Below are positions 1-64,000 of a stretch of 64,000 nt of DNA, in pieces. A program made the position numbers and the translations under genes. Source of the DNA: Bolinopsis microptera (Eukaryota > Ctenophora > Tentaculata > Lobata > Bolinopsidae); contig NC_087083.1 of the NCBI RefSeq assembly GCF_026151205.1, positions 4,938,460 to 5,002,459 of the forward strand, in the 5' to 3' direction. Below the pieces are notes generated by a model. The model searched no databases. It saw only the letters and a program-made list of their open reading frames with translations, and had not been told where the DNA came from. Every line of letters starts with the position of its first letter. Position 1 is the stretch's first letter.

Positions 1-507
1 AGCCAATTCACCTAGTGCCAAATGGAGTAGATTTGAAGGCAGGATACGCCACATACATTCCTGACTGTAATCTCGAGACTGGAAATAGGTCTATAATGTT
101 GTGCAAAAAATTGAACATAATCAAGACTTTCCCACTGCAGTCATTTTGAGTGATCCATGTGTTGACGGTTGGAGTATACACGCGATGATTCGACTGATTC
201 TTTTGAATTTCTCTACCAAGCCGGGTACCTACTAATTTAGAGGTTCCTCAGCCTTTGTCGCCTGCATAACTCCCAGTTTTATTTCATTAATCCTCTCTTC
301 GAGATAGATAATTTTGATAGAAAAGAAACAAATTGATTGGAACCATATGTCACGGGAAAAACTAAACTGTGTAATGTATACAATTAACAATTAAAACCGA
401 GACACCCATCTAGTACGCCGTACGCGTACGAATTGTCGATATATATCTATATATTAGTCAAAAATCACATATCTACTCATCTCGTGTTATAATAGGATCT
501 AAAATGT
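1..507. other. Left-edge non-coding DNA
   Basis: I see no gene here. It is AT-rich sequence downstream of the minus-strand SOUL gene and probably includes its 3' untranslated region. Around 414-455 there is a short run of alternating GTAC/CG and AT steps, with no recognisable element. Confidence 0.5.
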
Positions 508-1209
508 TTAATTCTTAACGTACATGACCTCAAAGCGTACGTCTTTGCTTCTGGGTCCACTGAATCCACCAACAACAGACATGTAAGGATAAAAACTATG
601 TCCGGCCGTCTGGACAGCAGAATACAGGTTGGTGAACTCCTCAACCCATACCTTCTCCGGGATATTCATTGACTTGCCTCCGATAGCCCTGTAGTAGACA
701 ACAGCCTCATCCCAGTCCTCAATGTAGACATCTGCGTTAGTAGGAGATGGGGGGTTGGCTTGGAATGCGGATGGAATGTAGAAGTGCATGGAACTACCGG
801 TTTCGTTATAGCTGGCATCAAAGTAGACCTTGGTGATTACCGGGGCTGTCATGGCGATTTTAGCACCATCAGAATTTGCTCCGGAGATGTACTTGAAGAG
901 CCTCATGAAAGATTCACTCTTTTTCACTCCGTTACTATCGTCAACCAGAGTTGATACCCACTTTCCTGCCAGAACTTTCCTTATTCCAAAACCACAGTCG
1001 GTGTTATTCATTTCCACTCTTGCTGCGCACTCCAAGTCTACGTCACAGATATCGTCAATAGCTCTGGGAAGAGGCTTACCAGGTTCCACAAATTCTTGAC
1101 ATTCCTCATAGCCAGCAGCGTCGGACCAAGCATCACCAACATTTACCTTGACCGGACTGGCCAGACACGTGACCAGGAGACACGTGGCTATCAGGAAAAC
1201 TTGCTTCAT
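508..1209 (-). CDS. Secreted SOUL/HEBP-family heme-binding protein
   Basis: This is a 233-residue single-exon reading frame. It opens with a typical signal peptide: MKQ, a hydrophobic stretch FLIATCLLVTCLA, then a small-residue cleavage context near residues 17-19. The mature part matches the SOUL/heme-binding-protein fold, with the family hallmark AMTAPVITKV at about residues 118-127 and the segments MHFYIPSAFQ and DVRFEVMYVKN. Family members bind heme or porphyrins. Cytosolic HEBP1/2 are about 190-205 residues, so the extra N-terminal length here is the signal peptide plus a cysteine-containing segment (CQEF, DICDVDLECA) that could form disulfides. Secretion and the family call are well supported; the ligand is inferred. 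The start is the only Met ahead of the signal peptide. A 20-bp repeat lies directly upstream. Confidence 0.9.
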   Translation of the reverse strand: MKQVFLIATCLLVTCLASPVKVNVGDAWSDAAGYEECQEFVEPGKPLPRAIDDICDVDLECAARVEMNNTDCGFGIRKVLAGKWVSTLVDDSNGVKKSESFMRLFKYISGANSDGAKIAMTAPVITKVYFDASYNETGSSMHFYIPSAFQANPPSPTNADVYIEDWDEAVVYYRAIGGKSMNIPEKVWVEEFTNLYSAVQTAGHSFYPYMSVVGGFSGPRSKDVRFEVMYVKN

Positions 1210-1225
1210 CTTGCTAGTGGGGATT

Positions 1226-1290
1226 GTGGTTAATTGAGTGCTAATTGTGGTTAATTGAGTGCTAATTTTGGTTAATTGTGTGCTAATTGT
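1226..1290. repeat. About three copies of a 20-bp tandem repeat upstream of the SOUL start codon
   Basis: The unit reads roughly GTGGTTAATTGAGTGCTAAT on the plus strand, with the third copy diverged. It starts 17 bp upstream of the minus-strand ATG at 1209, so it sits in the 5' leader or core promoter of the SOUL gene. Confidence 0.75.
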
Positions 1291-1725
1291 TATTGCTATT
1301 TTAATTTTGAAACTTTACTGGGTTGACTGTTCAAGGATCAGTTGCAATCGTAGTCAGCAGTGGATGTAGACTGTTGATAGAGGAAATGACCGCATCAGGG
1401 TCTACAAAATAAACGCACGATCTCTCACAACGAGAAACTGAGAATATATCATGATCGATATCTAAAACGAGGGTGACGGTATCTAATATTGGAGTTAAAA
1501 CACTGCACTACTATAAAAACTCTAAAGTAAAAAAGTTGTATATAAAGGCCTTTTTGAAGCGGTATGTGACGGCTGGACCGGCAAAATTATCGTTACTACA
1601 AAAGGAAACTTCAACGAGCAGATGTTGGCATAGTTAATACGGTTTATTCGGTTGTTTGACGGTAAAAGGTGTCGTTTTAGAGTTTCGTCGCGTGCGTAGA
1701 AGCTTACTGTGAAGAAAAAACTTAA

Positions 1726-1970
1726 CGACACGTGAATTTATAAAATGATTTTGTAAACATCTGGCCATAAAGTCAAGAAATGTTCAACAGATGGGAGGCT
1801 CTTCTGAACACTTCAACAAAGCCCACCGAAGGCTTTGTGCTCTTTCTCCCTTTGTCTAACGAATCTTTTTTGGGAACATGTGAACAACAGCGGTGTTGAT
1901 TCGGTTTGACTCTGATGGTTGGTTGTTTACTCTTCATGAAACATTAATATTGATAAAGAGACCTTATTTA
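1726..1970 (+). repeat. Dispersed direct repeat, copy A
   Basis: About 245 bp starting CGACACGTGAATTTATAAAA is repeated in the same orientation at 4220-4477. The core, from the CAACAGATGG segment through the GAACATGTGAACAACAGCGG segment to ATTAATATTGATAA, is nearly identical in both copies. It contains a stem-loop (AAAGCC...GGCTTT) near 1818-1838. No terminal inverted repeat or target duplication was found, so the class is unknown. Confidence 0.8.
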
Positions 1971-2040
1971 AGGGACTATAAATCTCTTGTGAACGTGTTC
2001 GAAGAGCAGTGCAACAAAAATCAGTTATCCTCTAGTAGTT

Positions 2041-2385
2041 AGGGGGGGGGGGGGGGCAACGCCCCAAAAGGCCCGATTTCTAGGGCCCTTTTTGGATTTT
2101 CGATATGTGTAGGGCCTTTTGGGGCCCTAGAATTAACTTCAATTTCATCAAGTTAAATGATATATGCTAAGTGCGTTAATGATATTATCTGACTATAACT
2201 ACTTGCACAGTACTTTTATATTTATTTGAGTGTATTTACATGGAGATTATGGTCCATAAACATTGAACCAAATTCATGCCAAAAATACAGGGTCAAAAGG
2301 CCCCAAAAGGCCTTAAAAAGCCCAGATTTCTAGGGCCCTTTTCGGATTTTCTATATGTGTGGGGCTTTTTGGGGCGTTGCCCCCT
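2041..2385. mobile_element. MITE-like foldback element
   Basis: The left end (AGGGG...GCAACGCCCCAAAAGG) is the inverted complement of the right end (CCTTTTTGGGGCGTTGCCCCCT in two blocks). Internally, a GGGCCC-rich block at 2073-2135 recurs in direct orientation at 2321-2375. There is no coding potential. The left end contains a run of 15 G. No convincing target-site duplication was seen, so the superfamily is unassigned. Confidence 0.65.
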
Positions 2386-2974
2386 CTGACAATCAGATTA
2401 AATGTGGTCAAACGCTATTTATAGAGGATGATACTCGAACAAAATGTCATAAATCATGAATGTTCGATCATCAAATTCAAATAGACCCGTCGCCAGCACA
2501 GATCGCTCTCTCATGAATGTTACGCAGTTAATGTGGCACGATTAGATGCCAGAAGCAAAATATAAGCGCGGTGGGTGCAGAATTGCACTATTGACCTATC
2601 ATCGCACTTACGGCAATCGTGTAAAGCAATGTCATACACTACGCTGTTGAATAATCTAACCTGAGAAAACTTAAAGGCTGCAAATTTGGAGAATTGTTTT
2701 GGTCAGGTGCAGAATCGCACAATTTACAAAATATTACCGCACGTTCACGTTACCTCTGTTGAGTCTGTTTGGTGCCTCCCTGGCTCAATCATTTGTTATA
2801 TTATATTACCAAAACTTAAGCCCATATTATATTCCTCGCCACCCGGCCACTATAATCCAAATGTATAAACGAAACCATCTTAAAACTAAAACTAAAGAAA
2901 GGGCTAACTTTCTTCCTTGCTGAAACAATTAAAATTCCTATAATTCCTATAATAATTTTACACTAAAAGCTTAC
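2386..2974. other. Non-coding stretch after the last recognised EF-hand exon
   Basis: No clear exon was found. The EF-hand gene on the minus strand leaves its last recognised exon at 2975 with a good donor, so this stretch is intron or degenerate 3' gene sequence. A splice-acceptor-like site near 2935 would lead into a hydrophobic peptide that ends at a stop and does not look like an EF-hand. Confidence 0.4.
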
Positions 2975-4002
2975 CTGACTCTCGGTGACCAGCCCAGAGT
3001 TAGTTTTATCGAAATCTTCGAAGCAGTCAGACAGGATAATGCCCCGGAAATCGTAGTGACTTTGAAGTTTTTCCAGGATTTGGCTGACATTTTCTGTTAA
3101 AGTGGGTGACTTTCGTGAGAAACACCGCTCTGAAAATGTTAGTTGTAATCAGCGAAGAATAAGTTTTAAAATTTTGTGTTCCTAAAAACAGGCATGAGGA
3201 CTGAGGTGCGGCAACGTCCAAAATTACAATCAACAAAGCATATGATTATGAGAACCAATTCACAATAAATTAAATTATATTTAAAATTTGGGGAAAACTC
3301 TCACCATTTTCGTGCAGACCGTTGAGAAATTCCCGGTAGTTAATCATTCCTATGTTAACATTACTTCCGTAAATGTCTTTTGTTTGGTTAAAATCAATTT
3401 CGGACACTGTCACTCCAAAACTCTGGTTTATACATCTCTTGAATTGGGACTCTGAAAAAGGAGGGGATAATTTAGTTTTAGATTAAGAACAACGGCAAGA
3501 CTTTAGATCATAGAAAATGCATTTATGTGTATTGCTATTTTTCAGTAAAAATGACCTCAGAATCTTAAATAACCTGAGAGTGAACTATCAGTATCATGCG
3601 GAAATATTTCATTTCCGAAATAATTAAAGAAAACTGAGAAATTAACACCAACCAGTAATTTCACCAGTTCTAAGTCGGTCGAAATCTTTGAAAAACTCGT
3701 TAAATCGGACACGTTTGTTTTGAGCTGCGTGGTGTATCTTCTTTTGTAGACTGGTCCTCTGGTGTGCTAGCGCTGCCTGGGGTATCAGAGGTGAGAAATA
3801 GTGGAATATTGAAATAGTGAAATAGTGAAATAGTGAAATGAACAGTGATAATAATAATACAATTATTGATATGTAATGTGTAGAAGTTCATACTAAATGT
3901 GATAATTTAGCGACTTAAGTTAAAACTAATTAATTAAGGACTCTTGTTTGAACCTAACAGAAAATAAGACGAACACAGAAAAACAATTTTTGGACTTACC
4001 AT
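2975..4002 (-). CDS. EF-hand protein, possibly ciliary; 3' end not found
   Basis: Four exons join in phase: 4000-4002 (ATG only), 3653-3776, 3305-3451 and 2975-3129. All have GT-AG borders, and the product so far is 143 residues. It begins MAALAHQRTSLQKK. It contains degenerate EF-hand helices around FNEFFKDFDRLRTGEIT, INYREFLNGL and FEDFDKTNSGLVTESQ. This style (FxDFDxLRTGxIT...QF) resembles multi-EF-hand axonemal/EFCAB-type proteins, but I cannot name the orthologue. The exon at 2975 ends in phase 0 mid-EF-hand, so more exons are expected. A candidate at about 1600-1710 (INRINYANICSLK) does not join in phase directly. An RFX-type X-box sits 21 bp upstream of the ATG. The exon joins are seen directly; the ciliary role is inferred. 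Confidence 0.75.
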
Positions 4003-4022
4003 TTTAGTTCCAGTGCTGACGC

Positions 4023-4036
4023 GTTACTGTGACAAC
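4023..4036. promoter_or_regulatory. Candidate RFX X-box upstream of the EF-hand gene
   Basis: The sequence GTTACTGTGACAAC fits the X-box half-sites GTNRCY and RRYAAC around a 2-bp spacer, with GT instead of the usual AT in the centre. It begins 21 bp upstream of the minus-strand start codon at 4002. Confidence 0.5.
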
Positions 4037-4219
4037 CTCGCCTTAGCTAAACAGGAAGTTATTATGTTAGCGAAGCTGTGATTTTCATTTTGGGTTGCAG
4101 TTGGTAGGCAGACTTATTGTTGTGACTCTACTAACTACAGCAGTCTATAATTTTACCCAATTTTATGTAAAATGTGAACATTCTTTGCGATTGATTTTTT
4201 TTAATTAACTCAAAATTAT

Positions 4220-4477
4220 CGACACGTGAATTTATAAAATGAGTTTGCAAACATCTGGCCATAAGGTCAAAACTCAAAATATGATCAACAGATGGATGGC
4301 TCTTCTGAGCTCTTCAACAAAGCCCCACCGAAGGCTTTGTGCTCTTTCTCCCTTTGTCTAACGAATCTTTTTTGGGAACATGTGAACAACAGCGGTGTTG
4401 ATTCGGTTTGACTCTGATGGTCGGTTGTTTACTCTTCATAAAACATTAATATTGATAATGTCAATGAGGCCTTATTT
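4220..4477 (+). repeat. Dispersed direct repeat, copy B
   Basis: This is the second copy of the repeat at 1726-1970, in the same orientation, about 258 bp, with small indels near 4270-4285 and 4458. The two copies lie either side of the EF-hand gene, about 2.5 kb apart. Confidence 0.8.
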
Positions 4478-5179
4478 TACAGATTTAAATATCTCTTTTA
4501 GACACACTCAAATTCAAGAGTTAGAAGTACCCAATAACCCAATTCCACGCAGTCATATTAGATTTAGAAGAATACTTTTCGTGTTTAAAAGTTTATTTGC
4601 GACACTGTTAAGCTCATGGATATTGGATATCTCAGGTTACTAAAGAAAATTACGAAATGACAGGTAAAATAGAATATAGATGCAATGGACAGTGGAGCCT
4701 TAATCAGCGTTTTTTTTAGTGGATTCCACATGACGTGAGCAGAGCTACTGGAAACTGAGTTCCCCAGAAACAAGGTTTTAAAGATATGATGGTGATAATT
4801 CACGTATTGAGCGTTATACGGTATATCTATCGCTATATGAGCATGTAATTCATTACCTTGATAGACATACCTATAATTAGGCTTTGGTTGTCGTGAATTT
4901 TTACAAAAAAATCAAACATCTTAAAATCAAATCATAAAAAGATAAAATTAAGATAAACTTTGATAACTGCGTTAAAAGCACAGATACAATATTTGATGTT
5001 TAAACAAAATAAATTTAAATATATCAAAATAAGTGTAAATTAAAAAGTCTATCCATCCTCCTCGCTAAAACAGCCTGCAAAATTAGGCTCAAAGACTATA
5101 TCTTAAGATCTTACTTCAAAGCAAATTCCAAATGTAGCAACTATTCTCATTTCTCATTCTGTCAAATTTGAGGTCAGCG
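4478..5179. other. AT-rich intergenic DNA
   Basis: I see no gene or recognisable element between the dispersed repeat and the stop codon of the PHD-finger gene. Short A/T runs dominate. Confidence 0.45.
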
Positions 5180-6142
5180 TCAAATAATATCCAAGTTTCT
5201 TCCTTTCTGGACCAAATTTTTAATCGCATTCAAGTCATCGGTATTCTTCTTTCGGCGTTCGGATTTGTTCGGTGATGAAACCCTGGAAACATCATTTTTC
5301 CTCGTACAGATTACCTTTGGAATGTCAGGAATTTTCAACTTTCGTGGCTTTTCTACCTTTCTTGAAGGCTGCGAGTTTCTAGAGGGCTCTGTTGTTCTCG
5401 AAGCTTCGATTTTTTTAGAATGGAAGAAACATTTTGTAGAAGAATCACCCTGGGAATTTTGAGAGACGTTTTGCTCAGAGGGAGACGATCCTTGGGATTC
5501 GGAGAATCCGGAAGAGGAACTGAACTTTTTTGAACGATCCGATGATTCGTTAATCGCAGACGGATTTACCACCGATTCTGTAAGTTCCTTCCCCGCGGGA
5601 AAATCTGGAAACATAGTATTGACAGAGGTGCAGCTGGAGCTCAGCGATTGGTCTGAGAGAACTATCTTAGACAAGGATTCATCAAGTTCAAGCTTTAAAC
5701 GAGAGTAAATTTTGGACTCCATCACGGTTAGATGGTCCTGAAGGTCTGTCTCCGAGACGAAACTGGAATTAGAGCCACTAAGCGACACATCACTGACACT
5801 CATCACCCCGTGATCGGACCCACTTCTGGAAACATCTGCGGAATTTGTAACATGTAGGCATTCCAAACAAAACCACCACAACGAAGGGTTTCTGGACAGA
5901 GTTGCAACAGTAGATCTGCCAAGCTTGTCCGGCAAACAGGGGGTGTGGTACACTCGGCGACATATCGCGCATGTCACCTTGTCATGGTGATGTGGACACG
6001 TGATACCACATAAACTGCAGTACCCTCCCGAGTTGAAAACTCCCTGTTTCAGGTCCACGTCACCTGATCTGAAGGAAGCGATGTGATCCGTGAACCGACG
6101 TCCGGGAGGCGAGGATTCGGAGAACTTTAGAGGATTGTTCAT
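5180..6142 (-). CDS. PHD-finger-like zinc-binding protein, single exon
   Basis: This is a 320-residue intact single-exon frame. Residues about 42-96 form a PHD-type cross-brace: CSLC, then CAIC, YHTPC, and finally WWFCLEC, i.e. four Cys, a His-x2-Cys pair and a terminal Cys-x2-Cys preceded by the aromatic WWF typical of PHD fingers. PHD fingers usually read histone tails. After it comes a Ser-rich region and a predicted amphipathic helix (MESKIYSRLKLELDESLSKI). The C-terminal half is Ser/Lys/Arg-rich, with basic tracts (SRKVEKPRKLKIPDIPK, SERRKKN) that look like nuclear localisation signals. I do not recognise an orthologue. ORF1 proteins of some LINEs also carry a PHD finger, but no reverse transcriptase is nearby and the frame is open, so a host gene is my first choice. 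Confidence 0.65.
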   Translation of the reverse strand: MNNPLKFSESSPPGRRFTDHIASFRSGDVDLKQGVFNSGGYCSLCGITCPHHHDKVTCAICRRVYHTPCLPDKLGRSTVATLSRNPSLWWFCLECLHVTNSADVSRSGSDHGVMSVSDVSLSGSNSSFVSETDLQDHLTVMESKIYSRLKLELDESLSKIVLSDQSLSSSCTSVNTMFPDFPAGKELTESVVNPSAINESSDRSKKFSSSSGFSESQGSSPSEQNVSQNSQGDSSTKCFFHSKKIEASRTTEPSRNSQPSRKVEKPRKLKIPDIPKVICTRKNDVSRVSSPNKSERRKKNTDDLNAIKNLVQKGRNLDII

Positions 6143-6959
6143 ATGGACAGCTGGTCAAGGGATGAAATTAGCAATAATTCAGTTAGAGATAAAACTAGAA
6201 AGAGCTAGATAAATGTACAAACTAAGTAGTAACGGCTGATTAGAGGAAAACTAGTACATATTTCGAGAGAAGTGATAGATCTTAGCAGGAAAAATGAATT
6301 ACATATTAAGTATCAAGAAATTATGCTAAAATTTGTCAAGGAGTGCGGCTGTCATGGAGAATTTAACGTTGCATGTATTATAGAAAATTCCAGAGTCGAG
6401 CACCGATATTAAATCTCATGTTCAATTAAATAACAATCAAAACAAGAAACTCCAAACCTAAAATCATCCTCAAACCTTTTTCCATTATGAATTGCGACCA
6501 TGTTCAAGATAGGGGACAAATCACGAACCTTGGGTTACGTAAACGGAGCAAGAGTAGGTGCAATACACACATGTGTGTGTTAATTTCTATATTCATATAA
6601 AAATGTGTAATATGAGACTAAGAATTTGTTATGTAGTGTGACGTGAAGTGAGTCTGCAATTTGTTTTTGAGTAAATGATTTTACTGCTGACAATAAGAGC
6701 GGTGGAGACTAGGACACTAGGTGACACTTGGTGAGCAGGCGTGACTAGGGTTGAGGCCGCTTTTTGCGGGTTTCCTACCTACCTATAATGTGACCTATAG
6801 CTATGTTGGGTTTCATCAAGACTTGACATCACATTTTCTGACCACCCCACAGCGAAGTAAAGTCTCGCTCGTTGCGCTAGCACAGCAGAGGGTTCGAATT
6901 TGGAGGAGTATATTATCCCCTGATCGGCGACTTATCAGGGAGAGACAACATGAACTTTG
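6143..6959. other. Intergenic DNA upstream of the PHD gene
   Basis: I see no gene. The part near 6143-6250 should contain the PHD-gene promoter. Near 6799-6900 there are weak tRNA-like A-box (TAGCTATGTTGG) and B-box (GGTTCGAATTT) matches, too far apart for a normal tRNA. Confidence 0.4.
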
Positions 6960-7163
6960 TTAGATCTCTTTAAAATGCTCGAGATCTTGAATCACATTTA
7001 GATGGTAGGGGATTCCATTCCACAAATTAGGTCCCTGAACTGCAAATGAGTTGAATGTTCGGATCATTGCATGTGCTAGTAGGGGCCACGACCAATTCTT
7101 ACCACGCCACTCCAGGATCAGGTTAGGAGGAACAACAGTGAATCTCAAAATAAAGTATACCAA
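6960..7163 (-). mobile_element. LINE 3'-end fragment (C-terminal tail of ORF2)
   Basis: The minus-strand frame reads IRTFNSFAVQGPNLWN, then GIPYHLNVIQDLEHFKEI. This is the conserved C-terminal motif of many non-LTR retrotransposon ORF2 proteins (FxVxGPxLWNxLPxxL...FK). Only about 70 residues are left, with no catalytic reverse-transcriptase motif, so this is a 5'-truncated dead copy. The clade cannot be fixed from this tail; a CR1/L2-like or related element fits. Confidence 0.7.
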
Positions 7164-7731
7164 GGAGATATGTGTGTGGACAAGATGTTAGTCAATCAAA
7201 TGAGTGAGGTGGGTTTTGCAGTGGGAAATTAATTATTCGGATGGAAAAATCATTTTGGCTACTTTTGAGCTGAATGGACTAATTGGCCTGAATTCCTTAG
7301 TAAGTAAGACTGATCTTATGCTAAAATCCACATGTATGTCATAAAAGGCAGATAGTGCAATTAGTGTTCGATAAAATATCAAGTCCTAAAGTTCGATAAA
7401 GTGGCAATATAACTAAAAACGGAATTACTAAGAACAACAATGAGGACAATAATGAATAATAGGACAACAAAATAATAACTCGTAGCTCGGTATGAACCAC
7501 TGTAGATACGTGGCAAATCAAGCCATCAAGCAGAAAACAATACAGTTAATTTCCTCGCTGCTTGTTATCTAAATTATCAGTAGAACTATCACAAAATATC
7601 CGGTATATGTAGGCTACATCACATAGTAATGTATACTTGATGAAATGTGTTCGTGTTTGACATTTTAGTCACTGAATTTATAGTGATGAGTGGAAGTTAT
7701 TGATATGTTGTGAAAATATTGTGTACAATTG

Positions 7732-7850
7732 TATAGATCTGGACGCTGGTGAACTGTATTTGTTTCGACACGTGACAGTGACACTGGATTTTGATAAGTC
7801 AACATTGGAAGCTGATTGGTTAATGGTTGTCACGTGATCGAGATGTTAGT
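7732..7850. mobile_element. Short inverted-repeat (MITE-like) element, copy A
   Basis: It shares the string ATAGATCTGGACGCTGGTGAACTG-like start (in pieces: ATAGATCT, CTGGTG, TTTGTTT, CACGTGACA) with copies at 26929-27071 and 31393-31512. Copy A has the weakest inverted repeat. It contains an ATTGG-N11-CACGTG module. Confidence 0.45.
7815..7836 (+). promoter_or_regulatory. CCAAT/E-box pair, spacing 11
   Basis: ATTGG at 7815-7819 and CACGTG at 7831-7836, separated by exactly 11 bp. Confidence 0.6.
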
Positions 7851-9455
7851 AATCTTGTGCAAATATTGTGTAAAAGTTGTAGTATACACGCTGTGTACGT
7901 ATTACTTTCTGTGTAAATAATAAATATTGTGTGGATTAACAAATACAATGGTCTCATCAAATTAAACTGTATAAAATAAGACGGTGAAAGGAGTTTTCTT
8001 TACTACAAAAATCTGATAAAAGGTGATAAAAACAAAGATAAAAACATAAATAATAAAACAAGTATATAAACAAGTATCAACACAAGAATGAACACTAAAG
8101 ATGGGGGAAGTACCATGACTAAAAACCTAAAATGTAGAGACAAGTTTAATACTACACACCATGACTAGGAGCCTGTCCAATGCACTGTGGTGACGGCGAC
8201 TAGGAGCTTGTTTATTTGCTATGCGTGGTGTGTAGCAGTAGAGGAAGCAAGGAAAGTTTGAGGTGGCAGGAGAGATATGATGTATTATCATAATATGTAT
8301 AGGTTGTGTAATCTATAATGTACTTATAGTGCGTATATTTGTGTACCATCAAGTAATCAGGTATGTACAATATCTGTAAAGTTTACAAAATTGACTTTTT
8401 TGCATTTCTGTATTTTTTAAAGTGGCAATTGGCTATATTTTTCAGAACAATTATATCTTCAAAAAAATATTCTCGTATCGAATTAAATGATCACATTAAA
8501 GTGCACGTAAAGAGACGCAAAATTTAATTTTACAGCCGTAAGTTAAGCTAAGTACAATAATATCACTGAGCACAACAGTAATATGCTGAGATACTGAAAC
8601 CTGCAAGTACTGTAAATCTTGTAAGAGCTAGCTTGTAATATGTAGCTCAGCGACGGAGTGGACCCCTAATTATAACTCCTTACATTATGGCCTTGTCAGA
8701 TGCCTGACTCCATACCCTTGTATTGTAGAATCCAGGATGTGCAAGAACAACAGGATAAGTATTAAGTATGCGAATCTAAGGAAATTGGAAATTATGAACG
8801 ATTTTACTCGAACAGATTTATGGTTGCTATGTTATATTGCTATGGACGATATTTAATGAGATTATTAGGATTATGTAATCCAGAAATTGGTTTTGCTGAA
8901 CTTTACTGGCTGAGAAAAGTACAGACCCGAAAATAAGAACTTCTGATTGAATTTAAAACTGGCCTAAAAGCCACACGAAATAATCTAAGAGAACCCGAAT
9001 AATGACTATCTTGTATTGTACAGTTAGCAGCAATAAAGATTAGAGAGAACTGAGAAGTTGAGTAATTATGCACAGCTTGACATGCTGAGCTAATGTTAAT
9101 GATATATTTACACTGTTCCATATCAAGAATTGTTTTGTAGATTTATAACGTACAAACTCGCAGGGGAATCATCAGTAAAATATTGTACATCTCATTGTAA
9201 TTCGCTTATGTTTTACTTGTAAGCAAGGCAAAAGTTTACACTTCAAATAAAATTTCGAAGGAAGAGAGGGGAAAAGATGTGTTTAAGAAAGTCGACAATG
9301 AAGAATGGGCAGAGGTTAAATTCTTGCTCAGGTCGTTCTAAATAATGTTTGGTTAACCCGACTTGCCATGAACGTTCTGATTGGAGTGTTGTTCGACCAT
9401 GTGACAACTGTGAGGACCGATCAAAATCAAGATAACAACCCGACGTTCTTATCAA

Positions 9456-9485
9456 CCAAAGAGCATCAAACATGGTGATCACGTG
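9456..9485 (+). promoter_or_regulatory. Degenerate CCAAT/E-box pair, spacing 19
   Basis: CCAAA (one mismatch to CCAAT) at 9456-9460 and CACGTG at 9480-9485, separated by 19 bp. Confidence 0.4.
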
Positions 9486-9543
9486 ATGATCTTCAGTCAA
9501 TTAGCGACGAGAGAGATAACAGAGTGCGAGAGACCTTTTAGCG

Positions 9544-9573
9544 CCAATCAGTTTTAAGAATGATAACCACGTG
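9544..9573 (+). promoter_or_regulatory. CCAAT/E-box pair, spacing 19
   Basis: CCAAT at 9544-9548 and CACGTG at 9568-9573, separated by 19 bp. Confidence 0.6.
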
Positions 9574-10243
9574 ACATCTTATCAGCCCATCAGCATCGAG
9601 GGGGCTGAGGTTATCGGGTCTACTCAACAAGTCGGCACACTATCTTACATTATCAATTCTTGGTTTGTCGAGAACAGAACCATAGATAACATAAACACAC
9701 GTATAATACTAGAATTTTAATTAACGACACCATATTTGAAAATAATAGAGTGTTCGTGAGAATAAGTATATAAGTATAACCATATTTAATTTCATGGTGT
9801 CCAAAAATGTTTTCATATTCCAGAATATAATATATATATCCTTCTGGTTGGTAATATACTCAATGATGGAAGTATAGTGTATTGGCTATGCCCCGCTTAC
9901 TAGTTTAGCTCTTTCTAGTCCCCTGCTACACGGCATGTAAACAGGGATTGGCTAGTTAGAGGCGGTCCGTGTAGGCCTTACACTGTGCTTTCAGCAATAC
10001 TCATAAATAACCTGGTATTGCACTATGATTAGCTAATTAAATTACCTTCAATTGATTAAAATTTCTGTCATAACGAGGATTTTAGGGAATATATCGCTTT
10101 CTTGGAGCGAAATCTGTTTCTACTCTATTCAACTTTCATATAATTATAAGCTTAGAAATTTTGTTCCCCAGACGACAGGTTTTACTTGCCCTGAAGAATT
10201 GAACAACTTGCACTCAACAGAATCTAGTATTGAGTGCATGGTA

Positions 10244-10271
10244 CCCCCCCCCCCCCCCCCCCCCCCCCCCC
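10244..10271. repeat. Poly-C homopolymer, 28 bp
   Basis: Twenty-eight consecutive C residues lie in AT-rich surroundings. They create spurious polyproline and polyglycine frames on the two strands. Exact length in an assembly of such a run is uncertain. Confidence 0.9.
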
Positions 10272-11022
10272 TTTCCCTTCTGGGTCTCCAATAAAATTTA
10301 GAACTTAAGACTACAAATAAGCAATAAAACGGCAAAATCCGATGAAACATAACTTGTCGATATAAAATTATTAAATTTAATTCGACACAGCTTACTTATA
10401 ATGGCGTGTAACTTGTTTGTTAATGCATCAAATAATTCGTAAATCTCTAAAACTCTTAAATCATTGTTTTCTGTTAATTACAAGTCGTTTATGAAAATAT
10501 TAAAACTTATTTACATTTCCGCTGGTTCCTTTAAACTCACGTTACTTTCCTGAAATAAGCTAACTGATCAGCATTAAAATATTTAGAAAAAAAGGAAATA
10601 TGTCATAACTAATGACCCATTTTATAAAGAATTAAAACTAAAAGAAGAGGAAACTATTTTGAACATTTAAAAGAAAAGAAAAAGTGCGGTCAAATTTTAA
10701 AGATTTAAAATGAGATTTCACTTCTGAGCACTTCAAGAAAACTGGATGGTCACAAAGAATGCAAATTGTGTCACATAAAAGTCAGTCAGAAAAGTAGAAA
10801 AAAGATTTTCCCATGCAACAAATCTAATTATAAGTTAATCCTTAGCATATAATATAGATCAAGCATGCTTACGATACAAACATATGTTTAAGGCTTTAGT
10901 TCTGCTTCGCACAAAAATATATTAACATCACTCGAAAACATTTTTTAAACATCACAAGAAAATTATAATCTATGTATTTCTTAAATTTTGCTAAAGAATT
11001 GCGTGATCTGTAAATGTAAAAA

Positions 11023-13075
11023 TCAAGATTTTTTCTTACCTTTCTTCCCCTTCTTTCCTTTCTTCTTCTGCTTCAGCTTCTTCCTCGTAGCATAAGACCG
11101 CCAGTGGGCCTGAATAACAACCGCAGCTTTAGTAAGTAATCTTAATCTTCTTTCTTCCTCCGCCTTCAATTCGGCGTTAACTCTTCTTTCTTCGATGATA
11201 CGATTATACTCCTCCTCCAGGACGGCGAACCTCTCTTCCAGATCCTCCAACTGCTGTTTCTCGACTTTATAAACAGCTTCTATCTGCTCATATTCTTCCT
11301 GTCTCTCGCCCATGTCGGTGTCGTACTTTGCGATCCACGTCTCGAGGGCAGATTCTGTTTTAATCTTCCTGCTGCGCAGAATCTGCTCCGATTGCCGGTG
11401 TTCTGCAACAGCCTGCGCGAGCTGTGTCCTCAGCTGCGCGATACTCTGGTTCAACCGGTCACATTTCCCGCCTGAAGTTTTAGTATCTGTCAGCTCCTGC
11501 TTCATGGAGTCAGATTTAATACGTTTGTTCGTTTCATTGCTGCTTTTCTGCAGCTGAGCCAGATCTGATTTCAGTTTCTTGATCTCCACATTACGTTTGT
11601 TCAGATCAGCTTCCCTTTCCTCTGATGCTTCCTGAAGCAACCCTTCCAGCTTCTTAACCTCCACTGACGCCTTAGCTTCACGCTGTATAATCTGCTGAAT
11701 ATACCTGCTCCTCTCCTCCTCCTCCTCGCGCGTAGTCAACAACTTCTCCATGATGATGCTGCGCAGGTTGTTGGACGTGCTGATGAGGGATGTGGCAGCG
11801 GACGGACGCTCAGATACTTGTCCCAGGACTGCTTTCAGTGCAGAGTGGTTGCGAGTGAAGAGGCGCACGATGGAACGTGTGGAATGGCGAATTTGTTGTT
11901 GGAGTTGTCCACGGTATGTACAGAGTGATTCGTAGGACATTTGCTCGACGTCACCGTCTATTCCGCCTCGTTTAGCTGATCCTGAAACAGTTCAATTTTA
12001 GTTTTTTGCTAAACAAGGGAGAATATTTATAATGATAAAAAGTAAAAATGCTATAAACCATGCAATAAAAATGATACACGAAACAAGATACAAGATACAA
12101 GATACAAGATACAAGATACAAGATACAAGATACAAGATACAAGATACAAGATACAAGATACAAGATACAAGATACAAGATACAAGATACAAGATACAAGA
12201 TACAAGATACAAGATACAAGATACAAGTTACAAGATACAAGATACGAGATACGAGATACGAGATACAAGTTACAAGATACGAGATACGAGATACAAGATA
12301 CGAGATACAAGATACGAGATACAAGATACGAGATACGAGATACGAGATATAAATACCTGTGTGAGCGACAGTTTCTTCCTCCTCCTGGAGGAGAAACACT
12401 TTTGAAAACTGTGCTTCCAACTTGTAGTGCTCTTTCAACATTTCTTGGATGTCGTCAGATATGATACTAGCGTACCTGATAATTATGAAAATTAATTATT
12501 AATTAAATAATTAATCATTTAAGCTGGAAATAGGGCTACAAAGTACAAATACATCAATTTGAGAATTTAACGGACACATCTATAGATGAAATAATTACTG
12601 TTTTAAGTTAATTAAACATAATTATATTTTCAGCAAAACAACACTAACTTTTCAGTGTTCTGAGTCAGTTCCGGAAGCAGAGTGATCAGTCTGATTTTAC
12701 AGATGGTATCATCTAACACGGCCATTATACGCTGACTTTCCACTGTTACCAACTTTTTGCTGGACGGGTCAAGGATCTTCAACGGGTCCTCTCGCTTTGT
12801 CCCTGAAATTATTGCATTCCTAAGATTTGTAGGATTCCATTGCTGGGATTTTTGAGATTTCTGAAGAATAATCCAAACCTTTGGATTCCAATGGTCCTGA
12901 AACTGGAAAATATCGTACAACAATTTTTATGATTGAATTCATAGTGCATACCTTTAGTATTAGTAGTACTCTGCATGGCATGGTACATCTCGATGTCGCT
13001 CTTTTTCTTGCCCCCCGCAATCGCTTCACTCCTCGTGTGATGAACACTCGGGGGCGGGTCCACAATACTCGCCAT
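11023..13075 (-). CDS. DRC10: Dynein regulatory complex subunit 10 (IQ motif protein)
   Basis: Four exons join in phase: 12952-13075, 12649-12802, 12357-12475 and 11023-11981, giving 451 residues, close to the roughly 449 of human IQCD/DRC10. Exon 2 carries the family signature LVTVESQRIMAVLDDTICK, then IRLITLLPEL. The long last exon is coiled coil with WIAKYDTDMGERQEEYE, which closely follows the human WIQKYDTEMGEKQEELE. The C-terminus has an IQ motif (AAVVIQAHWRSYATRKK) and a Lys/Gly-rich tail. DRC10 is a subunit of the nexin-dynein regulatory complex of motile cilia. Intron 3 is largely a 7-bp satellite that starts a few bases from the exon 3 donor. The start at 13075 is preceded by an E-box and a GAAAGTG repeat. 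Confidence 0.95.
12079..12350. repeat. (GATACAA)n satellite in DRC10 intron 3
   Basis: About 270 bp of a 7-bp unit GATACAA. The units nearer the exon (12240-12350) increasingly read GATACGA. The array ends about 5 bp before the splice donor (12355-12356) of DRC10 exon 3. It yields long spurious frames on both strands. Confidence 0.97.
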
Positions 13076-13606
13076 GTGCTATCTGAACGGGGAAAGTCAC
13101 GTGATATCACTTTCACTTTCACTTTCACCTCACAGCAAATTAAACACTAAGTAGATTAATGATAGCCATATATTTATCTTATTTGTTGTGAAACCCAGGT
13201 GTTGTGTTAATAGTGCAATTAAAGCAGCTAGTCATGAGTAAGAATGTGATTGCTCGAATGAATTGTTCATGAAAATTCCACAGTTTGGCGAGTGGAAGTT
13301 GGGCATGTGGTCTCACAACATCAGATGTACGTAAATCCAGTCTAGTATGCATGCTTACAATTACACACAGTCAAAGAAATATTTCAAAAATATTTTCAAA
13401 GAACAAACATTCCTTTTCAATAAAATTTCCATGCTGATTGCGCAATTTCAAAAATAGACATAATACATTATTCCGTGTACAGTGAAATGAGAATCATGAC
13501 ACGAAATATGCGTCTCTCAAAAAATCATAATATCGACATAAACTCACAAATTCTCAATAAAAATTTCATAACTACGTTTCGAACAACTGTTGAAGAAAAA
13601 AAGTGT
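13076..13606. other. DRC10 5' region and arrestin 3' spacer
   Basis: This holds the DRC10 promoter (13076 to about 13200) and AT-rich sequence that should include the 3' untranslated region of the minus-strand arrestin only at its right end. Apart from the motif at 13097-13128, no other feature is seen. Confidence 0.45.
13097..13128 (-). promoter_or_regulatory. E-box next to a triple GTGAAA repeat upstream of DRC10
   Basis: Read toward the gene, three tandem GTGAAA units (GGTGAAAGTGAAAGTGAAAG) are followed by TGATATCACGTGAC. The CACGTG at 13098-13103 lies about 23 bp upstream of the ATG. The GAAAGTGAAA phase matches IRF/ISRE-type half-sites, while CACGTG is a bHLH-ZIP site. Confidence 0.5.
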
Positions 13607-14875
13607 TCATATAGAAAAATCAGACATATGGCCCTGCGAATCTTCCCCATCTCCGTCACTCTCTGACTCTGAGGCATCTGGATCATCAAACGCTTCTACA
13701 GCCTTGTCATGGTCAAATTCATAACAAACATTCTGAAGCCGAAAATCGGGGTCTATCTGTTTGATCTGTTGCCAGTTCACCTCATCGTTAGGAGCTGTGT
13801 GGGCTATGTTGGGACATGGAATTTTGGTCATGTGATCGTAGGGCCACAAAAAGAGTTGCTTTGGTGGAGTTCTACCCATGTGGAATCGGTTATAGCAATG
13901 CTTAGTAGGGATTGTGCCCACTATGATGCGTTGAGAGACACTTTTTTCCATGCCATTTACATTAATCATGATGGAGATCTCGTGGCTTACCTTCATGAAC
14001 TCGACAATGTTGACAGCTGATTGAGCGACCACAGGGAGAAGTAGTGGCTCCTTCTCCTTGACCAAATCATGTCTTCCCGCAATGGACCCCATCTCACTCC
14101 AATTCAAGACATTCCTTGATGTCTCTACCTTCTGTCCGGATGACAGATATTTCACAATCTCCACCAGTTGTATCCAGGAGTTTGATATTTTACTACTTGA
14201 ATTGTTATCTATCTCAACATGCAACAATATCTCCTCCCCGGGGACGTACCCTAACTTTTCTAATCTTCCCGCGACATGAATCTTCTTTCGTGACAGTCCT
14301 ACTTTAAAGGTTTTGGTAAAAGTAGCAGGTTGGAGAGCGTCCCGAACGTCACAGAGGTTACAAGCGTCGACTACTGAAACCAGGCGCTCGTGGTCTTGAA
14401 CTACCGCCCATGGCCAGTCAACCTCCGCTTTTAGGTAATATCTGATGTGCCCTTTGGGCAATTCCATTGATGAAGGAAGCTTTCTTTTCTTCTTCCCTTT
14501 GAGAGATATAGAAAATGGAAACTGTATATTATCTCCTGCTTGCAAGAACATTGTCTTACCTTCACCGACAATATACTTTTCTGTGTACATCAAATTATCA
14601 TCGTTGAACTGCTTTACTTTTTCTTTCTTTCCCACCAAACTACCTCTCTCTTCCCACCACACTACCTCAGAACGACACCGTAACGTCAACCTTATCCCAC
14701 GCATCCTTCGCTTGTACTTGTTGTCAATCTCCACAACCCCACTGATATCTTGGCCCACAAAGTAAACCTCTCGGTCCAGTTTTACTCTGATTTCCATGGG
14801 CTTCTCCTCGGGTGATGATTCCTCCTCTCCATCAGAATCTGAATCACTGAGTTCGAACATATCATGTTTGCCCAT
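13607..14875 (-). CDS. Alpha-arrestin (arrestin-domain protein), single exon
   Basis: This is a 422-residue intronless frame. An acidic N-terminal tail (MFELSDSDSDGEEESSPEE) precedes an arrestin N domain at about residues 28-175 (VKLDREVYFVGQDISGVVEI, LTLRCRSEVVWWEE, FPFSISL, LPKGHIRYYLKAEVDWPW). The arrestin C domain is at about 190-335 (KTFKVGLSRKKIHVAGRLEK, GYVPGEEILLHVEIDNNSS, HEISIMINVNGMEKSV). The C-tail is again acidic. Alpha-arrestins are adaptors linking membrane cargo to ubiquitin ligases, usually through PPxY motifs; I see no PPxY here, so partner choice may differ. It is 376 bp from the CFAP99 stop codon on the same strand. The family is clear; the subfamily is not assigned. Confidence 0.9.
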   Translation of the reverse strand: MGKHDMFELSDSDSDGEEESSPEEKPMEIRVKLDREVYFVGQDISGVVEIDNKYKRRMRGIRLTLRCRSEVVWWEERGSLVGKKEKVKQFNDDNLMYTEKYIVGEGKTMFLQAGDNIQFPFSISLKGKKKRKLPSSMELPKGHIRYYLKAEVDWPWAVVQDHERLVSVVDACNLCDVRDALQPATFTKTFKVGLSRKKIHVAGRLEKLGYVPGEEILLHVEIDNNSSSKISNSWIQLVEIVKYLSSGQKVETSRNVLNWSEMGSIAGRHDLVKEKEPLLLPVVAQSAVNIVEFMKVSHEISIMINVNGMEKSVSQRIIVGTIPTKHCYNRFHMGRTPPKQLFLWPYDHMTKIPCPNIAHTAPNDEVNWQQIKQIDPDFRLQNVCYEFDHDKAVEAFDDPDASESESDGDGEDSQGHMSDFSI

Positions 14876-15251
14876 GGTGCAGGTGGTATGGTTGAGTTTT
14901 CCTAAATCTGAGTGAGTGAGGTGGTAAGAGTGGTGAAATTGTGGTTTAAGATGGTGAAATTTGTGTGGAGCTTGATAGAAAGCAATAAATGTGGACAGGG
15001 CGGTTGAAAGTGAAATTATAATTGCACATTAGGTATAAACAGGTTAAAATTTTCAACATACACCGGCACGATACAGGATTTTTAGAATTATTTGTAATAA
15101 AGCTTTCTTTTCTTCTATTATGTCCGTTTTACAGCAAATTAGTAGCTTGTGGTCTTGAAGTTACTCTCAAAATGATGTTAAAGGTATCTAAAATCGTTAA
15201 TTCACCCACGTAAAACAAATTACAGCAATACCTCTCAGGTTTAAAGCTACC
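14876..15251. other. Arrestin promoter / CFAP99 3' spacer
   Basis: This 376-bp gap lies between two same-strand genes. The part near 14900-14970 has repeated GGTGAAAT/GTGGT words. No X-box or terminator-like feature was recognised. Confidence 0.4.
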
Positions 15252-17261
15252 TCAAGTCAAAAGAGTGTCTCTGTATCCAACAGATTTAGTGCTCATCTGT
15301 GCGACACGCTCCCTCGTACGCTCCAATTCCTTCCACCTTCGCTCTTCCATAGCTCGCTTTTCAGCCTCTAAATTGACAGATCGTTTTACAGGAAGTGTAT
15401 TCATGGTCATTTGCTGAGTTTGCCGATACTTCATACGTTCAGCACGTTTTTCTTCCAATTTTTTCTGCATAGCATCGATTTCCGTCGAGCGTACCTGAGG
15501 TGGAGACTTGAGTTTTTTCTTCTCTTCCATGACTTTGGCAGTTTCCTGACTGATTACACCTCGGTTATGTGAAATCGCTTCTAACTTCTGCTCGATCATT
15601 TTCTTGTAAGATACTTTTTCGGCAAGAATATCTCCCCTTTTCTCTTCCAGTTCCCTAGCTTCTTCTTCCTTTATCAGAGCTATCCTTTCCCGCAATTCAG
15701 CGATAGACATCTCACATAGAAAACCAAATCCGGCTGTCGAGGTCAAGTCAACAAACTTGGCAGTAGAAGTTGGAGTTCGATCAAAGGCTCGAATTTCTTG
15801 GATCATCTTCATCTTTCGCTCCATTTCTCGAGCAGACTCTTCGAAGGCAATTTGCATCAGAGCTTTGCTCTCAGCATGAACCTCCTGGACCATTTTGCGT
15901 TTGACCTCTTGAAGCTTCAATTGAGCGTCTTTTGCCTGCTGATGACCATCTTGGATTTCCAAAACCCTCTCTCTGATCTCTTCCTCGAGTTGAAGTTGGG
16001 ATATCAGATACTCTTTCAACATCTTATCTGCCTCCACCTTCAGCCTTTTAACCTTTTGCTTGTTCATCTCCGTCAGTTTTTGCTTGGCCAACATAGCCTC
16101 TTCATAGGATAGCATACCGATCATCTTCTTCCTTGCTCTTTCCTCGGCCTCCTCCATTCGGAGTTCTTCGTCCCTCTGTTTCTTCCACGTTTGGAAATCA
16201 TCGTCGGTTCCTTCTCCAGATAAAACTCCGACTATTTTCTTTAATTCTTCTTCTTCTTTCTTCGTATACAAAGCATCTTCTCGCATGATAGCAGCAGCGT
16301 TCAGTTTAATAGGGGCAGCGTTTTCCATGATCTTTTTGGGGACTGGTCGGGCTTTGTACGAATCGAATTTGAGTTGAGCCTCACTGTCTTTAACAATTGT
16401 GTTCAGTCTTTCCTGTGTTTTAGTTGACTTAACTGTCTTGGTATGATTAGCACTCAAAGTACGAACTCGATCCAACATCTGTTCGGATCTTTTTCTGTGC
16501 TCTTCTTTCTTCTTTGCCAATTCCATTTCTTCACGAGGGGATTTGTAAGTGGAAGAAGGAATAGGGTTAGTTGGTTTCACTTTAGGCACCGGTTCAGGTA
16601 AAGGAACTGACCGAGGCTTCACTTTAGTCAAACTGAATGGCTTTGGTTGAGTATGTGTAGACTCTTTTTTCGGCTGTGGTTTATTCTGGAGTTTATCATT
16701 CAGATTTGAAATAAGTTGCTCTGCTCTGTCCATATTGTTAAGAAGATTAGGAAGAATTGAGTCCTCAACAAACTTTGAATCATATATGTTACACCATTTA
16801 CTCTTCAACCAAGATTGCAACTTCGGTAAATCAAATAGATACTTCAGGAAGGAAAACATTTTGAGATTATCCTGTGGTGCGACAAACGATTCAAAGTTTT
16901 GAAAGCCAAGATCGTCCAAACGAAAAAGTGCAAGATATGAAAAAATTCTGTACAGAATGCAGTCTTTTCTTAGCATCTTCTTACCCTCATCTAAATAGAA
17001 GTTTTCAACAGTGACAACTAACAGGGCATGATGCCGAACACATCCTGAGAACACTTCAACAACAAAATTTTCTTCAGAATCATCCAAATGTGGGTTATTG
17101 TCCAAAATATCCTGCAAACGGATATCTGCAGCCTGAGTTTCAGCGTCGAATCCCTTTAATCCTTTGATACATATGTCAATAAGTGCTGTATAGTCCATCC
17201 TGGAAATATGGTTCATATTTTGGTCAAACAAAACTTCATAAACTGTACCATCGATAGGCAA
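15252..17261 (-). CDS. CFAP99: Cilia and flagella associated protein 99, intronless
   Basis: This is a 669-residue single frame. The N-terminal about 200 residues match the CFAP99 helical domain: FVVEVFSGCVRHHALLVVTV, ILYRIFSYLALFRLDDLGF, then FVAPQDNLKMFSFLKYLF and LPKLQSWLKSKWCNIYD. A Lys/Pro-rich linker follows (residues about 200-260), then long charged coiled coil (about 335-650) rich in KKEEEELKK and EERARKK patterns. CFAP99 is an axonemal protein of motile cilia. The length fits full-length animal homologues. As I recall, animal CFAP99 genes usually have many introns, so a 2-kb intronless copy is unusual and could be retro-derived yet intact. An X-box lies about 150 bp upstream of the start. 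Confidence 0.9.
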   Translation of the reverse strand: MPIDGTVYEVLFDQNMNHISRMDYTALIDICIKGLKGFDAETQAADIRLQDILDNNPHLDDSEENFVVEVFSGCVRHHALLVVTVENFYLDEGKKMLRKDCILYRIFSYLALFRLDDLGFQNFESFVAPQDNLKMFSFLKYLFDLPKLQSWLKSKWCNIYDSKFVEDSILPNLLNNMDRAEQLISNLNDKLQNKPQPKKESTHTQPKPFSLTKVKPRSVPLPEPVPKVKPTNPIPSSTYKSPREEMELAKKKEEHRKRSEQMLDRVRTLSANHTKTVKSTKTQERLNTIVKDSEAQLKFDSYKARPVPKKIMENAAPIKLNAAAIMREDALYTKKEEEELKKIVGVLSGEGTDDDFQTWKKQRDEELRMEEAEERARKKMIGMLSYEEAMLAKQKLTEMNKQKVKRLKVEADKMLKEYLISQLQLEEEIRERVLEIQDGHQQAKDAQLKLQEVKRKMVQEVHAESKALMQIAFEESAREMERKMKMIQEIRAFDRTPTSTAKFVDLTSTAGFGFLCEMSIAELRERIALIKEEEARELEEKRGDILAEKVSYKKMIEQKLEAISHNRGVISQETAKVMEEKKKLKSPPQVRSTEIDAMQKKLEEKRAERMKYRQTQQMTMNTLPVKRSVNLEAEKRAMEERRWKELERTRERVAQMSTKSVGYRDTLLT

Positions 17262-18871
17262 AAGAAATGCAGTAACAGATGTGCAATGTTAACCGGTCAC
17301 TAATAAATCTCAAATATCACGAATAACAAGGTACATATTAAGTTTACGTGTAATTAGGGTAATAACGAGAAAACAACGCACAAACGACGAAGATACCACG
17401 CTTTGGCTTTGGTAGCTATAGTAACGATTGGCTCTGCGCAAGCAATCGAAGAGCGCGTTAATCGAAAATTTAAAGTATGCGCGGCGTAGAAATTGCTTAT
17501 ATTGTTTTGATGTATGAATAATAAAGTAAATATTTTGAATGAACAAAAAAGTAGTTAAAACTTAAATAAACCGTATTTAGTAATTGATTGAAGTTTTTCA
17601 ATTTTTATACAATATTCAAATATGTTTATACTTCAATGGTATAATTTTAATTTAATTGAATAACATTTAAAATCATTTTGTTAATTCTAAAATTAAATAT
17701 TTTGTTGTAAAATATATTAAACAGCAAACTTTCATTTGATATGAATTTTACTTAAGTTTTGTTTGAAAATATCAAATTATTTCCTAAAACATCGTCAAAC
17801 CAAACTTATCAATAATACGCGCCGCGCAATGATTAATATCGCACCATGAAAGTAAAAATCGAGCGCTGTTTAAGTTGATTTTGTTCACGTCCCTATTATG
17901 AAGCTGTTTATAAAATCAAAATTTTCGAGCCTCCATTATAAGTTTGTTGCTCATGTTTTCGACTGAATATTTGGACTATTCACATGCACTCATTACTTGA
18001 ACTTATATCTTCGAACTAGACTACTCATCATTGTGATGACTGTGGAGTGTATGAGACATTGAGACTTATTGATAGTTTATGGAACATCGTCTCTGATATA
18101 CAGTGCCTGATACACAGTGCCGCTTTTTCAACAGTATCGGTGGCACCAGAAACTGCAAGATCAAAAGCTGGGAAAGTTTCCATAGTATTCTGATAGATGG
18201 ATCATTTTGATGATGAAACAGTGTACTTCCTACAAGAATAGATACATTGATTTTTCACTCTCATTATTTCCAGAATTAGCATTCATAATTAAATTGTTTG
18301 TTTCATAAACGTTGATAATTCGTTTTCAGTATCGATTTTCATTCGTTTTACAAGTTCGATAGCTGTTCTGTAAACTATACATATGCAGCTATTAATTAAA
18401 ATGAGTGAATTCTAACACATATCTTCATAAACAAGCTACAAAATCAGTTGATCCCCCTCATGATACCAGAATAAACTAAGTATCTCGACAAGGGCATGTG
18501 AGGAGCTCTGGTTGATGAGTCAGTTTAATTGCCAATTCTGGTGTAAACCTCATAACAAAGGTTAGATATCTAAATTACGTTGTTAATTGATACTGTTCAT
18601 GCTGTGCTCACATAATCTAACATACATTAAACAAACTTAAACTTACTGTAGAATGTGATTGCAGTAATTGTGTTGACAAAGCTGCTTTGTTTATCAAATA
18701 TCCGAATTTAGTTTAATAGGAAAATGCTTTTATCTGTGATTTAAGAAATAGTTCTTCCTTTTTTAGAAGTTAGCACTATTCATTTTTTCTGTGTCATCTA
18801 CTGCAAGCGCCAAACAAGACACTAATTAATATCATTGAAGTATTTAATTTAAGTTCTTTCCATTTCTCTAG
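17262..18871. other. Intergenic region between the divergent CFAP99 and ZFYVE1 genes
   Basis: This 1.6-kb region should contain both promoters and the missing first exon(s) of ZFYVE1. The X-box at 17412 and a CCAAT box next to it are the only clear elements. I looked for a short ATG exon ending with two leftover bases to fit ZFYVE1 phase and found no convincing one. Confidence 0.45.
17412..17425 (+). promoter_or_regulatory. RFX X-box upstream of CFAP99
   Basis: GTAGCTATAGTAAC matches the ciliary X-box consensus GTHNYY-AT-RRNAAC at every position. It starts 151 bp upstream of the CFAP99 start codon at 17261. An inverted CCAAT (ATTGG) follows 2 bp away at 17427-17431. Confidence 0.65.
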
Positions 18872-21800
18872 TAACACACAACACACAGCTTCAGTGACAT
18901 GTGTGGACTGTGGTGACTTCGTGTTTGATAACATAGCTTTCCTCTGTAAGCTTTGTTCAGAACGACAGCATTTGGTAAGTCAGTCAGAAACTTGTTGAGA
19001 TCAGAATCTAATATCTTTTTTCACTCTAAATTCATTGTTAATATTTGTTGTAGTTAGACACTTAAAACATTTTTGAAATTATGACCAACAAATCAACATT
19101 TAGAAGCATCAAGATCACGAGCTTGTGCCACTTAAGGAATATATTAAAATGTCCAAGTCACTGACCAAGTCGGCTATTGAGGAAAAAAAGGTTCAAGAAT
19201 CCTGTAAAAGCATACTGCTGGTTGATGACTGTGAAACTCTTTGCGTAAGTTTTAAAATAGAGAGACCCAGAAAGATTTACCTCAAATTTAAACATTAAAG
19301 CAGTAGCTGACTAGTGACTATCTTCGTATTTAGTCAGCTTTTAATCATATTTCTGTTGAACATTATTAACGAATCATTGATATTCAATTTATTATTCTGC
19401 CACCCGTATTTCAGGTTAAAGATGTAAAGGCATTAGCTGAGTCCCTACACATGACACATGACCTGCCAGTTAACGTGCTCTCTATATTTGGTAACACTGG
19501 GGACGGTAAATCTCACACGCTTAATCACGTGTTCTTTGCCGGGCAGGAGGTCTTTGCTACCTCGTCCAGTCAGGTGGGGTGTTTTGATTGGTGCTTAGTT
19601 TGATTTTAGTTATTATTGTTTGACAAGCTTATAATTGATTACTAATTCTTTTAACTAATTGACTTTTTATTTTTATTTTGTTGGCTTTTAACGAGGGGAA
19701 GTGTTTTATGTCGTGGCTAATTTATAGAGCCTGCTTATGACATAGTCGGTCAGTCACCAAGCTGTGATTTGGCACAGCTTCGGCTGGCGATACACACTCC
19801 CTGGCTCGTAGGACTAACCCCCCTACAGCTAGTATAGTGCCTCGGCACAGAGTGGCTTAGGGTTACTGAAAAGGAGATAAGCACCTCAGGCCATCCCAAC
19901 TTGCGGGAGAGACCTGCCCTTGTATCTTGTATCTTGTATGATATGATGATATGAGTTGTAGGGTTATAACATTTTTACTGAACCAACTGGTTGATTAAAT
20001 ATATCGTTTTAGGTTGAACACAATTCACATCATTGTTACAATTACAATTTAGTCATTCATGTATAATATTTTAAAACTGAAACTCTGTTTTTGTAGAAAC
20101 CAGGAACGATTGGAATGTGGGTAGCGTATGATCCAAGTTCTAATACTCTTGTTATCGACACCGAGGGACTACTTGGTTAGTCAAGTCTGTTTGTTTCTAA
20201 CTTTATACGTTTATAAAGTTAGACTTCCCAATGTCATAGGTCAATTTGGATTACCCCAATCATTGAACATTATTTTTGTTAACTTAAAATTTATTAGTTT
20301 TTGCTTGCGACTGTAGCACAACTTTGCTGTCCTATAAGTATTTTTAACAAGTATATTCAATATCGTTTACAGGTGTAAGCAGTAATCTAAACAGAAGAAC
20401 CCGGCTCCTCCTCAAGATATTAGCGCTTTCTGATGTTGCGCTTTATCGCACCCGCGCTGAGCGCCTCCACAATGACATGTTTGTGTTTCTTAAGGACGCG
20501 AGTAATGTGTACTGTGAACACTTTAGTTCTGAGTTAGAGGTATTTAATCATATTTAAAACTTATTTTTGTTAATCTGATTTTCATACAGAATGTAGCATT
20601 TGAAAATTGGTGTTATCATACCAATCGAAACATTGGATACACTTTTGATGTGGGTCTCCAACTTTTAGAATATATGTACTGATAAAACAGCTGGCTGACA
20701 TGTGAATGGATAATGGATATGTGTCGGTTGTAATTTGATATTTTCTATTTATAACAGTGTAAATGATATTAAGTCTTGGCTGAGTATATTTTTTCTCATT
20801 TCACATCCCTACCAAAATCAGACCCAATAAAAAACTTCACTTCATGGGAAATTTCATCATTAAAATTAACAATATTTCTCGTTGTAACGGTCCCAAAGTC
20901 TTATTTATTCACTCTATCTCTTACAATTTCACAGGGTGTTCTAGAGAAACACAGCATAGATGTGCCGGTGTCTAAGCTTGGTCCTAAAGTCGTTGTGATT
21001 CATGAAACACAGTTTACAGACACATTGGATTCCAGTAATGAGATGGTAATTCCTTCATTATTAATTTAATAATTGTTATTATTATTATGTAAATTGTACT
21101 AGCGTGTTAGTTAATGATTCATCTAGTCAATTAGTCAGTTAATTGACTTGCTAATTAAACAGGTGCTAACAGATGACCAGAAGTCATTGGGCAGCATGAG
21201 TAACTCCAGACCATCTCTACACCGAGCTGAGGAGGAGATTACGTCACGATTTCTTGCTCTTGGAGAGTATCCCAAGGTGAGTAATCACGTGATCACGTCA
21301 GTGACGTCACTCTTTTTAGAGTAATTACCCTGAAGATTATAAGAGATCTGTCATCTTAAAATTTGAGATTGGCCTCAAAATTTTGGACCTTTATTTTTGA
21401 TTTTAGAGGTCCACGATTTTCAACGGATCACATTGCTTATAGCTCACACATGTCAAGGTGTTCTTATCAACAAAGGAATGTAACGTGCTTATGATACTCA
21501 AATGTACACTGAGTGTAACTTTTTATAATCGTTCGTTTGTTGTACTCAGCATGAAGAATGTTGTCACGTGTTTAAGTCTGAGAGATTTGCTGTATTTCGT
21601 TTAGAGAGTATGAGATTTGTCTTCTACAATCAACAATCAGTGTCATAATTGCTTAGGATTGCCAGCATTCTCAGCATTGCAATCATTCTCACCATGTCTT
21701 AACCTCTCCAGTCTCCACGACTTTTCCTGGTTCAACTAAGTTGAGTCAACTTCTCCGAATCTATCCAATAACCAAATATTCAGTGAAAAAGTTACTCAAC

Positions 21801-24800
21801 AAACAACTAAATAAATACACCAATCAGGCTTACAGTAAGATACGTTACATTGGTGTGAAATCAGGGAAACAGCCCACTGATTTTGACATGATACGAGAGG
21901 CAGTGTTAGAAGAAGTAGGTTCCAGCAGTATCAGGAACAGTAAATCTCTTGCTGTCATCATGGAAACTCTACAGGTAGGTTTTAATTACGTAAATACGTA
22001 CTACCTAATACGTAGTTTGTGGCAAATCTGTTGAGTCCTTATTTCTTAAGTTCGATTATTAAGGATTTATGCCGTACGTAAATATTTACTTGTTTTGTAG
22101 ACGATGGTTGTACCACGGTTGGATTGGGGTCAATCCCTCACATTTGGATTTGAAACTTACTTAACAAATAGTAAATCTTATGGTAGCTGGTGAACAATGA
22201 CTCGTCAATAAGGTCATGAACAATGAACAGTATTCTTGTTGACTAGTTACCATTTTTCTGATCATAAATAGTAAAAATCTTAGCAACCCTTACAACTCCC
22301 TCCAACTCCCAGGTACTAAACAGTAAGTTCAGCAACTCCATCTCACCCCGGCCTCTCTCTACCTTCTCCGATCAGTTCTTCAGATGTCCAACTCTTTGTC
22401 TTACTTGCGGGTGGGTTTTAAATATTCGTTAAATGAAATAGCTAAAATAAATAAATATTATTTTATTAATTATAATTAATATAAATTTATATTAGATGTG
22501 ACCTCTCGCGGAGGTGAATTTAAAAATCACTGCATTACCAATTTTTCGAAACATATGTTGATCAACAAGATATTTCCTTACAATTCACCTGTAAAACCCC
22601 AGTAAAACCCCAGTAATATCTCAAGTAAACCCTCAGTAGTATCCCCAGTAAAACCCCAGTAATAACTCCAGTAAACCCCAATAATATCCCCAGAGATCAG
22701 TGTAAATTATCAGTATCCCACGACGGGAAGCACGCCCCCTCCAGTACCTACTGTAGATACCAACACTTACACAAGAACAGAGTTTATATCTGCGGAAAGT
22801 GTTATCATAACGGGGATAGAAGCGAGGTTTAATTTCAAAATAATTTTAATTCAGTTATTTATTAAACCAATATATTATGTATGTAAAATCCGGATTGGAG
22901 TATTGTTTATGAGTCGCATTGTTGTAATGTATTCTGTGTAAAATTATCTTTATCCCGGTTACTGCGACAAGTAAAAATGCTCTTATTAGGGAAAGGAGAT
23001 TACTCAAGTAAACTCCTTTCCCTAATAAGACCAATATATTATGGTCAAGTGTAATGAATCGTGTGATACTCTGGTGAGTGGTGGTGTTATCGCGAAATTT
23101 CGTTCCATATCCATTTATATGTAATTTTAACGTTAAACATTTTCAATTACAAAAGTACTTCTGGAAGTCAAATAGTCGTTAAAAATACACTACATTTCGT
23201 ACACTGTCCGCTGTTTATAAGTACTTACTACTGTAACTCAATATATGTATTAAGTATATTTCTCAGGTTTCAATTGTTATTTCCCAGGTAATGTCGAAGT
23301 CGTACGAGGATAGTGACAGCCTGTGGTCTGGGTACGCTAAAATGGCCTGGTCTGGGTAAGACACTTTTAAATCAAGATATCTGCCAAAATCAATGGTTCC
23401 TGTCGGAATCTTTCCACTTGTAATGCAAGAGTCCTCCTTATTTATATTGCTTCAGCGATATATCATGTTTTCCATTAGTTATGTCAAACAAGTCACGAGA
23501 TTACGGGTCATGAGATTAAAATTTACAAGTCTGACATTAGATTGATGTAGTAAAGATTTTATATTCGAAAACCTTGAGACCTGATGTCATATTCATTATT
23601 CATATATTGATAGTACTGTAAATGCAATCAAATGCAGCCCTACAATCTACATCATATATTTAGTTGACGACTACAGAAAATAATGATACTACCTAAAACA
23701 CTGGCTCGCAACTTGTGATTGAACTGGCTGTACCGTGTACACAGACCTCAAATAACCTGAACCTTAATTTCAAAATAATTCTTCACTGAAGATTGAAGAT
23801 TTGACAACTTGCCATCCTCCCAGGTATGTCATAGAGTGTGATAAATGTGGTGTGATATACCGGAGTAGACAGTACTGGTACGGAAATAAACCGCCGGAGT
23901 TAGACTCAGTCCGGACTGAAATAGTACATGTCTGGCCGGGGGTGAGTAGTTATATTTGGGGTAACTTCCGCATTAGAGTTTGACGTTAAAAGGGTCTACT
24001 GAAGAAATTTTTGGAGCGCGCTAACGTTTTTATGTTGACACAACGCGCGCGAATGCTATTTTTACACAAATCCATCAAAATAATAGCTCGGCTGATCGTT
24101 GTTGCATGTGCAAGTGCCAAGAAGTAAGTGATCTTGTCACATGACCTGAAATTTAACAAGTTTGTCATGCGTGTTGTCCGGAGATCGTAACTAGCTGCAC
24201 TCTCTCAGGAAGAAAGCAGGCCTGATAACACTGGTAGATATATATTGGATCAGATCTATTCTGTGTCTGAAACGATAGGTAACAATTCTTTAATGGATAA
24301 ATGTAGATCATATGCGCTACTGTTTGATATCCCATATATATTTGTTAGTCAGCGATCTTATCAGTATGGGAAGTAAATATGATTTTCTGTTCAGGACAGT
24401 ACAGTGCGGGGCCAACTCAGACGGTAACTGATTGGATAAACGACCAGATAGCGCCTCCTTATTGGGTCCCCAATCACCTCATCACTGTATGAATTACATT
24501 TTAATCTTTTTCTTTTTTCAGTCCGTCTGAATCAGTGTTTGGCTCCCGCCATGTTCGCTGAACATTTATCTTTGCTGTGATTGGTATTCGAGGTCTCCTG
24601 TAATGACCGGTGATGCTAAACAGTATTATGACAGATCTCTACTTTTCACGCCTAGATTTTAATTTCTTTTAGTTACTTTTTGTACATTTCTTTCAGAACT
24701 GTTGGTCGTGCAAGAAGGACTTCATACCTCTGGCTCAAAAACACCACTGTAGAGCGTGTGGTAATGGGTTCTGTTCAGATTGCTCATGTCAGGTGATAAA

Positions 24801-26248
24801 AATAATTGTTTTATTAAATAAATAATTGCTTCATTTAAAAAATGATTGTTTTATTAAATAATTGTTTCATTGATATTAAGATTATTAGCATACTACATAC
24901 TAGTTGATGCTTACATGATTTTAGCTAAAAATTTAGCTTTTTTTATAGTGACCTGTAGAATCAGAATGAAAAACATATCACAAACCCACCTGTGATATTT
25001 TCAAAACAATTCCACTGTGCAGTAACCAAAGATGTTACCATAGAACTAATAATACCTGTTTTGACACTTATTCCTTAGAGTAAGCCAGTGCCGTGGAGAG
25101 GTTGGGGTTACGACGCGGTGAGGGTTTGTGCTAAGTGCTTTGCTTCAACTGGTGAGTGGTTATTTCTTGACATCAATTGTAAACTTAAGTTTAATAATGG
25201 CAACGTTTTTCCATACAAACGGGCCTATAATCAAAATAAATTAACTTAATTGTAGAACTTTGCAGTGTCTGAAATCAACTATCAAATATATGCTACAAAA
25301 CTAGACTGACTCGATCCTCCACCAGTTTCAAAACTTTCACATGACTAGATCACCCACCAGACGAAGAGCTAACAGAAGAGTACCTCGCCGCGGATATAAC
25401 AGCATGGAAAGTATCGGAGTGTATAAAAACAGCAGCTTCAGTTGTCAAGTCGGTAGTGGAGGTTCCGGCGAGTATGGTGACGGATTCCGTGAGACCTGAT
25501 TATTGGGTGCCTGATGTAGATATTATAGGTTTGTTATATCATGGGGATGGGTTGGAGACCACCAGACAGAACAGTCGGGATTTGGTCGGGATAGTGTGAA
25601 ATATCTACTTCTAAAGAGGTCATCCATTAAAAGATTAATGAATCACTGATCAGTTCTTAAAAACAATAAATCTGGCCATTTATTGTTTTTAAGAACGGAT
25701 CAGTGATCATTTTTGAGCGCATGTTCGTTACACAAGCGTCCCAGTGATCACTAATTCCAGTTTGTGATGAATATTAACCGCTCTACCCCCTGCAGAATGT
25801 TACCAGTGTAAAAGTCCGATAACCCAAGACAAACACCACTGTCGGGGGTGTGGTCAGGGGTTCTGTAGCGACTGTACCAGTAGCAAGAGACAAGGTCAGT
25901 TATCTTACTTCTGTTAGTCTAATAGACTTTTTAGACTCATTTTTAGACACATATTACGTAATCAGCAGAGGGGGGAGGGGGTTTCGAAATGATTACGCTA
26001 GTGTAATTTTAACACAATAGCTATGTGTAAAACTGATTACGGAGGGGGAGTTGTCCAAAAAGTGATCACGTAATATGTGAACGACTCCTTGCCCTCAAAT
26101 TTCATTTCAATTTTCCTAAATATCCATTTTGAAAGATTTCTTGATTAACCATCATCTAATTTATTAAAATTAACCAATTTCTTCAGTTCCAGATCGAGGT
26201 TGGACTTATCCAGTTAGAGTATGTGACACCTGTAGTCTGACCTTGTGA
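18872..26248 (+). CDS. ZFYVE1: ZFYVE1/DFCP1 orthologue, double FYVE-domain protein (5' exon missing)
   Basis: Nineteen exons join in phase with GT-AG borders: 18872-18974, 19104-19244, 19415-19573, 20097-20175, 20373-20539, 20935-21045, 21163-21276, 21828-21974, 22313-22410, 22694-22826, 23288-23355, 23824-23941, 24209-24278, 24395-24486, 24697-24792, 25079-25151, 25361-25528, 25796-25894, 26187-26248. They encode 699 residues against about 777 in human. The order is a Cys-rich N-terminal zinc region (CVDCGDF, CKLCSERQHLKHQDH), an NTPase-like core (SIFGNTGDGKSHTLNH P-loop and DTEGLLG), a central Cys region (YVIECDKCGVIYRSRQYWYG) and two FYVE domains (QKHHCRACGNGFCSDC and DKHHCRGCGQGFCSDC, each with a later RVC). 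DFCP1 binds PI3P at omegasomes and on lipid droplets. The exon at 18872 needs two bases from an upstream exon I did not find. The exon 10 donor is the weak GAG|GTTTAA. Confidence 0.96.
19728..19955 (+). mobile_element. SINE-like retroposon with a TTGTATC tail, in ZFYVE1 intron 3
   Basis: A GC-richer block of about 190 bp (for example GGCTGGCGATACACACTCCC, GAGTGGCTTAGGGTTACTG, CTTGCGGGAGAGACCTGCC) ends in tandem TTGTATC units. A short body with a simple-repeat 3' tail is typical of a SINE or 5'-truncated LINE. No target-site duplication was seen, and there is no second body copy in the window. The tail unit is the complement of the DRC10 intron satellite. Confidence 0.55.
22595..22693 (+). repeat. 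Imperfect CCCCAGTAA-type repeat running into a splice acceptor
   Basis: About nine loosely repeated units of the form (C)CCCAGTAAA/ATAT fill the end of ZFYVE1 intron 9. The last unit (CCCCAG at 22688-22693) is the acceptor used by exon 10. Confidence 0.7.
22981..23030. repeat. Near-perfect 50-bp palindrome in ZFYVE1 intron 10
   Basis: The 18-bp arms (TCTTATTAGGGAAAGGAG and its exact complement) enclose a 14-bp centre that itself pairs TTACT with AGTAA. Confidence 0.9.
25642..25707. repeat. Long hairpin in ZFYVE1 intron 17
   Basis: The 30-bp arms have a single mismatch (10 bp plus 19 bp pairing exactly) and flank a 6-bp loop CTGGCC. The outer arm reads ATCACTGATC and the inner arm GTTCTTAAAAACAATAAAT. 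Confidence 0.9.
25948..26079. mobile_element. MITE-like element in ZFYVE1 intron 18
   Basis: The ends CACATATTACGTAATCA and GATCACGTAATATGTG are inverted copies. The interior has G-rich tracts and the string CAAAAAGTGATCACGTAATAT, which recurs with one change at 34492-34512. It is about 132 bp with no coding capacity. Confidence 0.6.
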
Positions 26249-26928
26249 TACAACGTAACATCTTTTAGAAACTAGAAATTCGTGACAACTCAACAAAAAC
26301 TTGTTGGCTAAGAGTATGATTTTATAATGAGACTGTCGAATTAATTATGATTTGATTTTAACACTATTTGAGTCTTGATGTCATACCTCGACTTTATGAC
26401 TCGAGTTGTGATTTTTGAAATTATTTGTATTCGTCCAAGTTCTAAAAAAAAGACTGTAGAGTTGAAATTTGAAGCCATGCAAACGGAATCTATTATATGT
26501 GAAATGTGAAATGTGAAATTGTACGTAAGAATGTGGATTGATGTCATCATGTGATTCTTGAAGATTTGCTGCCTTGAATTGTGCTCTCAAATTGGTAGCT
26601 TAAACTAGCCCAACGGGCGGGAAGGTGGAGGAAATAAGTAAATAGGCAGCCAAAATTCAGACTCCTTTTATTTGCTAGGTATTAAAGTATTGTGGTGTCC
26701 CTGTAAACAGTATTTAGTAATTGCTGTATTTTGGCAGATGCTTTCTGTGAAATTTAGATAGGCTAAAAGAGCAGCTACAAGTTCATATTGCAGTCCCAAT
26801 CAAGGCTACAGTTCTTGTTCAATCGGAAGCAGCTGATTTCCTGGTTTAGACCATTTGTTCTACTAATCTGGTGTATTCACCGATTTACTGTTTATTTGAT
26901 TCAGATTTTATTCGTTGATATAGATCTA

Positions 26929-27071
26929 GATACTGGTGGAGAGGTGAACCATTTGTTTTCTGTCACATGACAACGATTAATAAACCATCTTCCAGCATTG
27001 GCCAACCAAAGCACAGCAGAGAATCACTGACCACTATCAAAACAAATTTGGGTCATCTCCCCACCAGTATC
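26929..27071. mobile_element. Short inverted-repeat (MITE-like) element, copy B
   Basis: Ends of about 35 bp are inverted copies of each other (GATACTGGTGGAGAGGTGA on the left; right end complement GATACTGGTGGGGAGATGA, then ATTTGTTTT in both). Related to copies at 7732 and 31393. No clear target-site duplication. Confidence 0.65.
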
Positions 27072-28007
27072 CATATCATTAAGCAAAATATATTTGAAAA
27101 CATGGGTTTTATCCAAATCCGGAGGGGTGTGTTGATCGTGTTAAATTTATATTTGTACCCAAAAGCTGGATTTTAATTTGAGTGTATAATTAATAATTAT
27201 GTCTGAGACTGTATAACTGTATTCGCAAGTTACACAAGTATGGATCTCCCTGTGTAAGTTAACCTGTTTTAATGTTTCTTTGTTTTTAATAAGACTATGT
27301 CTATATCAATATGTAATGTAGAAAGTTAACATAAAATTCTTTAACTTTTTAATTTGTTTGATGAAATGATAATCATATTCTAATTCTACCTGCACCAGAA
27401 AGATTTTTATTTTACTTGGTCTAAATCAACATCCTTAACTCTTTTAAAGGTGTTGAATAAATTTTTGATTTTACTGTCAAACACGTAATTAAAACACTAA
27501 TACTAGGATTAATGTCAGCAGTCTTCAAATCACAGATTTTAACTGCGGTGCTATAATTTCGGGTTCACCGAGGGACAAGTAAAGCTACATTTGAATTATA
27601 CTCGTGCGCGGCACCCGACTACCATGAGCCTAATGGCCTTCTATTTTCTAAATTTCTGTTGTGAAATTTTCCATCAAATTTTATAAAAAACCAGCTTCAG
27701 GGATCCCATCGGCGGTGCAACAATTAAAACAACGAATTGTGTAGTGATTGTTTGCCAAAATAAATATGGTAGTGATACAAATACAGGCACATTATAGCAA
27801 ATAGCTGACCCTTAGCAATTTATACATTCCAATCATAGCTATGCATAGCCTCCCGATCTTAATGGGATTCTAACAGTTGCCAGGCGATCAATACATAGTT
27901 TTAAATGTCTGGAATGTTGGTATCAATCTCCTTTTTAGCGCATGAAAAGTTAAAGTCGTTTTATTGGATCAAAGGCAACAATGCTAAACAATTTGCAAGA
28001 TCAGATA

Positions 28008-28138
28008 TGGGCCCCTTCCTGAAACACGTCTGCAGCATCACGTAGGTCGTAGGGGGCGAGATAAGTGTCACGTGATAACACCATAATGTCACGTGATGAG
28101 TGTCCAAATTTGGCAGACGTGTCTCGTGAAGGAGCCCA
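28008..28138. mobile_element. Foldback MITE, 131 bp
   Basis: The 26-bp terminal inverted repeats match at 22 positions (left TGGGCCCCTTCCTGAAACAC then GTCTGC; right complement TGGGCTCCTTCACGAGACAC then GTCTGC). The interior has two TCACGTGAT sites. Superfamily not assigned. Confidence 0.7.
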
Positions 28139-30227
28139 AACCGTTAATAACGTAACAATAATTGTGTAGTAGAAATCAAATAAGTTACCGTCTTGGATAC
28201 GATTAAATACACAGTTTCAAATAAATATTCTCCCTTAGTATAAGATCGCATAATACAAATTTGCAAATGACACGTGCATGAATTAAAATCACAAGAAGTG
28301 GACCAGGTGGCCAAGTATCATCCTTTCCATAAAATCTCAAATTTTTCCATTCTAAAACTTATCATCTCGTTATTTGAACCTAAAGTTATAAGTTTTCCAA
28401 ATCATATTTGTTATTTTGCTTAGGATAATAAGAAATATTACGGTGATAAGATCAACTTAAACGGCGACCAAAATTTCCAGAATTTAATCAAATATATATA
28501 AGACCAACGTAATATCATATAAACATTCTCAAAACAAATCGACAGGGGTGCACAATACGCATATATTATTACCATTAAATTTAAAACAATGAGCTAAAGT
28601 AAAATACTGGCGATCCACGCGACTTCATGATTTTTATTGTACCGGAAAAAACCAAAATTATTACAAATTACAATCATATATAGATTCCAACGGAACAGGG
28701 CGGCCCAAAATATCATTAACATTATAATCATACCATTAAAACTGTAATCAACAAATTCAAAACATAATCGGTTAAATTTTTGTGTGCACTTGTTGTTAGT
28801 CCGCGTAATGTAAGTTTAATCTATCTTCGCCCTGCCCGTTTTCGAGAGAAATTGTATAAATCAATATTACGGCAATCATCGGCTTGATCAGCTCTATTAT
28901 AACTATTTAATTTAAGGACACACTCACAGCTACGCATTGACACAAATAGTCTGGAAGATGTTTTCTGTGCTCAACATTACAGTACAATGTTTTTATATAA
29001 GCCGCAATCTTATTTGTTATTCAGATTGAATTTTTTCGTATTATTATGACTAAAACCAAATTTCATCGGCTTTCAACTCAAACAACAAAGAATATTCTGC
29101 CTAATACACCTTACTATTTTTAATCTATCACTCTATTTAAGGACGCTATCTGGGCTATGAAACGTTTAGTAAAAATAGATTTTTTGCCAGAACTTTTAAG
29201 TTCTGCTTAAAGAAATCGATCAGCACTTAACGTAACTTAATCCGGATGGGGTTCTTAGTCTTTACACAAAAATTAATCAACAAAAAACAGAGGGATTTAA
29301 CTGACATGGGTGTTTCCTAGTTCGCCCAAAAATTACTCCGGTAAGCCCAAATTTATAATTGGATCGGTATGCAGTAAAATGATAGATAATTTTAAAACTT
29401 AGCATATCAATAAAAACACACGTACAGTCCGAGCTATTTACAATTTTTCGAAAACATAAAATTCAAAAAATCAATATATGAAAATAGATGGTATATTTAC
29501 AGACATCACTTAAACAGATGCATTACTGCCCCGCGGAATAATCTCACACATAATTAGGTAGATTCAATCAAGATGGGACTTGTATTTTCGGGAGATATCC
29601 ATCGGGAAGGCAAGGCATTAGCCTGAAATTACTGGGCAATAATCTATAATCCTACATCACTATCTATCACACAGCATGAAGAAAAGTCATTCGTTCACAG
29701 TTTCTATTTATATCTTTTTATTCTAATTTTGTCCTACAGTAAGTTCGCTTAGTGTACAGCAAGTACATGGAGTCTACATCGGTGTACTATGCCCACCGGA
29801 TGTACAATGTACACCCAGTGTACGATTTACACCGACTCAAATTTAACGAATTGAGCCTTGTAATCGCTCACACACTCTCACACACACACACACACGCATT
29901 CTGAGTTCCGTAATAAGTGATAAGTGATGATGAAAGTATAAAAGCGTACAAAACGGTAGATATTATATAGCTATAAAATTATGAGGTGCAATAGTATGGC
30001 TATAAAATGATGAGGTGCAATAGTTGACGGGTCCAGCTCGTCTAAAAGAGGGATTTATTCTACAATAGTTCGTCGTTACTTTTCTGAAATTAAATTAAGC
30101 GATAAGATATGAATTTATGATGTATCGGATAATCACTGATCTGTGTAAGGCCCACTTTTTAAGAAAGCAGCTTTCTAGTTAGCTATATTCTAGTTATATT
30201 ATTTATATAGTAATCTATTTATTCTCA

Positions 30228-33200
30228 CTAACCCGCGAGGGCACATTCGGCAATTTGGCTGCACAGTGATTCCAATCCAACATAGTCTAGGCTGTCCGGC
30301 TTGTGTCCACTTTGCTCGGTGAGTCCCAAGGTTGAGCAGGGGAGTGAGGGACAGCTACCCGCTGAAATATTAAAATTAAGTTATTATTAAATCACTGATT
30401 AATTACCGAACACAATAACAGTCTAATTTGATTGATAAGAACATAACTTAAGTGATTTGGCAAGAGCGAGAGTCCGAGACCGCAGACAACTATGCAAGCG
30501 TGCCGATCAGAGTTTAAGATGCTGCGCGCGTCCAAAACACATTGAAAAGATAACGAAAGTGGAAGGCTTTTGATGAAAATATTTCATCGCGCGCGCCGTA
30601 TTTTCGGTAATCACAGTGAGGTCCGAGAGCAAGGCAACTCTGATTCCTTCCATCAAAATTACTTAACGAACAAATTTTCCAACTTCAGATCACTTGCATA
30701 CCTTCGTTGTTTTCATTGGTGGGAATGACATGTAAAACGTTGACTAAAGTCTCGGCACTAAAATCGAAAGGGTGAGTGTGTGATGAGTGATCGTGCGATG
30801 AGTGATCGTGTGTGTTGTGTAATGTGTGGGGCAGTTCTTCTCGGGTAGTGTTGGGCCCTGTCAGTAATAATGTGAGAGTGATATTTAGTAGATTAATTCA
30901 AAGTCCACTTTATCCGGAACATGTTTATATTGAACGTTTTTATTTCGGGGCGATGTTGGGTAGAAGATAAGTTTTAAACCTTCAACAGGTTTAACAGATA
31001 GGCAAGGTTAAGTCCGAAATTAGAAGTGCACCACAAGGCTTTACATTTCATCACAGTTGAGAATGTACTGAGTGTCAAGTGATTATCAGGAATGAGAGAG
31101 AGAGATTGTGTACATGTCACTCAACAAAATGTACGTCTTATATAGATAACCACGGGGCCCTTGCCGCTAAAACATGTCAATACATTTTACACAGGGTATT
31201 GTGTATCACAGGAACTAAACAGTATTTAGCCTACATTGTACTTTGTGAAGTAGCTACCATTAGCCGCTGTGTGCACCGTATGAGTAATAATTTGTTATAA
31301 TCTAAGACCGGTAAAATTCAAAGAGGCTCGAGTGTTAGAGAAACTACTCATTAACATAAGTTTCTGATGCCGATTAGTTAGTAATTATCTGTAGATATGG
31401 AGGTGAACTGTATCTTTTGGACACGTGACAGTTAGTAGCCAAACGGCTTCCAGCATTGACCAATCAAATCCAAGATTGTCACGTGTCAAAACAAATTCAG
31501 CTTCCAAATCTATTGAATCACACTTTTAATGTCTAGTGTTAACTTATTAGATAATATTAATAACCAAGAGGCATTAAAAGCTCAATTTACTTGCTCACTA
31601 ACTGAAGTCAAACCCCTAATTTAGATAATTAATAAATAATTAAATAATTGGATAACCACTCACCAGGAGGAGACCAGATGTTGTTAGAGAAGGGACTGTA
31701 AGTTGGCGGGGCTACTGGAGCTGAATGAGAGTGTCCTAGGAGTAGGTGGCCGCTGTTTGACCGGCACTGCTGAGAGAAGAAAAAAGGGGTTTAGTTTTTT
31801 TACTTAGTTTTACACATTTTTTTACTTTTAAAGTTTATAAAGTTGGGTACTGAGGGGATTTTTAGTGTCATAGTTGGGTATATTGTGGAGGGTTCCTAAG
31901 CGAAGGCACGTAATTGTGAGTTTTATTTTTAGGTATTTGCGGTATTCATAGTAGTTGCTTTACGTCGGAATTTTATAAATGCTTGGTCAGAAAAAATGTC
32001 ACAATAATCTATAGTAAGAGTCACTACTATAATGTAGTTTTACGCGATTACACAAATTAAATATGAACTCCCCAAACCATCCACTCCTCAGTTAACAAAC
32101 TACCAACAGTACACACACAATAACACTTATCAAAGTGCTAGATCAGTGATAAATCACCTATCAAAGTGCTAGATCAGTGCTAGATCTGGAGAGAAAGAGT
32201 TCATTTGATGCATGTCAAACTCAAGCAGTGTGCAGCGCGCTCGCCAGATTATATCATATAAATATATATTCATTATATAGTACAGTTTAGTGAACTGTTG
32301 GATGCAAACTCAGTTTGCCGCAAACTGCTGGACTATCAAAATATAGACAAATTTACATTTAGAACCTTGTGTATTGAGGTATTTATAAATATACTGGTGG
32401 ATGTGCTGATGATGGAATTGGAACCGTGCCAACATGTTATAATATGCCAAAATAAGAACTTTATTAGATAATATTAAAAAATATAGCTCTCATTATGCAA
32501 TAAACAGAGTGATGTTATTTTAGTTGAATAATGGTTAGCTCCGCGTTATAATGCAATAAATAAAGGCCGATGGTTTTATCGCCGCTGAACTCGACAGAAC
32601 AAATGGAACTTCCTGGTTGCTATTACAGTCCGCTATTATTGAAATTATATCCATTGATGATAAGCACGTGATGACCGTGCTCTTTAATTTACACACGAAA
32701 TTTGTCAGGCTCGCAGACACTTTACGGCGGCCGGTATGTAAAGTATTAAGGTTTTGCCAGTAGGTGAGTGGTGTTTCCTACTGTAGATGAGATGTAGTGT
32801 GTGTGTGGTTATAGGTAGTTGAGGGGAGGGTTATGGATGTTTTCACTTATTTTCCATTATTGGCTTATTTACCACTTATTTACCAATTATTCACCAATTA
32901 TTTACCAATTATTTACCACTTATTTACCACTTATTTACCACTTATTTACCACTTATTTTCCATAATTGACTGCAGGCGGTGTCAACAGCTTTAAATCCTT
33001 TTATATTTCTTACTTATTGTTTTTGACGAGGGATATAAAACAGACATAACGTGTTCATGGGAATTTGAAAAGGAATTAAAAATAGAAAAAAAATAGAGGT
33101 CAAATATTCTGAATTTTTTAAAGTTATAAAAAATACAATTAACGTGTCCTAACCTGCCAGTTTGGTTTATTTCCTCTGTTGAATTTGTTGTAACCGGAGT

Positions 33201-36200
33201 AACCACCGGACGACTGGTGGTTCACACCGTTAACCGGCTTTATCGGGTACTTTATCTTAACAGAGTGGGGGAAATTAGTCAGGTCAAACCTCTTCAGCTG
33301 TATCACCTGGGTTTATGTTATTATTATTTGTGATTTAGTTTTCGTGTATATTTAGTGTATATTTAGTGCATATTTTCCTTAAATTATACATACAGTAAAA
33401 TAGTAAATTAAGATTTACTAATATAGCTCTCGAAGTTTCAATTTATTTATTATTTATTATTTATTGAAGTATTTTAAATGAATAACAAATTTAAAGGATT
33501 TAAATTTGAAGCAAAATTCAAAACAATCTCAATATATTACCTGTCCGTTCCTGTAGTTGTAGTTGTCGATGCATTGCTGTAAAATCTCACACACGATTCG
33601 TCGCTGTTTATCAGGAAAAGCCTACGGAAAAAAATATTCTTAGGAACATTCCAAGGAAAACAGGAAGATAATAAAACGAAAACGATCAATAGTTTAAGGA
33701 AATAAGACTATTAAGTTTTAATAACTAACCGCGTGTTGGGCAGCATCCTCCAGTAACTTGAAAAACAGCTTCTGACAGTCTTCTTCAATGTTGTTTGCCA
33801 GGATTATATTTCCAGCTGAAGACAAGTGGGTGTCGGTTAGTAAAAATCAAAATATCTAATCAATTGATAATATTAATTATTAAGTTAATGATGTCAAGGA
33901 TACAGCTCAAACTTAGTAAAACTATCAGCAGCTATGATTATGGTAACTGATAACATTAAAATTCGGATAGGATTAAGCAAGATTCTGGGATGGGTTAAGC
34001 TTAAACTTGGATCAGCACAAATGATCATTATTAAAAAATCCTAATTAAGCTTATATCACGTGACTCGCACTAACCAGTTTCCAGAACAGTAGTGTAAACA
34101 TAGATCAGTTCGCAGGTCGGACTGTCGTAATCCGGATCCGGATTAGGAGCGAGGGGAGAGGAGGGGGGAAGCCGGAAGGGGGTTTTCATCAGCATGTTGT
34201 GAAGCTCCGTCACACAGGGATTGAAACGTCCAGGTTTGGAGAGATCCTGCGAAAGGGATGAAATTAGAAAATTTATTAATATAATCAATGATAATATAGA
34301 TTATTGATCCTTTTAGTGTAGACTAATTTTATTTTTATATTTACCCTATTTACTATTTAGTGCGAACGATACATCATGATTTTTATTGATATTTTTTGAA
34401 TGTTTGATTATCATAATATAAATTTATGTAATATCTTATTCGAGGCCCATGCCAGCCCATGCCATGGGAGGGGGGGGGGGGTAAAAATTGGCCAAAAAGT
34501 GATAACGTAATATTATGAACCACCCCTAACGAGCATACAACTCACATTCATGATATCCTGCAGCAGACCATGTCTTCCAGACAACTTCTGAATGTTCAGC
34601 AAAATCTTCCTCCTCGCTCCCTCCGTAATATCACCCAGTTTCAGTTCATTTAACTCCACCATGGTGTCGTAGTTCATGGCTGAGAGTTTGGCGTAGTACT
34701 TGTGTAGACGCAGTGTTTTCAGCCAACTCATCAGCGCTGAGAGGTGGGAATGTTAATTAATTAATTAATGTTGATTGGTATACTGATTTACACTTGGTTC
34801 AGGCCCTAGAGGCTAGACGCGCAATTTGAAATGGTGAGGCTGCATTTTCAGGCACATGGCCAATGTTAGCGTACAGAAAAGGACTAATCACCGTTCTTAT
34901 GTTTTGAAACAGCAGTAAAACCTAAGTTCCTTCTTCGGTTTTAATTGCTTAAAGCGTGGTTATAGAATATTGAATGCCATAAATTTGGCTTTTACACTGA
35001 AAATAGTTACACTGGGTTTTTCTTAATGGGATGACAAAAGATCTAGATTTACAACTAATGCCATCATACCATTGTACAAGAGTACAAGACACGGTTACGG
35101 AGTCACCGTATACACCAAGTAAAGTAAACTCAGTTAACAGCCCGGGAAAAGTTAAATATCAAAAATAAGGAACGAGATTTCTAAATGTTGGGAACGCGAA
35201 CGTTTGTTTATGAATGAGTTAGATTAATGATAAGGGGCATTTCAAGTGGTTCAACGCCAACCAATAAAACACACGGAATTCTAACACGTGACCAGCTACA
35301 TACCAGTCATATGAGAGGTAACATCAATAGCTCGCTCTCTGTGCTGCACCTTACATCTCGTCCCCACAAAGTTCCCTCCACCCAATGGCTCACTCTGGGA
35401 CCTTTTAAAGATGACGCCGCTGTTACGACGACAGTGAGGCGGCAGGCTAGCGAGTGCCGGCGGTGGCGGTGGCGGCGGCGGGAATTGGAACATGAAGTTG
35501 GGGTTGTAGACGAACATTTTGTCTTGTGTTGGCGAAGGAGAACAGGATGATGATCTGTGGGTCGTAGGATTTAATTAATAAATTAAATTAAGTGTTGTGG
35601 TTGCAAAGTTATTTTAATTGGGTTAACAAGGCAAAAATAGAGCTTTTCGTTGGTTTTATTAAATACAAAGTATCTAAAGTAAGAGCCTAAAAGCCCATTA
35701 TATTTTTATTTAGGTATGTACTCAAAGCGCACTGTAATTTGACAAGCTCATTACATGTGGCTTCATCAACAAAGATTATCAAATTTTATTGATCAACAAT
35801 TAATTAAGTTTATCAATTAATGTATATTATTGTTACATTTTATCGATCAATTAATTAAGTTTATCAATTAATGTATATTATTATTACATTTTATCGATCA
35901 ATTAAGTTTATTAATTAGTTAATTAACTAAATTACCTATCAGAGCCCCCAGAACTGTAACCGCTCTCCGACTCGTGGTAATTTGGGAACAGTCGATCAAA
36001 CAGGTCAACCCAGTGGCACAGAGACGCGCGCTCTGCTACCGTAAACGAGGGGTGACTGAAATCAATTAGTGGTTACTAATGGTGTAATTGATTAAAGTTG
36101 GTCATTATGTGAAAATATGATGTTTGGGTTCATTTTAGTATGAACTAAAAAGAGCTGAGGTGAGGCATTGTACCATTGTAAGAAGGCAGAACAAGAAGGA

Positions 36201-39200
36201 ATGTTGAGATGTTGTAAAAGAGAGCTATGATTATGTAACACGTCATATCATGACACAAAGACTCAGTGGTGTTCACAAATCAGTCACGTGACATAAAATA
36301 AATCAGTCACGTGACAATACACAAATCAGTCACGTGACAAGACAAGGTAAATACCTGAAAACGAGCCACAGAAGCTGTCTGCACTCCTCTAGATGTGTCT
36401 GAGTCTCGTAACTCCGGCAAATAGTCCGGTCAACAAGCTTTAGGTACAGTTGATTCAGGACCGGGTTACCTGACACGTTTTACATTAATTAATTAATTAA
36501 CTTATTAGTTGATTAATTAACTAATTAGTTAATTGATTCAACACGTATGACCTATAATAAATTATAAGACCCAACGTATCTACTATCTATACTGACTTTA
36601 ACCCCCCCCCCCCCCCCTGTAAACTACTAGTTAAACTATTGTCACGTGTACTGACCTGGTCCCAGTAGTTTAGTGAGCTCTATCAGTTGAGTGGGGGTAC
36701 ACACACCTCCCTCCATACTTGCCAGATATCCTGAAATAATTGGGGTTACACAATGAAATATTATAATTAGCTAATCGATTTTGTGTAGATTGTTCCAAAT
36801 TTGAGAAATGACTAGAGTGTGGTTGCCAGATTTTGTTCCGCAGATTAACTTGTTTTGGTGTTTAGTATGGTAATAATATGAAGTTTAACTTGCAGTGAAA
36901 CTGAAGAGCGGCTTTCTCTCTGTGATGAAAATATTTATTATGAGCGCAAGAACATACGTATATTAATACTGAGTAACTTTTTGAATAAAGCAGATATTAT
37001 TTCTAGGAGAACTCCTCAAGTTCGCTTTATTTAACTGTAACAGTTAACACTGTCCATATAAACAAAATTAATCATCCATATAATCATGGCTATCATTCAC
37101 AATAACCCCAATAATGGCACAGCGATTTTTTGGCAGAATATCACATATTCCATTCTTCCCAGAAGAATGGAGCATTGTTGCGTTTCTTCAACTCACTATT
37201 CTGAGTGATTGGTGATGCACACGTGCTAGATACACACATTGAGTATTGACTATCAAATTGACGACTTCAACTAAATTATACACACAATCCATTTCAATTG
37301 TGTGGTGAAGGTACAGGACGTGTTACTGCGTTACACGTGTACTACACGTGTAACGCAGTAATAGGGAATAATTGACATGGTGATAGAAAGATACACTGTT
37401 TTTTTAGACAAAGAAATCGTGGATTATCGGGCACTGGCAGGTCGGATAATATATACATGATATGAGATGTGTGTAGTTTTATGAGAGTAGCTAGTTCAAC
37501 TTTGGACACGGTTATCAAATGATGTTGTATCAACTTATAACATCAATTACAGTTGAATATATTTTTAGAAATTAGAGCGACCTACAAGATGATTCGGCCA
37601 TGTATTTTAGTTTTTTCTTTAGATATCATTTTATAATTCTTTATAATTCCACGTCGGAATAACGTGTGAACACTCACACGTGTGTAAGGATCGGTATTCA
37701 GATTTTTTCAGATCGACATAAAACCAAGACCCCCATCTAATGCTAACAAGGTTTTAACTTATTAAAAATAAAATGTTTGTACAAATAATTACGATATTTT
37801 TTGTGTTTGTATGGGTTCGAAAGTATGTGACTGTGATATTATATTAGTGATATTAGTGTTGTTAACATATTTAAGATATTTTAAATGATTAACATAAATT
37901 AAGTTTTGTAGCATAGTTATCATAGTTTTAAAGTATAGCTTAACATTCAGCCACAATCTATTCCGTGCTTTATCTCCTAATAACAAGCGGGTTTTCTTTT
38001 TTCACGTATAAACATGACAATTGGCAGTGGGATTCGGTTGGTTCGTGAAAATTTAGAAAAATAATCACCATAGAACAACTTAGGACAAACCATCTAGATC
38101 AATCTTCAGACCAAAGCCAAGGAAAAACACACAAACAAACCTCAGTAAGTTGCCAGAAAACAACCCTTTAAACCTCCAACATTCCCCAATATTAACAAAA
38201 AACAATACACAGTGATTTCAGACTTAAACTTGGATCACAGAAACCGGGCACGAAATAAGCCTCACAAGTCACATCTAGAAGAAATCGCTCAAATCTAAAC
38301 TTTCACAAAAAACAGGATTATCAATATCATAGAAAAGAATGCAAAATGTACATGGTAAATAGTATGCAGTACGGGTTGCGTAAAAAAGTAGCACTTTCCA
38401 TTACTAATTTTAGGCTTACGTAGTTTATGCGGCTGAGCGCTGTAAGTTAATTAGTAAAACTACTTCACAAGTCACGTGATATTTTCCAAGGCTTCCTATT
38501 GGCTGGCAGTATTTTCATTTGCATCTGATTGGCAGAAAGGAAACAGAAACAAGCTGGTCGTGCACCAATGAGATGGGTTCTCATCAGTTACCTAGTGTTA
38601 CGTATTAATTTTATATTGGTTGAGTAAATTATTGATACGCAGCAGCGGTACAGCTAATACATTAGGTAAATCCAGCCCTATGATATATTCGGAGTGAAGT
38701 TTAAATCTTAATATTTAAATTTAATTAATTAATTGTGTTACTTATAAACACATATAATCTACGAGCTACTAGTACTTAGCAAAAGACACAAGATGTGACC
38801 GATTTGCCGTTATTAGAGCACGAGGCAGGAAGTTCGGTAATTTTCGCACAGTGGCGATAATTTAGGAAATGATAGATGTTATCAATGAATTTGATATCAG
38901 ATGATTTAATTGGGTCACTGCAAGCTGTAGACGGGAAGCGGGGATGGATTACTGCTCTATCTTTTTTGGTAATATTTTAACCAATAACCATCTGACAATG
39001 GTATGATCAGTCAAAAACAACAAAGTACAATAGCCAATGAGCCGACACGACAGTGACTATAATTCTGTACCAAGTTTTCACAAATTACAACACAATAAAG
39101 ATAGTATCTTATCCGACCTACTTTCAACAGAAGGATCCACATCACAAGAATCTTCCCACATTTCCTCCAACTCTAAATCTTCCATAACAACACAGAATCT

Positions 39201-42200
39201 AACTCGTAACAAAGAAATAATCAAAAGATAATCAACGATACAAGAAAAACTTGGCAGCGATGAACATTAAACACACACGCAGATTATCTATTCCTCCACG
39301 CAAACTCTTTCTCTGTAGCTCGATTGCATACTTCTTAAGCTCACATGGCTGCATGTCAAATGCAATTCCAGCAATTCTACAGCTCAGGAAAAAGTTTTAA
39401 CATTTACTTTTTAACCCTTGCGGTTTTGTGACTGATATAATATATTATATATTATATATTATAGTAATGTTATATGTATGGCGAATTATATATGTTAGGA
39501 ACTTACTGTGTGGGGATTATATATTTCGTAGAATGCTTTTAAAAAAGCTTTTAGAGTCAGTCCACAACCAACCAATCCAGTGCGACTGTGCAAATTTAAT
39601 TTTATGTACATGTAAAAGTTCAATGAACTATCAAGGGTGGGCCGTGGATATGATTTTAAATTATCTCTTTGATATATTATATTGTAATATCTGGATCACT
39701 TTAATAACTGATATGATATCAGGGGGCCAGTAAAATGTTACAGCGCTGCAAACACAAGCCAATAAAATGGTCGAGTCTGAGTATATATTGCATGACGAAC
39801 TTATTGATAAAGTTAATATTAATAACGACAACGTTTCCATCAGTATAAATTATAAAACAGTGATCTTGGTTATATCAGTGAGGGCTCTTTTAAAATAACG
39901 ATCAACTTTGCATGTGGAGTATTATAATTTATAAATACATGCTGGCACTTTCCATGGAATACATCTGGCGGGACAATGAGAGGTATTTGCGTTCGTGATT
40001 TAATGGACCAGTTAGTGAGTTGTAGATATTTAAATTTCCTTGTTATAAATTGGATTTCCGGGTAAAATATAGATTATTGTTTACGAATCATTTCTGGTTT
40101 ATAATAACTTACTTTGAGTATTGAGTATTATCATTATTATAATATAATAGACATATTTTTCTTAAGACAATGGTAACATGTTTTTAAGTCTGTGAAATCC
40201 ATCCATTACAACTGAAAGACATGTTCCTTTAAAGACCTCTTGAGTATTTTCATAACCCTCTGCAAAAATAGACGTGCGATGAAAAACATTTCCTTCACAC
40301 TTAGTTTTCCTGCTAGCGTCAAGTACAGCACTTAGTGCTTACGCATTATCTTGATATCGCTGGCCATGTATCAGGAATTCGCGACATATTTAAGGATATT
40401 CAAGTTATTTTACAGGATATTAAAGATAGTTAAGACGGGTTATTTTGTCGTGTTATAGTTTATTTTCATCATCATATATTGTCCCTGGCTTTCTGCAGCA
40501 CAAACTGTGATACTTGTTTGGTTTACTGATAAATGATATTCCACACAAAGCATGAAATTGTGCTGTATATGAGTGGTGATTTCGCTCTGAGAATCAGGGT
40601 CAGTAGCTCAATTGGTAGAGCAAGAGACGCGAAATCTCGAGGTTCTGGGATCATTCCCCAGTTAACTGCAGTTGTCCCTAGTTTTTCAGAGTTAATCATC
40701 ACATATAGACAGCATGAGAGTAGGCCTGGCCATCTGGAAGTGATAATAAACTGTGATACTGTTATGTCACTAAGTGTACACAGTGTAGTAGACTACAGCA
40801 TCATTCGCTGTAAACCTACATATTTTAGTCCTTTCCAGTATTAGACAAAGAATTTGTGAGCCTACTTAGAAGCCTAAAAACGGGTCCTATTATAGCTGTG
40901 ACAGAGCACATAGTTTTCAGGTGCTCTATAGAATAAACCTCATACTGATGAAACCCTCGCACACACATAATATTACACGCATATCACACGCATATTACAC
41001 GCATATTACACGCATATCACACGCATATTACACGCATATTACACTTAAAGTTCTGAAACAACAATTTATGAAGGTACACAAAAACCACGTACCTAGTATG
41101 CCTAAAACACCGTACATACACCCCATTATATGGTAAGTGGAACGTGAACAATACAATTTGATTTCGGAACCCACTTATTACCCAAGCGTTAATTATCAAT
41201 TACAATTCACAGGTGCCCTAGGAAACTCTGCTGCTCAGTGCTAGCGTTAAAGTAATGACCTGCACTCTCCACGCGATATCACGATGTAACAATAAGGATG
41301 GAATCATGAATAACCATGGCAACCGTGTTAACCGTGTTTACATTCACATTCCACACTTAGGATTGGGTTTTACGAATGAAATGTTTTATCCCAGCTCTTC
41401 CAAGCCTGGTCCCTATGGAATTTGTGTAGGGCGTGGGTTCGGGCACGGGCGTGACCATCAAAGTTCTCTAAATATTTCGTGTGATATGTCTGCATTCTTT
41501 AGTTTTTGAGACACGCGCCCTTCGACTTCCTATCTTTGAGTGGTATTCTATTTCTAATGTGTTATATATTTGTATGCATCTGAGCTGTTTACTCTGCCAA
41601 GTCTAATTTGACCGATACAAAACAAATTTCAGGCTCTTAACTTTCAGGTACTTACTGATAAAGATGTCACTCGGAGAGTTCACATATTTTCCAACATTCA
41701 ATGTGGTGTGAACAAAATTAGAGTATATCATATTAGGGGCTTTCTTTGTGTTTACATATTGAGCTGGAGCATTGCCAAAATTATTGTACACAAAACACTT
41801 CAACTCTGGGATATAAATGTGTCACGTGATGAGAGATCTAGCATGATGATTGCCGATTGGTTCACACAGACCACGTGACATTACACAAAGCGATCTGATT
41901 GGTCAACGCATATCACGTGATAACAACATTAGACAGCAAATGTGTGTCTATAAAGCCTGGATATTGGGTTACAGTGGGTTGCTATGTTAAAGTAGGTATC
42001 ATTATAGGTGCACTGCACACCCACATTTGTTAACTTCGTTATCTCGATGCTAATGTATTAAATGACATCTATCTCTCTGTTGAAGCTCTAGGTTCTACGA
42101 GGTGTTAACTTTATTTTACTCTCTGACATAACTTAATTCCGTCCTTACTTTACACCTTAAAGACCAAATTTCTTTGATATAAAATTCAGTGATCATGTTG

Positions 42201-45200
42201 GAAACACTGATAGGACCAAACGGCAAATACATTTCTTTGATCCAGGTCGTGATTTTGCTGGAATGTGAGTAGATATTGGCTGTTGGTGCTTGAGAACCGT
42301 AGAATATCTTACTCGATATTTCAATTGATGGTTTCACCAAAAAAAGCTAACTGGAAATACAGAATATAATCTCATCAGATAGGAATAACTTTATAAAAGA
42401 TAAAGACGTCTTATAAAGATAAGACGGTTGGTTTAGGCTGGTGTCCAATGAAATGTGGCGCCTGCGGCTATCCAAATTCGGCCTCCAATTAAACCGCTGC
42501 GTAATTTACATTATTCAAAATACTAGGTTTAACAGGCCAGATACCAATCTGTATTCATGAGCCGTATTGTTACTTTCTGTTATTGTGCTGCGTATAATAT
42601 ATATTGACCACGGGTAAGTACTAAGTACACAAAATGTAAGATCCCTGTCGCCAGTACGAGAATTCTGTCACCAAGTGTATCCGTTTGGTACATTTTACAA
42701 TATTAATTGTATCATGTTAATCATGATCCTCGGCCTTCTAGCTCACAGATTTTACGGGATATTATATATTATGGAAATAAGGGTAAGGATATTACGGCTT
42801 GAGCCTATTCAGTATTCCCTTGCTCTGCTATACACTACTTACTAATACCCTAGACTCAGTCTACATTCACTATGTAACCTGGATCATTAAACATTACACA
42901 TACCATTACACAAAATACACATACCATTACAAATACCATTACAAATACCATAATACATACCATTACACATACCATTACACATACCATTACACATACCATT
43001 ACACATACCATTACACATACCGTAACACATACCATTACACATACCATTACACATACCATTACACATACCATTACACATACCATTACACATACCATTACAC
43101 ATACCATTACACATACCATTACACATACCATTACACATATTACACACGCAGTGGATTATCATTACATCGTTTATCGTTACAAGTCCTCATTAGCAGAGGG
43201 CCAGTGTCATGGTATGTCAAGAATCCTTGGAGGAATGCCAGAAAGGTGTAAGCACAGCAAAATAATAAGATTTGTTCATGTCAAATATTTGCACAGGTTA
43301 TCAAATTAAGATATCACCAATGATATCGGTGTTTAATTACCGTTTAAACTTCAGGGAATGTTCCAGTAAAATAAAACGGGTGGTTTAAAAAGATGATTTT
43401 TCTGACCATTTAGCGGAGAAAAAGTGTAATTTATCACTTTAGTTCTTCTGTGGAATTCACAGTCGAAGAGTCCAACTGAATTAAATAAAGTAATGAGTGT
43501 TTCACTTTGACACACTCGTCACATAAATTAAACTTTTAAACTAGCAACAGTCAACACATTACACATTTTCCCTATTAATAGAACAGGAACCCGCTTGCCG
43601 GCTTAGATTTGTTACAGAATCAAGCCGAATAATAATGCCAAAATCTAAATTCACTGTTTCATTAGCTTGATTTCAGTGAGGGTTGATGACCAAAACATGG
43701 ACAATCCATATCTTCCCATCCGTTTCAAAACTGAGTGTACTCGGTAGTATCGGCACTCAGCTGATGTGAAATTTAAGCTGCGTACTCAAAGTTGTCTTTG
43801 AAGCATCTCTCAAGGGAATTAAATCGGAATTTGCAGCTGTAAACATCTGTGTTATCTTAATCTAATTTTCTAAATAATTCCATGTATTCGGACGGTTCAT
43901 GAGATATTTTGAAACAATTCCCAGATCATGCTTAAAGATATTGGTAACCAGAATCATTCTGTTTGATAACAAATTAGCTGTGACAATTTGAACATAATCT
44001 CATACATGACATACAGAAGTTGATAAATTAATTAATTAATAATTAGCTAATTATAAACGAGTACTAGATGAACCAGTACCCTGTGTACCAGGTGGCTGCA
44101 GTACTGTGAGCTGCGTGGAGGGACCTCACACAACTCTGTAGACCTATTGTTGGGCTACACTCTGTTTCTATACAGGTTCCAGATGTTCAGAGAGGGGACA
44201 TTGTACACTGACTTGTGATTGGTTGATTGAGATCACGTGATAGGTGGTAATTGGTTGGATTTAATCATGTGGTTGATTTGACGGGTGCTGATTGGATGAA
44301 AGAAGAGAGGTGGGACATTTGAGACTTGATTGAGTAAGACTAAGAGCTCTGGTTTAATCAGGACTTTAGTGCCACATAATTGAGTAATAACGGAGGGTTT
44401 AACGAGTTCAACTTTAAATTTAATTCTTACACGATAAGGGGGGAAGCCAAGGGGTATTTTGGGGTACTTTGGCCTGGGGTATTATGATTTATGGGGGACT
44501 TTATTATGGGGGATTTCCAAAATCCATTAAGGCATTCCCCATAATACCCCAAAATACCCCTTGGCTTCCCCCCACGATTAGTATTGGGCTTCTTTTTATC
44601 GTTGTAAACATGAACTATAAATGGCGGCATTTTCCTCAGTTCTAAACCAAAAGTATAGATGCGGTCATTGGCAGACATCGAAATTCGAAATAGTTAGCAT
44701 TCCTATTTTCAAAATGACACAGATTATCGACCACCGCGCTCTACATACACAAATATATTTTAGTCTACTGTTACCTACATGATGAGTGTTAAATACGAGT
44801 GTTATACGTACTATTTCACACTTGGTAACTGGTTCCGAGAGACTAAAACTGTCATCATAGTGTCTCTGGTCACGTGATAACACCGCGACCTACATGTCAT
44901 CAACTATCTTAACCCGGAATTGGGAGAATTCTATGTTTTATCCAACGAAAACACGCGAGAAATGTTCGAGAAGGAATATTGAAAGTAATGTGTAGCTCAT
45001 CAGTGGAATGAGACGTACAAACATTGGTAGAAGTTTAGTTTGAATTTAAAACATTTTTATAAATACTTTTATAAATTTCGGATGAGCTACTTTGATTGTC
45101 AGACATCTCAAACATGAAACACGCCTCAAAAGTCTGATTTATTTAGATTTTTAACTTATTTCCATATTCTTCAAAAATGTTTACAAATCCTGATATTTCC

Positions 45201-48200
45201 AACTTACTAACCATTTGCGATGACAGATGCTAAAGTCGGCTTTCGTTCGTTACACTTTTCTAAACGTAGTCAAGGTTTGGAAATTTAGTTCAGACAATAC
45301 AAATCTACACCGACTCAACTAAGATTGAAGATTGCTTCGACGTACAAATTTTCAAAGACTGAACTACTAAATTATTATACAGTTCTCTCGATAAACAGAG
45401 CTACCCAACATATTTGTGCAATTCGTCAACATGATGGGAAACGAACTATTGGTGTCTATTTAGCCCAATGAGAAGCGTTCAATACACACCAAGTTCGTGG
45501 AATCCATTATACAAGAGCGTACAACCTATCGACTATATGGCTAACATTTAGACCTATTTAAGAAGTATTTGAACTTTGCACCAATACTCCCATAAACAGT
45601 AAACACCGTACCATAAAACCCCGAAATATTTAAAAAATAACATCTGAAGTTGTCCTAATCCAAAATAAACACCTACAAATTCTAACTGTGGGTTGCGTTG
45701 CACAGTAGACACCATTGAAAATAATCAGATTCAAAATATCTTTCAACGGTTTTAATAACTGACAGTAAGATAACACGAAAAGATAACAACAACACCCCAA
45801 AGACTATTATAATGTATATACAGAGCTGGACACAAGAGCAACAAGCCCGATACAGCCTCATATAATGTAGAGGTATCCTCCAGCAGCTCTTTAACTCTCC
45901 CCTCTCTCTCTCTCTCTCTCTCCCTCTCTCTCCCTCTAGAGCCACCGAGTGGTGGCTATATCGGGCAGCATTACATCAGGCAGGTAGACAGTATGGCCAG
46001 TAAAGTCTCTCCCTCGTGCTCATTGGACCGGGCAAGCCTGGACACGGCACATCTGACCACCGATTATAGATAGGTTACAAGTGCGAGCTTCCTAGAGCTG
46101 GAGAGAGAGTTTGGAGAGAGAGAGAGATGGAGGGAGTGAGGGAGGGAAGGGGAGGCTATATTTATAAATATGGACACAAAAAGCACACGTTCGAACATAA
46201 TCTGAACACGTTTGAACATAATCTGAGTAAAAAGCGAAAGGTTTCCCCACTAGCAAAAAGATGATCATCATAATATTTAATTAAAGTGCCAGAGATATTT
46301 CAGTTTAAGTTATTGCAGGAAGAGATTAAAGAGAGCACAAGCTTTCTGTAAAGATTAAAGGGATATAGAGAGTTACGGAAGAGGATGGATTATATCAGAT
46401 GCATCTAACGGTAAAGCTGCAACAGTTTTACATCTTCACGGTTATTACAGGAGAGAAAGTAGTTCTTAGTCTGTTTTTAGACTCCTTTTGAGGCAGTGTA
46501 GAATATGCAGCTTGGAATGGAAGTGACATGATATATATTGAATACGTTATAATTAAATACTTTATAATTAAATACGTACTATAATTAAATACTACGTACA
46601 GTTAAGTGAAATAAAAATAGGACTATCAGCCGGGAGTGAACTACAAACAGAAGAACCAATTCACAATAATGGCAGTGTGATCGTATCTGATCTGATTTTG
46701 CACCAAAGTCACGTGACCTCTCACTAGAGTCACTTGATGTAACACTTGTGACAGTACTGACAGTAAACTGAAAACAAAATGTAAACTCGTGTGTTATTGG
46801 TAACTACTTTACTTATAAACTGTACATTATAACTATTAATAACGGTGGGGAACTGATACAGTCGATATTATCATGTAGGAAAACTTAAGGTTGAGTACAT
46901 GTCAGTAGTAACCGATATGTGCTCTTATGGAACCATCTTATCGTTAATGATAGAAAATTCCGCAGAATTCCATATCGGTCTGGGGTGAAAGGAAGCAGAT
47001 AAGGATTCTGCAGATAGCAGAGGTACTCAGTAGATATTTCGGGTGGGGTAAAGAAGTATAACAGTCTCGTACCTTAATAAGAGATAAGAGATTGCAGATA
47101 AGAGCTGAGGTTGCAAGACCTGACCTTAATTCTTTTGTTATCTAAGCCGATCAAAACAGGTTGACATCATTACACATTGCACCAACAGTTTTAGAATAAC
47201 TATCTCGTATTCACTTATAATATAAAGGAAAATAAGAAAGCGGGTTTCCAAATATAATGCTATTTTTTACAAGTAATGCACTACGAGGGATGGAATGTGA
47301 AGAATGGGACACGTGAACACGTGCTCAATATGTGCTGATAGTAGCTCGTGTGAGAGGTTGTTTCCAGACAGCATTCGCTAGATAGTTGTAGCTGTGTCCT
47401 TGCTCAGCTTGGTGCGGAGCTGTGAGAGAGACTGCGAGTTTTAAAGTTACGAGACTTGGCGGATATTTTATTTGTCTAGTCGTATATATTATTATACATA
47501 ATATAAAGTCGTATTTTTAATATATATATATTATATTATAATAATGTTAGGAAATATCAGCTGAAGCTGTTGATTCTACTGAGGTCCAATCCAACTTACT
47601 CTACAGGCTGTAACAAAGTAAAATACAGAAATACGTAACCAAATTTTGCAAATCACTCAGAAATGTGAGGTACAGATTACGTTTTTGGTAATTTGTCTGT
47701 TTTATTTCATTACAAATAGAAACTACCCCGCACAGTGATCAGGTCGGAAGTACCTGGAAATTGGAATTTAATAAAGACTCCCAATTTATACAAAGTTAGC
47801 CTAGATAACACAAGTAGTCCACCTAGAGCAACAAGAGCCCAACAAGAGTCACCTAGAGAAACTAGAGCCCGACTAGAGTCACCTAGAGAAACAAGAGCCC
47901 GACTAGAGTCACCTAGAGAAACAAGAGTCATCTATCTAGAGAATCAAGAGCCCGACAAGATCCAGAGAGAAACACTGCAATACCAACACACAGCTGGAGG
48001 GAATAGCAGTTAACAGTGCGATATAACGTGCGACGCCTACTCAACATGTACATTAATTCTTTATGTTGGATGTGAGGGGGGAAGCCAAGTAAGAGTCAGC
48101 CTCTCTCTCTCTCTTGGAGGAACTGCAGTACTATATTTAACACTAGCAGACACGGACATGTTGGTGTGTGTGTGTAATTGTGAAGTGTGGTATGTAGTGT

Positions 48201-50825
48201 GGTATGTGAAGTGTGGTGGGGTTTGTGGTGTGGTATGTGAATGTGGTAAGTCATAAAGTTTGAAGTGGTATTTGTTATAAAGTGTGGTGTGTTATAAAGT
48301 GTGGTGTGTTATAAAGTGTGATGTGTTATAAAGTGTGGTGTGTTATAAAGTGTGGTGTGTTATAAAGTGTGATGTGTTATAAAGTGTGATGTGTTAAATA
48401 AAGTGTGGTGTGTTATAAAGTGTGATGTGTTATAAAGTGTGGTGTGTTATAAAGTGTGGTGTGTTATAAAGTGTGATGTGTTATAAAGTGTGGTGTGTTA
48501 TAAAGTGTGGTGTGTTATAAAGTGTGATGTGTTATAAAGTGTGGTGTGTTATAAAGTGTTGTGTGTTATAAAGTGTGGTGTGTTATAACGTAGGCATGTG
48601 AAGTTTTTGCACCGTATGTAAGTTGGTGGGGTAAGTGCAGGAGTGGGTATGAAATTTGGTTTCATATGAATAGGGTATTTTTAATGGTTTTTGTAGACTG
48701 TACACTCTCCAATTAGTTAAATATATAATGGTAAAATTTCGTCATAAAACACCCTTTATAATTATGATCATAATATATCAAACGTTTTGAACAACGACCC
48801 GACAAAGATACTCGAAGCCTTCAGAGATGTCTACCCTTGAATAACTCATGTATATTAATATGATGACAATTTGGTCTGCCAAAGAAGATTCCAGAAATCT
48901 AGTTAAAGATAACACGATACGAGAAGAACCCTACATTTAAAGTATCTTCATTTGTATAATATGTATTATACAATATACACTATACAGCGTACATTGTACG
49001 GTGTACGGTGAACGGGGGTCTGGTCAACATGGGCACTTAGCACACAAATTATAAATTTGACAGATTATATACACAGATAGCTGTTATCTGTTATAAGGGG
49101 GCTCCACGTTATGGTGCACATATTTCACATATTTCACATATTTTACATATTTATCATGTAATGATCTGTGGCCCTCGGAATGTATGATAGCCGACTTTTA
49201 TAAACGTTTACTTTATATTATGTTTGTTTAGAAACGTTTAAGAGTTTGTCCGGTAGTAGTGCAGATTCAGAACAGTAAAACGACCGCTGTACAATAATCA
49301 CCGGCTAAGAACAGGATAAGAAACTCTATTGACGGCTCTGAAGCGGTTCAAAAGCGGTTCCAAAGCGTTCCTGACCATTAGTGGGTGTTACTTACTGTAA
49401 GTTTATATTATTGGTGTAATAACTCGTAAGACTCCCAAATGTTGACTTGAACATGGCTTTATACAAAGCCTTGTCTTGTATTTTAACAGGATAATTTTGC
49501 TCCCAGGCCATTGCTATGTTGACATGGTGATCTTATTTGACAGTGTATACTGTATAATCGTTTGAATGTGATAACAAAATAAATGTTTCCTAATTTCAAT
49601 AATTTTCATAATTTATTTATTTTATGTTTTACGCTTGATTGTCAAACAACACAGTTTGTGCGTGGTATTCATTGTTTATATATTTACCTTAAATCATTAA
49701 AATAACAATATCACTCAGCTATATTGTAATTATTATTAATTAACATTTTAACATGATATTTACATTATAAATATATTTTCACACACAAAACTCAAAGTGA
49801 TGGTGGAACTGTAGAAAATAACTCTATCAGTCTACCGAAAGTTTCTCCAAGAACCAATTTTATTAACATTTTAAGTAAGGAAGAAGTTAATTGTTACCAT
49901 AGAGCCCAAAGTACTGTATACACTATACAATAGTACAGGCGAAACTTTACACTTCACTGTTACACTCAATATAAATAATGTAAACAACTTAGTATAAGCG
50001 CTTTGATGTACAATTATTTACTTAACGGAATACTTTCAGAGGCTAATAAAGAGGGAATTCCAGTAATTGTGTAACCGTTAAATGTACCAGTGCAGCAATA
50101 GACCAGTGCAGCAATAGACCAGTGCAGCAATAGACCAGTGCAGCAATATACCAGTGCAGGAATAGACCAGTACAGGAATAAAGTACAGGAATAGACCAGT
50201 GCAGCAATAGACCAGTGCAGGAATAGACCAGTGCAGGAATAGACCAGTGCAGGAATAGACCAGTGCAGCAATAGACCAGTACAGCAATAGATCAGTGCAG
50301 GAATATACCAGTGCAGCCATAGACCAGTGCAGCCATAGACCAGTGCAGCAATAGACCAGTGCAGCAATAGACCAGTGCAGCAATAGACCAGTGCAGCAAT
50401 AGACCAGTGCAGGAATATACCAGTACAGCAATAGACCAGTGCAGCAATAGACCAGTGCAGCAATAGACCAGTGCAGGAATATACCAGTACAGCAATAGAC
50501 CAGTGCAGCAATAGACCAGTGCAGCAATAGACCAGTGCAGCACTGTGCAGGAATGGACCAGTTCAGATACTGGTCAAACATTTAACTACTTACTCAGATT
50601 TTATTAACATCTCCAATACTGCAAGCAGGTATCCAGGCAATTAGTACTTACAATTAAACTAAATGTTGATTATTAACAATGTTAATACCTTTGCTTACTT
50701 TCTTATTTGTATGGCATCGGGAGTTAAATATCAAAATTTAGGACATCATGTTCGTTTCACGAAATTGAGCTAGGACACTTACCTAAGGCCATTTCTTGGT
50801 ATACCAGAGCTTGGTATGCAAACAT
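30228..50825 (-). CDS. SAMD4: Smaug/SAMD4 orthologue, RNA-binding translational repressor
   Basis: Thirteen coding exons join in phase: 50783-50825, 36656-36730, 36355-36469, 35936-36055, 35304-35554, 34546-34736, 34075-34246, 33730-33815, 33541-33621, 33154-33306, 31664-31769, 30702-30857, 30228-30361, giving 560 residues. Near the N-terminus, LLGPGNPVLNQLYLKLVDR and HLEECRQLL align with the Smaug similarity region. The exon at 34546-34736 is the SAM domain (SWLKTLRLHKYYAKLSAM, LGDITEGARRKILLNIQKL), which in Smaug reads RNA hairpins (SREs). The C-terminus (SLDYVGLESLCSQIAECALA) matches the conserved Smaug tail. A polyproline run lies in the 35304 exon. Smaug recruits deadenylase and represses mRNAs. 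The first exon (MFAYQALVYQEMAL) is the least certain: it fits phase, a strong donor and an in-frame upstream stop, but sits 14 kb away. Confidence 0.93.
31393..31512. mobile_element. Short inverted-repeat (MITE-like) element, copy C, in a Smaug intron
   Basis: The inner inverted ends read TTTTGGACACGTGACA and, on the complement of the right side, TTTTGACACGTGACA. Shares GGTGAACTGTAT and CTTCCAGCATTG words with copies A and B. Contains a CCAAT/E-box pair at spacing 15. Confidence 0.6.
32838..32960. repeat. 11-bp minisatellite in a Smaug intron
   Basis: About ten units of TTACCACTTAT / TTACCAATTAT in tandem. Confidence 0.9.
34470..34530. repeat. Solo end of a G-rich MITE family
   Basis: A 12-bp G run is followed by GCCAAAAAGTGATAACGTAA and a CCACCCC end. 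This matches the right end of the element at 25948-26079, so it is a truncated relative. Confidence 0.5.
35261..35290 (+). promoter_or_regulatory. CCAAT/E-box pair, spacing 19
   Basis: CCAAT at 35261-35265 and CACGTG at 35285-35290, separated by 19 bp, inside a Smaug intron close to the exon at 35304. Confidence 0.55.
36278..36340. repeat. Three E-boxes at an exact 23-bp period
   Basis: The word AAATCAGTCACGTGAC occurs three times, with CACGTG at 36285, 36308 and 36331. It is in a Smaug intron, about 15-70 bp upstream of nothing but intron sequence on the minus strand side of the exon ending at 36355. Confidence 0.85.
36602..36617. repeat. Poly-C homopolymer, 16 bp
   Basis: Sixteen consecutive C residues in a Smaug intron, within AT-rich DNA. 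Confidence 0.9.
37323..37361. repeat. Perfect 39-bp palindrome with two CACGTG cores
   Basis: Arms of 19 bp (TTACTGCGTTACACGTGTA and its exact complement) around a single C. Each arm contains CACGTG. Confidence 0.95.
38473..38502 (-). promoter_or_regulatory. CCAAT/E-box pair, spacing 19
   Basis: On the minus strand CCAAT (plus ATTGG 38498-38502) is followed by CACGTG (38473-38478) after 19 bp. Confidence 0.6.
40502..40760 (+). mobile_element. tRNA-related SINE, copy 1, with 13-bp target duplication
   Basis: The 13-bp direct repeat AAACTGTGATACT at 40502-40514 and 40748-40760 bounds a 233-bp element. A tRNA-like part lies in the middle: D-arm/A-box TAGCTCAATTGGTAGAGC (40604-40621), an anticodon-like stem GAGA...TCTC, then a B-box-like GGTTCTGGGATCATTCC (40641-40657). 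About 80 bp of non-tRNA sequence precede it and about 90 bp follow, ending GAAGTGATAATA. Copy 2 is at 61402-61755. It lies in Smaug intron 1. Confidence 0.85.
40970..41045. repeat. 11-bp minisatellite (CACGCATATTA)
   Basis: About seven tandem units of CACGCATATTA, two with C for T in the last half. Confidence 0.9.
41856..41877 (+). promoter_or_regulatory. CCAAT/E-box pair, spacing 11
   Basis: ATTGG at 41856-41860 and CACGTG at 41872-41877, separated by 11 bp. Confidence 0.6.
41898..41919 (+). promoter_or_regulatory. CCAAT/E-box pair, spacing 11
   Basis: ATTGG at 41898-41902 and CACGTG at 41914-41919, separated by 11 bp. This is 42 bp from the previous module, in the same orientation. Confidence 0.6.
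42890..43140. repeat. 12-bp minisatellite (TACCATTACACA)
   Basis: About twenty units. The left end is more diverged. Because 12 is a multiple of three it gives long spurious frames on both strands (Tyr-His-Tyr-Thr and Val-Cys-Val-Met repeats). Confidence 0.97.
44218..44239 (+). promoter_or_regulatory. CCAAT/E-box pair, spacing 11
   Basis: ATTGG at 44218-44222 and CACGTG at 44234-44239, separated by 11 bp. Confidence 0.6.
44438..44573. mobile_element. Foldback MITE, 136 bp
   Basis: Terminal inverted repeats of about 30 bp begin GGGGGGAAGCCAAGGGGTAT. Flanks ACGATAA (44431-44437) and ACGATTA (44574-44580) look like a 7-bp target duplication with one difference. A solo end with the same GGGGGGAAGCCAAG start is at 48076-48089. 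Confidence 0.8.
45895..46155. repeat. CT- and GA-rich low-complexity tracts
   Basis: A (CT)n tract at 45898-45935 and a GAGAGA/GGAGGGAG tract at 46099-46155 flank about 160 bp of ordinary sequence. Their strands are complementary in composition. Confidence 0.85.
47815..47945. repeat. 30-bp minisatellite, about four units
   Basis: Unit of the form CCTAGAGAAACAAGAGCCCG plus ACTAGAGTCA. The first and last units are diverged. Confidence 0.9.
48240..48590. repeat. 17-bp minisatellite (TTATAAAGTGTGGTGTG)
   Basis: About twenty units, a few with GATGTG for GGTGTG and one with an inserted AA. Embedded in GT-rich DNA from 48160. Confidence 0.97.
50085..50545. repeat. 16-bp minisatellite (ACCAGTGCAGCAATAG)
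   Basis: About 29 units, with variants GGAATAG, CCATAG and GTACAG. The minus strand has no stop in any frame across most of it, giving spurious Leu/Trp/Tyr-rich frames. It ends about 240 bp from the modelled Smaug exon 1 donor. Confidence 0.97.
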
Positions 50826-50941
50826 TCCAACGTCTCAGCTCCCACTTCAACCACCAAACGCAAAAATTCTTCTTCAGAACTTTATAAAAACGAGTTTTTT
50901 ATTCCCAAAAAATTCGACGCTTTGAAATTCTAAAAAAATAC
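50783..50941 (-). other. Probable Smaug 5' untranslated plus first coding exon
   Basis: A strong acceptor (TTTTTCTCCTGCAG, minus strand) ends at 50942, so the coding part 50783-50825 may be the end of a longer exon with 116 bp of leader. An in-frame TGA lies 9 bp upstream of the ATG. This would need at least one further upstream non-coding exon. Confidence 0.45.
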
Positions 50942-50999
50942 CTGCAGGAGAAAAACGGACAAATATGCTCGCGAGAAATAGCTAAAATAACTTACAGCT

Positions 51000-53356
51000 G
51001 TCAGAGAGTCAATTAACAGTGTAGATATATATACCAAATTACATTCAGCCCAAGCGAGATGAGGCGCTATTTTAGGACGACGTTATATATACTGTATTTT
51101 TCAGCTGATGGCGTGTTCAATATAGCGCCTTTTGTGTTAAATGATGTGAGTGTAGCTTGGTGGCTATTTTAGTGAGCGTGGCACGTGACAAGAAACATTG
51201 TCACGTGTGATGGTTGCTGGTTCGTGTGATGGTGGACCAGCGCCCTCGGCTATATTTGTATCTGGCCTCATGTGATTGTGCATGTGGTGTCGCAGTAACA
51301 AGATCACGTGGTTTGCACGTGGTTTGCACGTGGGCTGAGCGTTGACACTGTAACAAGCGCCATGTGATCATGGTAGGAACAAATAATGAAACAGCCTCAA
51401 TTGTGACGGAATGTACGAGTCGAGGGCAATTCTTCAGAGTTTGAAAATTACTTTTTTTGTCTTTACTAATGGTCAATTGAAAATTGGAAAAAAGAATCCT
51501 AAAATTGCTGCAATCTATAATAAAAATCAGTGCACGGCCATTATTGATTAATGAATCTACCAGGAAGTTGACTGAATGAGATTAAAACAGCTGCATGGAA
51601 ATAGTTTGCATTGTTCGATAAATTGACAAGCGATTCAGTATGCTGTCACATATATGAGTATGACTATGAGGTGCGTTCACGGAAATTCGATTTGAGAACA
51701 AAAGATTCTTACAGTTTCTTATAATTATATGTTTGTAGAGTTATAGTGGACACTGAATTCTGAAGTAGACTTCTTTGATTACCACATATTAAAATTGCTC
51801 GGAATAATAAGTAAGATAAACATCAAATTCCAGGCATATTTTGACGATAATAATCGTACTATTATCATAGAAGAACCCCCCTTACTTATACTACATTTCT
51901 GGTGTACGTGATTTAACTTCCAAAAGTGGGAGTTTTGTTCTAAATTACAGACTCCCTACACTTCCTTAGTACTACCTATACTACTCAAAAATTACTCAAG
52001 GAAAACTGTCAAGAATGTAACAAATATTAAGACTTCGATTAAAAATTCATAGTTACAAATTAACGATTTATGCCAAGTCTTAAATTTCATAACATTAACA
52101 TTCCAGCGTCATCATTTCTCATTCATCATTGTCACATTCATAAGGATTAATTTACTTCTTCACAAGATTAATTACTGTGTAAGTGCTTTAACCATTTATG
52201 GCCAAAAATGAAATTTATCTTTAAATTACATATATTACCAAATTTCATGCGCACCTGACATAGTTCCTCAACACACGAAACTAAAACAAATCTCACAATA
52301 AATCAAAACAACGGAACAATATCTCGTCTCAATCAGTAACTGTTTCCAACAATGCCGTAAACGATCAGCTTAAACAACAAACAGTTTTGTATAAACAATA
52401 TTGATAATTAACACACACCAATCAAGTAAACTGTTATGCGATAACAAAGTATTTAATGAGCTAACTAAAAATAGCCTGTGTCTATGATTGTCTACATGTG
52501 TCAGCAAAGTGCCGGACCACGTGATCATTTTCCTGCTGTTTCATTGGATGATAAGGTAAATGTTTGGTTTTGATTGGTGGGAGGTTGAGCGTGCGGGTGT
52601 GTATAACTGGCCGGTTACCAGATATTCATCTGACCAAAGCGGTAATCTATTTTTGTTGCGAAAGGAGGGGGTTATAAGTCAAAACGGGTTTCAAAGCTGA
52701 ATTTGGTTTCTTAATTGTAGTTTGAGCCTGTACAATGTAACGTGAGTGTGTATTATCATAGGTAGATTAAACAAACGTTTTATTTGTCAAAGCAAGTAAA
52801 CGTTGGAGCCATTCCAATTTTGTAAACGATGCGAACAATTTGTTGTGAGATGAGTTGTACATTGTTGTGATTCTTGTCAGACAATTCAAAAATTATTGGC
52901 AAAAAGCCGGGCTGATTGACAATCGGAGTATTTCGTATGAAATTATCACCCTTGATCAGTAATAAAATACGGCTTTTCAGTTTAACAAATTCTTAAAACT
53001 TAAATTTAAGACTATTTGTCTTTTCAAACCCTACAACGGAATTTAGTGACAGACATTAGTCATTACTATTGGTCACCGAGAAAATCAATACTAGAGGGGC
53101 TTCATGGACCATGGTTATGTAATCAGAGTGTGGATAAGTTCTGGAATCTTTACAAGGTATTTTCTAGAATTGTAAAAATAAAGTTCAATGTTAGAACCGA
53201 GGTATGTAACCTTAGAACGGTAAGATGACAGGATTACGCTAGGTAAGTAACAGGTAACTTTATTGGTGCAGTCAGTGAATTAGATGCTCCAAACCGGACG
53301 ATATTTTTGTGGTAAATACCACCATATTACTAAATTTCAGTAGAGGTACTGACTCT
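51000..53356. other. Intergenic, E-box-rich region
   Basis: No gene is seen. Clustered CACGTG/GCACGTGG words occur at 51182-51331, and a CCAAT/E-box module lies at 52518-52547. It may hold Smaug promoter sequence. Confidence 0.4.
52518..52547 (-). promoter_or_regulatory. CCAAT/E-box pair, spacing 19
   Basis: On the minus strand CCAAT (plus ATTGG 52543-52547) is followed by CACGTG (52518-52523) after 19 bp. Confidence 0.6.
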
Positions 53357-54174
53357 GGTTTGTGGGGGGTGATGCAACGTCAATTAATGTCAATTAATGT
53401 CAATTAATGTCAATTAATGTCAATTAATGTCAATTAATGTCAATGTCAGTTTTGCAAAATTTTGGAATACTGACATTAATTGACACGATATTTTTCGACC
53501 AGAGATTATGTAGTTCTACCACATTTTTAGCACTTTAGAACGTTTATATCATCAAGTTATTCACTACTATCACATATGGAAATGTGAAATGTGAAAAAAA
53601 TTCAGATCATTAAACGATAAAACTAAAATAATACGGTTTTCCGAAATTTAATTTTCTTAAATGGTCGTGGCCATCCAAGGGCGTGGTTCTCAACATCATC
53701 AGAACTTAAAACCCACATTAAACGAAATGCCTTCATGACATTTATATTTGAATAACGAATCTTAAACAGCTAACATTACTCCTTCATACAAAAAAAGCCG
53801 ATTCTAGATATTTTACCTGTATAAGAAACCAATAAAATATGGGCGTGGCCGGTGGGGACCGAAGATGGAAGAGTTGGAAGCTGAAAATTTTTTTGGTGGT
53901 CTTTGAACCTAAGGATCAACAGATAAGAACATACTCATAATTATTCAAGGACATTTTGTTTTTTTGAACCGGTCTAACTTACATAGACGTGAATATCTTG
54001 AATATTTATCGAACAATGATAATCTCAAATTTCAAGACATATTAATGTCAATTAATGTCAATTAATGTCAATTAATGTCAATTAATGTCAATTAATGTCA
54101 ATTAATGTCAATGTCAGTTTGGGGTTTTTATGGAATACTGACATTAATTGACGTTGCATTCCCCCCGGTTTGTG
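53357..54174. mobile_element. Terminal-inverted-repeat DNA element with decamer arrays, 802 bp
   Basis: A perfect 8-bp target duplication GGTTTGTG (53357-53364 and 54167-54174) bounds the element 53365-54166. The ends are inverted copies: GGGGGTGATGCAACGTC at left, and complement GGGGGGAATGCAACGTC at right. Just inside the left end and again near the right end are arrays of six to seven GTCAATTAAT decamers, each followed by CAATGTCAGTTT and a TGGAATACTGACATTAATTG segment. There is no transposase, so it is non-autonomous. An 8-bp duplication fits hAT-type and some other superfamilies. Confidence 0.9.
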
Positions 54175-54308
54175 ATAAAACCACTCGAAATTTTAGTAAA
54201 CAGATTTTATTTAACAAGAAATTATGCTCACTTAATTTAGAAATCTTTAAAATTAATATTTTAAAAGAAAATTAGAATAAATAAGCTAATAACTCTGATA
54301 AAACTCAC

Positions 54309-54360
54309 CATGTAAATTGAATGGCTCCATAAAATGTCTTCGTATGATTATCCTCAAGGC
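54309..54360 (-). other. Candidate non-coding or unknown exon
   Basis: Good acceptor (GATTGTTTTCTATTGCAG) and donor (CATG|GTGAGT) on the minus strand. It could be a 5' untranslated exon of Smaug, 3.4 kb upstream of exon 1. No protein family was recognised. Confidence 0.35.
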
Positions 54361-54899
54361 CTGCAATAGAAAACAATCAAATCAAAAATAAAGATCAATT
54401 ATATTGATAGAGTTCTCCATAGATTGAGTTCATGTTTATTAAAAGATTAATTAGTAATTACATACCTAATTAGTAATTGATTGCCCTAGCTAAACCCACT
54501 ATACAAATTTTAATTTGACATAGGATACCAGCTGTTTCTTAATTAATTTAATGAAATTTTGTTAGGAATTAGCTAAAATAACCGAGTTGATGTACTCAAT
54601 TAAATTCAGATGTACATGATTATTTATGAAATTATAAGTGTTATGCAAATTAGTCAGGGGAACCTTGCAGATATAACAAGAACAATTTTGAGCTAACAAT
54701 TGTATACAGTATACACGAATCAAAACCTTAAATGACCAAAATGAAACGTTTTTCATTACAATAACCGCGTTGACTTTATTGACTACAAACATTACAACAA
54801 CCGATATAATTGTAAATTTAACGACCAAAATTGGATATGATACTGGTAAATAAATTTATAGCTGATGAGAAGAAAATTGCGAAATAAAGAATTATTTAC

Positions 54900-54974
54900 C
54901 TATGATAACGGGGGTATAAGCGGTTGGAGAGATCGCATGACACGCCACAGACCTTTTCACCATACATCCACACC
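54900..54974 (-). other. Candidate non-coding or unknown exon
   Basis: Bounded by AG acceptor (TTAGTTCTAG) and GTAAAT donor on the minus strand. Two frames are open, and one stays open into the candidate exon at 54309-54360. The peptide is unrecognised. Probably an upstream leader exon of Smaug or part of an unknown gene. Confidence 0.3.
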
Positions 54975-54999
54975 CTAGAACTAATAATCATGATGATAC

Positions 55000-57198
55000 C
55001 AATCAATTATCGAGCATTTATCAAGTGATTAGCAGATTATCGAATTACACCAATTGATAAAGATAATGTCCCTTAATTTGGGAGGACTGTCTCTTGATCT
55101 TGGTCGCTTAGTAACGATATAAGTGAACATGATCCGGCTAAAATCGTTTATTATACAGCCCTGTACGTTCACACACCCAGTATTAATTTATCATTGTTCT
55201 AATAATTTGTCATTTTGTTAGTATTTCAGAGACATTCTCCGATTATTACATGACCAGAGAATGTCTCATCACTGCACTGGAACATTCCTAGTAAATCAAA
55301 TATTTAACTTATGTGATAAAAATGTAACTTATGGAACAATAAAAGCGAGCAGAACAAAGTACCCCTTAATCTGAATGAGATGCAGGATGTTTAGGTAAGA
55401 GGTAAAAATTCAGACAAATCGATACGATTGTTAAATATGGTTTTATAAAAGTAAATAACAAGGAAGTATGAGTTGGCCAAAAGCCAGAGTTTCGAGTCAG
55501 CCGAAGAAGTCCAAATCATACCATTTTTTTGTCTTGCAGTTTAAGAAAATCGATCAGTTCGTGTAAAATCACAAATAAGATCAAAGTCCCGTGATATGAG
55601 GTTGGGGTAGATATCAATATGTCATAAACAAATCATCAGTAAAGACAATCGTTCAAACAAAGAAATAAATGGAGAAGTAACGGGTTACCCGCTCAGACGA
55701 CCAATGTTAAAGGCACAAAGACAATTTGGACAGTTCAGGAAGTTGGCGGGCCAGACAAATTGATACAAAAATTAACAATTTTACGTGGTCTTGAAATATA
55801 ACATTCGCTTGACAGACTGTGGATTGAAGCTAGGACTTGGTTATAAACTGAAGCGTAGTAGGGCGACGTGAAAATCAGTGACAAACAATTTCTTTCCGTA
55901 GTTCAATGCCTAAGTTAAATATTTCCACATCCGGATCTTTTTTCAGCGTCCGGATCTTTGAGAGAAATGACTGAGGTTCAGAACGTCAAAGTTTGGTAAA
56001 GAATAGTTAGTTACGTGAATAACAGAGCCACAAACGAACGGATACGTGCACAGCGGATAAAGGCTTGAGACGATTCCAATAACTGCAAAATAATAAATAA
56101 AGAAAGTCCTCCTGGAATCCAAAAAATACAGTAATATTAGCTAGTCTCCTAAAAGCTGCTAAGAAATGGTATGGCTCCATTCCATTCGACCTAATGCAAA
56201 GAAACCGTACACACAAGGCCAAGGACACAGAGCAAAGGTCCGCACGTTCAATGAAAATCTGTGAGTTCAGCTATTTCATTTCCGCAAACTGGCCACTCAG
56301 CAAAGTTATAGATCTTTCATGTGATCGAAACAGCCAATCAAACGATAGGAATTTTACACGTGACGGGATACGAAATTAGAGTTGGTGTGCTAAGCTGTCA
56401 ACAGCTTTGCGGGTAAGGTGTTCGAATATCACAGCTTTTAAAGTACTTTGAAGCAGATCTGTAGGTTGTGCTTGGCAAGCTAAAAGAGTTATATATTGTT
56501 GAAAGGAGATGGGCCGAAAGCAGACATTGATCTTAATGACGACACATCAAACAACATTGATTCAAGAACTGGGAAACAGGATTGAACTTTGTTTTGAATG
56601 GGTTACTATTACTTTGTTAGTCTCCGTAAGTGGCAGGAAGCATACAGAGAAGCAATTCGAGTTGGCGGAAGTATCGTCAAACAAAATGTTGTGCCAATAA
56701 ATTGGATTAGACAAATAAACAGCTGAGAAAGTAACACTCAACAGCATCTTATCGATAGGAAGTTGTGTTATAAATCTTTGTGTATCAAGATTATCAAAAC
56801 GAATTAATAACAACTATTAACCAATGATATAGCCATATAGGCGAAAAACACCACATCAAACTAGGCAATGTAAGAATTTATTGGGTCGCCGTCATTCACG
56901 GGCTTCCCTGTGGCATCAAAAATTTGCACAAGATCATCCTCAATGGTCGAATGGAGCAGGCGCTCCTTCATCAATTTCTTATTCCACAGCAAATGTTACA
57001 CTTTCGCGCGGCTTTATTTACGCGATTCATACATGATATATTTAAAATGTATGTCTACAGTTAAATCTGAGGGCGCGGCAAGTTATTACATTATTGTGAT
57101 TCACAGTTTATGATTCTTAATTTAAAATTTAGTTGATGGCGCTTCCACTAAATCGCTCACCCAAATTTTAAGAAAATTATTGTAAAAAGGCCCTGAGG
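55000..57198. other. Intergenic DNA
   Basis: No gene is supported. It holds a small hairpin (GAGACATTCTC...GAGAATGTCTC, about 55229-55268) and a CCAAT-N18-CACGTG module at 56334-56362. Other short frames show no family features. Confidence 0.45.
56334..56362 (+). promoter_or_regulatory. CCAAT/E-box pair, spacing 18
   Basis: CCAAT at 56334-56338 and CACGTG at 56357-56362, separated by 18 bp, one short of the spacing of the other forward pairs. Confidence 0.45.
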
Positions 57199-57201
57199 GT
57201 A

Positions 57202-57286
57202 TTAACGGGTGATACTCATAAAATATTTGTTTCGACCGTCAACGAGTCCAACTCGGCACGCGTTCTGGTAGGTTATAAACCTACAA
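57202..57286 (-). mobile_element. CpG-rich island repeat family, copy 1 (inverted)
   Basis: On the minus strand it starts TTGTAGGTTTATAACCTACC, continues with CGAGTTGGACTCG and ends GAGTATCACCCGTTAA, like the copies at 58116 and 58569. No target duplication was seen next to this copy. Confidence 0.8.
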
Positions 57287-57485
57287 TAATGAATAAGGGT
57301 ATGAAAGTAATTTAATTCGGTGCATTTTGGACGCGAAGTGCGCACCGGAAGACAAAATAGATGTAAAAGGTTTACAATGTTAATCAAATTTGACAAAATG
57401 ATAAGCCGATCAGTGCCGACCAGTAAATTGCAAGCTGTACAAAAATTTAAAATTTTGATGAGCGCGTTACAGTCCAACTATTGAA

Positions 57486-57861
57486 TTGTAGCGCAATGCG
57501 TTACTGTACCGCGCCGCGCACTCAATGAGGCTTCTCACAGCTAGATCGGCGAGATGCGCTACTGTGCTGCGCCGAGCTGCGATGAATTGACATCGCCAAT
57601 TAGCTATTAAACTGTCCAATAGTGCATCGGGATATATTAACCGAGCCTTCTCGCTTGCAGTGGTGCGAGACCGCCGAAGGCGGCAAAGGAAACAAGCGCG
57701 TCACGCAGTACGCGTATACACATCGCTATGTCAATGATCCGCCTGTATCGTAGAAACTCTACAGGGGTGAAATTGTAGCGCGATGCACTACTGGGTCGCG
57801 CCGCGCATCAAATAATTCTTCTCACAACCGCAGATCGGCGAGATGCGAAGGATTGACATCG
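57486..57861. repeat. Two diverged direct copies of a GCGC-rich unit
   Basis: 57486-57595 and 57774-57861 share TTGTAGCGCRATGC, a GTCGCGCCGCGCA-like block, CTTCTCACA, AGATCGGCGAGATGCG and ATTGACATCG. The first copy has an internal partial duplication. Function unknown. Confidence 0.75.
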
Positions 57862-58115
57862 TGAAACAAGGGTGAAACAACGATGGGAATCACGACGTGA
57901 TACAAGTGCTTTCCACTTTCGCGCCATTTATAGTGTACTGTAGTGCAGGTGTGTTTGTTTCACAAGCCAGATGGCAGGTGCAGCAGGCGCGAGCTATAAC
58001 TGCAAGCGCGAAGGCTCTGATTAGAGTAAGGATTACATTGCATTGCATTGTAAGCATGTAACATGTAAAAGTTTGTAGTGAAGTTTTAAGGTAACAGCTG
58101 CTAAGCACTTGTATG

Positions 58116-58196
58116 TTGTAGGTTTATAACCTATCAGGACGCCGAGTTGGATCGGACTCGTCGACGCGGTCCTGAAACAAATAGTATCACCCGTTA
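58116..58196 (+). mobile_element. CpG-rich island repeat family, copy 2
   Basis: 81 bp from TTGTAGGTTTATAACCTATC to AGTATCACCCGTTAA. It is head-to-head with copy 1, so 57202-58196 is an inverted-repeat-bounded block of 995 bp. Confidence 0.8.
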
Positions 58197-58538
58197 ACTT
58201 TGACGGATGTTACTCGTCTAAATTTCTTCGAAGTAGCGCGCGCCGCTTTCTTCTCGATGGCAAGAGCTACGAAGTAGCGCGCGCCGGGCCAGATCATTAA
58301 CAATGGTCAACCGTTAGCTGAGCACCCCCAAGAAACCTTACCATTAGGGGCCTAACTTCGGAAGTAAAAGAAATAGAAACATTTGGTTTTCAACAAAATG
58401 TCCGTCTCGTAAAACTAAAGTTAGCTCTCCAGGAGCCAAATTCAAAACAATGTAGATTTTCAATTCTTGGGAAAAGTCATATATATTTTAGGCCTTATAA
58501 AACTGCGCTGCTTTAACTTTGCGGAATCTTGTTCTCTG

Positions 58539-58560
58539 ATTGGCTGAATCGTATCACGTG
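58539..58560 (+). promoter_or_regulatory. CCAAT/E-box pair, spacing 11
   Basis: ATTGG at 58539-58543 and CACGTG at 58555-58560, separated by 11 bp. The last base of the E-box is the first base of the 9-bp duplication of the insertion at 58569. Confidence 0.6.
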
Positions 58561-58733
58561 GTACGTGGTTGTAGGTTTACAACCTACCAGGACGCGCGCC
58601 GAGTTGGACTCGTCGACGGTCCTGCCAGCGATGGTCAACACCAAAAGCGCGGCGTACTGCGCGCGACCAACTATTTCGCCCGTACAATATATGGAACAGA
58701 TATTTTACGAGTATCACCCGTTAAGGTACGTGG
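58560..58733 (+). mobile_element. 156-bp insertion with 9-bp target duplication (CpG-rich family, copy 3)
   Basis: The direct repeat GGTACGTGG (58560-58568 and 58725-58733) is perfect and bounds 58569-58724. The element starts TTGTAGGTTTACAACCTACC, a 7-bp-stem hairpin, and ends GAGTATCACCCGTTAA. It is longer than copies 1 and 2 through extra GCGC-rich sequence in the middle. No coding frame and no A-rich tail. A 9-bp duplication is typical of Mutator-type DNA elements, but the terminal inverted repeat is poor, so the class is open. Confidence 0.85.
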
Positions 58734-59097
58734 TACAATTGCATTCTTGGAATAATTGAAGCGTGCAAATGCAATGAACTAACGAGCGCGCGCGGAGTTC
58801 AACAATGAACAAGCTGTGAAAAGGCGATCACCCTGTAGTAATATCGCTAGCCGGTAAGTGGTAAGGTCTGCTGGGCCGCACAGTTTTACCTGGGGACCTC
58901 AGGCTATCATGTTCATAACACATAAACAAATAGAGATTCGGCGGAATAACAGGCTGAGCGCGGCCCGGCCCAGTAACGCACAGTTAAGTTAAAAATTGCA
59001 AATAAATATGTCAACTCTTCCAGATTGAGCCCTTTGGCTAGAGAATATTTTCTTAGATATTTTGGACAGTTTTTAATATTGGTAATGCTAATGAATT
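58734..59097. other. Spacer between the CpG-rich island and a LINE fragment
   Basis: CpG-rich words (GCGCGCGCGG at 58785-58795, GCGCGGCCCGG at 58957-58968) continue to about 58980, then AT-rich DNA. No gene seen. Confidence 0.4.
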
Positions 59098-59720
59098 TTA
59101 ATTGATTGATATGTAATATTTAGGCCCGTGGCCAGTTAACACTATTCCAGATTGTTGCGATGCATGAATTAATTCGATGCGATTGTCAACACCTGAAAAG
59201 TTAGCCACATCCTCGAGTACACAGGCCATCCAGCCTTTTCGGGTTTTCACTCTCGATCGCTTTCCATGGTTAGGTTTCCACTCCAGTAGAAAATCTGTCT
59301 CTGGCATTCTTACAACGTGTCCATACCACCGTAGTTTTGTAGAACCGATGAAAGTGTCTATAGACTTTATGCCAGCACGCCTTTGAACTTCATCATTGGA
59401 GACATGGTAAAACCACTTTATCTTCAAGATTCTTCTCAGGGATTCAGATGGAAAACCTCAAAACGCTTCATTTGCTTCTTAGTAGTGTTCCAGACTTCAG
59501 CTCCTTATAACAGGATAGTGATAAAAGCAGCCTTTAGATGCGGATCTTGGTAGGTGTTTTTTAGTTCTACTGTTCCATATCTTCCAGAGCTGGTGGAACG
59601 TGCCATTGGCACGCTGGATCCTGAGGTCAAGATCTCGGTCGATAGTACCATTCCCACTAATGTTGGCACCCAAATAGACAAAGTTACTGACCTGTTCAAC
59701 AGGTTTCCGCTCCACTGTCA
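59098..59720 (-). mobile_element. LINE ORF2 C-terminal fragment, frame-shifted
   Basis: In minus-strand order, 59715 to about 59540 encodes EQVSNFVYLGANISGNGTID and LRIQRANGTFHQLWKIWNS, the post-catalytic reverse-transcriptase motif (FxYLGxxIS...RIxxAxxxFxxLxxIW). A second frame, 59427-59098, encodes IDTFIGSTKLRWYGHVVRMP and WKPNHGKRSRVKTRKGW, the motif (LRWxGHVxRM) that ends such proteins. The order and spacing are right, but they are in different frames and the catalytic core is gone. It is a 5'-truncated, decayed LINE, RTE/Jockey-like or similar. Confidence 0.8.
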
Positions 59721-60181
59721 GCTCAATAGTGTCTAGACAGAAATTGAATATGGGGCTGTGGATGTGATTGGTTTCATATACTTATAGAAAACGTAGTATT
59801 CTGCAGATTTGAAGGAAAATATGCGTTTTGTTGCGGCATACAGCAAAAATTGCGATTTGTCACAGAGAATGGGAGAAATCGAGATTCCTCACATGCCACA
59901 ATTTCCTTAATTAAAAAATTATTACCTACTTGTTCGAGGATTCCATCACCAAAATTTGAAAATTCGATTTTTGGGAGGCCACACCCAATCAAAATTGAAT
60001 TGCTTATACTCGTGTTTGCGAACATGTTAGAGACTCCATTGTTACATATTGTAATTATGTATAGGTCATTTAATCCTGAATATAATCTGAAAAGATGGTG
60101 CAAAACGGATTGAAAATGTCAAAGTTATCAAGCAATTTGTTTATCTCGTTAGCAAAATAGATTGGGTAATCAATGATTAGC
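59721..60181. other. Intergenic DNA
   Basis: AT-rich sequence with no recognised element between the LINE fragment and the hAT-like MITE. Confidence 0.4.
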
Positions 60182-60485
60182 CCATTACGCAGTGGCGTAA
60201 CGTTGCCTGTTGGCGCCCCCCTGCCGAAAAAAGCGCCCCCCTGTTGGCGCCCCTCCCCTTTTGGTGCCCCTCCCTAAAATTGAACAAATTAGGTGATTTT
60301 AAAGAATACGCTGGTAAAATCTCTAAAAAAGTGTGTATCTAGAGCAAAACGCGCAGTTTTGCTAGTACTTTAGTTAAGTTTTCGAAAGTGTCCCACATTC
60401 AAACGACGATTTGGCGCCCCCCTAAGACGGCGCCCCCCTGCACAGCGGGGTCAGCAGGGCCTTTCGTTACGCCATTGCAATTATG
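60182..60485. mobile_element. hAT-like MITE, 288 bp
   Basis: The element 60190-60477 has terminal inverted repeats CAGTGGCGTAACG and (complement of the right end) CAATGGCGTAACG, the usual start of many hAT non-autonomous elements. Flanks CCATTACG and CAATTATG match at six of eight positions, consistent with an aged 8-bp duplication. The interior is rich in GGCGCCCCCCT words near both ends. Confidence 0.8.
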
Positions 60486-60897
60486 ACACCGTAATTGGGC
60501 TCTCTGCACGATTCCAGGACAAACGTAATTTAAATGGCCAAACACAATTCAAACAAATTTGGCTCGATCCGACTACTGTATCCAAACTATCATAAAAAAG
60601 CGAAAAATAAAACCTTCATTTGAAAAAAATGAACACAAATATTTTTCGATTTGCCAAATTCCTCGAACCAGTGTAAGTCATACCAGAAAGAATTATTTTG
60701 ATTGGGCCTTCAGTGACTGAGCTATTTAGGCCAACGTATGGGTACTGACTTTTGGCCCCCTGTATTATTGTAGATGTTTTATTACATCTAATATTATTTT
60801 TGCTTTATTACATCCAATATATTATAAAATTCCTACTATTAGGTGAAATGTAAGGCCATGCTGTTCTCAACGAAAGGAAGAATGTAACTGACGAACT

Positions 60898-63800
60898 ATG
60901 AGCTGGTTCAAAGCATCACTTAGCCAATATGCTCAGGATGCCCTCAGTCAAGCTCAAGCATCTATTGATAGGGCTCTTGAAATAGAGCCGGCTCAGGACC
61001 CATTATCAGGTAATGTCTTCATTTAAGTATTTACTATATAAGCCAAAAATAATGATTTATTGAAAAATTTATGTTGAACATGAGTCTGTTAAAGGTTACA
61101 ATCATTTAAAAATGACAATCAACTTGCTTCATATTTGTATGTTAGTTTGAAATTCCAGGAAGTGCACCCGTACCTAAACCTAAGCCAAAGAAGCCTCGCA
61201 CACCACCACCATCTAGACGATCAGAAACAGTTAGAAGCGCTGACAGAGCAAGGATTTCTGACAAACCAAGGAGTTCTGAGAAGCCTACAGCTGCTGCTGA
61301 TAATTGGACATCATGGGGTGCTAGCACTGTGAATAATATTTTTGAGAGTAAGTTCAGAATTTTACACCAGTATGATGACACAAATAACTTTTTCTTTACA
61401 TAGTGATTATATTATCACTTCGAGATGGCCAGGCCTACTCTCATGCTGTCTATAATAGGTGATGATTAACTCTGAAAAACTAGGGACAACTGGGGAATGA
61501 TCCCAGAGCCTCGACATTTCGCGTATCTTGCTCTACCAATTGAGCTACTGACCCTGATTCTCAGAGCGAAATCACCACTCATATACAGCACAATTTCATG
61601 CTTTGTGTGGAATATCATTTATCAGTTATTAAGAATATATATTTGCATGTATCCACACTATATTTACATTACACGTTCAACGTTGAACGTGCAATGTAAA
61701 TATAGTGTGGATACATGCGAATATATATTCTAAATAACTGATAAGTGATTACATTAGTTAAAAATGAATATTAATTTTCACTGCTGAATGGGCTTCTTTT
61801 CATAGTAATGATAACATAAGGTTGTTCCAAAAATTTAGATTATTGATATCATTACCATTATTCAGATTCCTTTTCGTCTCCTGGCGAAGAAAGTATTCAG
61901 AAAAGGACTCCTCCAACTAGAAAGAAATCTAATGCATTAAAACTAGGAGGACACAAAAGAACATCCCCTACCAACAATTTGCGCGGTGACAAATCACCAA
62001 AGCCTTCAAGTAGACGTACAGATAGACAATCTCAAAAGACATGCAGCACAACTGGTCTAAATCTTGTAGAGATCAACATCAACGATCCACCTGTTGAGAC
62101 TGAAGATCTATTGAAAACTCACAAAGATTTAAATGAAGACGTGGGTACTGAAGAGCCCATCAGCACTCCAATTTCAGAACAGGAGTTGTCTTCAACTAAA
62201 CAATTGGAAGCTGATCATGAGCCGTCTGAAAAACCAATCAATGATGCGCTGTTAAATGAAAATGAATTTACAGCTACCTCTCTCATTCCTACACCTCTAA
62301 TGAATGTTTCAAGCTCCGGAACTCTAAAATCTGTATCCAGTTCTGGTTCATTGCAAACAATGGAAAACTCAGAATCAGTTCCTCCTGCTGACAAAGCAAA
62401 CGACAGTCTCAGGGCAGGTGATGTTCCTGATAAAGACCCTACCACTCCAACGTTATCAACATGCAGCTCTAGTTCTGCCCTCTCAAAAAGTCTCATGGTC
62501 AACAGTTCGTCTTCAAACAGCTCTGAACAATCTGCTGCAATGTCTTTTTGTACTATAACTAATGAGCCAATACAACAGCTTGTTGTAGATGTTGTTGATG
62601 AGGTGTCAGAAGATTGTGTTAGTGTCCCGTCTCCAGAACGTGGTGGTTGGTCTGAAGACGAGATTGACGAGATTGATGTCGACAAAGCAAGCAGTGACCA
62701 AGATAGTAGGTCATCATTTGAAGTCACAGAACACAAGAGATGTTTGAGTATCGGCAGTACAGCTAGCTCTTCAATTCTTATGTTGCAGTCACCCTATGAT
62801 ACCACAGATGGAGACAAAAGTGATAAGAGTGATATCAAGAGTGATAAAAGTGATGAGAAATCAGATGAAGATTCAATGAAAACCCCAACTGACCTACCTG
62901 CTCCTCCGACACCTACATTGGAACTTGCACATCAAACAATCGTGGAGGAAGTACCAGCTAGCAGTGTTCCTGCACGAATCATAACTTCTCCAACCCACAG
63001 TGATCAGAGTGATCTCATGGTTATTTCAGAACCAGACACTGCTTCAAACAACGAGCTTATGAAACTCAAGGAAATACTTCATGCAAGGGAACAGAGGCTG
63101 TTCAGGATGAATCATGAGTATGTTCAAGTTCAGGATGAGCTGCAAAGTGAACGACAAAGAAGTCATAATCTTGAGCAGAATCTTAATCTTTTGAGTCAGA
63201 AGCATACTGTTTCTGTGGAGAGGCTTGAGGATGAACTGGCTGCTATGGATGATCTTAAGAATCATCTGGAGGAAGAGATACAATCTATGAGAAATCTTGG
63301 CGATATAAATGAGCTGAAATGTGAACTAGATGAAAAGGATCAGCTCATAGAGGAGTTAACCATGGAGGGAGAAAAGTTGGCCCAATCAAGCTTTAACAGC
63401 AGCAATAATGTTAAAAAACTTCGACAAAAAGAAAAAGAGGACGAAAAAATCATCAAGGATCAGTCAGAGAAAATAGAGTCCCTCTCAAGAGAGATTGAGC
63501 AATTGAAAGGGAAGATGAAAGACCAGCAGGCAACCGTTCATGAAAATGAACAAAACATATCAGAACTGAACTCTATTATAAGCTCCCAAAGTGAAGAGCT
63601 CTCAAACGCCAGAACAAAACTAGAAAACTGCGAGTCAGAAAATCTTGCCTTGAAAACCAAAGTGGACGGTTTCCAACTAGAAATAAATTCTCTTCGAGAT
63701 AGAAACGCTCAAGCTGAATCACGGGCCAACCAAGAAACCCTCAGTGCAAACATAAAAGCAAAAGAACAAGCCCAAGCAGCGGTGGAACAGCTGCAAGCCA

Positions 63801-64000
63801 GCACTGACTTGACCATCAAACAGCTAAACTCCCAAATCGAGGAGCAGCAGGAGGTGATTGGTCGGTTGGAACAGCAAGCTGTCTGGCGAGAACAACGTCA
63901 AAGGGACCAGATTCAGGAGCTGCACCTACGCGTTGAGGATGCAGATGGGCGCAACCAGGATATTTCAACTTCGATCACTGCGTCCACACAGCCACTTCTC
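60898..64000 (+). CDS. TMF1: TMF1 (Golgi golgin / TATA element modulatory factor), 3' part beyond the window
   Basis: Three exons are in phase: 60898-61009, 61159-61347 and 61866 to beyond 64000, still open at the edge. The N-terminus MSWFKASLSQYAQDALSQAQ, then ASIDRALEIE, closely follows human TMF1 (MSWFNASQLSSFAKQALSQA, then QKSIDRVLDI). A Pro/Ser/Thr-rich low-complexity region covers about residues 40-430. The coiled coil begins near LKEILHAREQRLFRMNHEY and contains DEKDQLIEELTMEGEKLAQS, the counterpart of human KDEQIRGLMEEGEKLSKQQ. It reaches ...STQPLL at the edge, corresponding to human STTRPLL. TMF1 is a coiled-coil golgin that captures vesicles at the Golgi and binds Rab6. Intron 2 hosts SINE copy 2 and a long hairpin. 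Confidence 0.96.
61402..61755 (-). mobile_element. tRNA-related SINE, copy 2, with attached hairpin, in TMF1 intron 2
   Basis: The direct repeats AGTGATTATATT (61402-61413) and AGTGATTACATT (61744-61755) bound it. From 61414 to about 61620 it is the reverse complement of copy 1 (40515-40747), including the tRNA-like CCAATTGAGCTACTGACCC. Beyond the SINE 5' end it carries a 120-bp palindrome before the second target repeat. Confidence 0.85.
61612..61749. repeat. Long palindrome at the SINE 5' end
   Basis: Arms meet at 61680/61681 (TTCAAC|GTTGAA). Over the inner 60 bp only about three positions mismatch, and pairing continues outward into the SINE terminus (ATCATTTATCAG against CTGATAAGTGAT). 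Confidence 0.93.

What the first reader, a model, noticed from the sequence alone, without database searches (positions are those of the whole stretch)
7815..58560. Fixed-geometry CCAAT + CACGTG composite sites across the window
Five sites read ATTGG-N11-CACGTG (7815, 41856, 41898, 44218, 58539) and four read CCAAT-N19-CACGTG (9544, 35261, 38473 minus, 52518 minus). There is also one N18 (56334) and one CCAAA-N19 (9456). Spacers and flanks are unrelated, so these are not copies of one repeat. NF-Y (CCAAT) and bHLH-ZIP factors (CACGTG) are known to bind cooperatively at set distances. Both spacings are seen directly; the functional reading is inference. It may be a genome-wide regulatory grammar, with two allowed arrangements about 8 bp apart.
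Basis: partly seen in the sequence, partly recalled or inferred. Interest (0 to 1): 0.75.

Follow-up and report, generated by a model that had tools for sequence, protein, structure and literature searches.

The report
Paired NF-Y and E-box DNA sites
In a comb jelly genome, thousands of sites pair two control-protein landing words, CCAAT and CACGTG, at two fixed distances, one matching the distance known from human cells, and often chain them head to tail about every 41 bases, which suggests a very old gene-control rule.

Summary
Confirmed: all 11 sites are present; N11 occurs 5 times and N19 4 times, against 0.03 in shuffles. The genome matches the ctenophore Bolinopsis microptera. Genome-wide, ATTGG-N11-CACGTG occurs 3013 and CCAAT-N19-CACGTG 3273 times; 28 other gaps average 296 and 193, and CAGCTG at the same gaps gives 126 and 138. 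Paired CCAATs carry NF-Y flanks (RRCCAATCAGA); isolated ones do not. The genome encodes NF-YA, USF-like and MITF/TFE-like domains. N11 and N19 look like the two sides of one NF-Y site: E-boxes with both partners are head to tail in 18 of 18 cases listed on C1 and 4 of 4 in unselected DNA, giving chains with a pitch near 41 bp. N11 equals the human NF-Y/USF/MITF spacing of 10-12 bp (PMC7793273). I found no description of the N19 E-box slot or polar chains, but key papers were not held. Many sites lie in repeats (58539 does), yet distinct sites alone exceed background. Binding and function are inferred.

The parts
7815..7836 (+). ATTGG-N11-CACGTG (E-box on the 5' side of a minus-strand CCAAT)
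9456..9485 (+). CCAAA-N19-CACGTG, one letter off the 3'-side arrangement
   Evidence: sequence
9544..9573 (+). CCAAT-N19-CACGTG (E-box on the 3' side of CCAAT)
35261..35290 (+). CCAAT-N19-CACGTG
38473..38502 (-). CCAAT-N19-CACGTG; a second CCAAT starts 30 bp upstream on the same strand (38532)
41856..41919 (-). Head-to-tail chain CACGTG-N11-CCAAT-N20-CACGTG-N11-CCAAT; E-boxes 42 bp apart
44218..44239 (+). ATTGG-N11-CACGTG
52518..52547 (-). CCAAT-N19-CACGTG; a second CCAAT starts 30 bp upstream on the same strand (52577)
56334..56362 (+). CCAAT-N18-CACGTG, one base short of the N19 mode
58539..58560 (+). ATTGG-N11-CACGTG inside a dispersed repeat copy

Best explanation
The sites are composite cis-regulatory elements for NF-Y (on RRCCAATCAGA) and a bHLH-leucine-zipper dimer of the USF or MITF/TFE type (on RTCACGTGAY), in Bolinopsis microptera. 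NF-Y is asymmetric about its CCAAT, so a neighbouring bHLH-ZIP dimer fits against it at two places: about 11 bp on the 5' side or about 19 bp on the 3' side. Because CACGTG is a palindrome, one E-box dimer can sit between two NF-Y trimers, next to the 3' side of one and the 5' side of the next; repeated, this gives a polar chain with a pitch of about 41 bp, close to four helical turns, so that successive factors of a kind face the same way. Shown by sequence: geometry, enrichment, flanks, polarity, presence of NF-YA, USF-like and MITF/TFE-like domains. Inferred: cooperative binding, which bHLH-ZIP protein is used, and enhancer or promoter function. The 5' slot is the one known in mammals, so that part of the grammar is probably as old as animals; transposable elements have also picked it up and spread it.
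For: Whole-genome counts: ATTGG-N11-CACGTG 3013, CCAAT-N19-CACGTG 3273; mean of 28 other gaps 296 and 193; same gaps with CAGCTG 126 and 138, although CAGCTG is two thirds as common as CACGTG or more (66 against 98 in 194 kb; 45 against 52 in the 130-kb sample). De-duplicated paired CCAATs (n=31 and 37, sets that share some sites) show R at -2/-1, C/G at +1, A +2 (77, 81%), G +3 (71, 59%), A +4 (58, 78%); 225 isolated CCAATs show no preference. NF-YA domain in three loci, best PDB match NF-Y alpha 4awl; USF-like (L048, best match USF 1an4); MITF/TFE-like (L043, best match MITF 4ati). E-boxes with two partners are head to tail in 18 of 18 (12 loci) listed on C1, about 0.09 expected by chance, and in 4 of 4 in the window and 10-kb samples. 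Adjacent units are mostly not duplicates: 20 of 23 pairs have 53% identity or less in the spacer. Human USF1/2 and MITF lie 10-12 bp 5' of CCAAT (PMC7793273, passages); in most NF-YB/USF1 regions CCAAT is 17 or 18 bp downstream of the E-box (PMC7046753, passages).
Against: No binding, accessibility, TSS or expression data. NF-YB and NF-YC genes were not searched. Many copies are repeats: 67 of 95 N11 and 48 of 98 N19 places fall in multi-member spacer clusters, with a generous merging rule. N10 and N12 together give 2105 and N18 and N20 together 1296, so the peaks have shoulders; the listings show repeat families in N10 and N20. Adjacent chain units are somewhat more alike than units of different loci (mean 0.39 against 0.28), 3 of 23 clearly duplicates, and several N19 spacers share a string beyond the NF-Y consensus. 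In unselected DNA 15 of 98 CACGTGs are in a pair, and over all E-boxes there the 41-bp pitch is not visible (none at 39-41 bp, two at 42). One human promoter study found NF-Y and USF promoters almost mutually exclusive (PMC6238301, passages).
Confidence: 0.78

Rival explanations
1. The peaks are mainly the product of repeats: one or a few old transposon or minisatellite families with a 41-bp unit carried CCAAT and CACGTG at these distances, and decay left scattered relics; fixed spacing reflects ancestry, not protein contacts.
For: Large clusters of identical or near-identical spacers; 58539 lies in a dispersed repeat; a 41-bp tandem array at C1:12.03 Mb; several N19 spacers share a CAGAGCACAGTATT-like string; 3 of 23 adjacent units are duplicates.
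Against: Clusters counted once still exceed background: 36 (N11) and 61 (N19) on the first 13 Mb of C1 against 5 and 7 places with CAGCTG on about the same stretch. Base preferences lie mainly in the NF-Y and E-box flanks, and 20 of 23 adjacent units are no more than 53% alike. Ancestry alone would not be expected to reproduce the human NF-Y/USF gap and the NF-Y flank consensus. Spacer clusters with unlike letters carry the same geometry.
Confidence: 0.15
2. CCAAT is read by NF-Y but CACGTG by a different palindrome-binding factor (ARNT/BMAL-type bHLH-PAS, HES/HEY, MAX) or a ctenophore-specific protein, possibly an architectural one; the pair is a chromatin-looping or insulation element rather than an activator.
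For: HLH domains that look ARNT/BMAL-like and HES-like by eye are also present. A ctenophore genome (Mnemiopsis) has 4,261 chromatin loops (PMC12221973, passages).
Against: E-box flanks (R)TCACGTGA(Y) fit USF/MITF/TFE (preference recalled; composition). The published loop motif is described as GC-rich with two CpGs, bound by CTEP1/2; that paper's main text has no CCAAT, NF-Y, USF or CACGTG.
Confidence: 0.15
3. Chance co-occurrence of two common words in a genome with too many CACGTGs.
For: CACGTG is 3- to 5-fold over-represented.
Against: Over-representation raises all gaps alike; N11 and N19 stand 10- and 17-fold above the mean of other gaps with the same two words.
Confidence: 0.01

Closest known systems
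Mammalian NF-Y/USF (and NF-Y/MITF) stereo-positioned CCAAT/E-box pairs (ENCODE; PMC7793273, PMC7046753, passages seen)
   Same: Same two words, same orientation, E-box 10-12 bp on the 5' side of CCAAT; N11 equals this slot.
   Different: The ctenophore genome has a second, equally frequent E-box slot at 18-20 bp on the 3' side, and head-to-tail chains; neither is described in the passages I read (figures not seen; MAFG is said to lie mostly 3' of CCAAT). Organism is a comb jelly.
Mouse Miwi core promoter (NF-Y and USF1/2; PMC3355075, passages seen)
   Same: CCAAT at -97 to -93 and functional E-box at -82 to -77, 10 bp between them.
   Different: Single pair in one promoter; orientation of CCAAT and letters of the E-box not seen by me.
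ERV9/LTR12 U3 enhancer tandem repeats (PMC11853044, passages seen)
   Same: About 41-nt pitch of CCAAT-bearing repeats bound by NF-Y, repeated 5-17 times, spread by a mobile element.
   Different: Partners there are GATA-2 and MZF1 motifs, no E-box mentioned; closely related tandem units of an LTR, whereas most chains here have unlike spacers.
ER stress response element (CCAAT-N9-CCACG, recalled)
   Same: NF-Y with a fixed-gap partner on the 3' side.
   Different: Gap and partner word differ; partner there is ATF6 (recalled). Not tested here.
Ctenophore loop-anchor GC-rich motif bound by CTEP1/CTEP2 (PMC12221973, passages seen)
   Same: Sequence element found throughout a ctenophore genome.
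   Different: Described as GC-rich with two CpGs and zinc-finger bound; motif letters not given in the text seen.

Membership tests
NF-Y/bHLH-ZIP stereo-positioned composite element | CCAAT with the extended NF-Y consensus flanks | tested here: met
   RRCCAATCAGA in 31 and 37 de-duplicated sites, flat in 225 isolated CCAATs; the NF-Y consensus itself is recalled
NF-Y/bHLH-ZIP stereo-positioned composite element | E-box CACGTG 10-12 bp 5' of CCAAT | tested here: met
   3013 at N11, 5118 at N10-12 genome-wide; human value from PMC7793273
NF-Y/bHLH-ZIP stereo-positioned composite element | CCAAT mostly downstream of the E-box (5' slot), as reported for human NF-YB/USF1 regions | tested here: not met
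   3' slot at N19 is equally frequent: 3273; hence a variant
NF-Y/bHLH-ZIP stereo-positioned composite element | Genome encodes NF-YA and USF or MITF/TFE | tested here: met
   PF02045 in three loci (4awl match); USF-like domain; MITF-like domain
NF-Y/bHLH-ZIP stereo-positioned composite element | Genome encodes NF-YB and NF-YC | not tested
NF-Y/bHLH-ZIP stereo-positioned composite element | Co-occupancy in vivo | not testable with these tools
   No ChIP or ATAC data
ERV9/LTR12-type NF-Y repeat array | CCAAT pitch near 41 bp | tested here: met
   Among composite E-boxes listed on C1, 15 of 21 consecutive intervals up to 130 bp are 39-42 bp; 9 of 14 without the array at 12.03 Mb
ERV9/LTR12-type NF-Y repeat array | Closely related tandem units | tested here: not met
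   20 of 23 adjacent units at most 53% alike in the spacer; 3 of 23 are 80-87% alike
Single transposon family | All instances share flanks | tested here: not met
   36 and 61 spacer clusters on C1; of 11 window sites 58539, and weakly 7815, have similar sequence among the window and fetched loci

The most novel reading that the evidence does not exclude
A comb jelly genome uses NF-Y and a bHLH-ZIP dimer as alternating links of a polar, helically phased chain (CCAAT-19-CACGTG-11-CCAAT, about 41 bp per link), a widespread enhancer code built on one slot inherited from the common ancestor of all animals (5', 11 bp, still used by human NF-Y with USF and MITF) and one E-box slot (3', 19 bp) not described in the passages read, with transposable elements recruiting and spreading the code.
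Probability: 0.45. Interest if true: 0.87.

Novelty: new variant of a known kind. Interest (0 to 1): 0.72.

Why it matters
Enhancer sequences are rarely conserved between distant animals; one study that found 25 segments conserved across bilaterians found none in ctenophores (PMC10735318, passages). A spacing rule can outlive the sequences that carry it. If NF-Y and a bHLH-ZIP factor obey the same gap in comb jellies and humans, that grammar probably dates to the root of animals and can be tested by DNA alone in any genome. The 3' slot and polar chains predict a specific contact geometry for NF-Y.

Tried and rejected
Chance co-occurrence: rejected by gap counts and the CAGCTG control. The range searches appear to count at most one partner per word on a strand; on DNA I hold this loses 0-1 of 56-59 pairs, so it does not matter. 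One transposon family: rejected as sole cause, kept as a contributor. Loop-anchor motif of Kim et al.: no overlap found in the text, letters of that motif not seen. Distance histogram from the listed rows: not relied on, because the listings stop at about 100 rows, reverse-strand rows end early, and I entered distinct strings only, leaving out a few near-variants. Window gene context: SOUL, IQ-motif and arrestin open frames lie at 0.5-15 kb, but gene starts near the sites could not be mapped. One glutamate-receptor domain (L049) did not identify the phylum; L050 did (best hit ML032222a). tblastn of the SOUL ORF against plasmids gave nothing and was of little use. Literature search returned nothing because one of its terms was ill chosen. 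Fleming 2013 and Dolfini 2016, which I take to be the main NF-Y spacing papers, are not held and were not read; the 3' slot may be described there.

Rows dropped before counts: one search used 95 of 100 listed N11 places (the five beyond 13.3 Mb dropped) and 98 of 100 N19 places (two dropped), all on C1; one search used 93 of those 95 and all 98. The 20 stretches were chosen because they hold paired sites, several because the lists had already shown a head-to-tail double, so the 22 of 22 head-to-tail doubles in all fetched DNA are not independent of the 18 on C1; the 4 in the window and 10-kb samples are.
Full report
What was checked. In the window ATTGG-N11-CACGTG occurs 5 times and CCAAT-N19-CACGTG 4 times; 100 dinucleotide shuffles give a mean of 0.03 for each and never more than 1. 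With the real, high number of CACGTGs (46, against 8.3 expected from dinucleotides) the expectation is 0.12 per arrangement.

Which genome. G000 has 264,652,675 bases; 13 contigs are 15.2-26.2 Mb long and the next seven asked for are under 0.2 Mb; a 130-kb sample has 38.3% GC. A published table gives Bolinopsis microptera 265 Mb, 13 chromosomes, largest 26.2 Mb, 38.5% GC (PMC11797021, passages). A glutamate-receptor domain from G000 has the receptor ML032222a as best solved structure (that this name is Mnemiopsis leidyi is recalled); a second one was uninformative. I take the organism to be Bolinopsis microptera.

Genome-wide counts. ATTGG-N11-CACGTG: 1421+1592 = 3013, reversed-pattern control 77. 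ATTGG-N{10,12}: 5118, so N10 and N12 give 2105 together. ATTGG-N{2,32}: 13399, so the other 28 gaps average 296. ATTGG-N{21,50}: 7424, 247 per gap including tandem repeats. CCAAT-N19-CACGTG: 1733+1540 = 3273, control 62. CCAAT-N{18,20}: 4569, so N18 and N20 give 1296. CCAAT-N{5,35}: 9965, other 28 gaps average 193. With CAGCTG in place of CACGTG the two arrangements occur 126 and 138 times; CAGCTG is somewhat rarer than CACGTG (45 against 52 in the 130-kb sample, 21 against 46 in the window), which does not explain a 24-fold difference. In 13 10-kb samples, one per chromosome at one fixed coordinate, N11 occurs 4 times, N12 once, N18 once, N19 twice, every other gap from 0 to 44 at most once.

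Repeats. Of the places listed on the first 13 Mb of C1, 95 N11 sites fall in 36 spacer clusters and 98 N19 sites in 61, with a generous merging rule; 28 and 50 are singletons. On about the same stretch CAGCTG gives 5 and 7 places. So repeats account for perhaps half of the sites or more (at most 67 of 95 and 48 of 98 by this rule), but distinct sites alone exceed background several-fold. In the window, 58539 is in a dispersed repeat; 7815 has a weak similarity within the window and two short hits elsewhere; the other nine sites have no similar sequence among the window and fetched loci. The whole genome could not be aligned.

NF-Y signature. After removing similar sites, CCAATs in pairs show purines at -2 and -1, C or G at +1, A at +2 (77 and 81%), G at +3 (71 and 59%) and A at +4 (58 and 78%), in both arrangements (the two sets share some sites); 225 isolated CCAATs in the 10-kb samples show no preference. 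This matches the NF-Y consensus RRCCAATSRG (recalled). There is also C at +8 (65 and 54%) and G at +10 (39 and 49%), which I cannot explain. E-box flanks are RTCACGTGAY, as for USF and MITF/TFE (recalled); 87 isolated CACGTGs (counted on both strands) share the T and A more weakly.

Genes. NF-YA: five domain matches in three loci; the best matches the NF-Y alpha structure 4awl. bHLH: 29 matches, six read. One is USF-like (L048; 1an4), one MITF/TFE-like (L043; 4ati); the other four look ARNT/BMAL-like or HES-like by eye. NF-YB and NF-YC were not searched.

Two slots, one site. CACGTG is its own complement, so N11 and N19 can share an E-box. Among the places listed on C1, 18 E-boxes (12 loci) have both partners; chance predicts about 0.09. 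All 18 have the two CCAATs in the same direction; neither of the two inverted forms was seen. In the unselected window and 10-kb samples it is 4 of 4; over all fetched DNA 22 of 22, but part of that DNA was fetched because it held such doubles. Chains such as CCAAT-19-CACGTG-11-CCAAT-19-CACGTG follow (L023, L025), also 18/12/18 (L027) and 20/11/20/11/20 (L033). Consecutive composite E-boxes listed on C1 lie 39-42 bp apart in 15 of 21 intervals up to 130 bp, 9 of 14 without one tandem array. Over all E-boxes of the unselected DNA that pitch is not visible: none at 39-41 bp, two at 42, with 11, 12, 24, 36 and 48 bp commoner, probably from tandem repeats. Adjacent units mostly are not duplicates: 3 of 23 pairs are 80-87% alike in the spacer, 20 are at most 53% (mean of all 0.39, between loci 0.28). 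The window holds one such chain at 41856-41919.

Mechanism. NF-Y is asymmetric about CCAAT (recalled from its structure), so an E-box dimer abutting its 5' side would be 11 bp away and one abutting its 3' side 19 bp away; 5+19+6+11 = 41 bp, close to four turns. I infer cooperative contacts, or at least phased packing, between NF-Y and a USF- or MITF-type dimer. Polarity is a constraint on any model: a symmetric E-box dimer should also accept two 5' faces, yet that form was not seen. Possible reasons are growth of chains in one direction or origin of some chains by unit duplication.

Comparison with what is known. In human ChIP-seq, USF1/2 and MITF lie 10-12 bp 5' of CCAAT (PMC7793273, passages) and in most NF-YB/USF1 regions CCAAT lies 17 or 18 bp downstream of the USF E-box (PMC7046753, passages). 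The N11 arrangement is that slot. A 2018 promoter study saw NF-Y and USF promoters as nearly exclusive (PMC6238301, passages), so co-use is not universal. The mouse Miwi promoter has a functional pair 10 bp apart (PMC3355075, passages). LTR12 enhancers carry CCAAT repeats of about 41 nt with other partners (PMC11853044, passages). For ctenophores, searches (listings; 13, 38 and 77 show only 20 of 263, 10 of 310 and 15 of 1,619 papers) showed no paper on this pair, and PMC12221973 has none of the words in its main text. For the spacing itself, searches (listings) led to the papers above; the NF-Y papers of 2013 and 2016 are not held, so novelty of the 3' slot is not established.

Verdict. Function remains to be shown.

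Noticed in passing
window, whole; L009-L021: CACGTG is over-represented on its own: 46 against 8.3 expected in the window and 52 against 16 in 130 kb of samples; 83 of 98 copies have no CCAAT partner at the two slots.
   Followed up: partly
38473-38532 minus; 52518-52577 minus; also L035, L041: A third recurrent gap: a second CCAAT exactly 30 bp upstream of the first (CCAAT-N25-CCAAT-N19-CACGTG) in 2 of 9 three-prime-slot CCAATs of unselected DNA and 4 of 43 in all fetched DNA.
   Followed up: partly
paired sites, +8 and +10 after CCAAT: C at +8 (65 and 54%) and G at +10 (39 and 49%) beyond the NF-Y consensus I recall, in both arrangements.
   Followed up: no
36275-36340: Three E-boxes in a 23-bp tandem repeat (unit ACAAATCAGTCACGTGACAAAAA) whose unit has no CCAAT.
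   Followed up: no
51305-51333: Perfect 11-bp tandem repeat CACGTGGTTTG, an E-box about every helical turn.
   Followed up: no
G000 C7:5786332, C11:8466648, C4:10257949: Three loci with an NF-YA domain; in the C7 locus the domain is uninterrupted in a 375-codon open frame.
   Followed up: partly
508-1314 minus; 13607-15028 minus; 11023-11991 minus: Long open frames with a SOUL heme-binding domain, arrestin N and C domains, and an IQ motif.
   Followed up: partly
61481-61555 minus: tRNA-Ser with anticodon CGA.
   Followed up: no
57207-57286, 58115-58174, 58569-58719: Short pieces similar to each other and to L001, L002, L010 and L020, suggesting a mobile element family around 58539.
   Followed up: no
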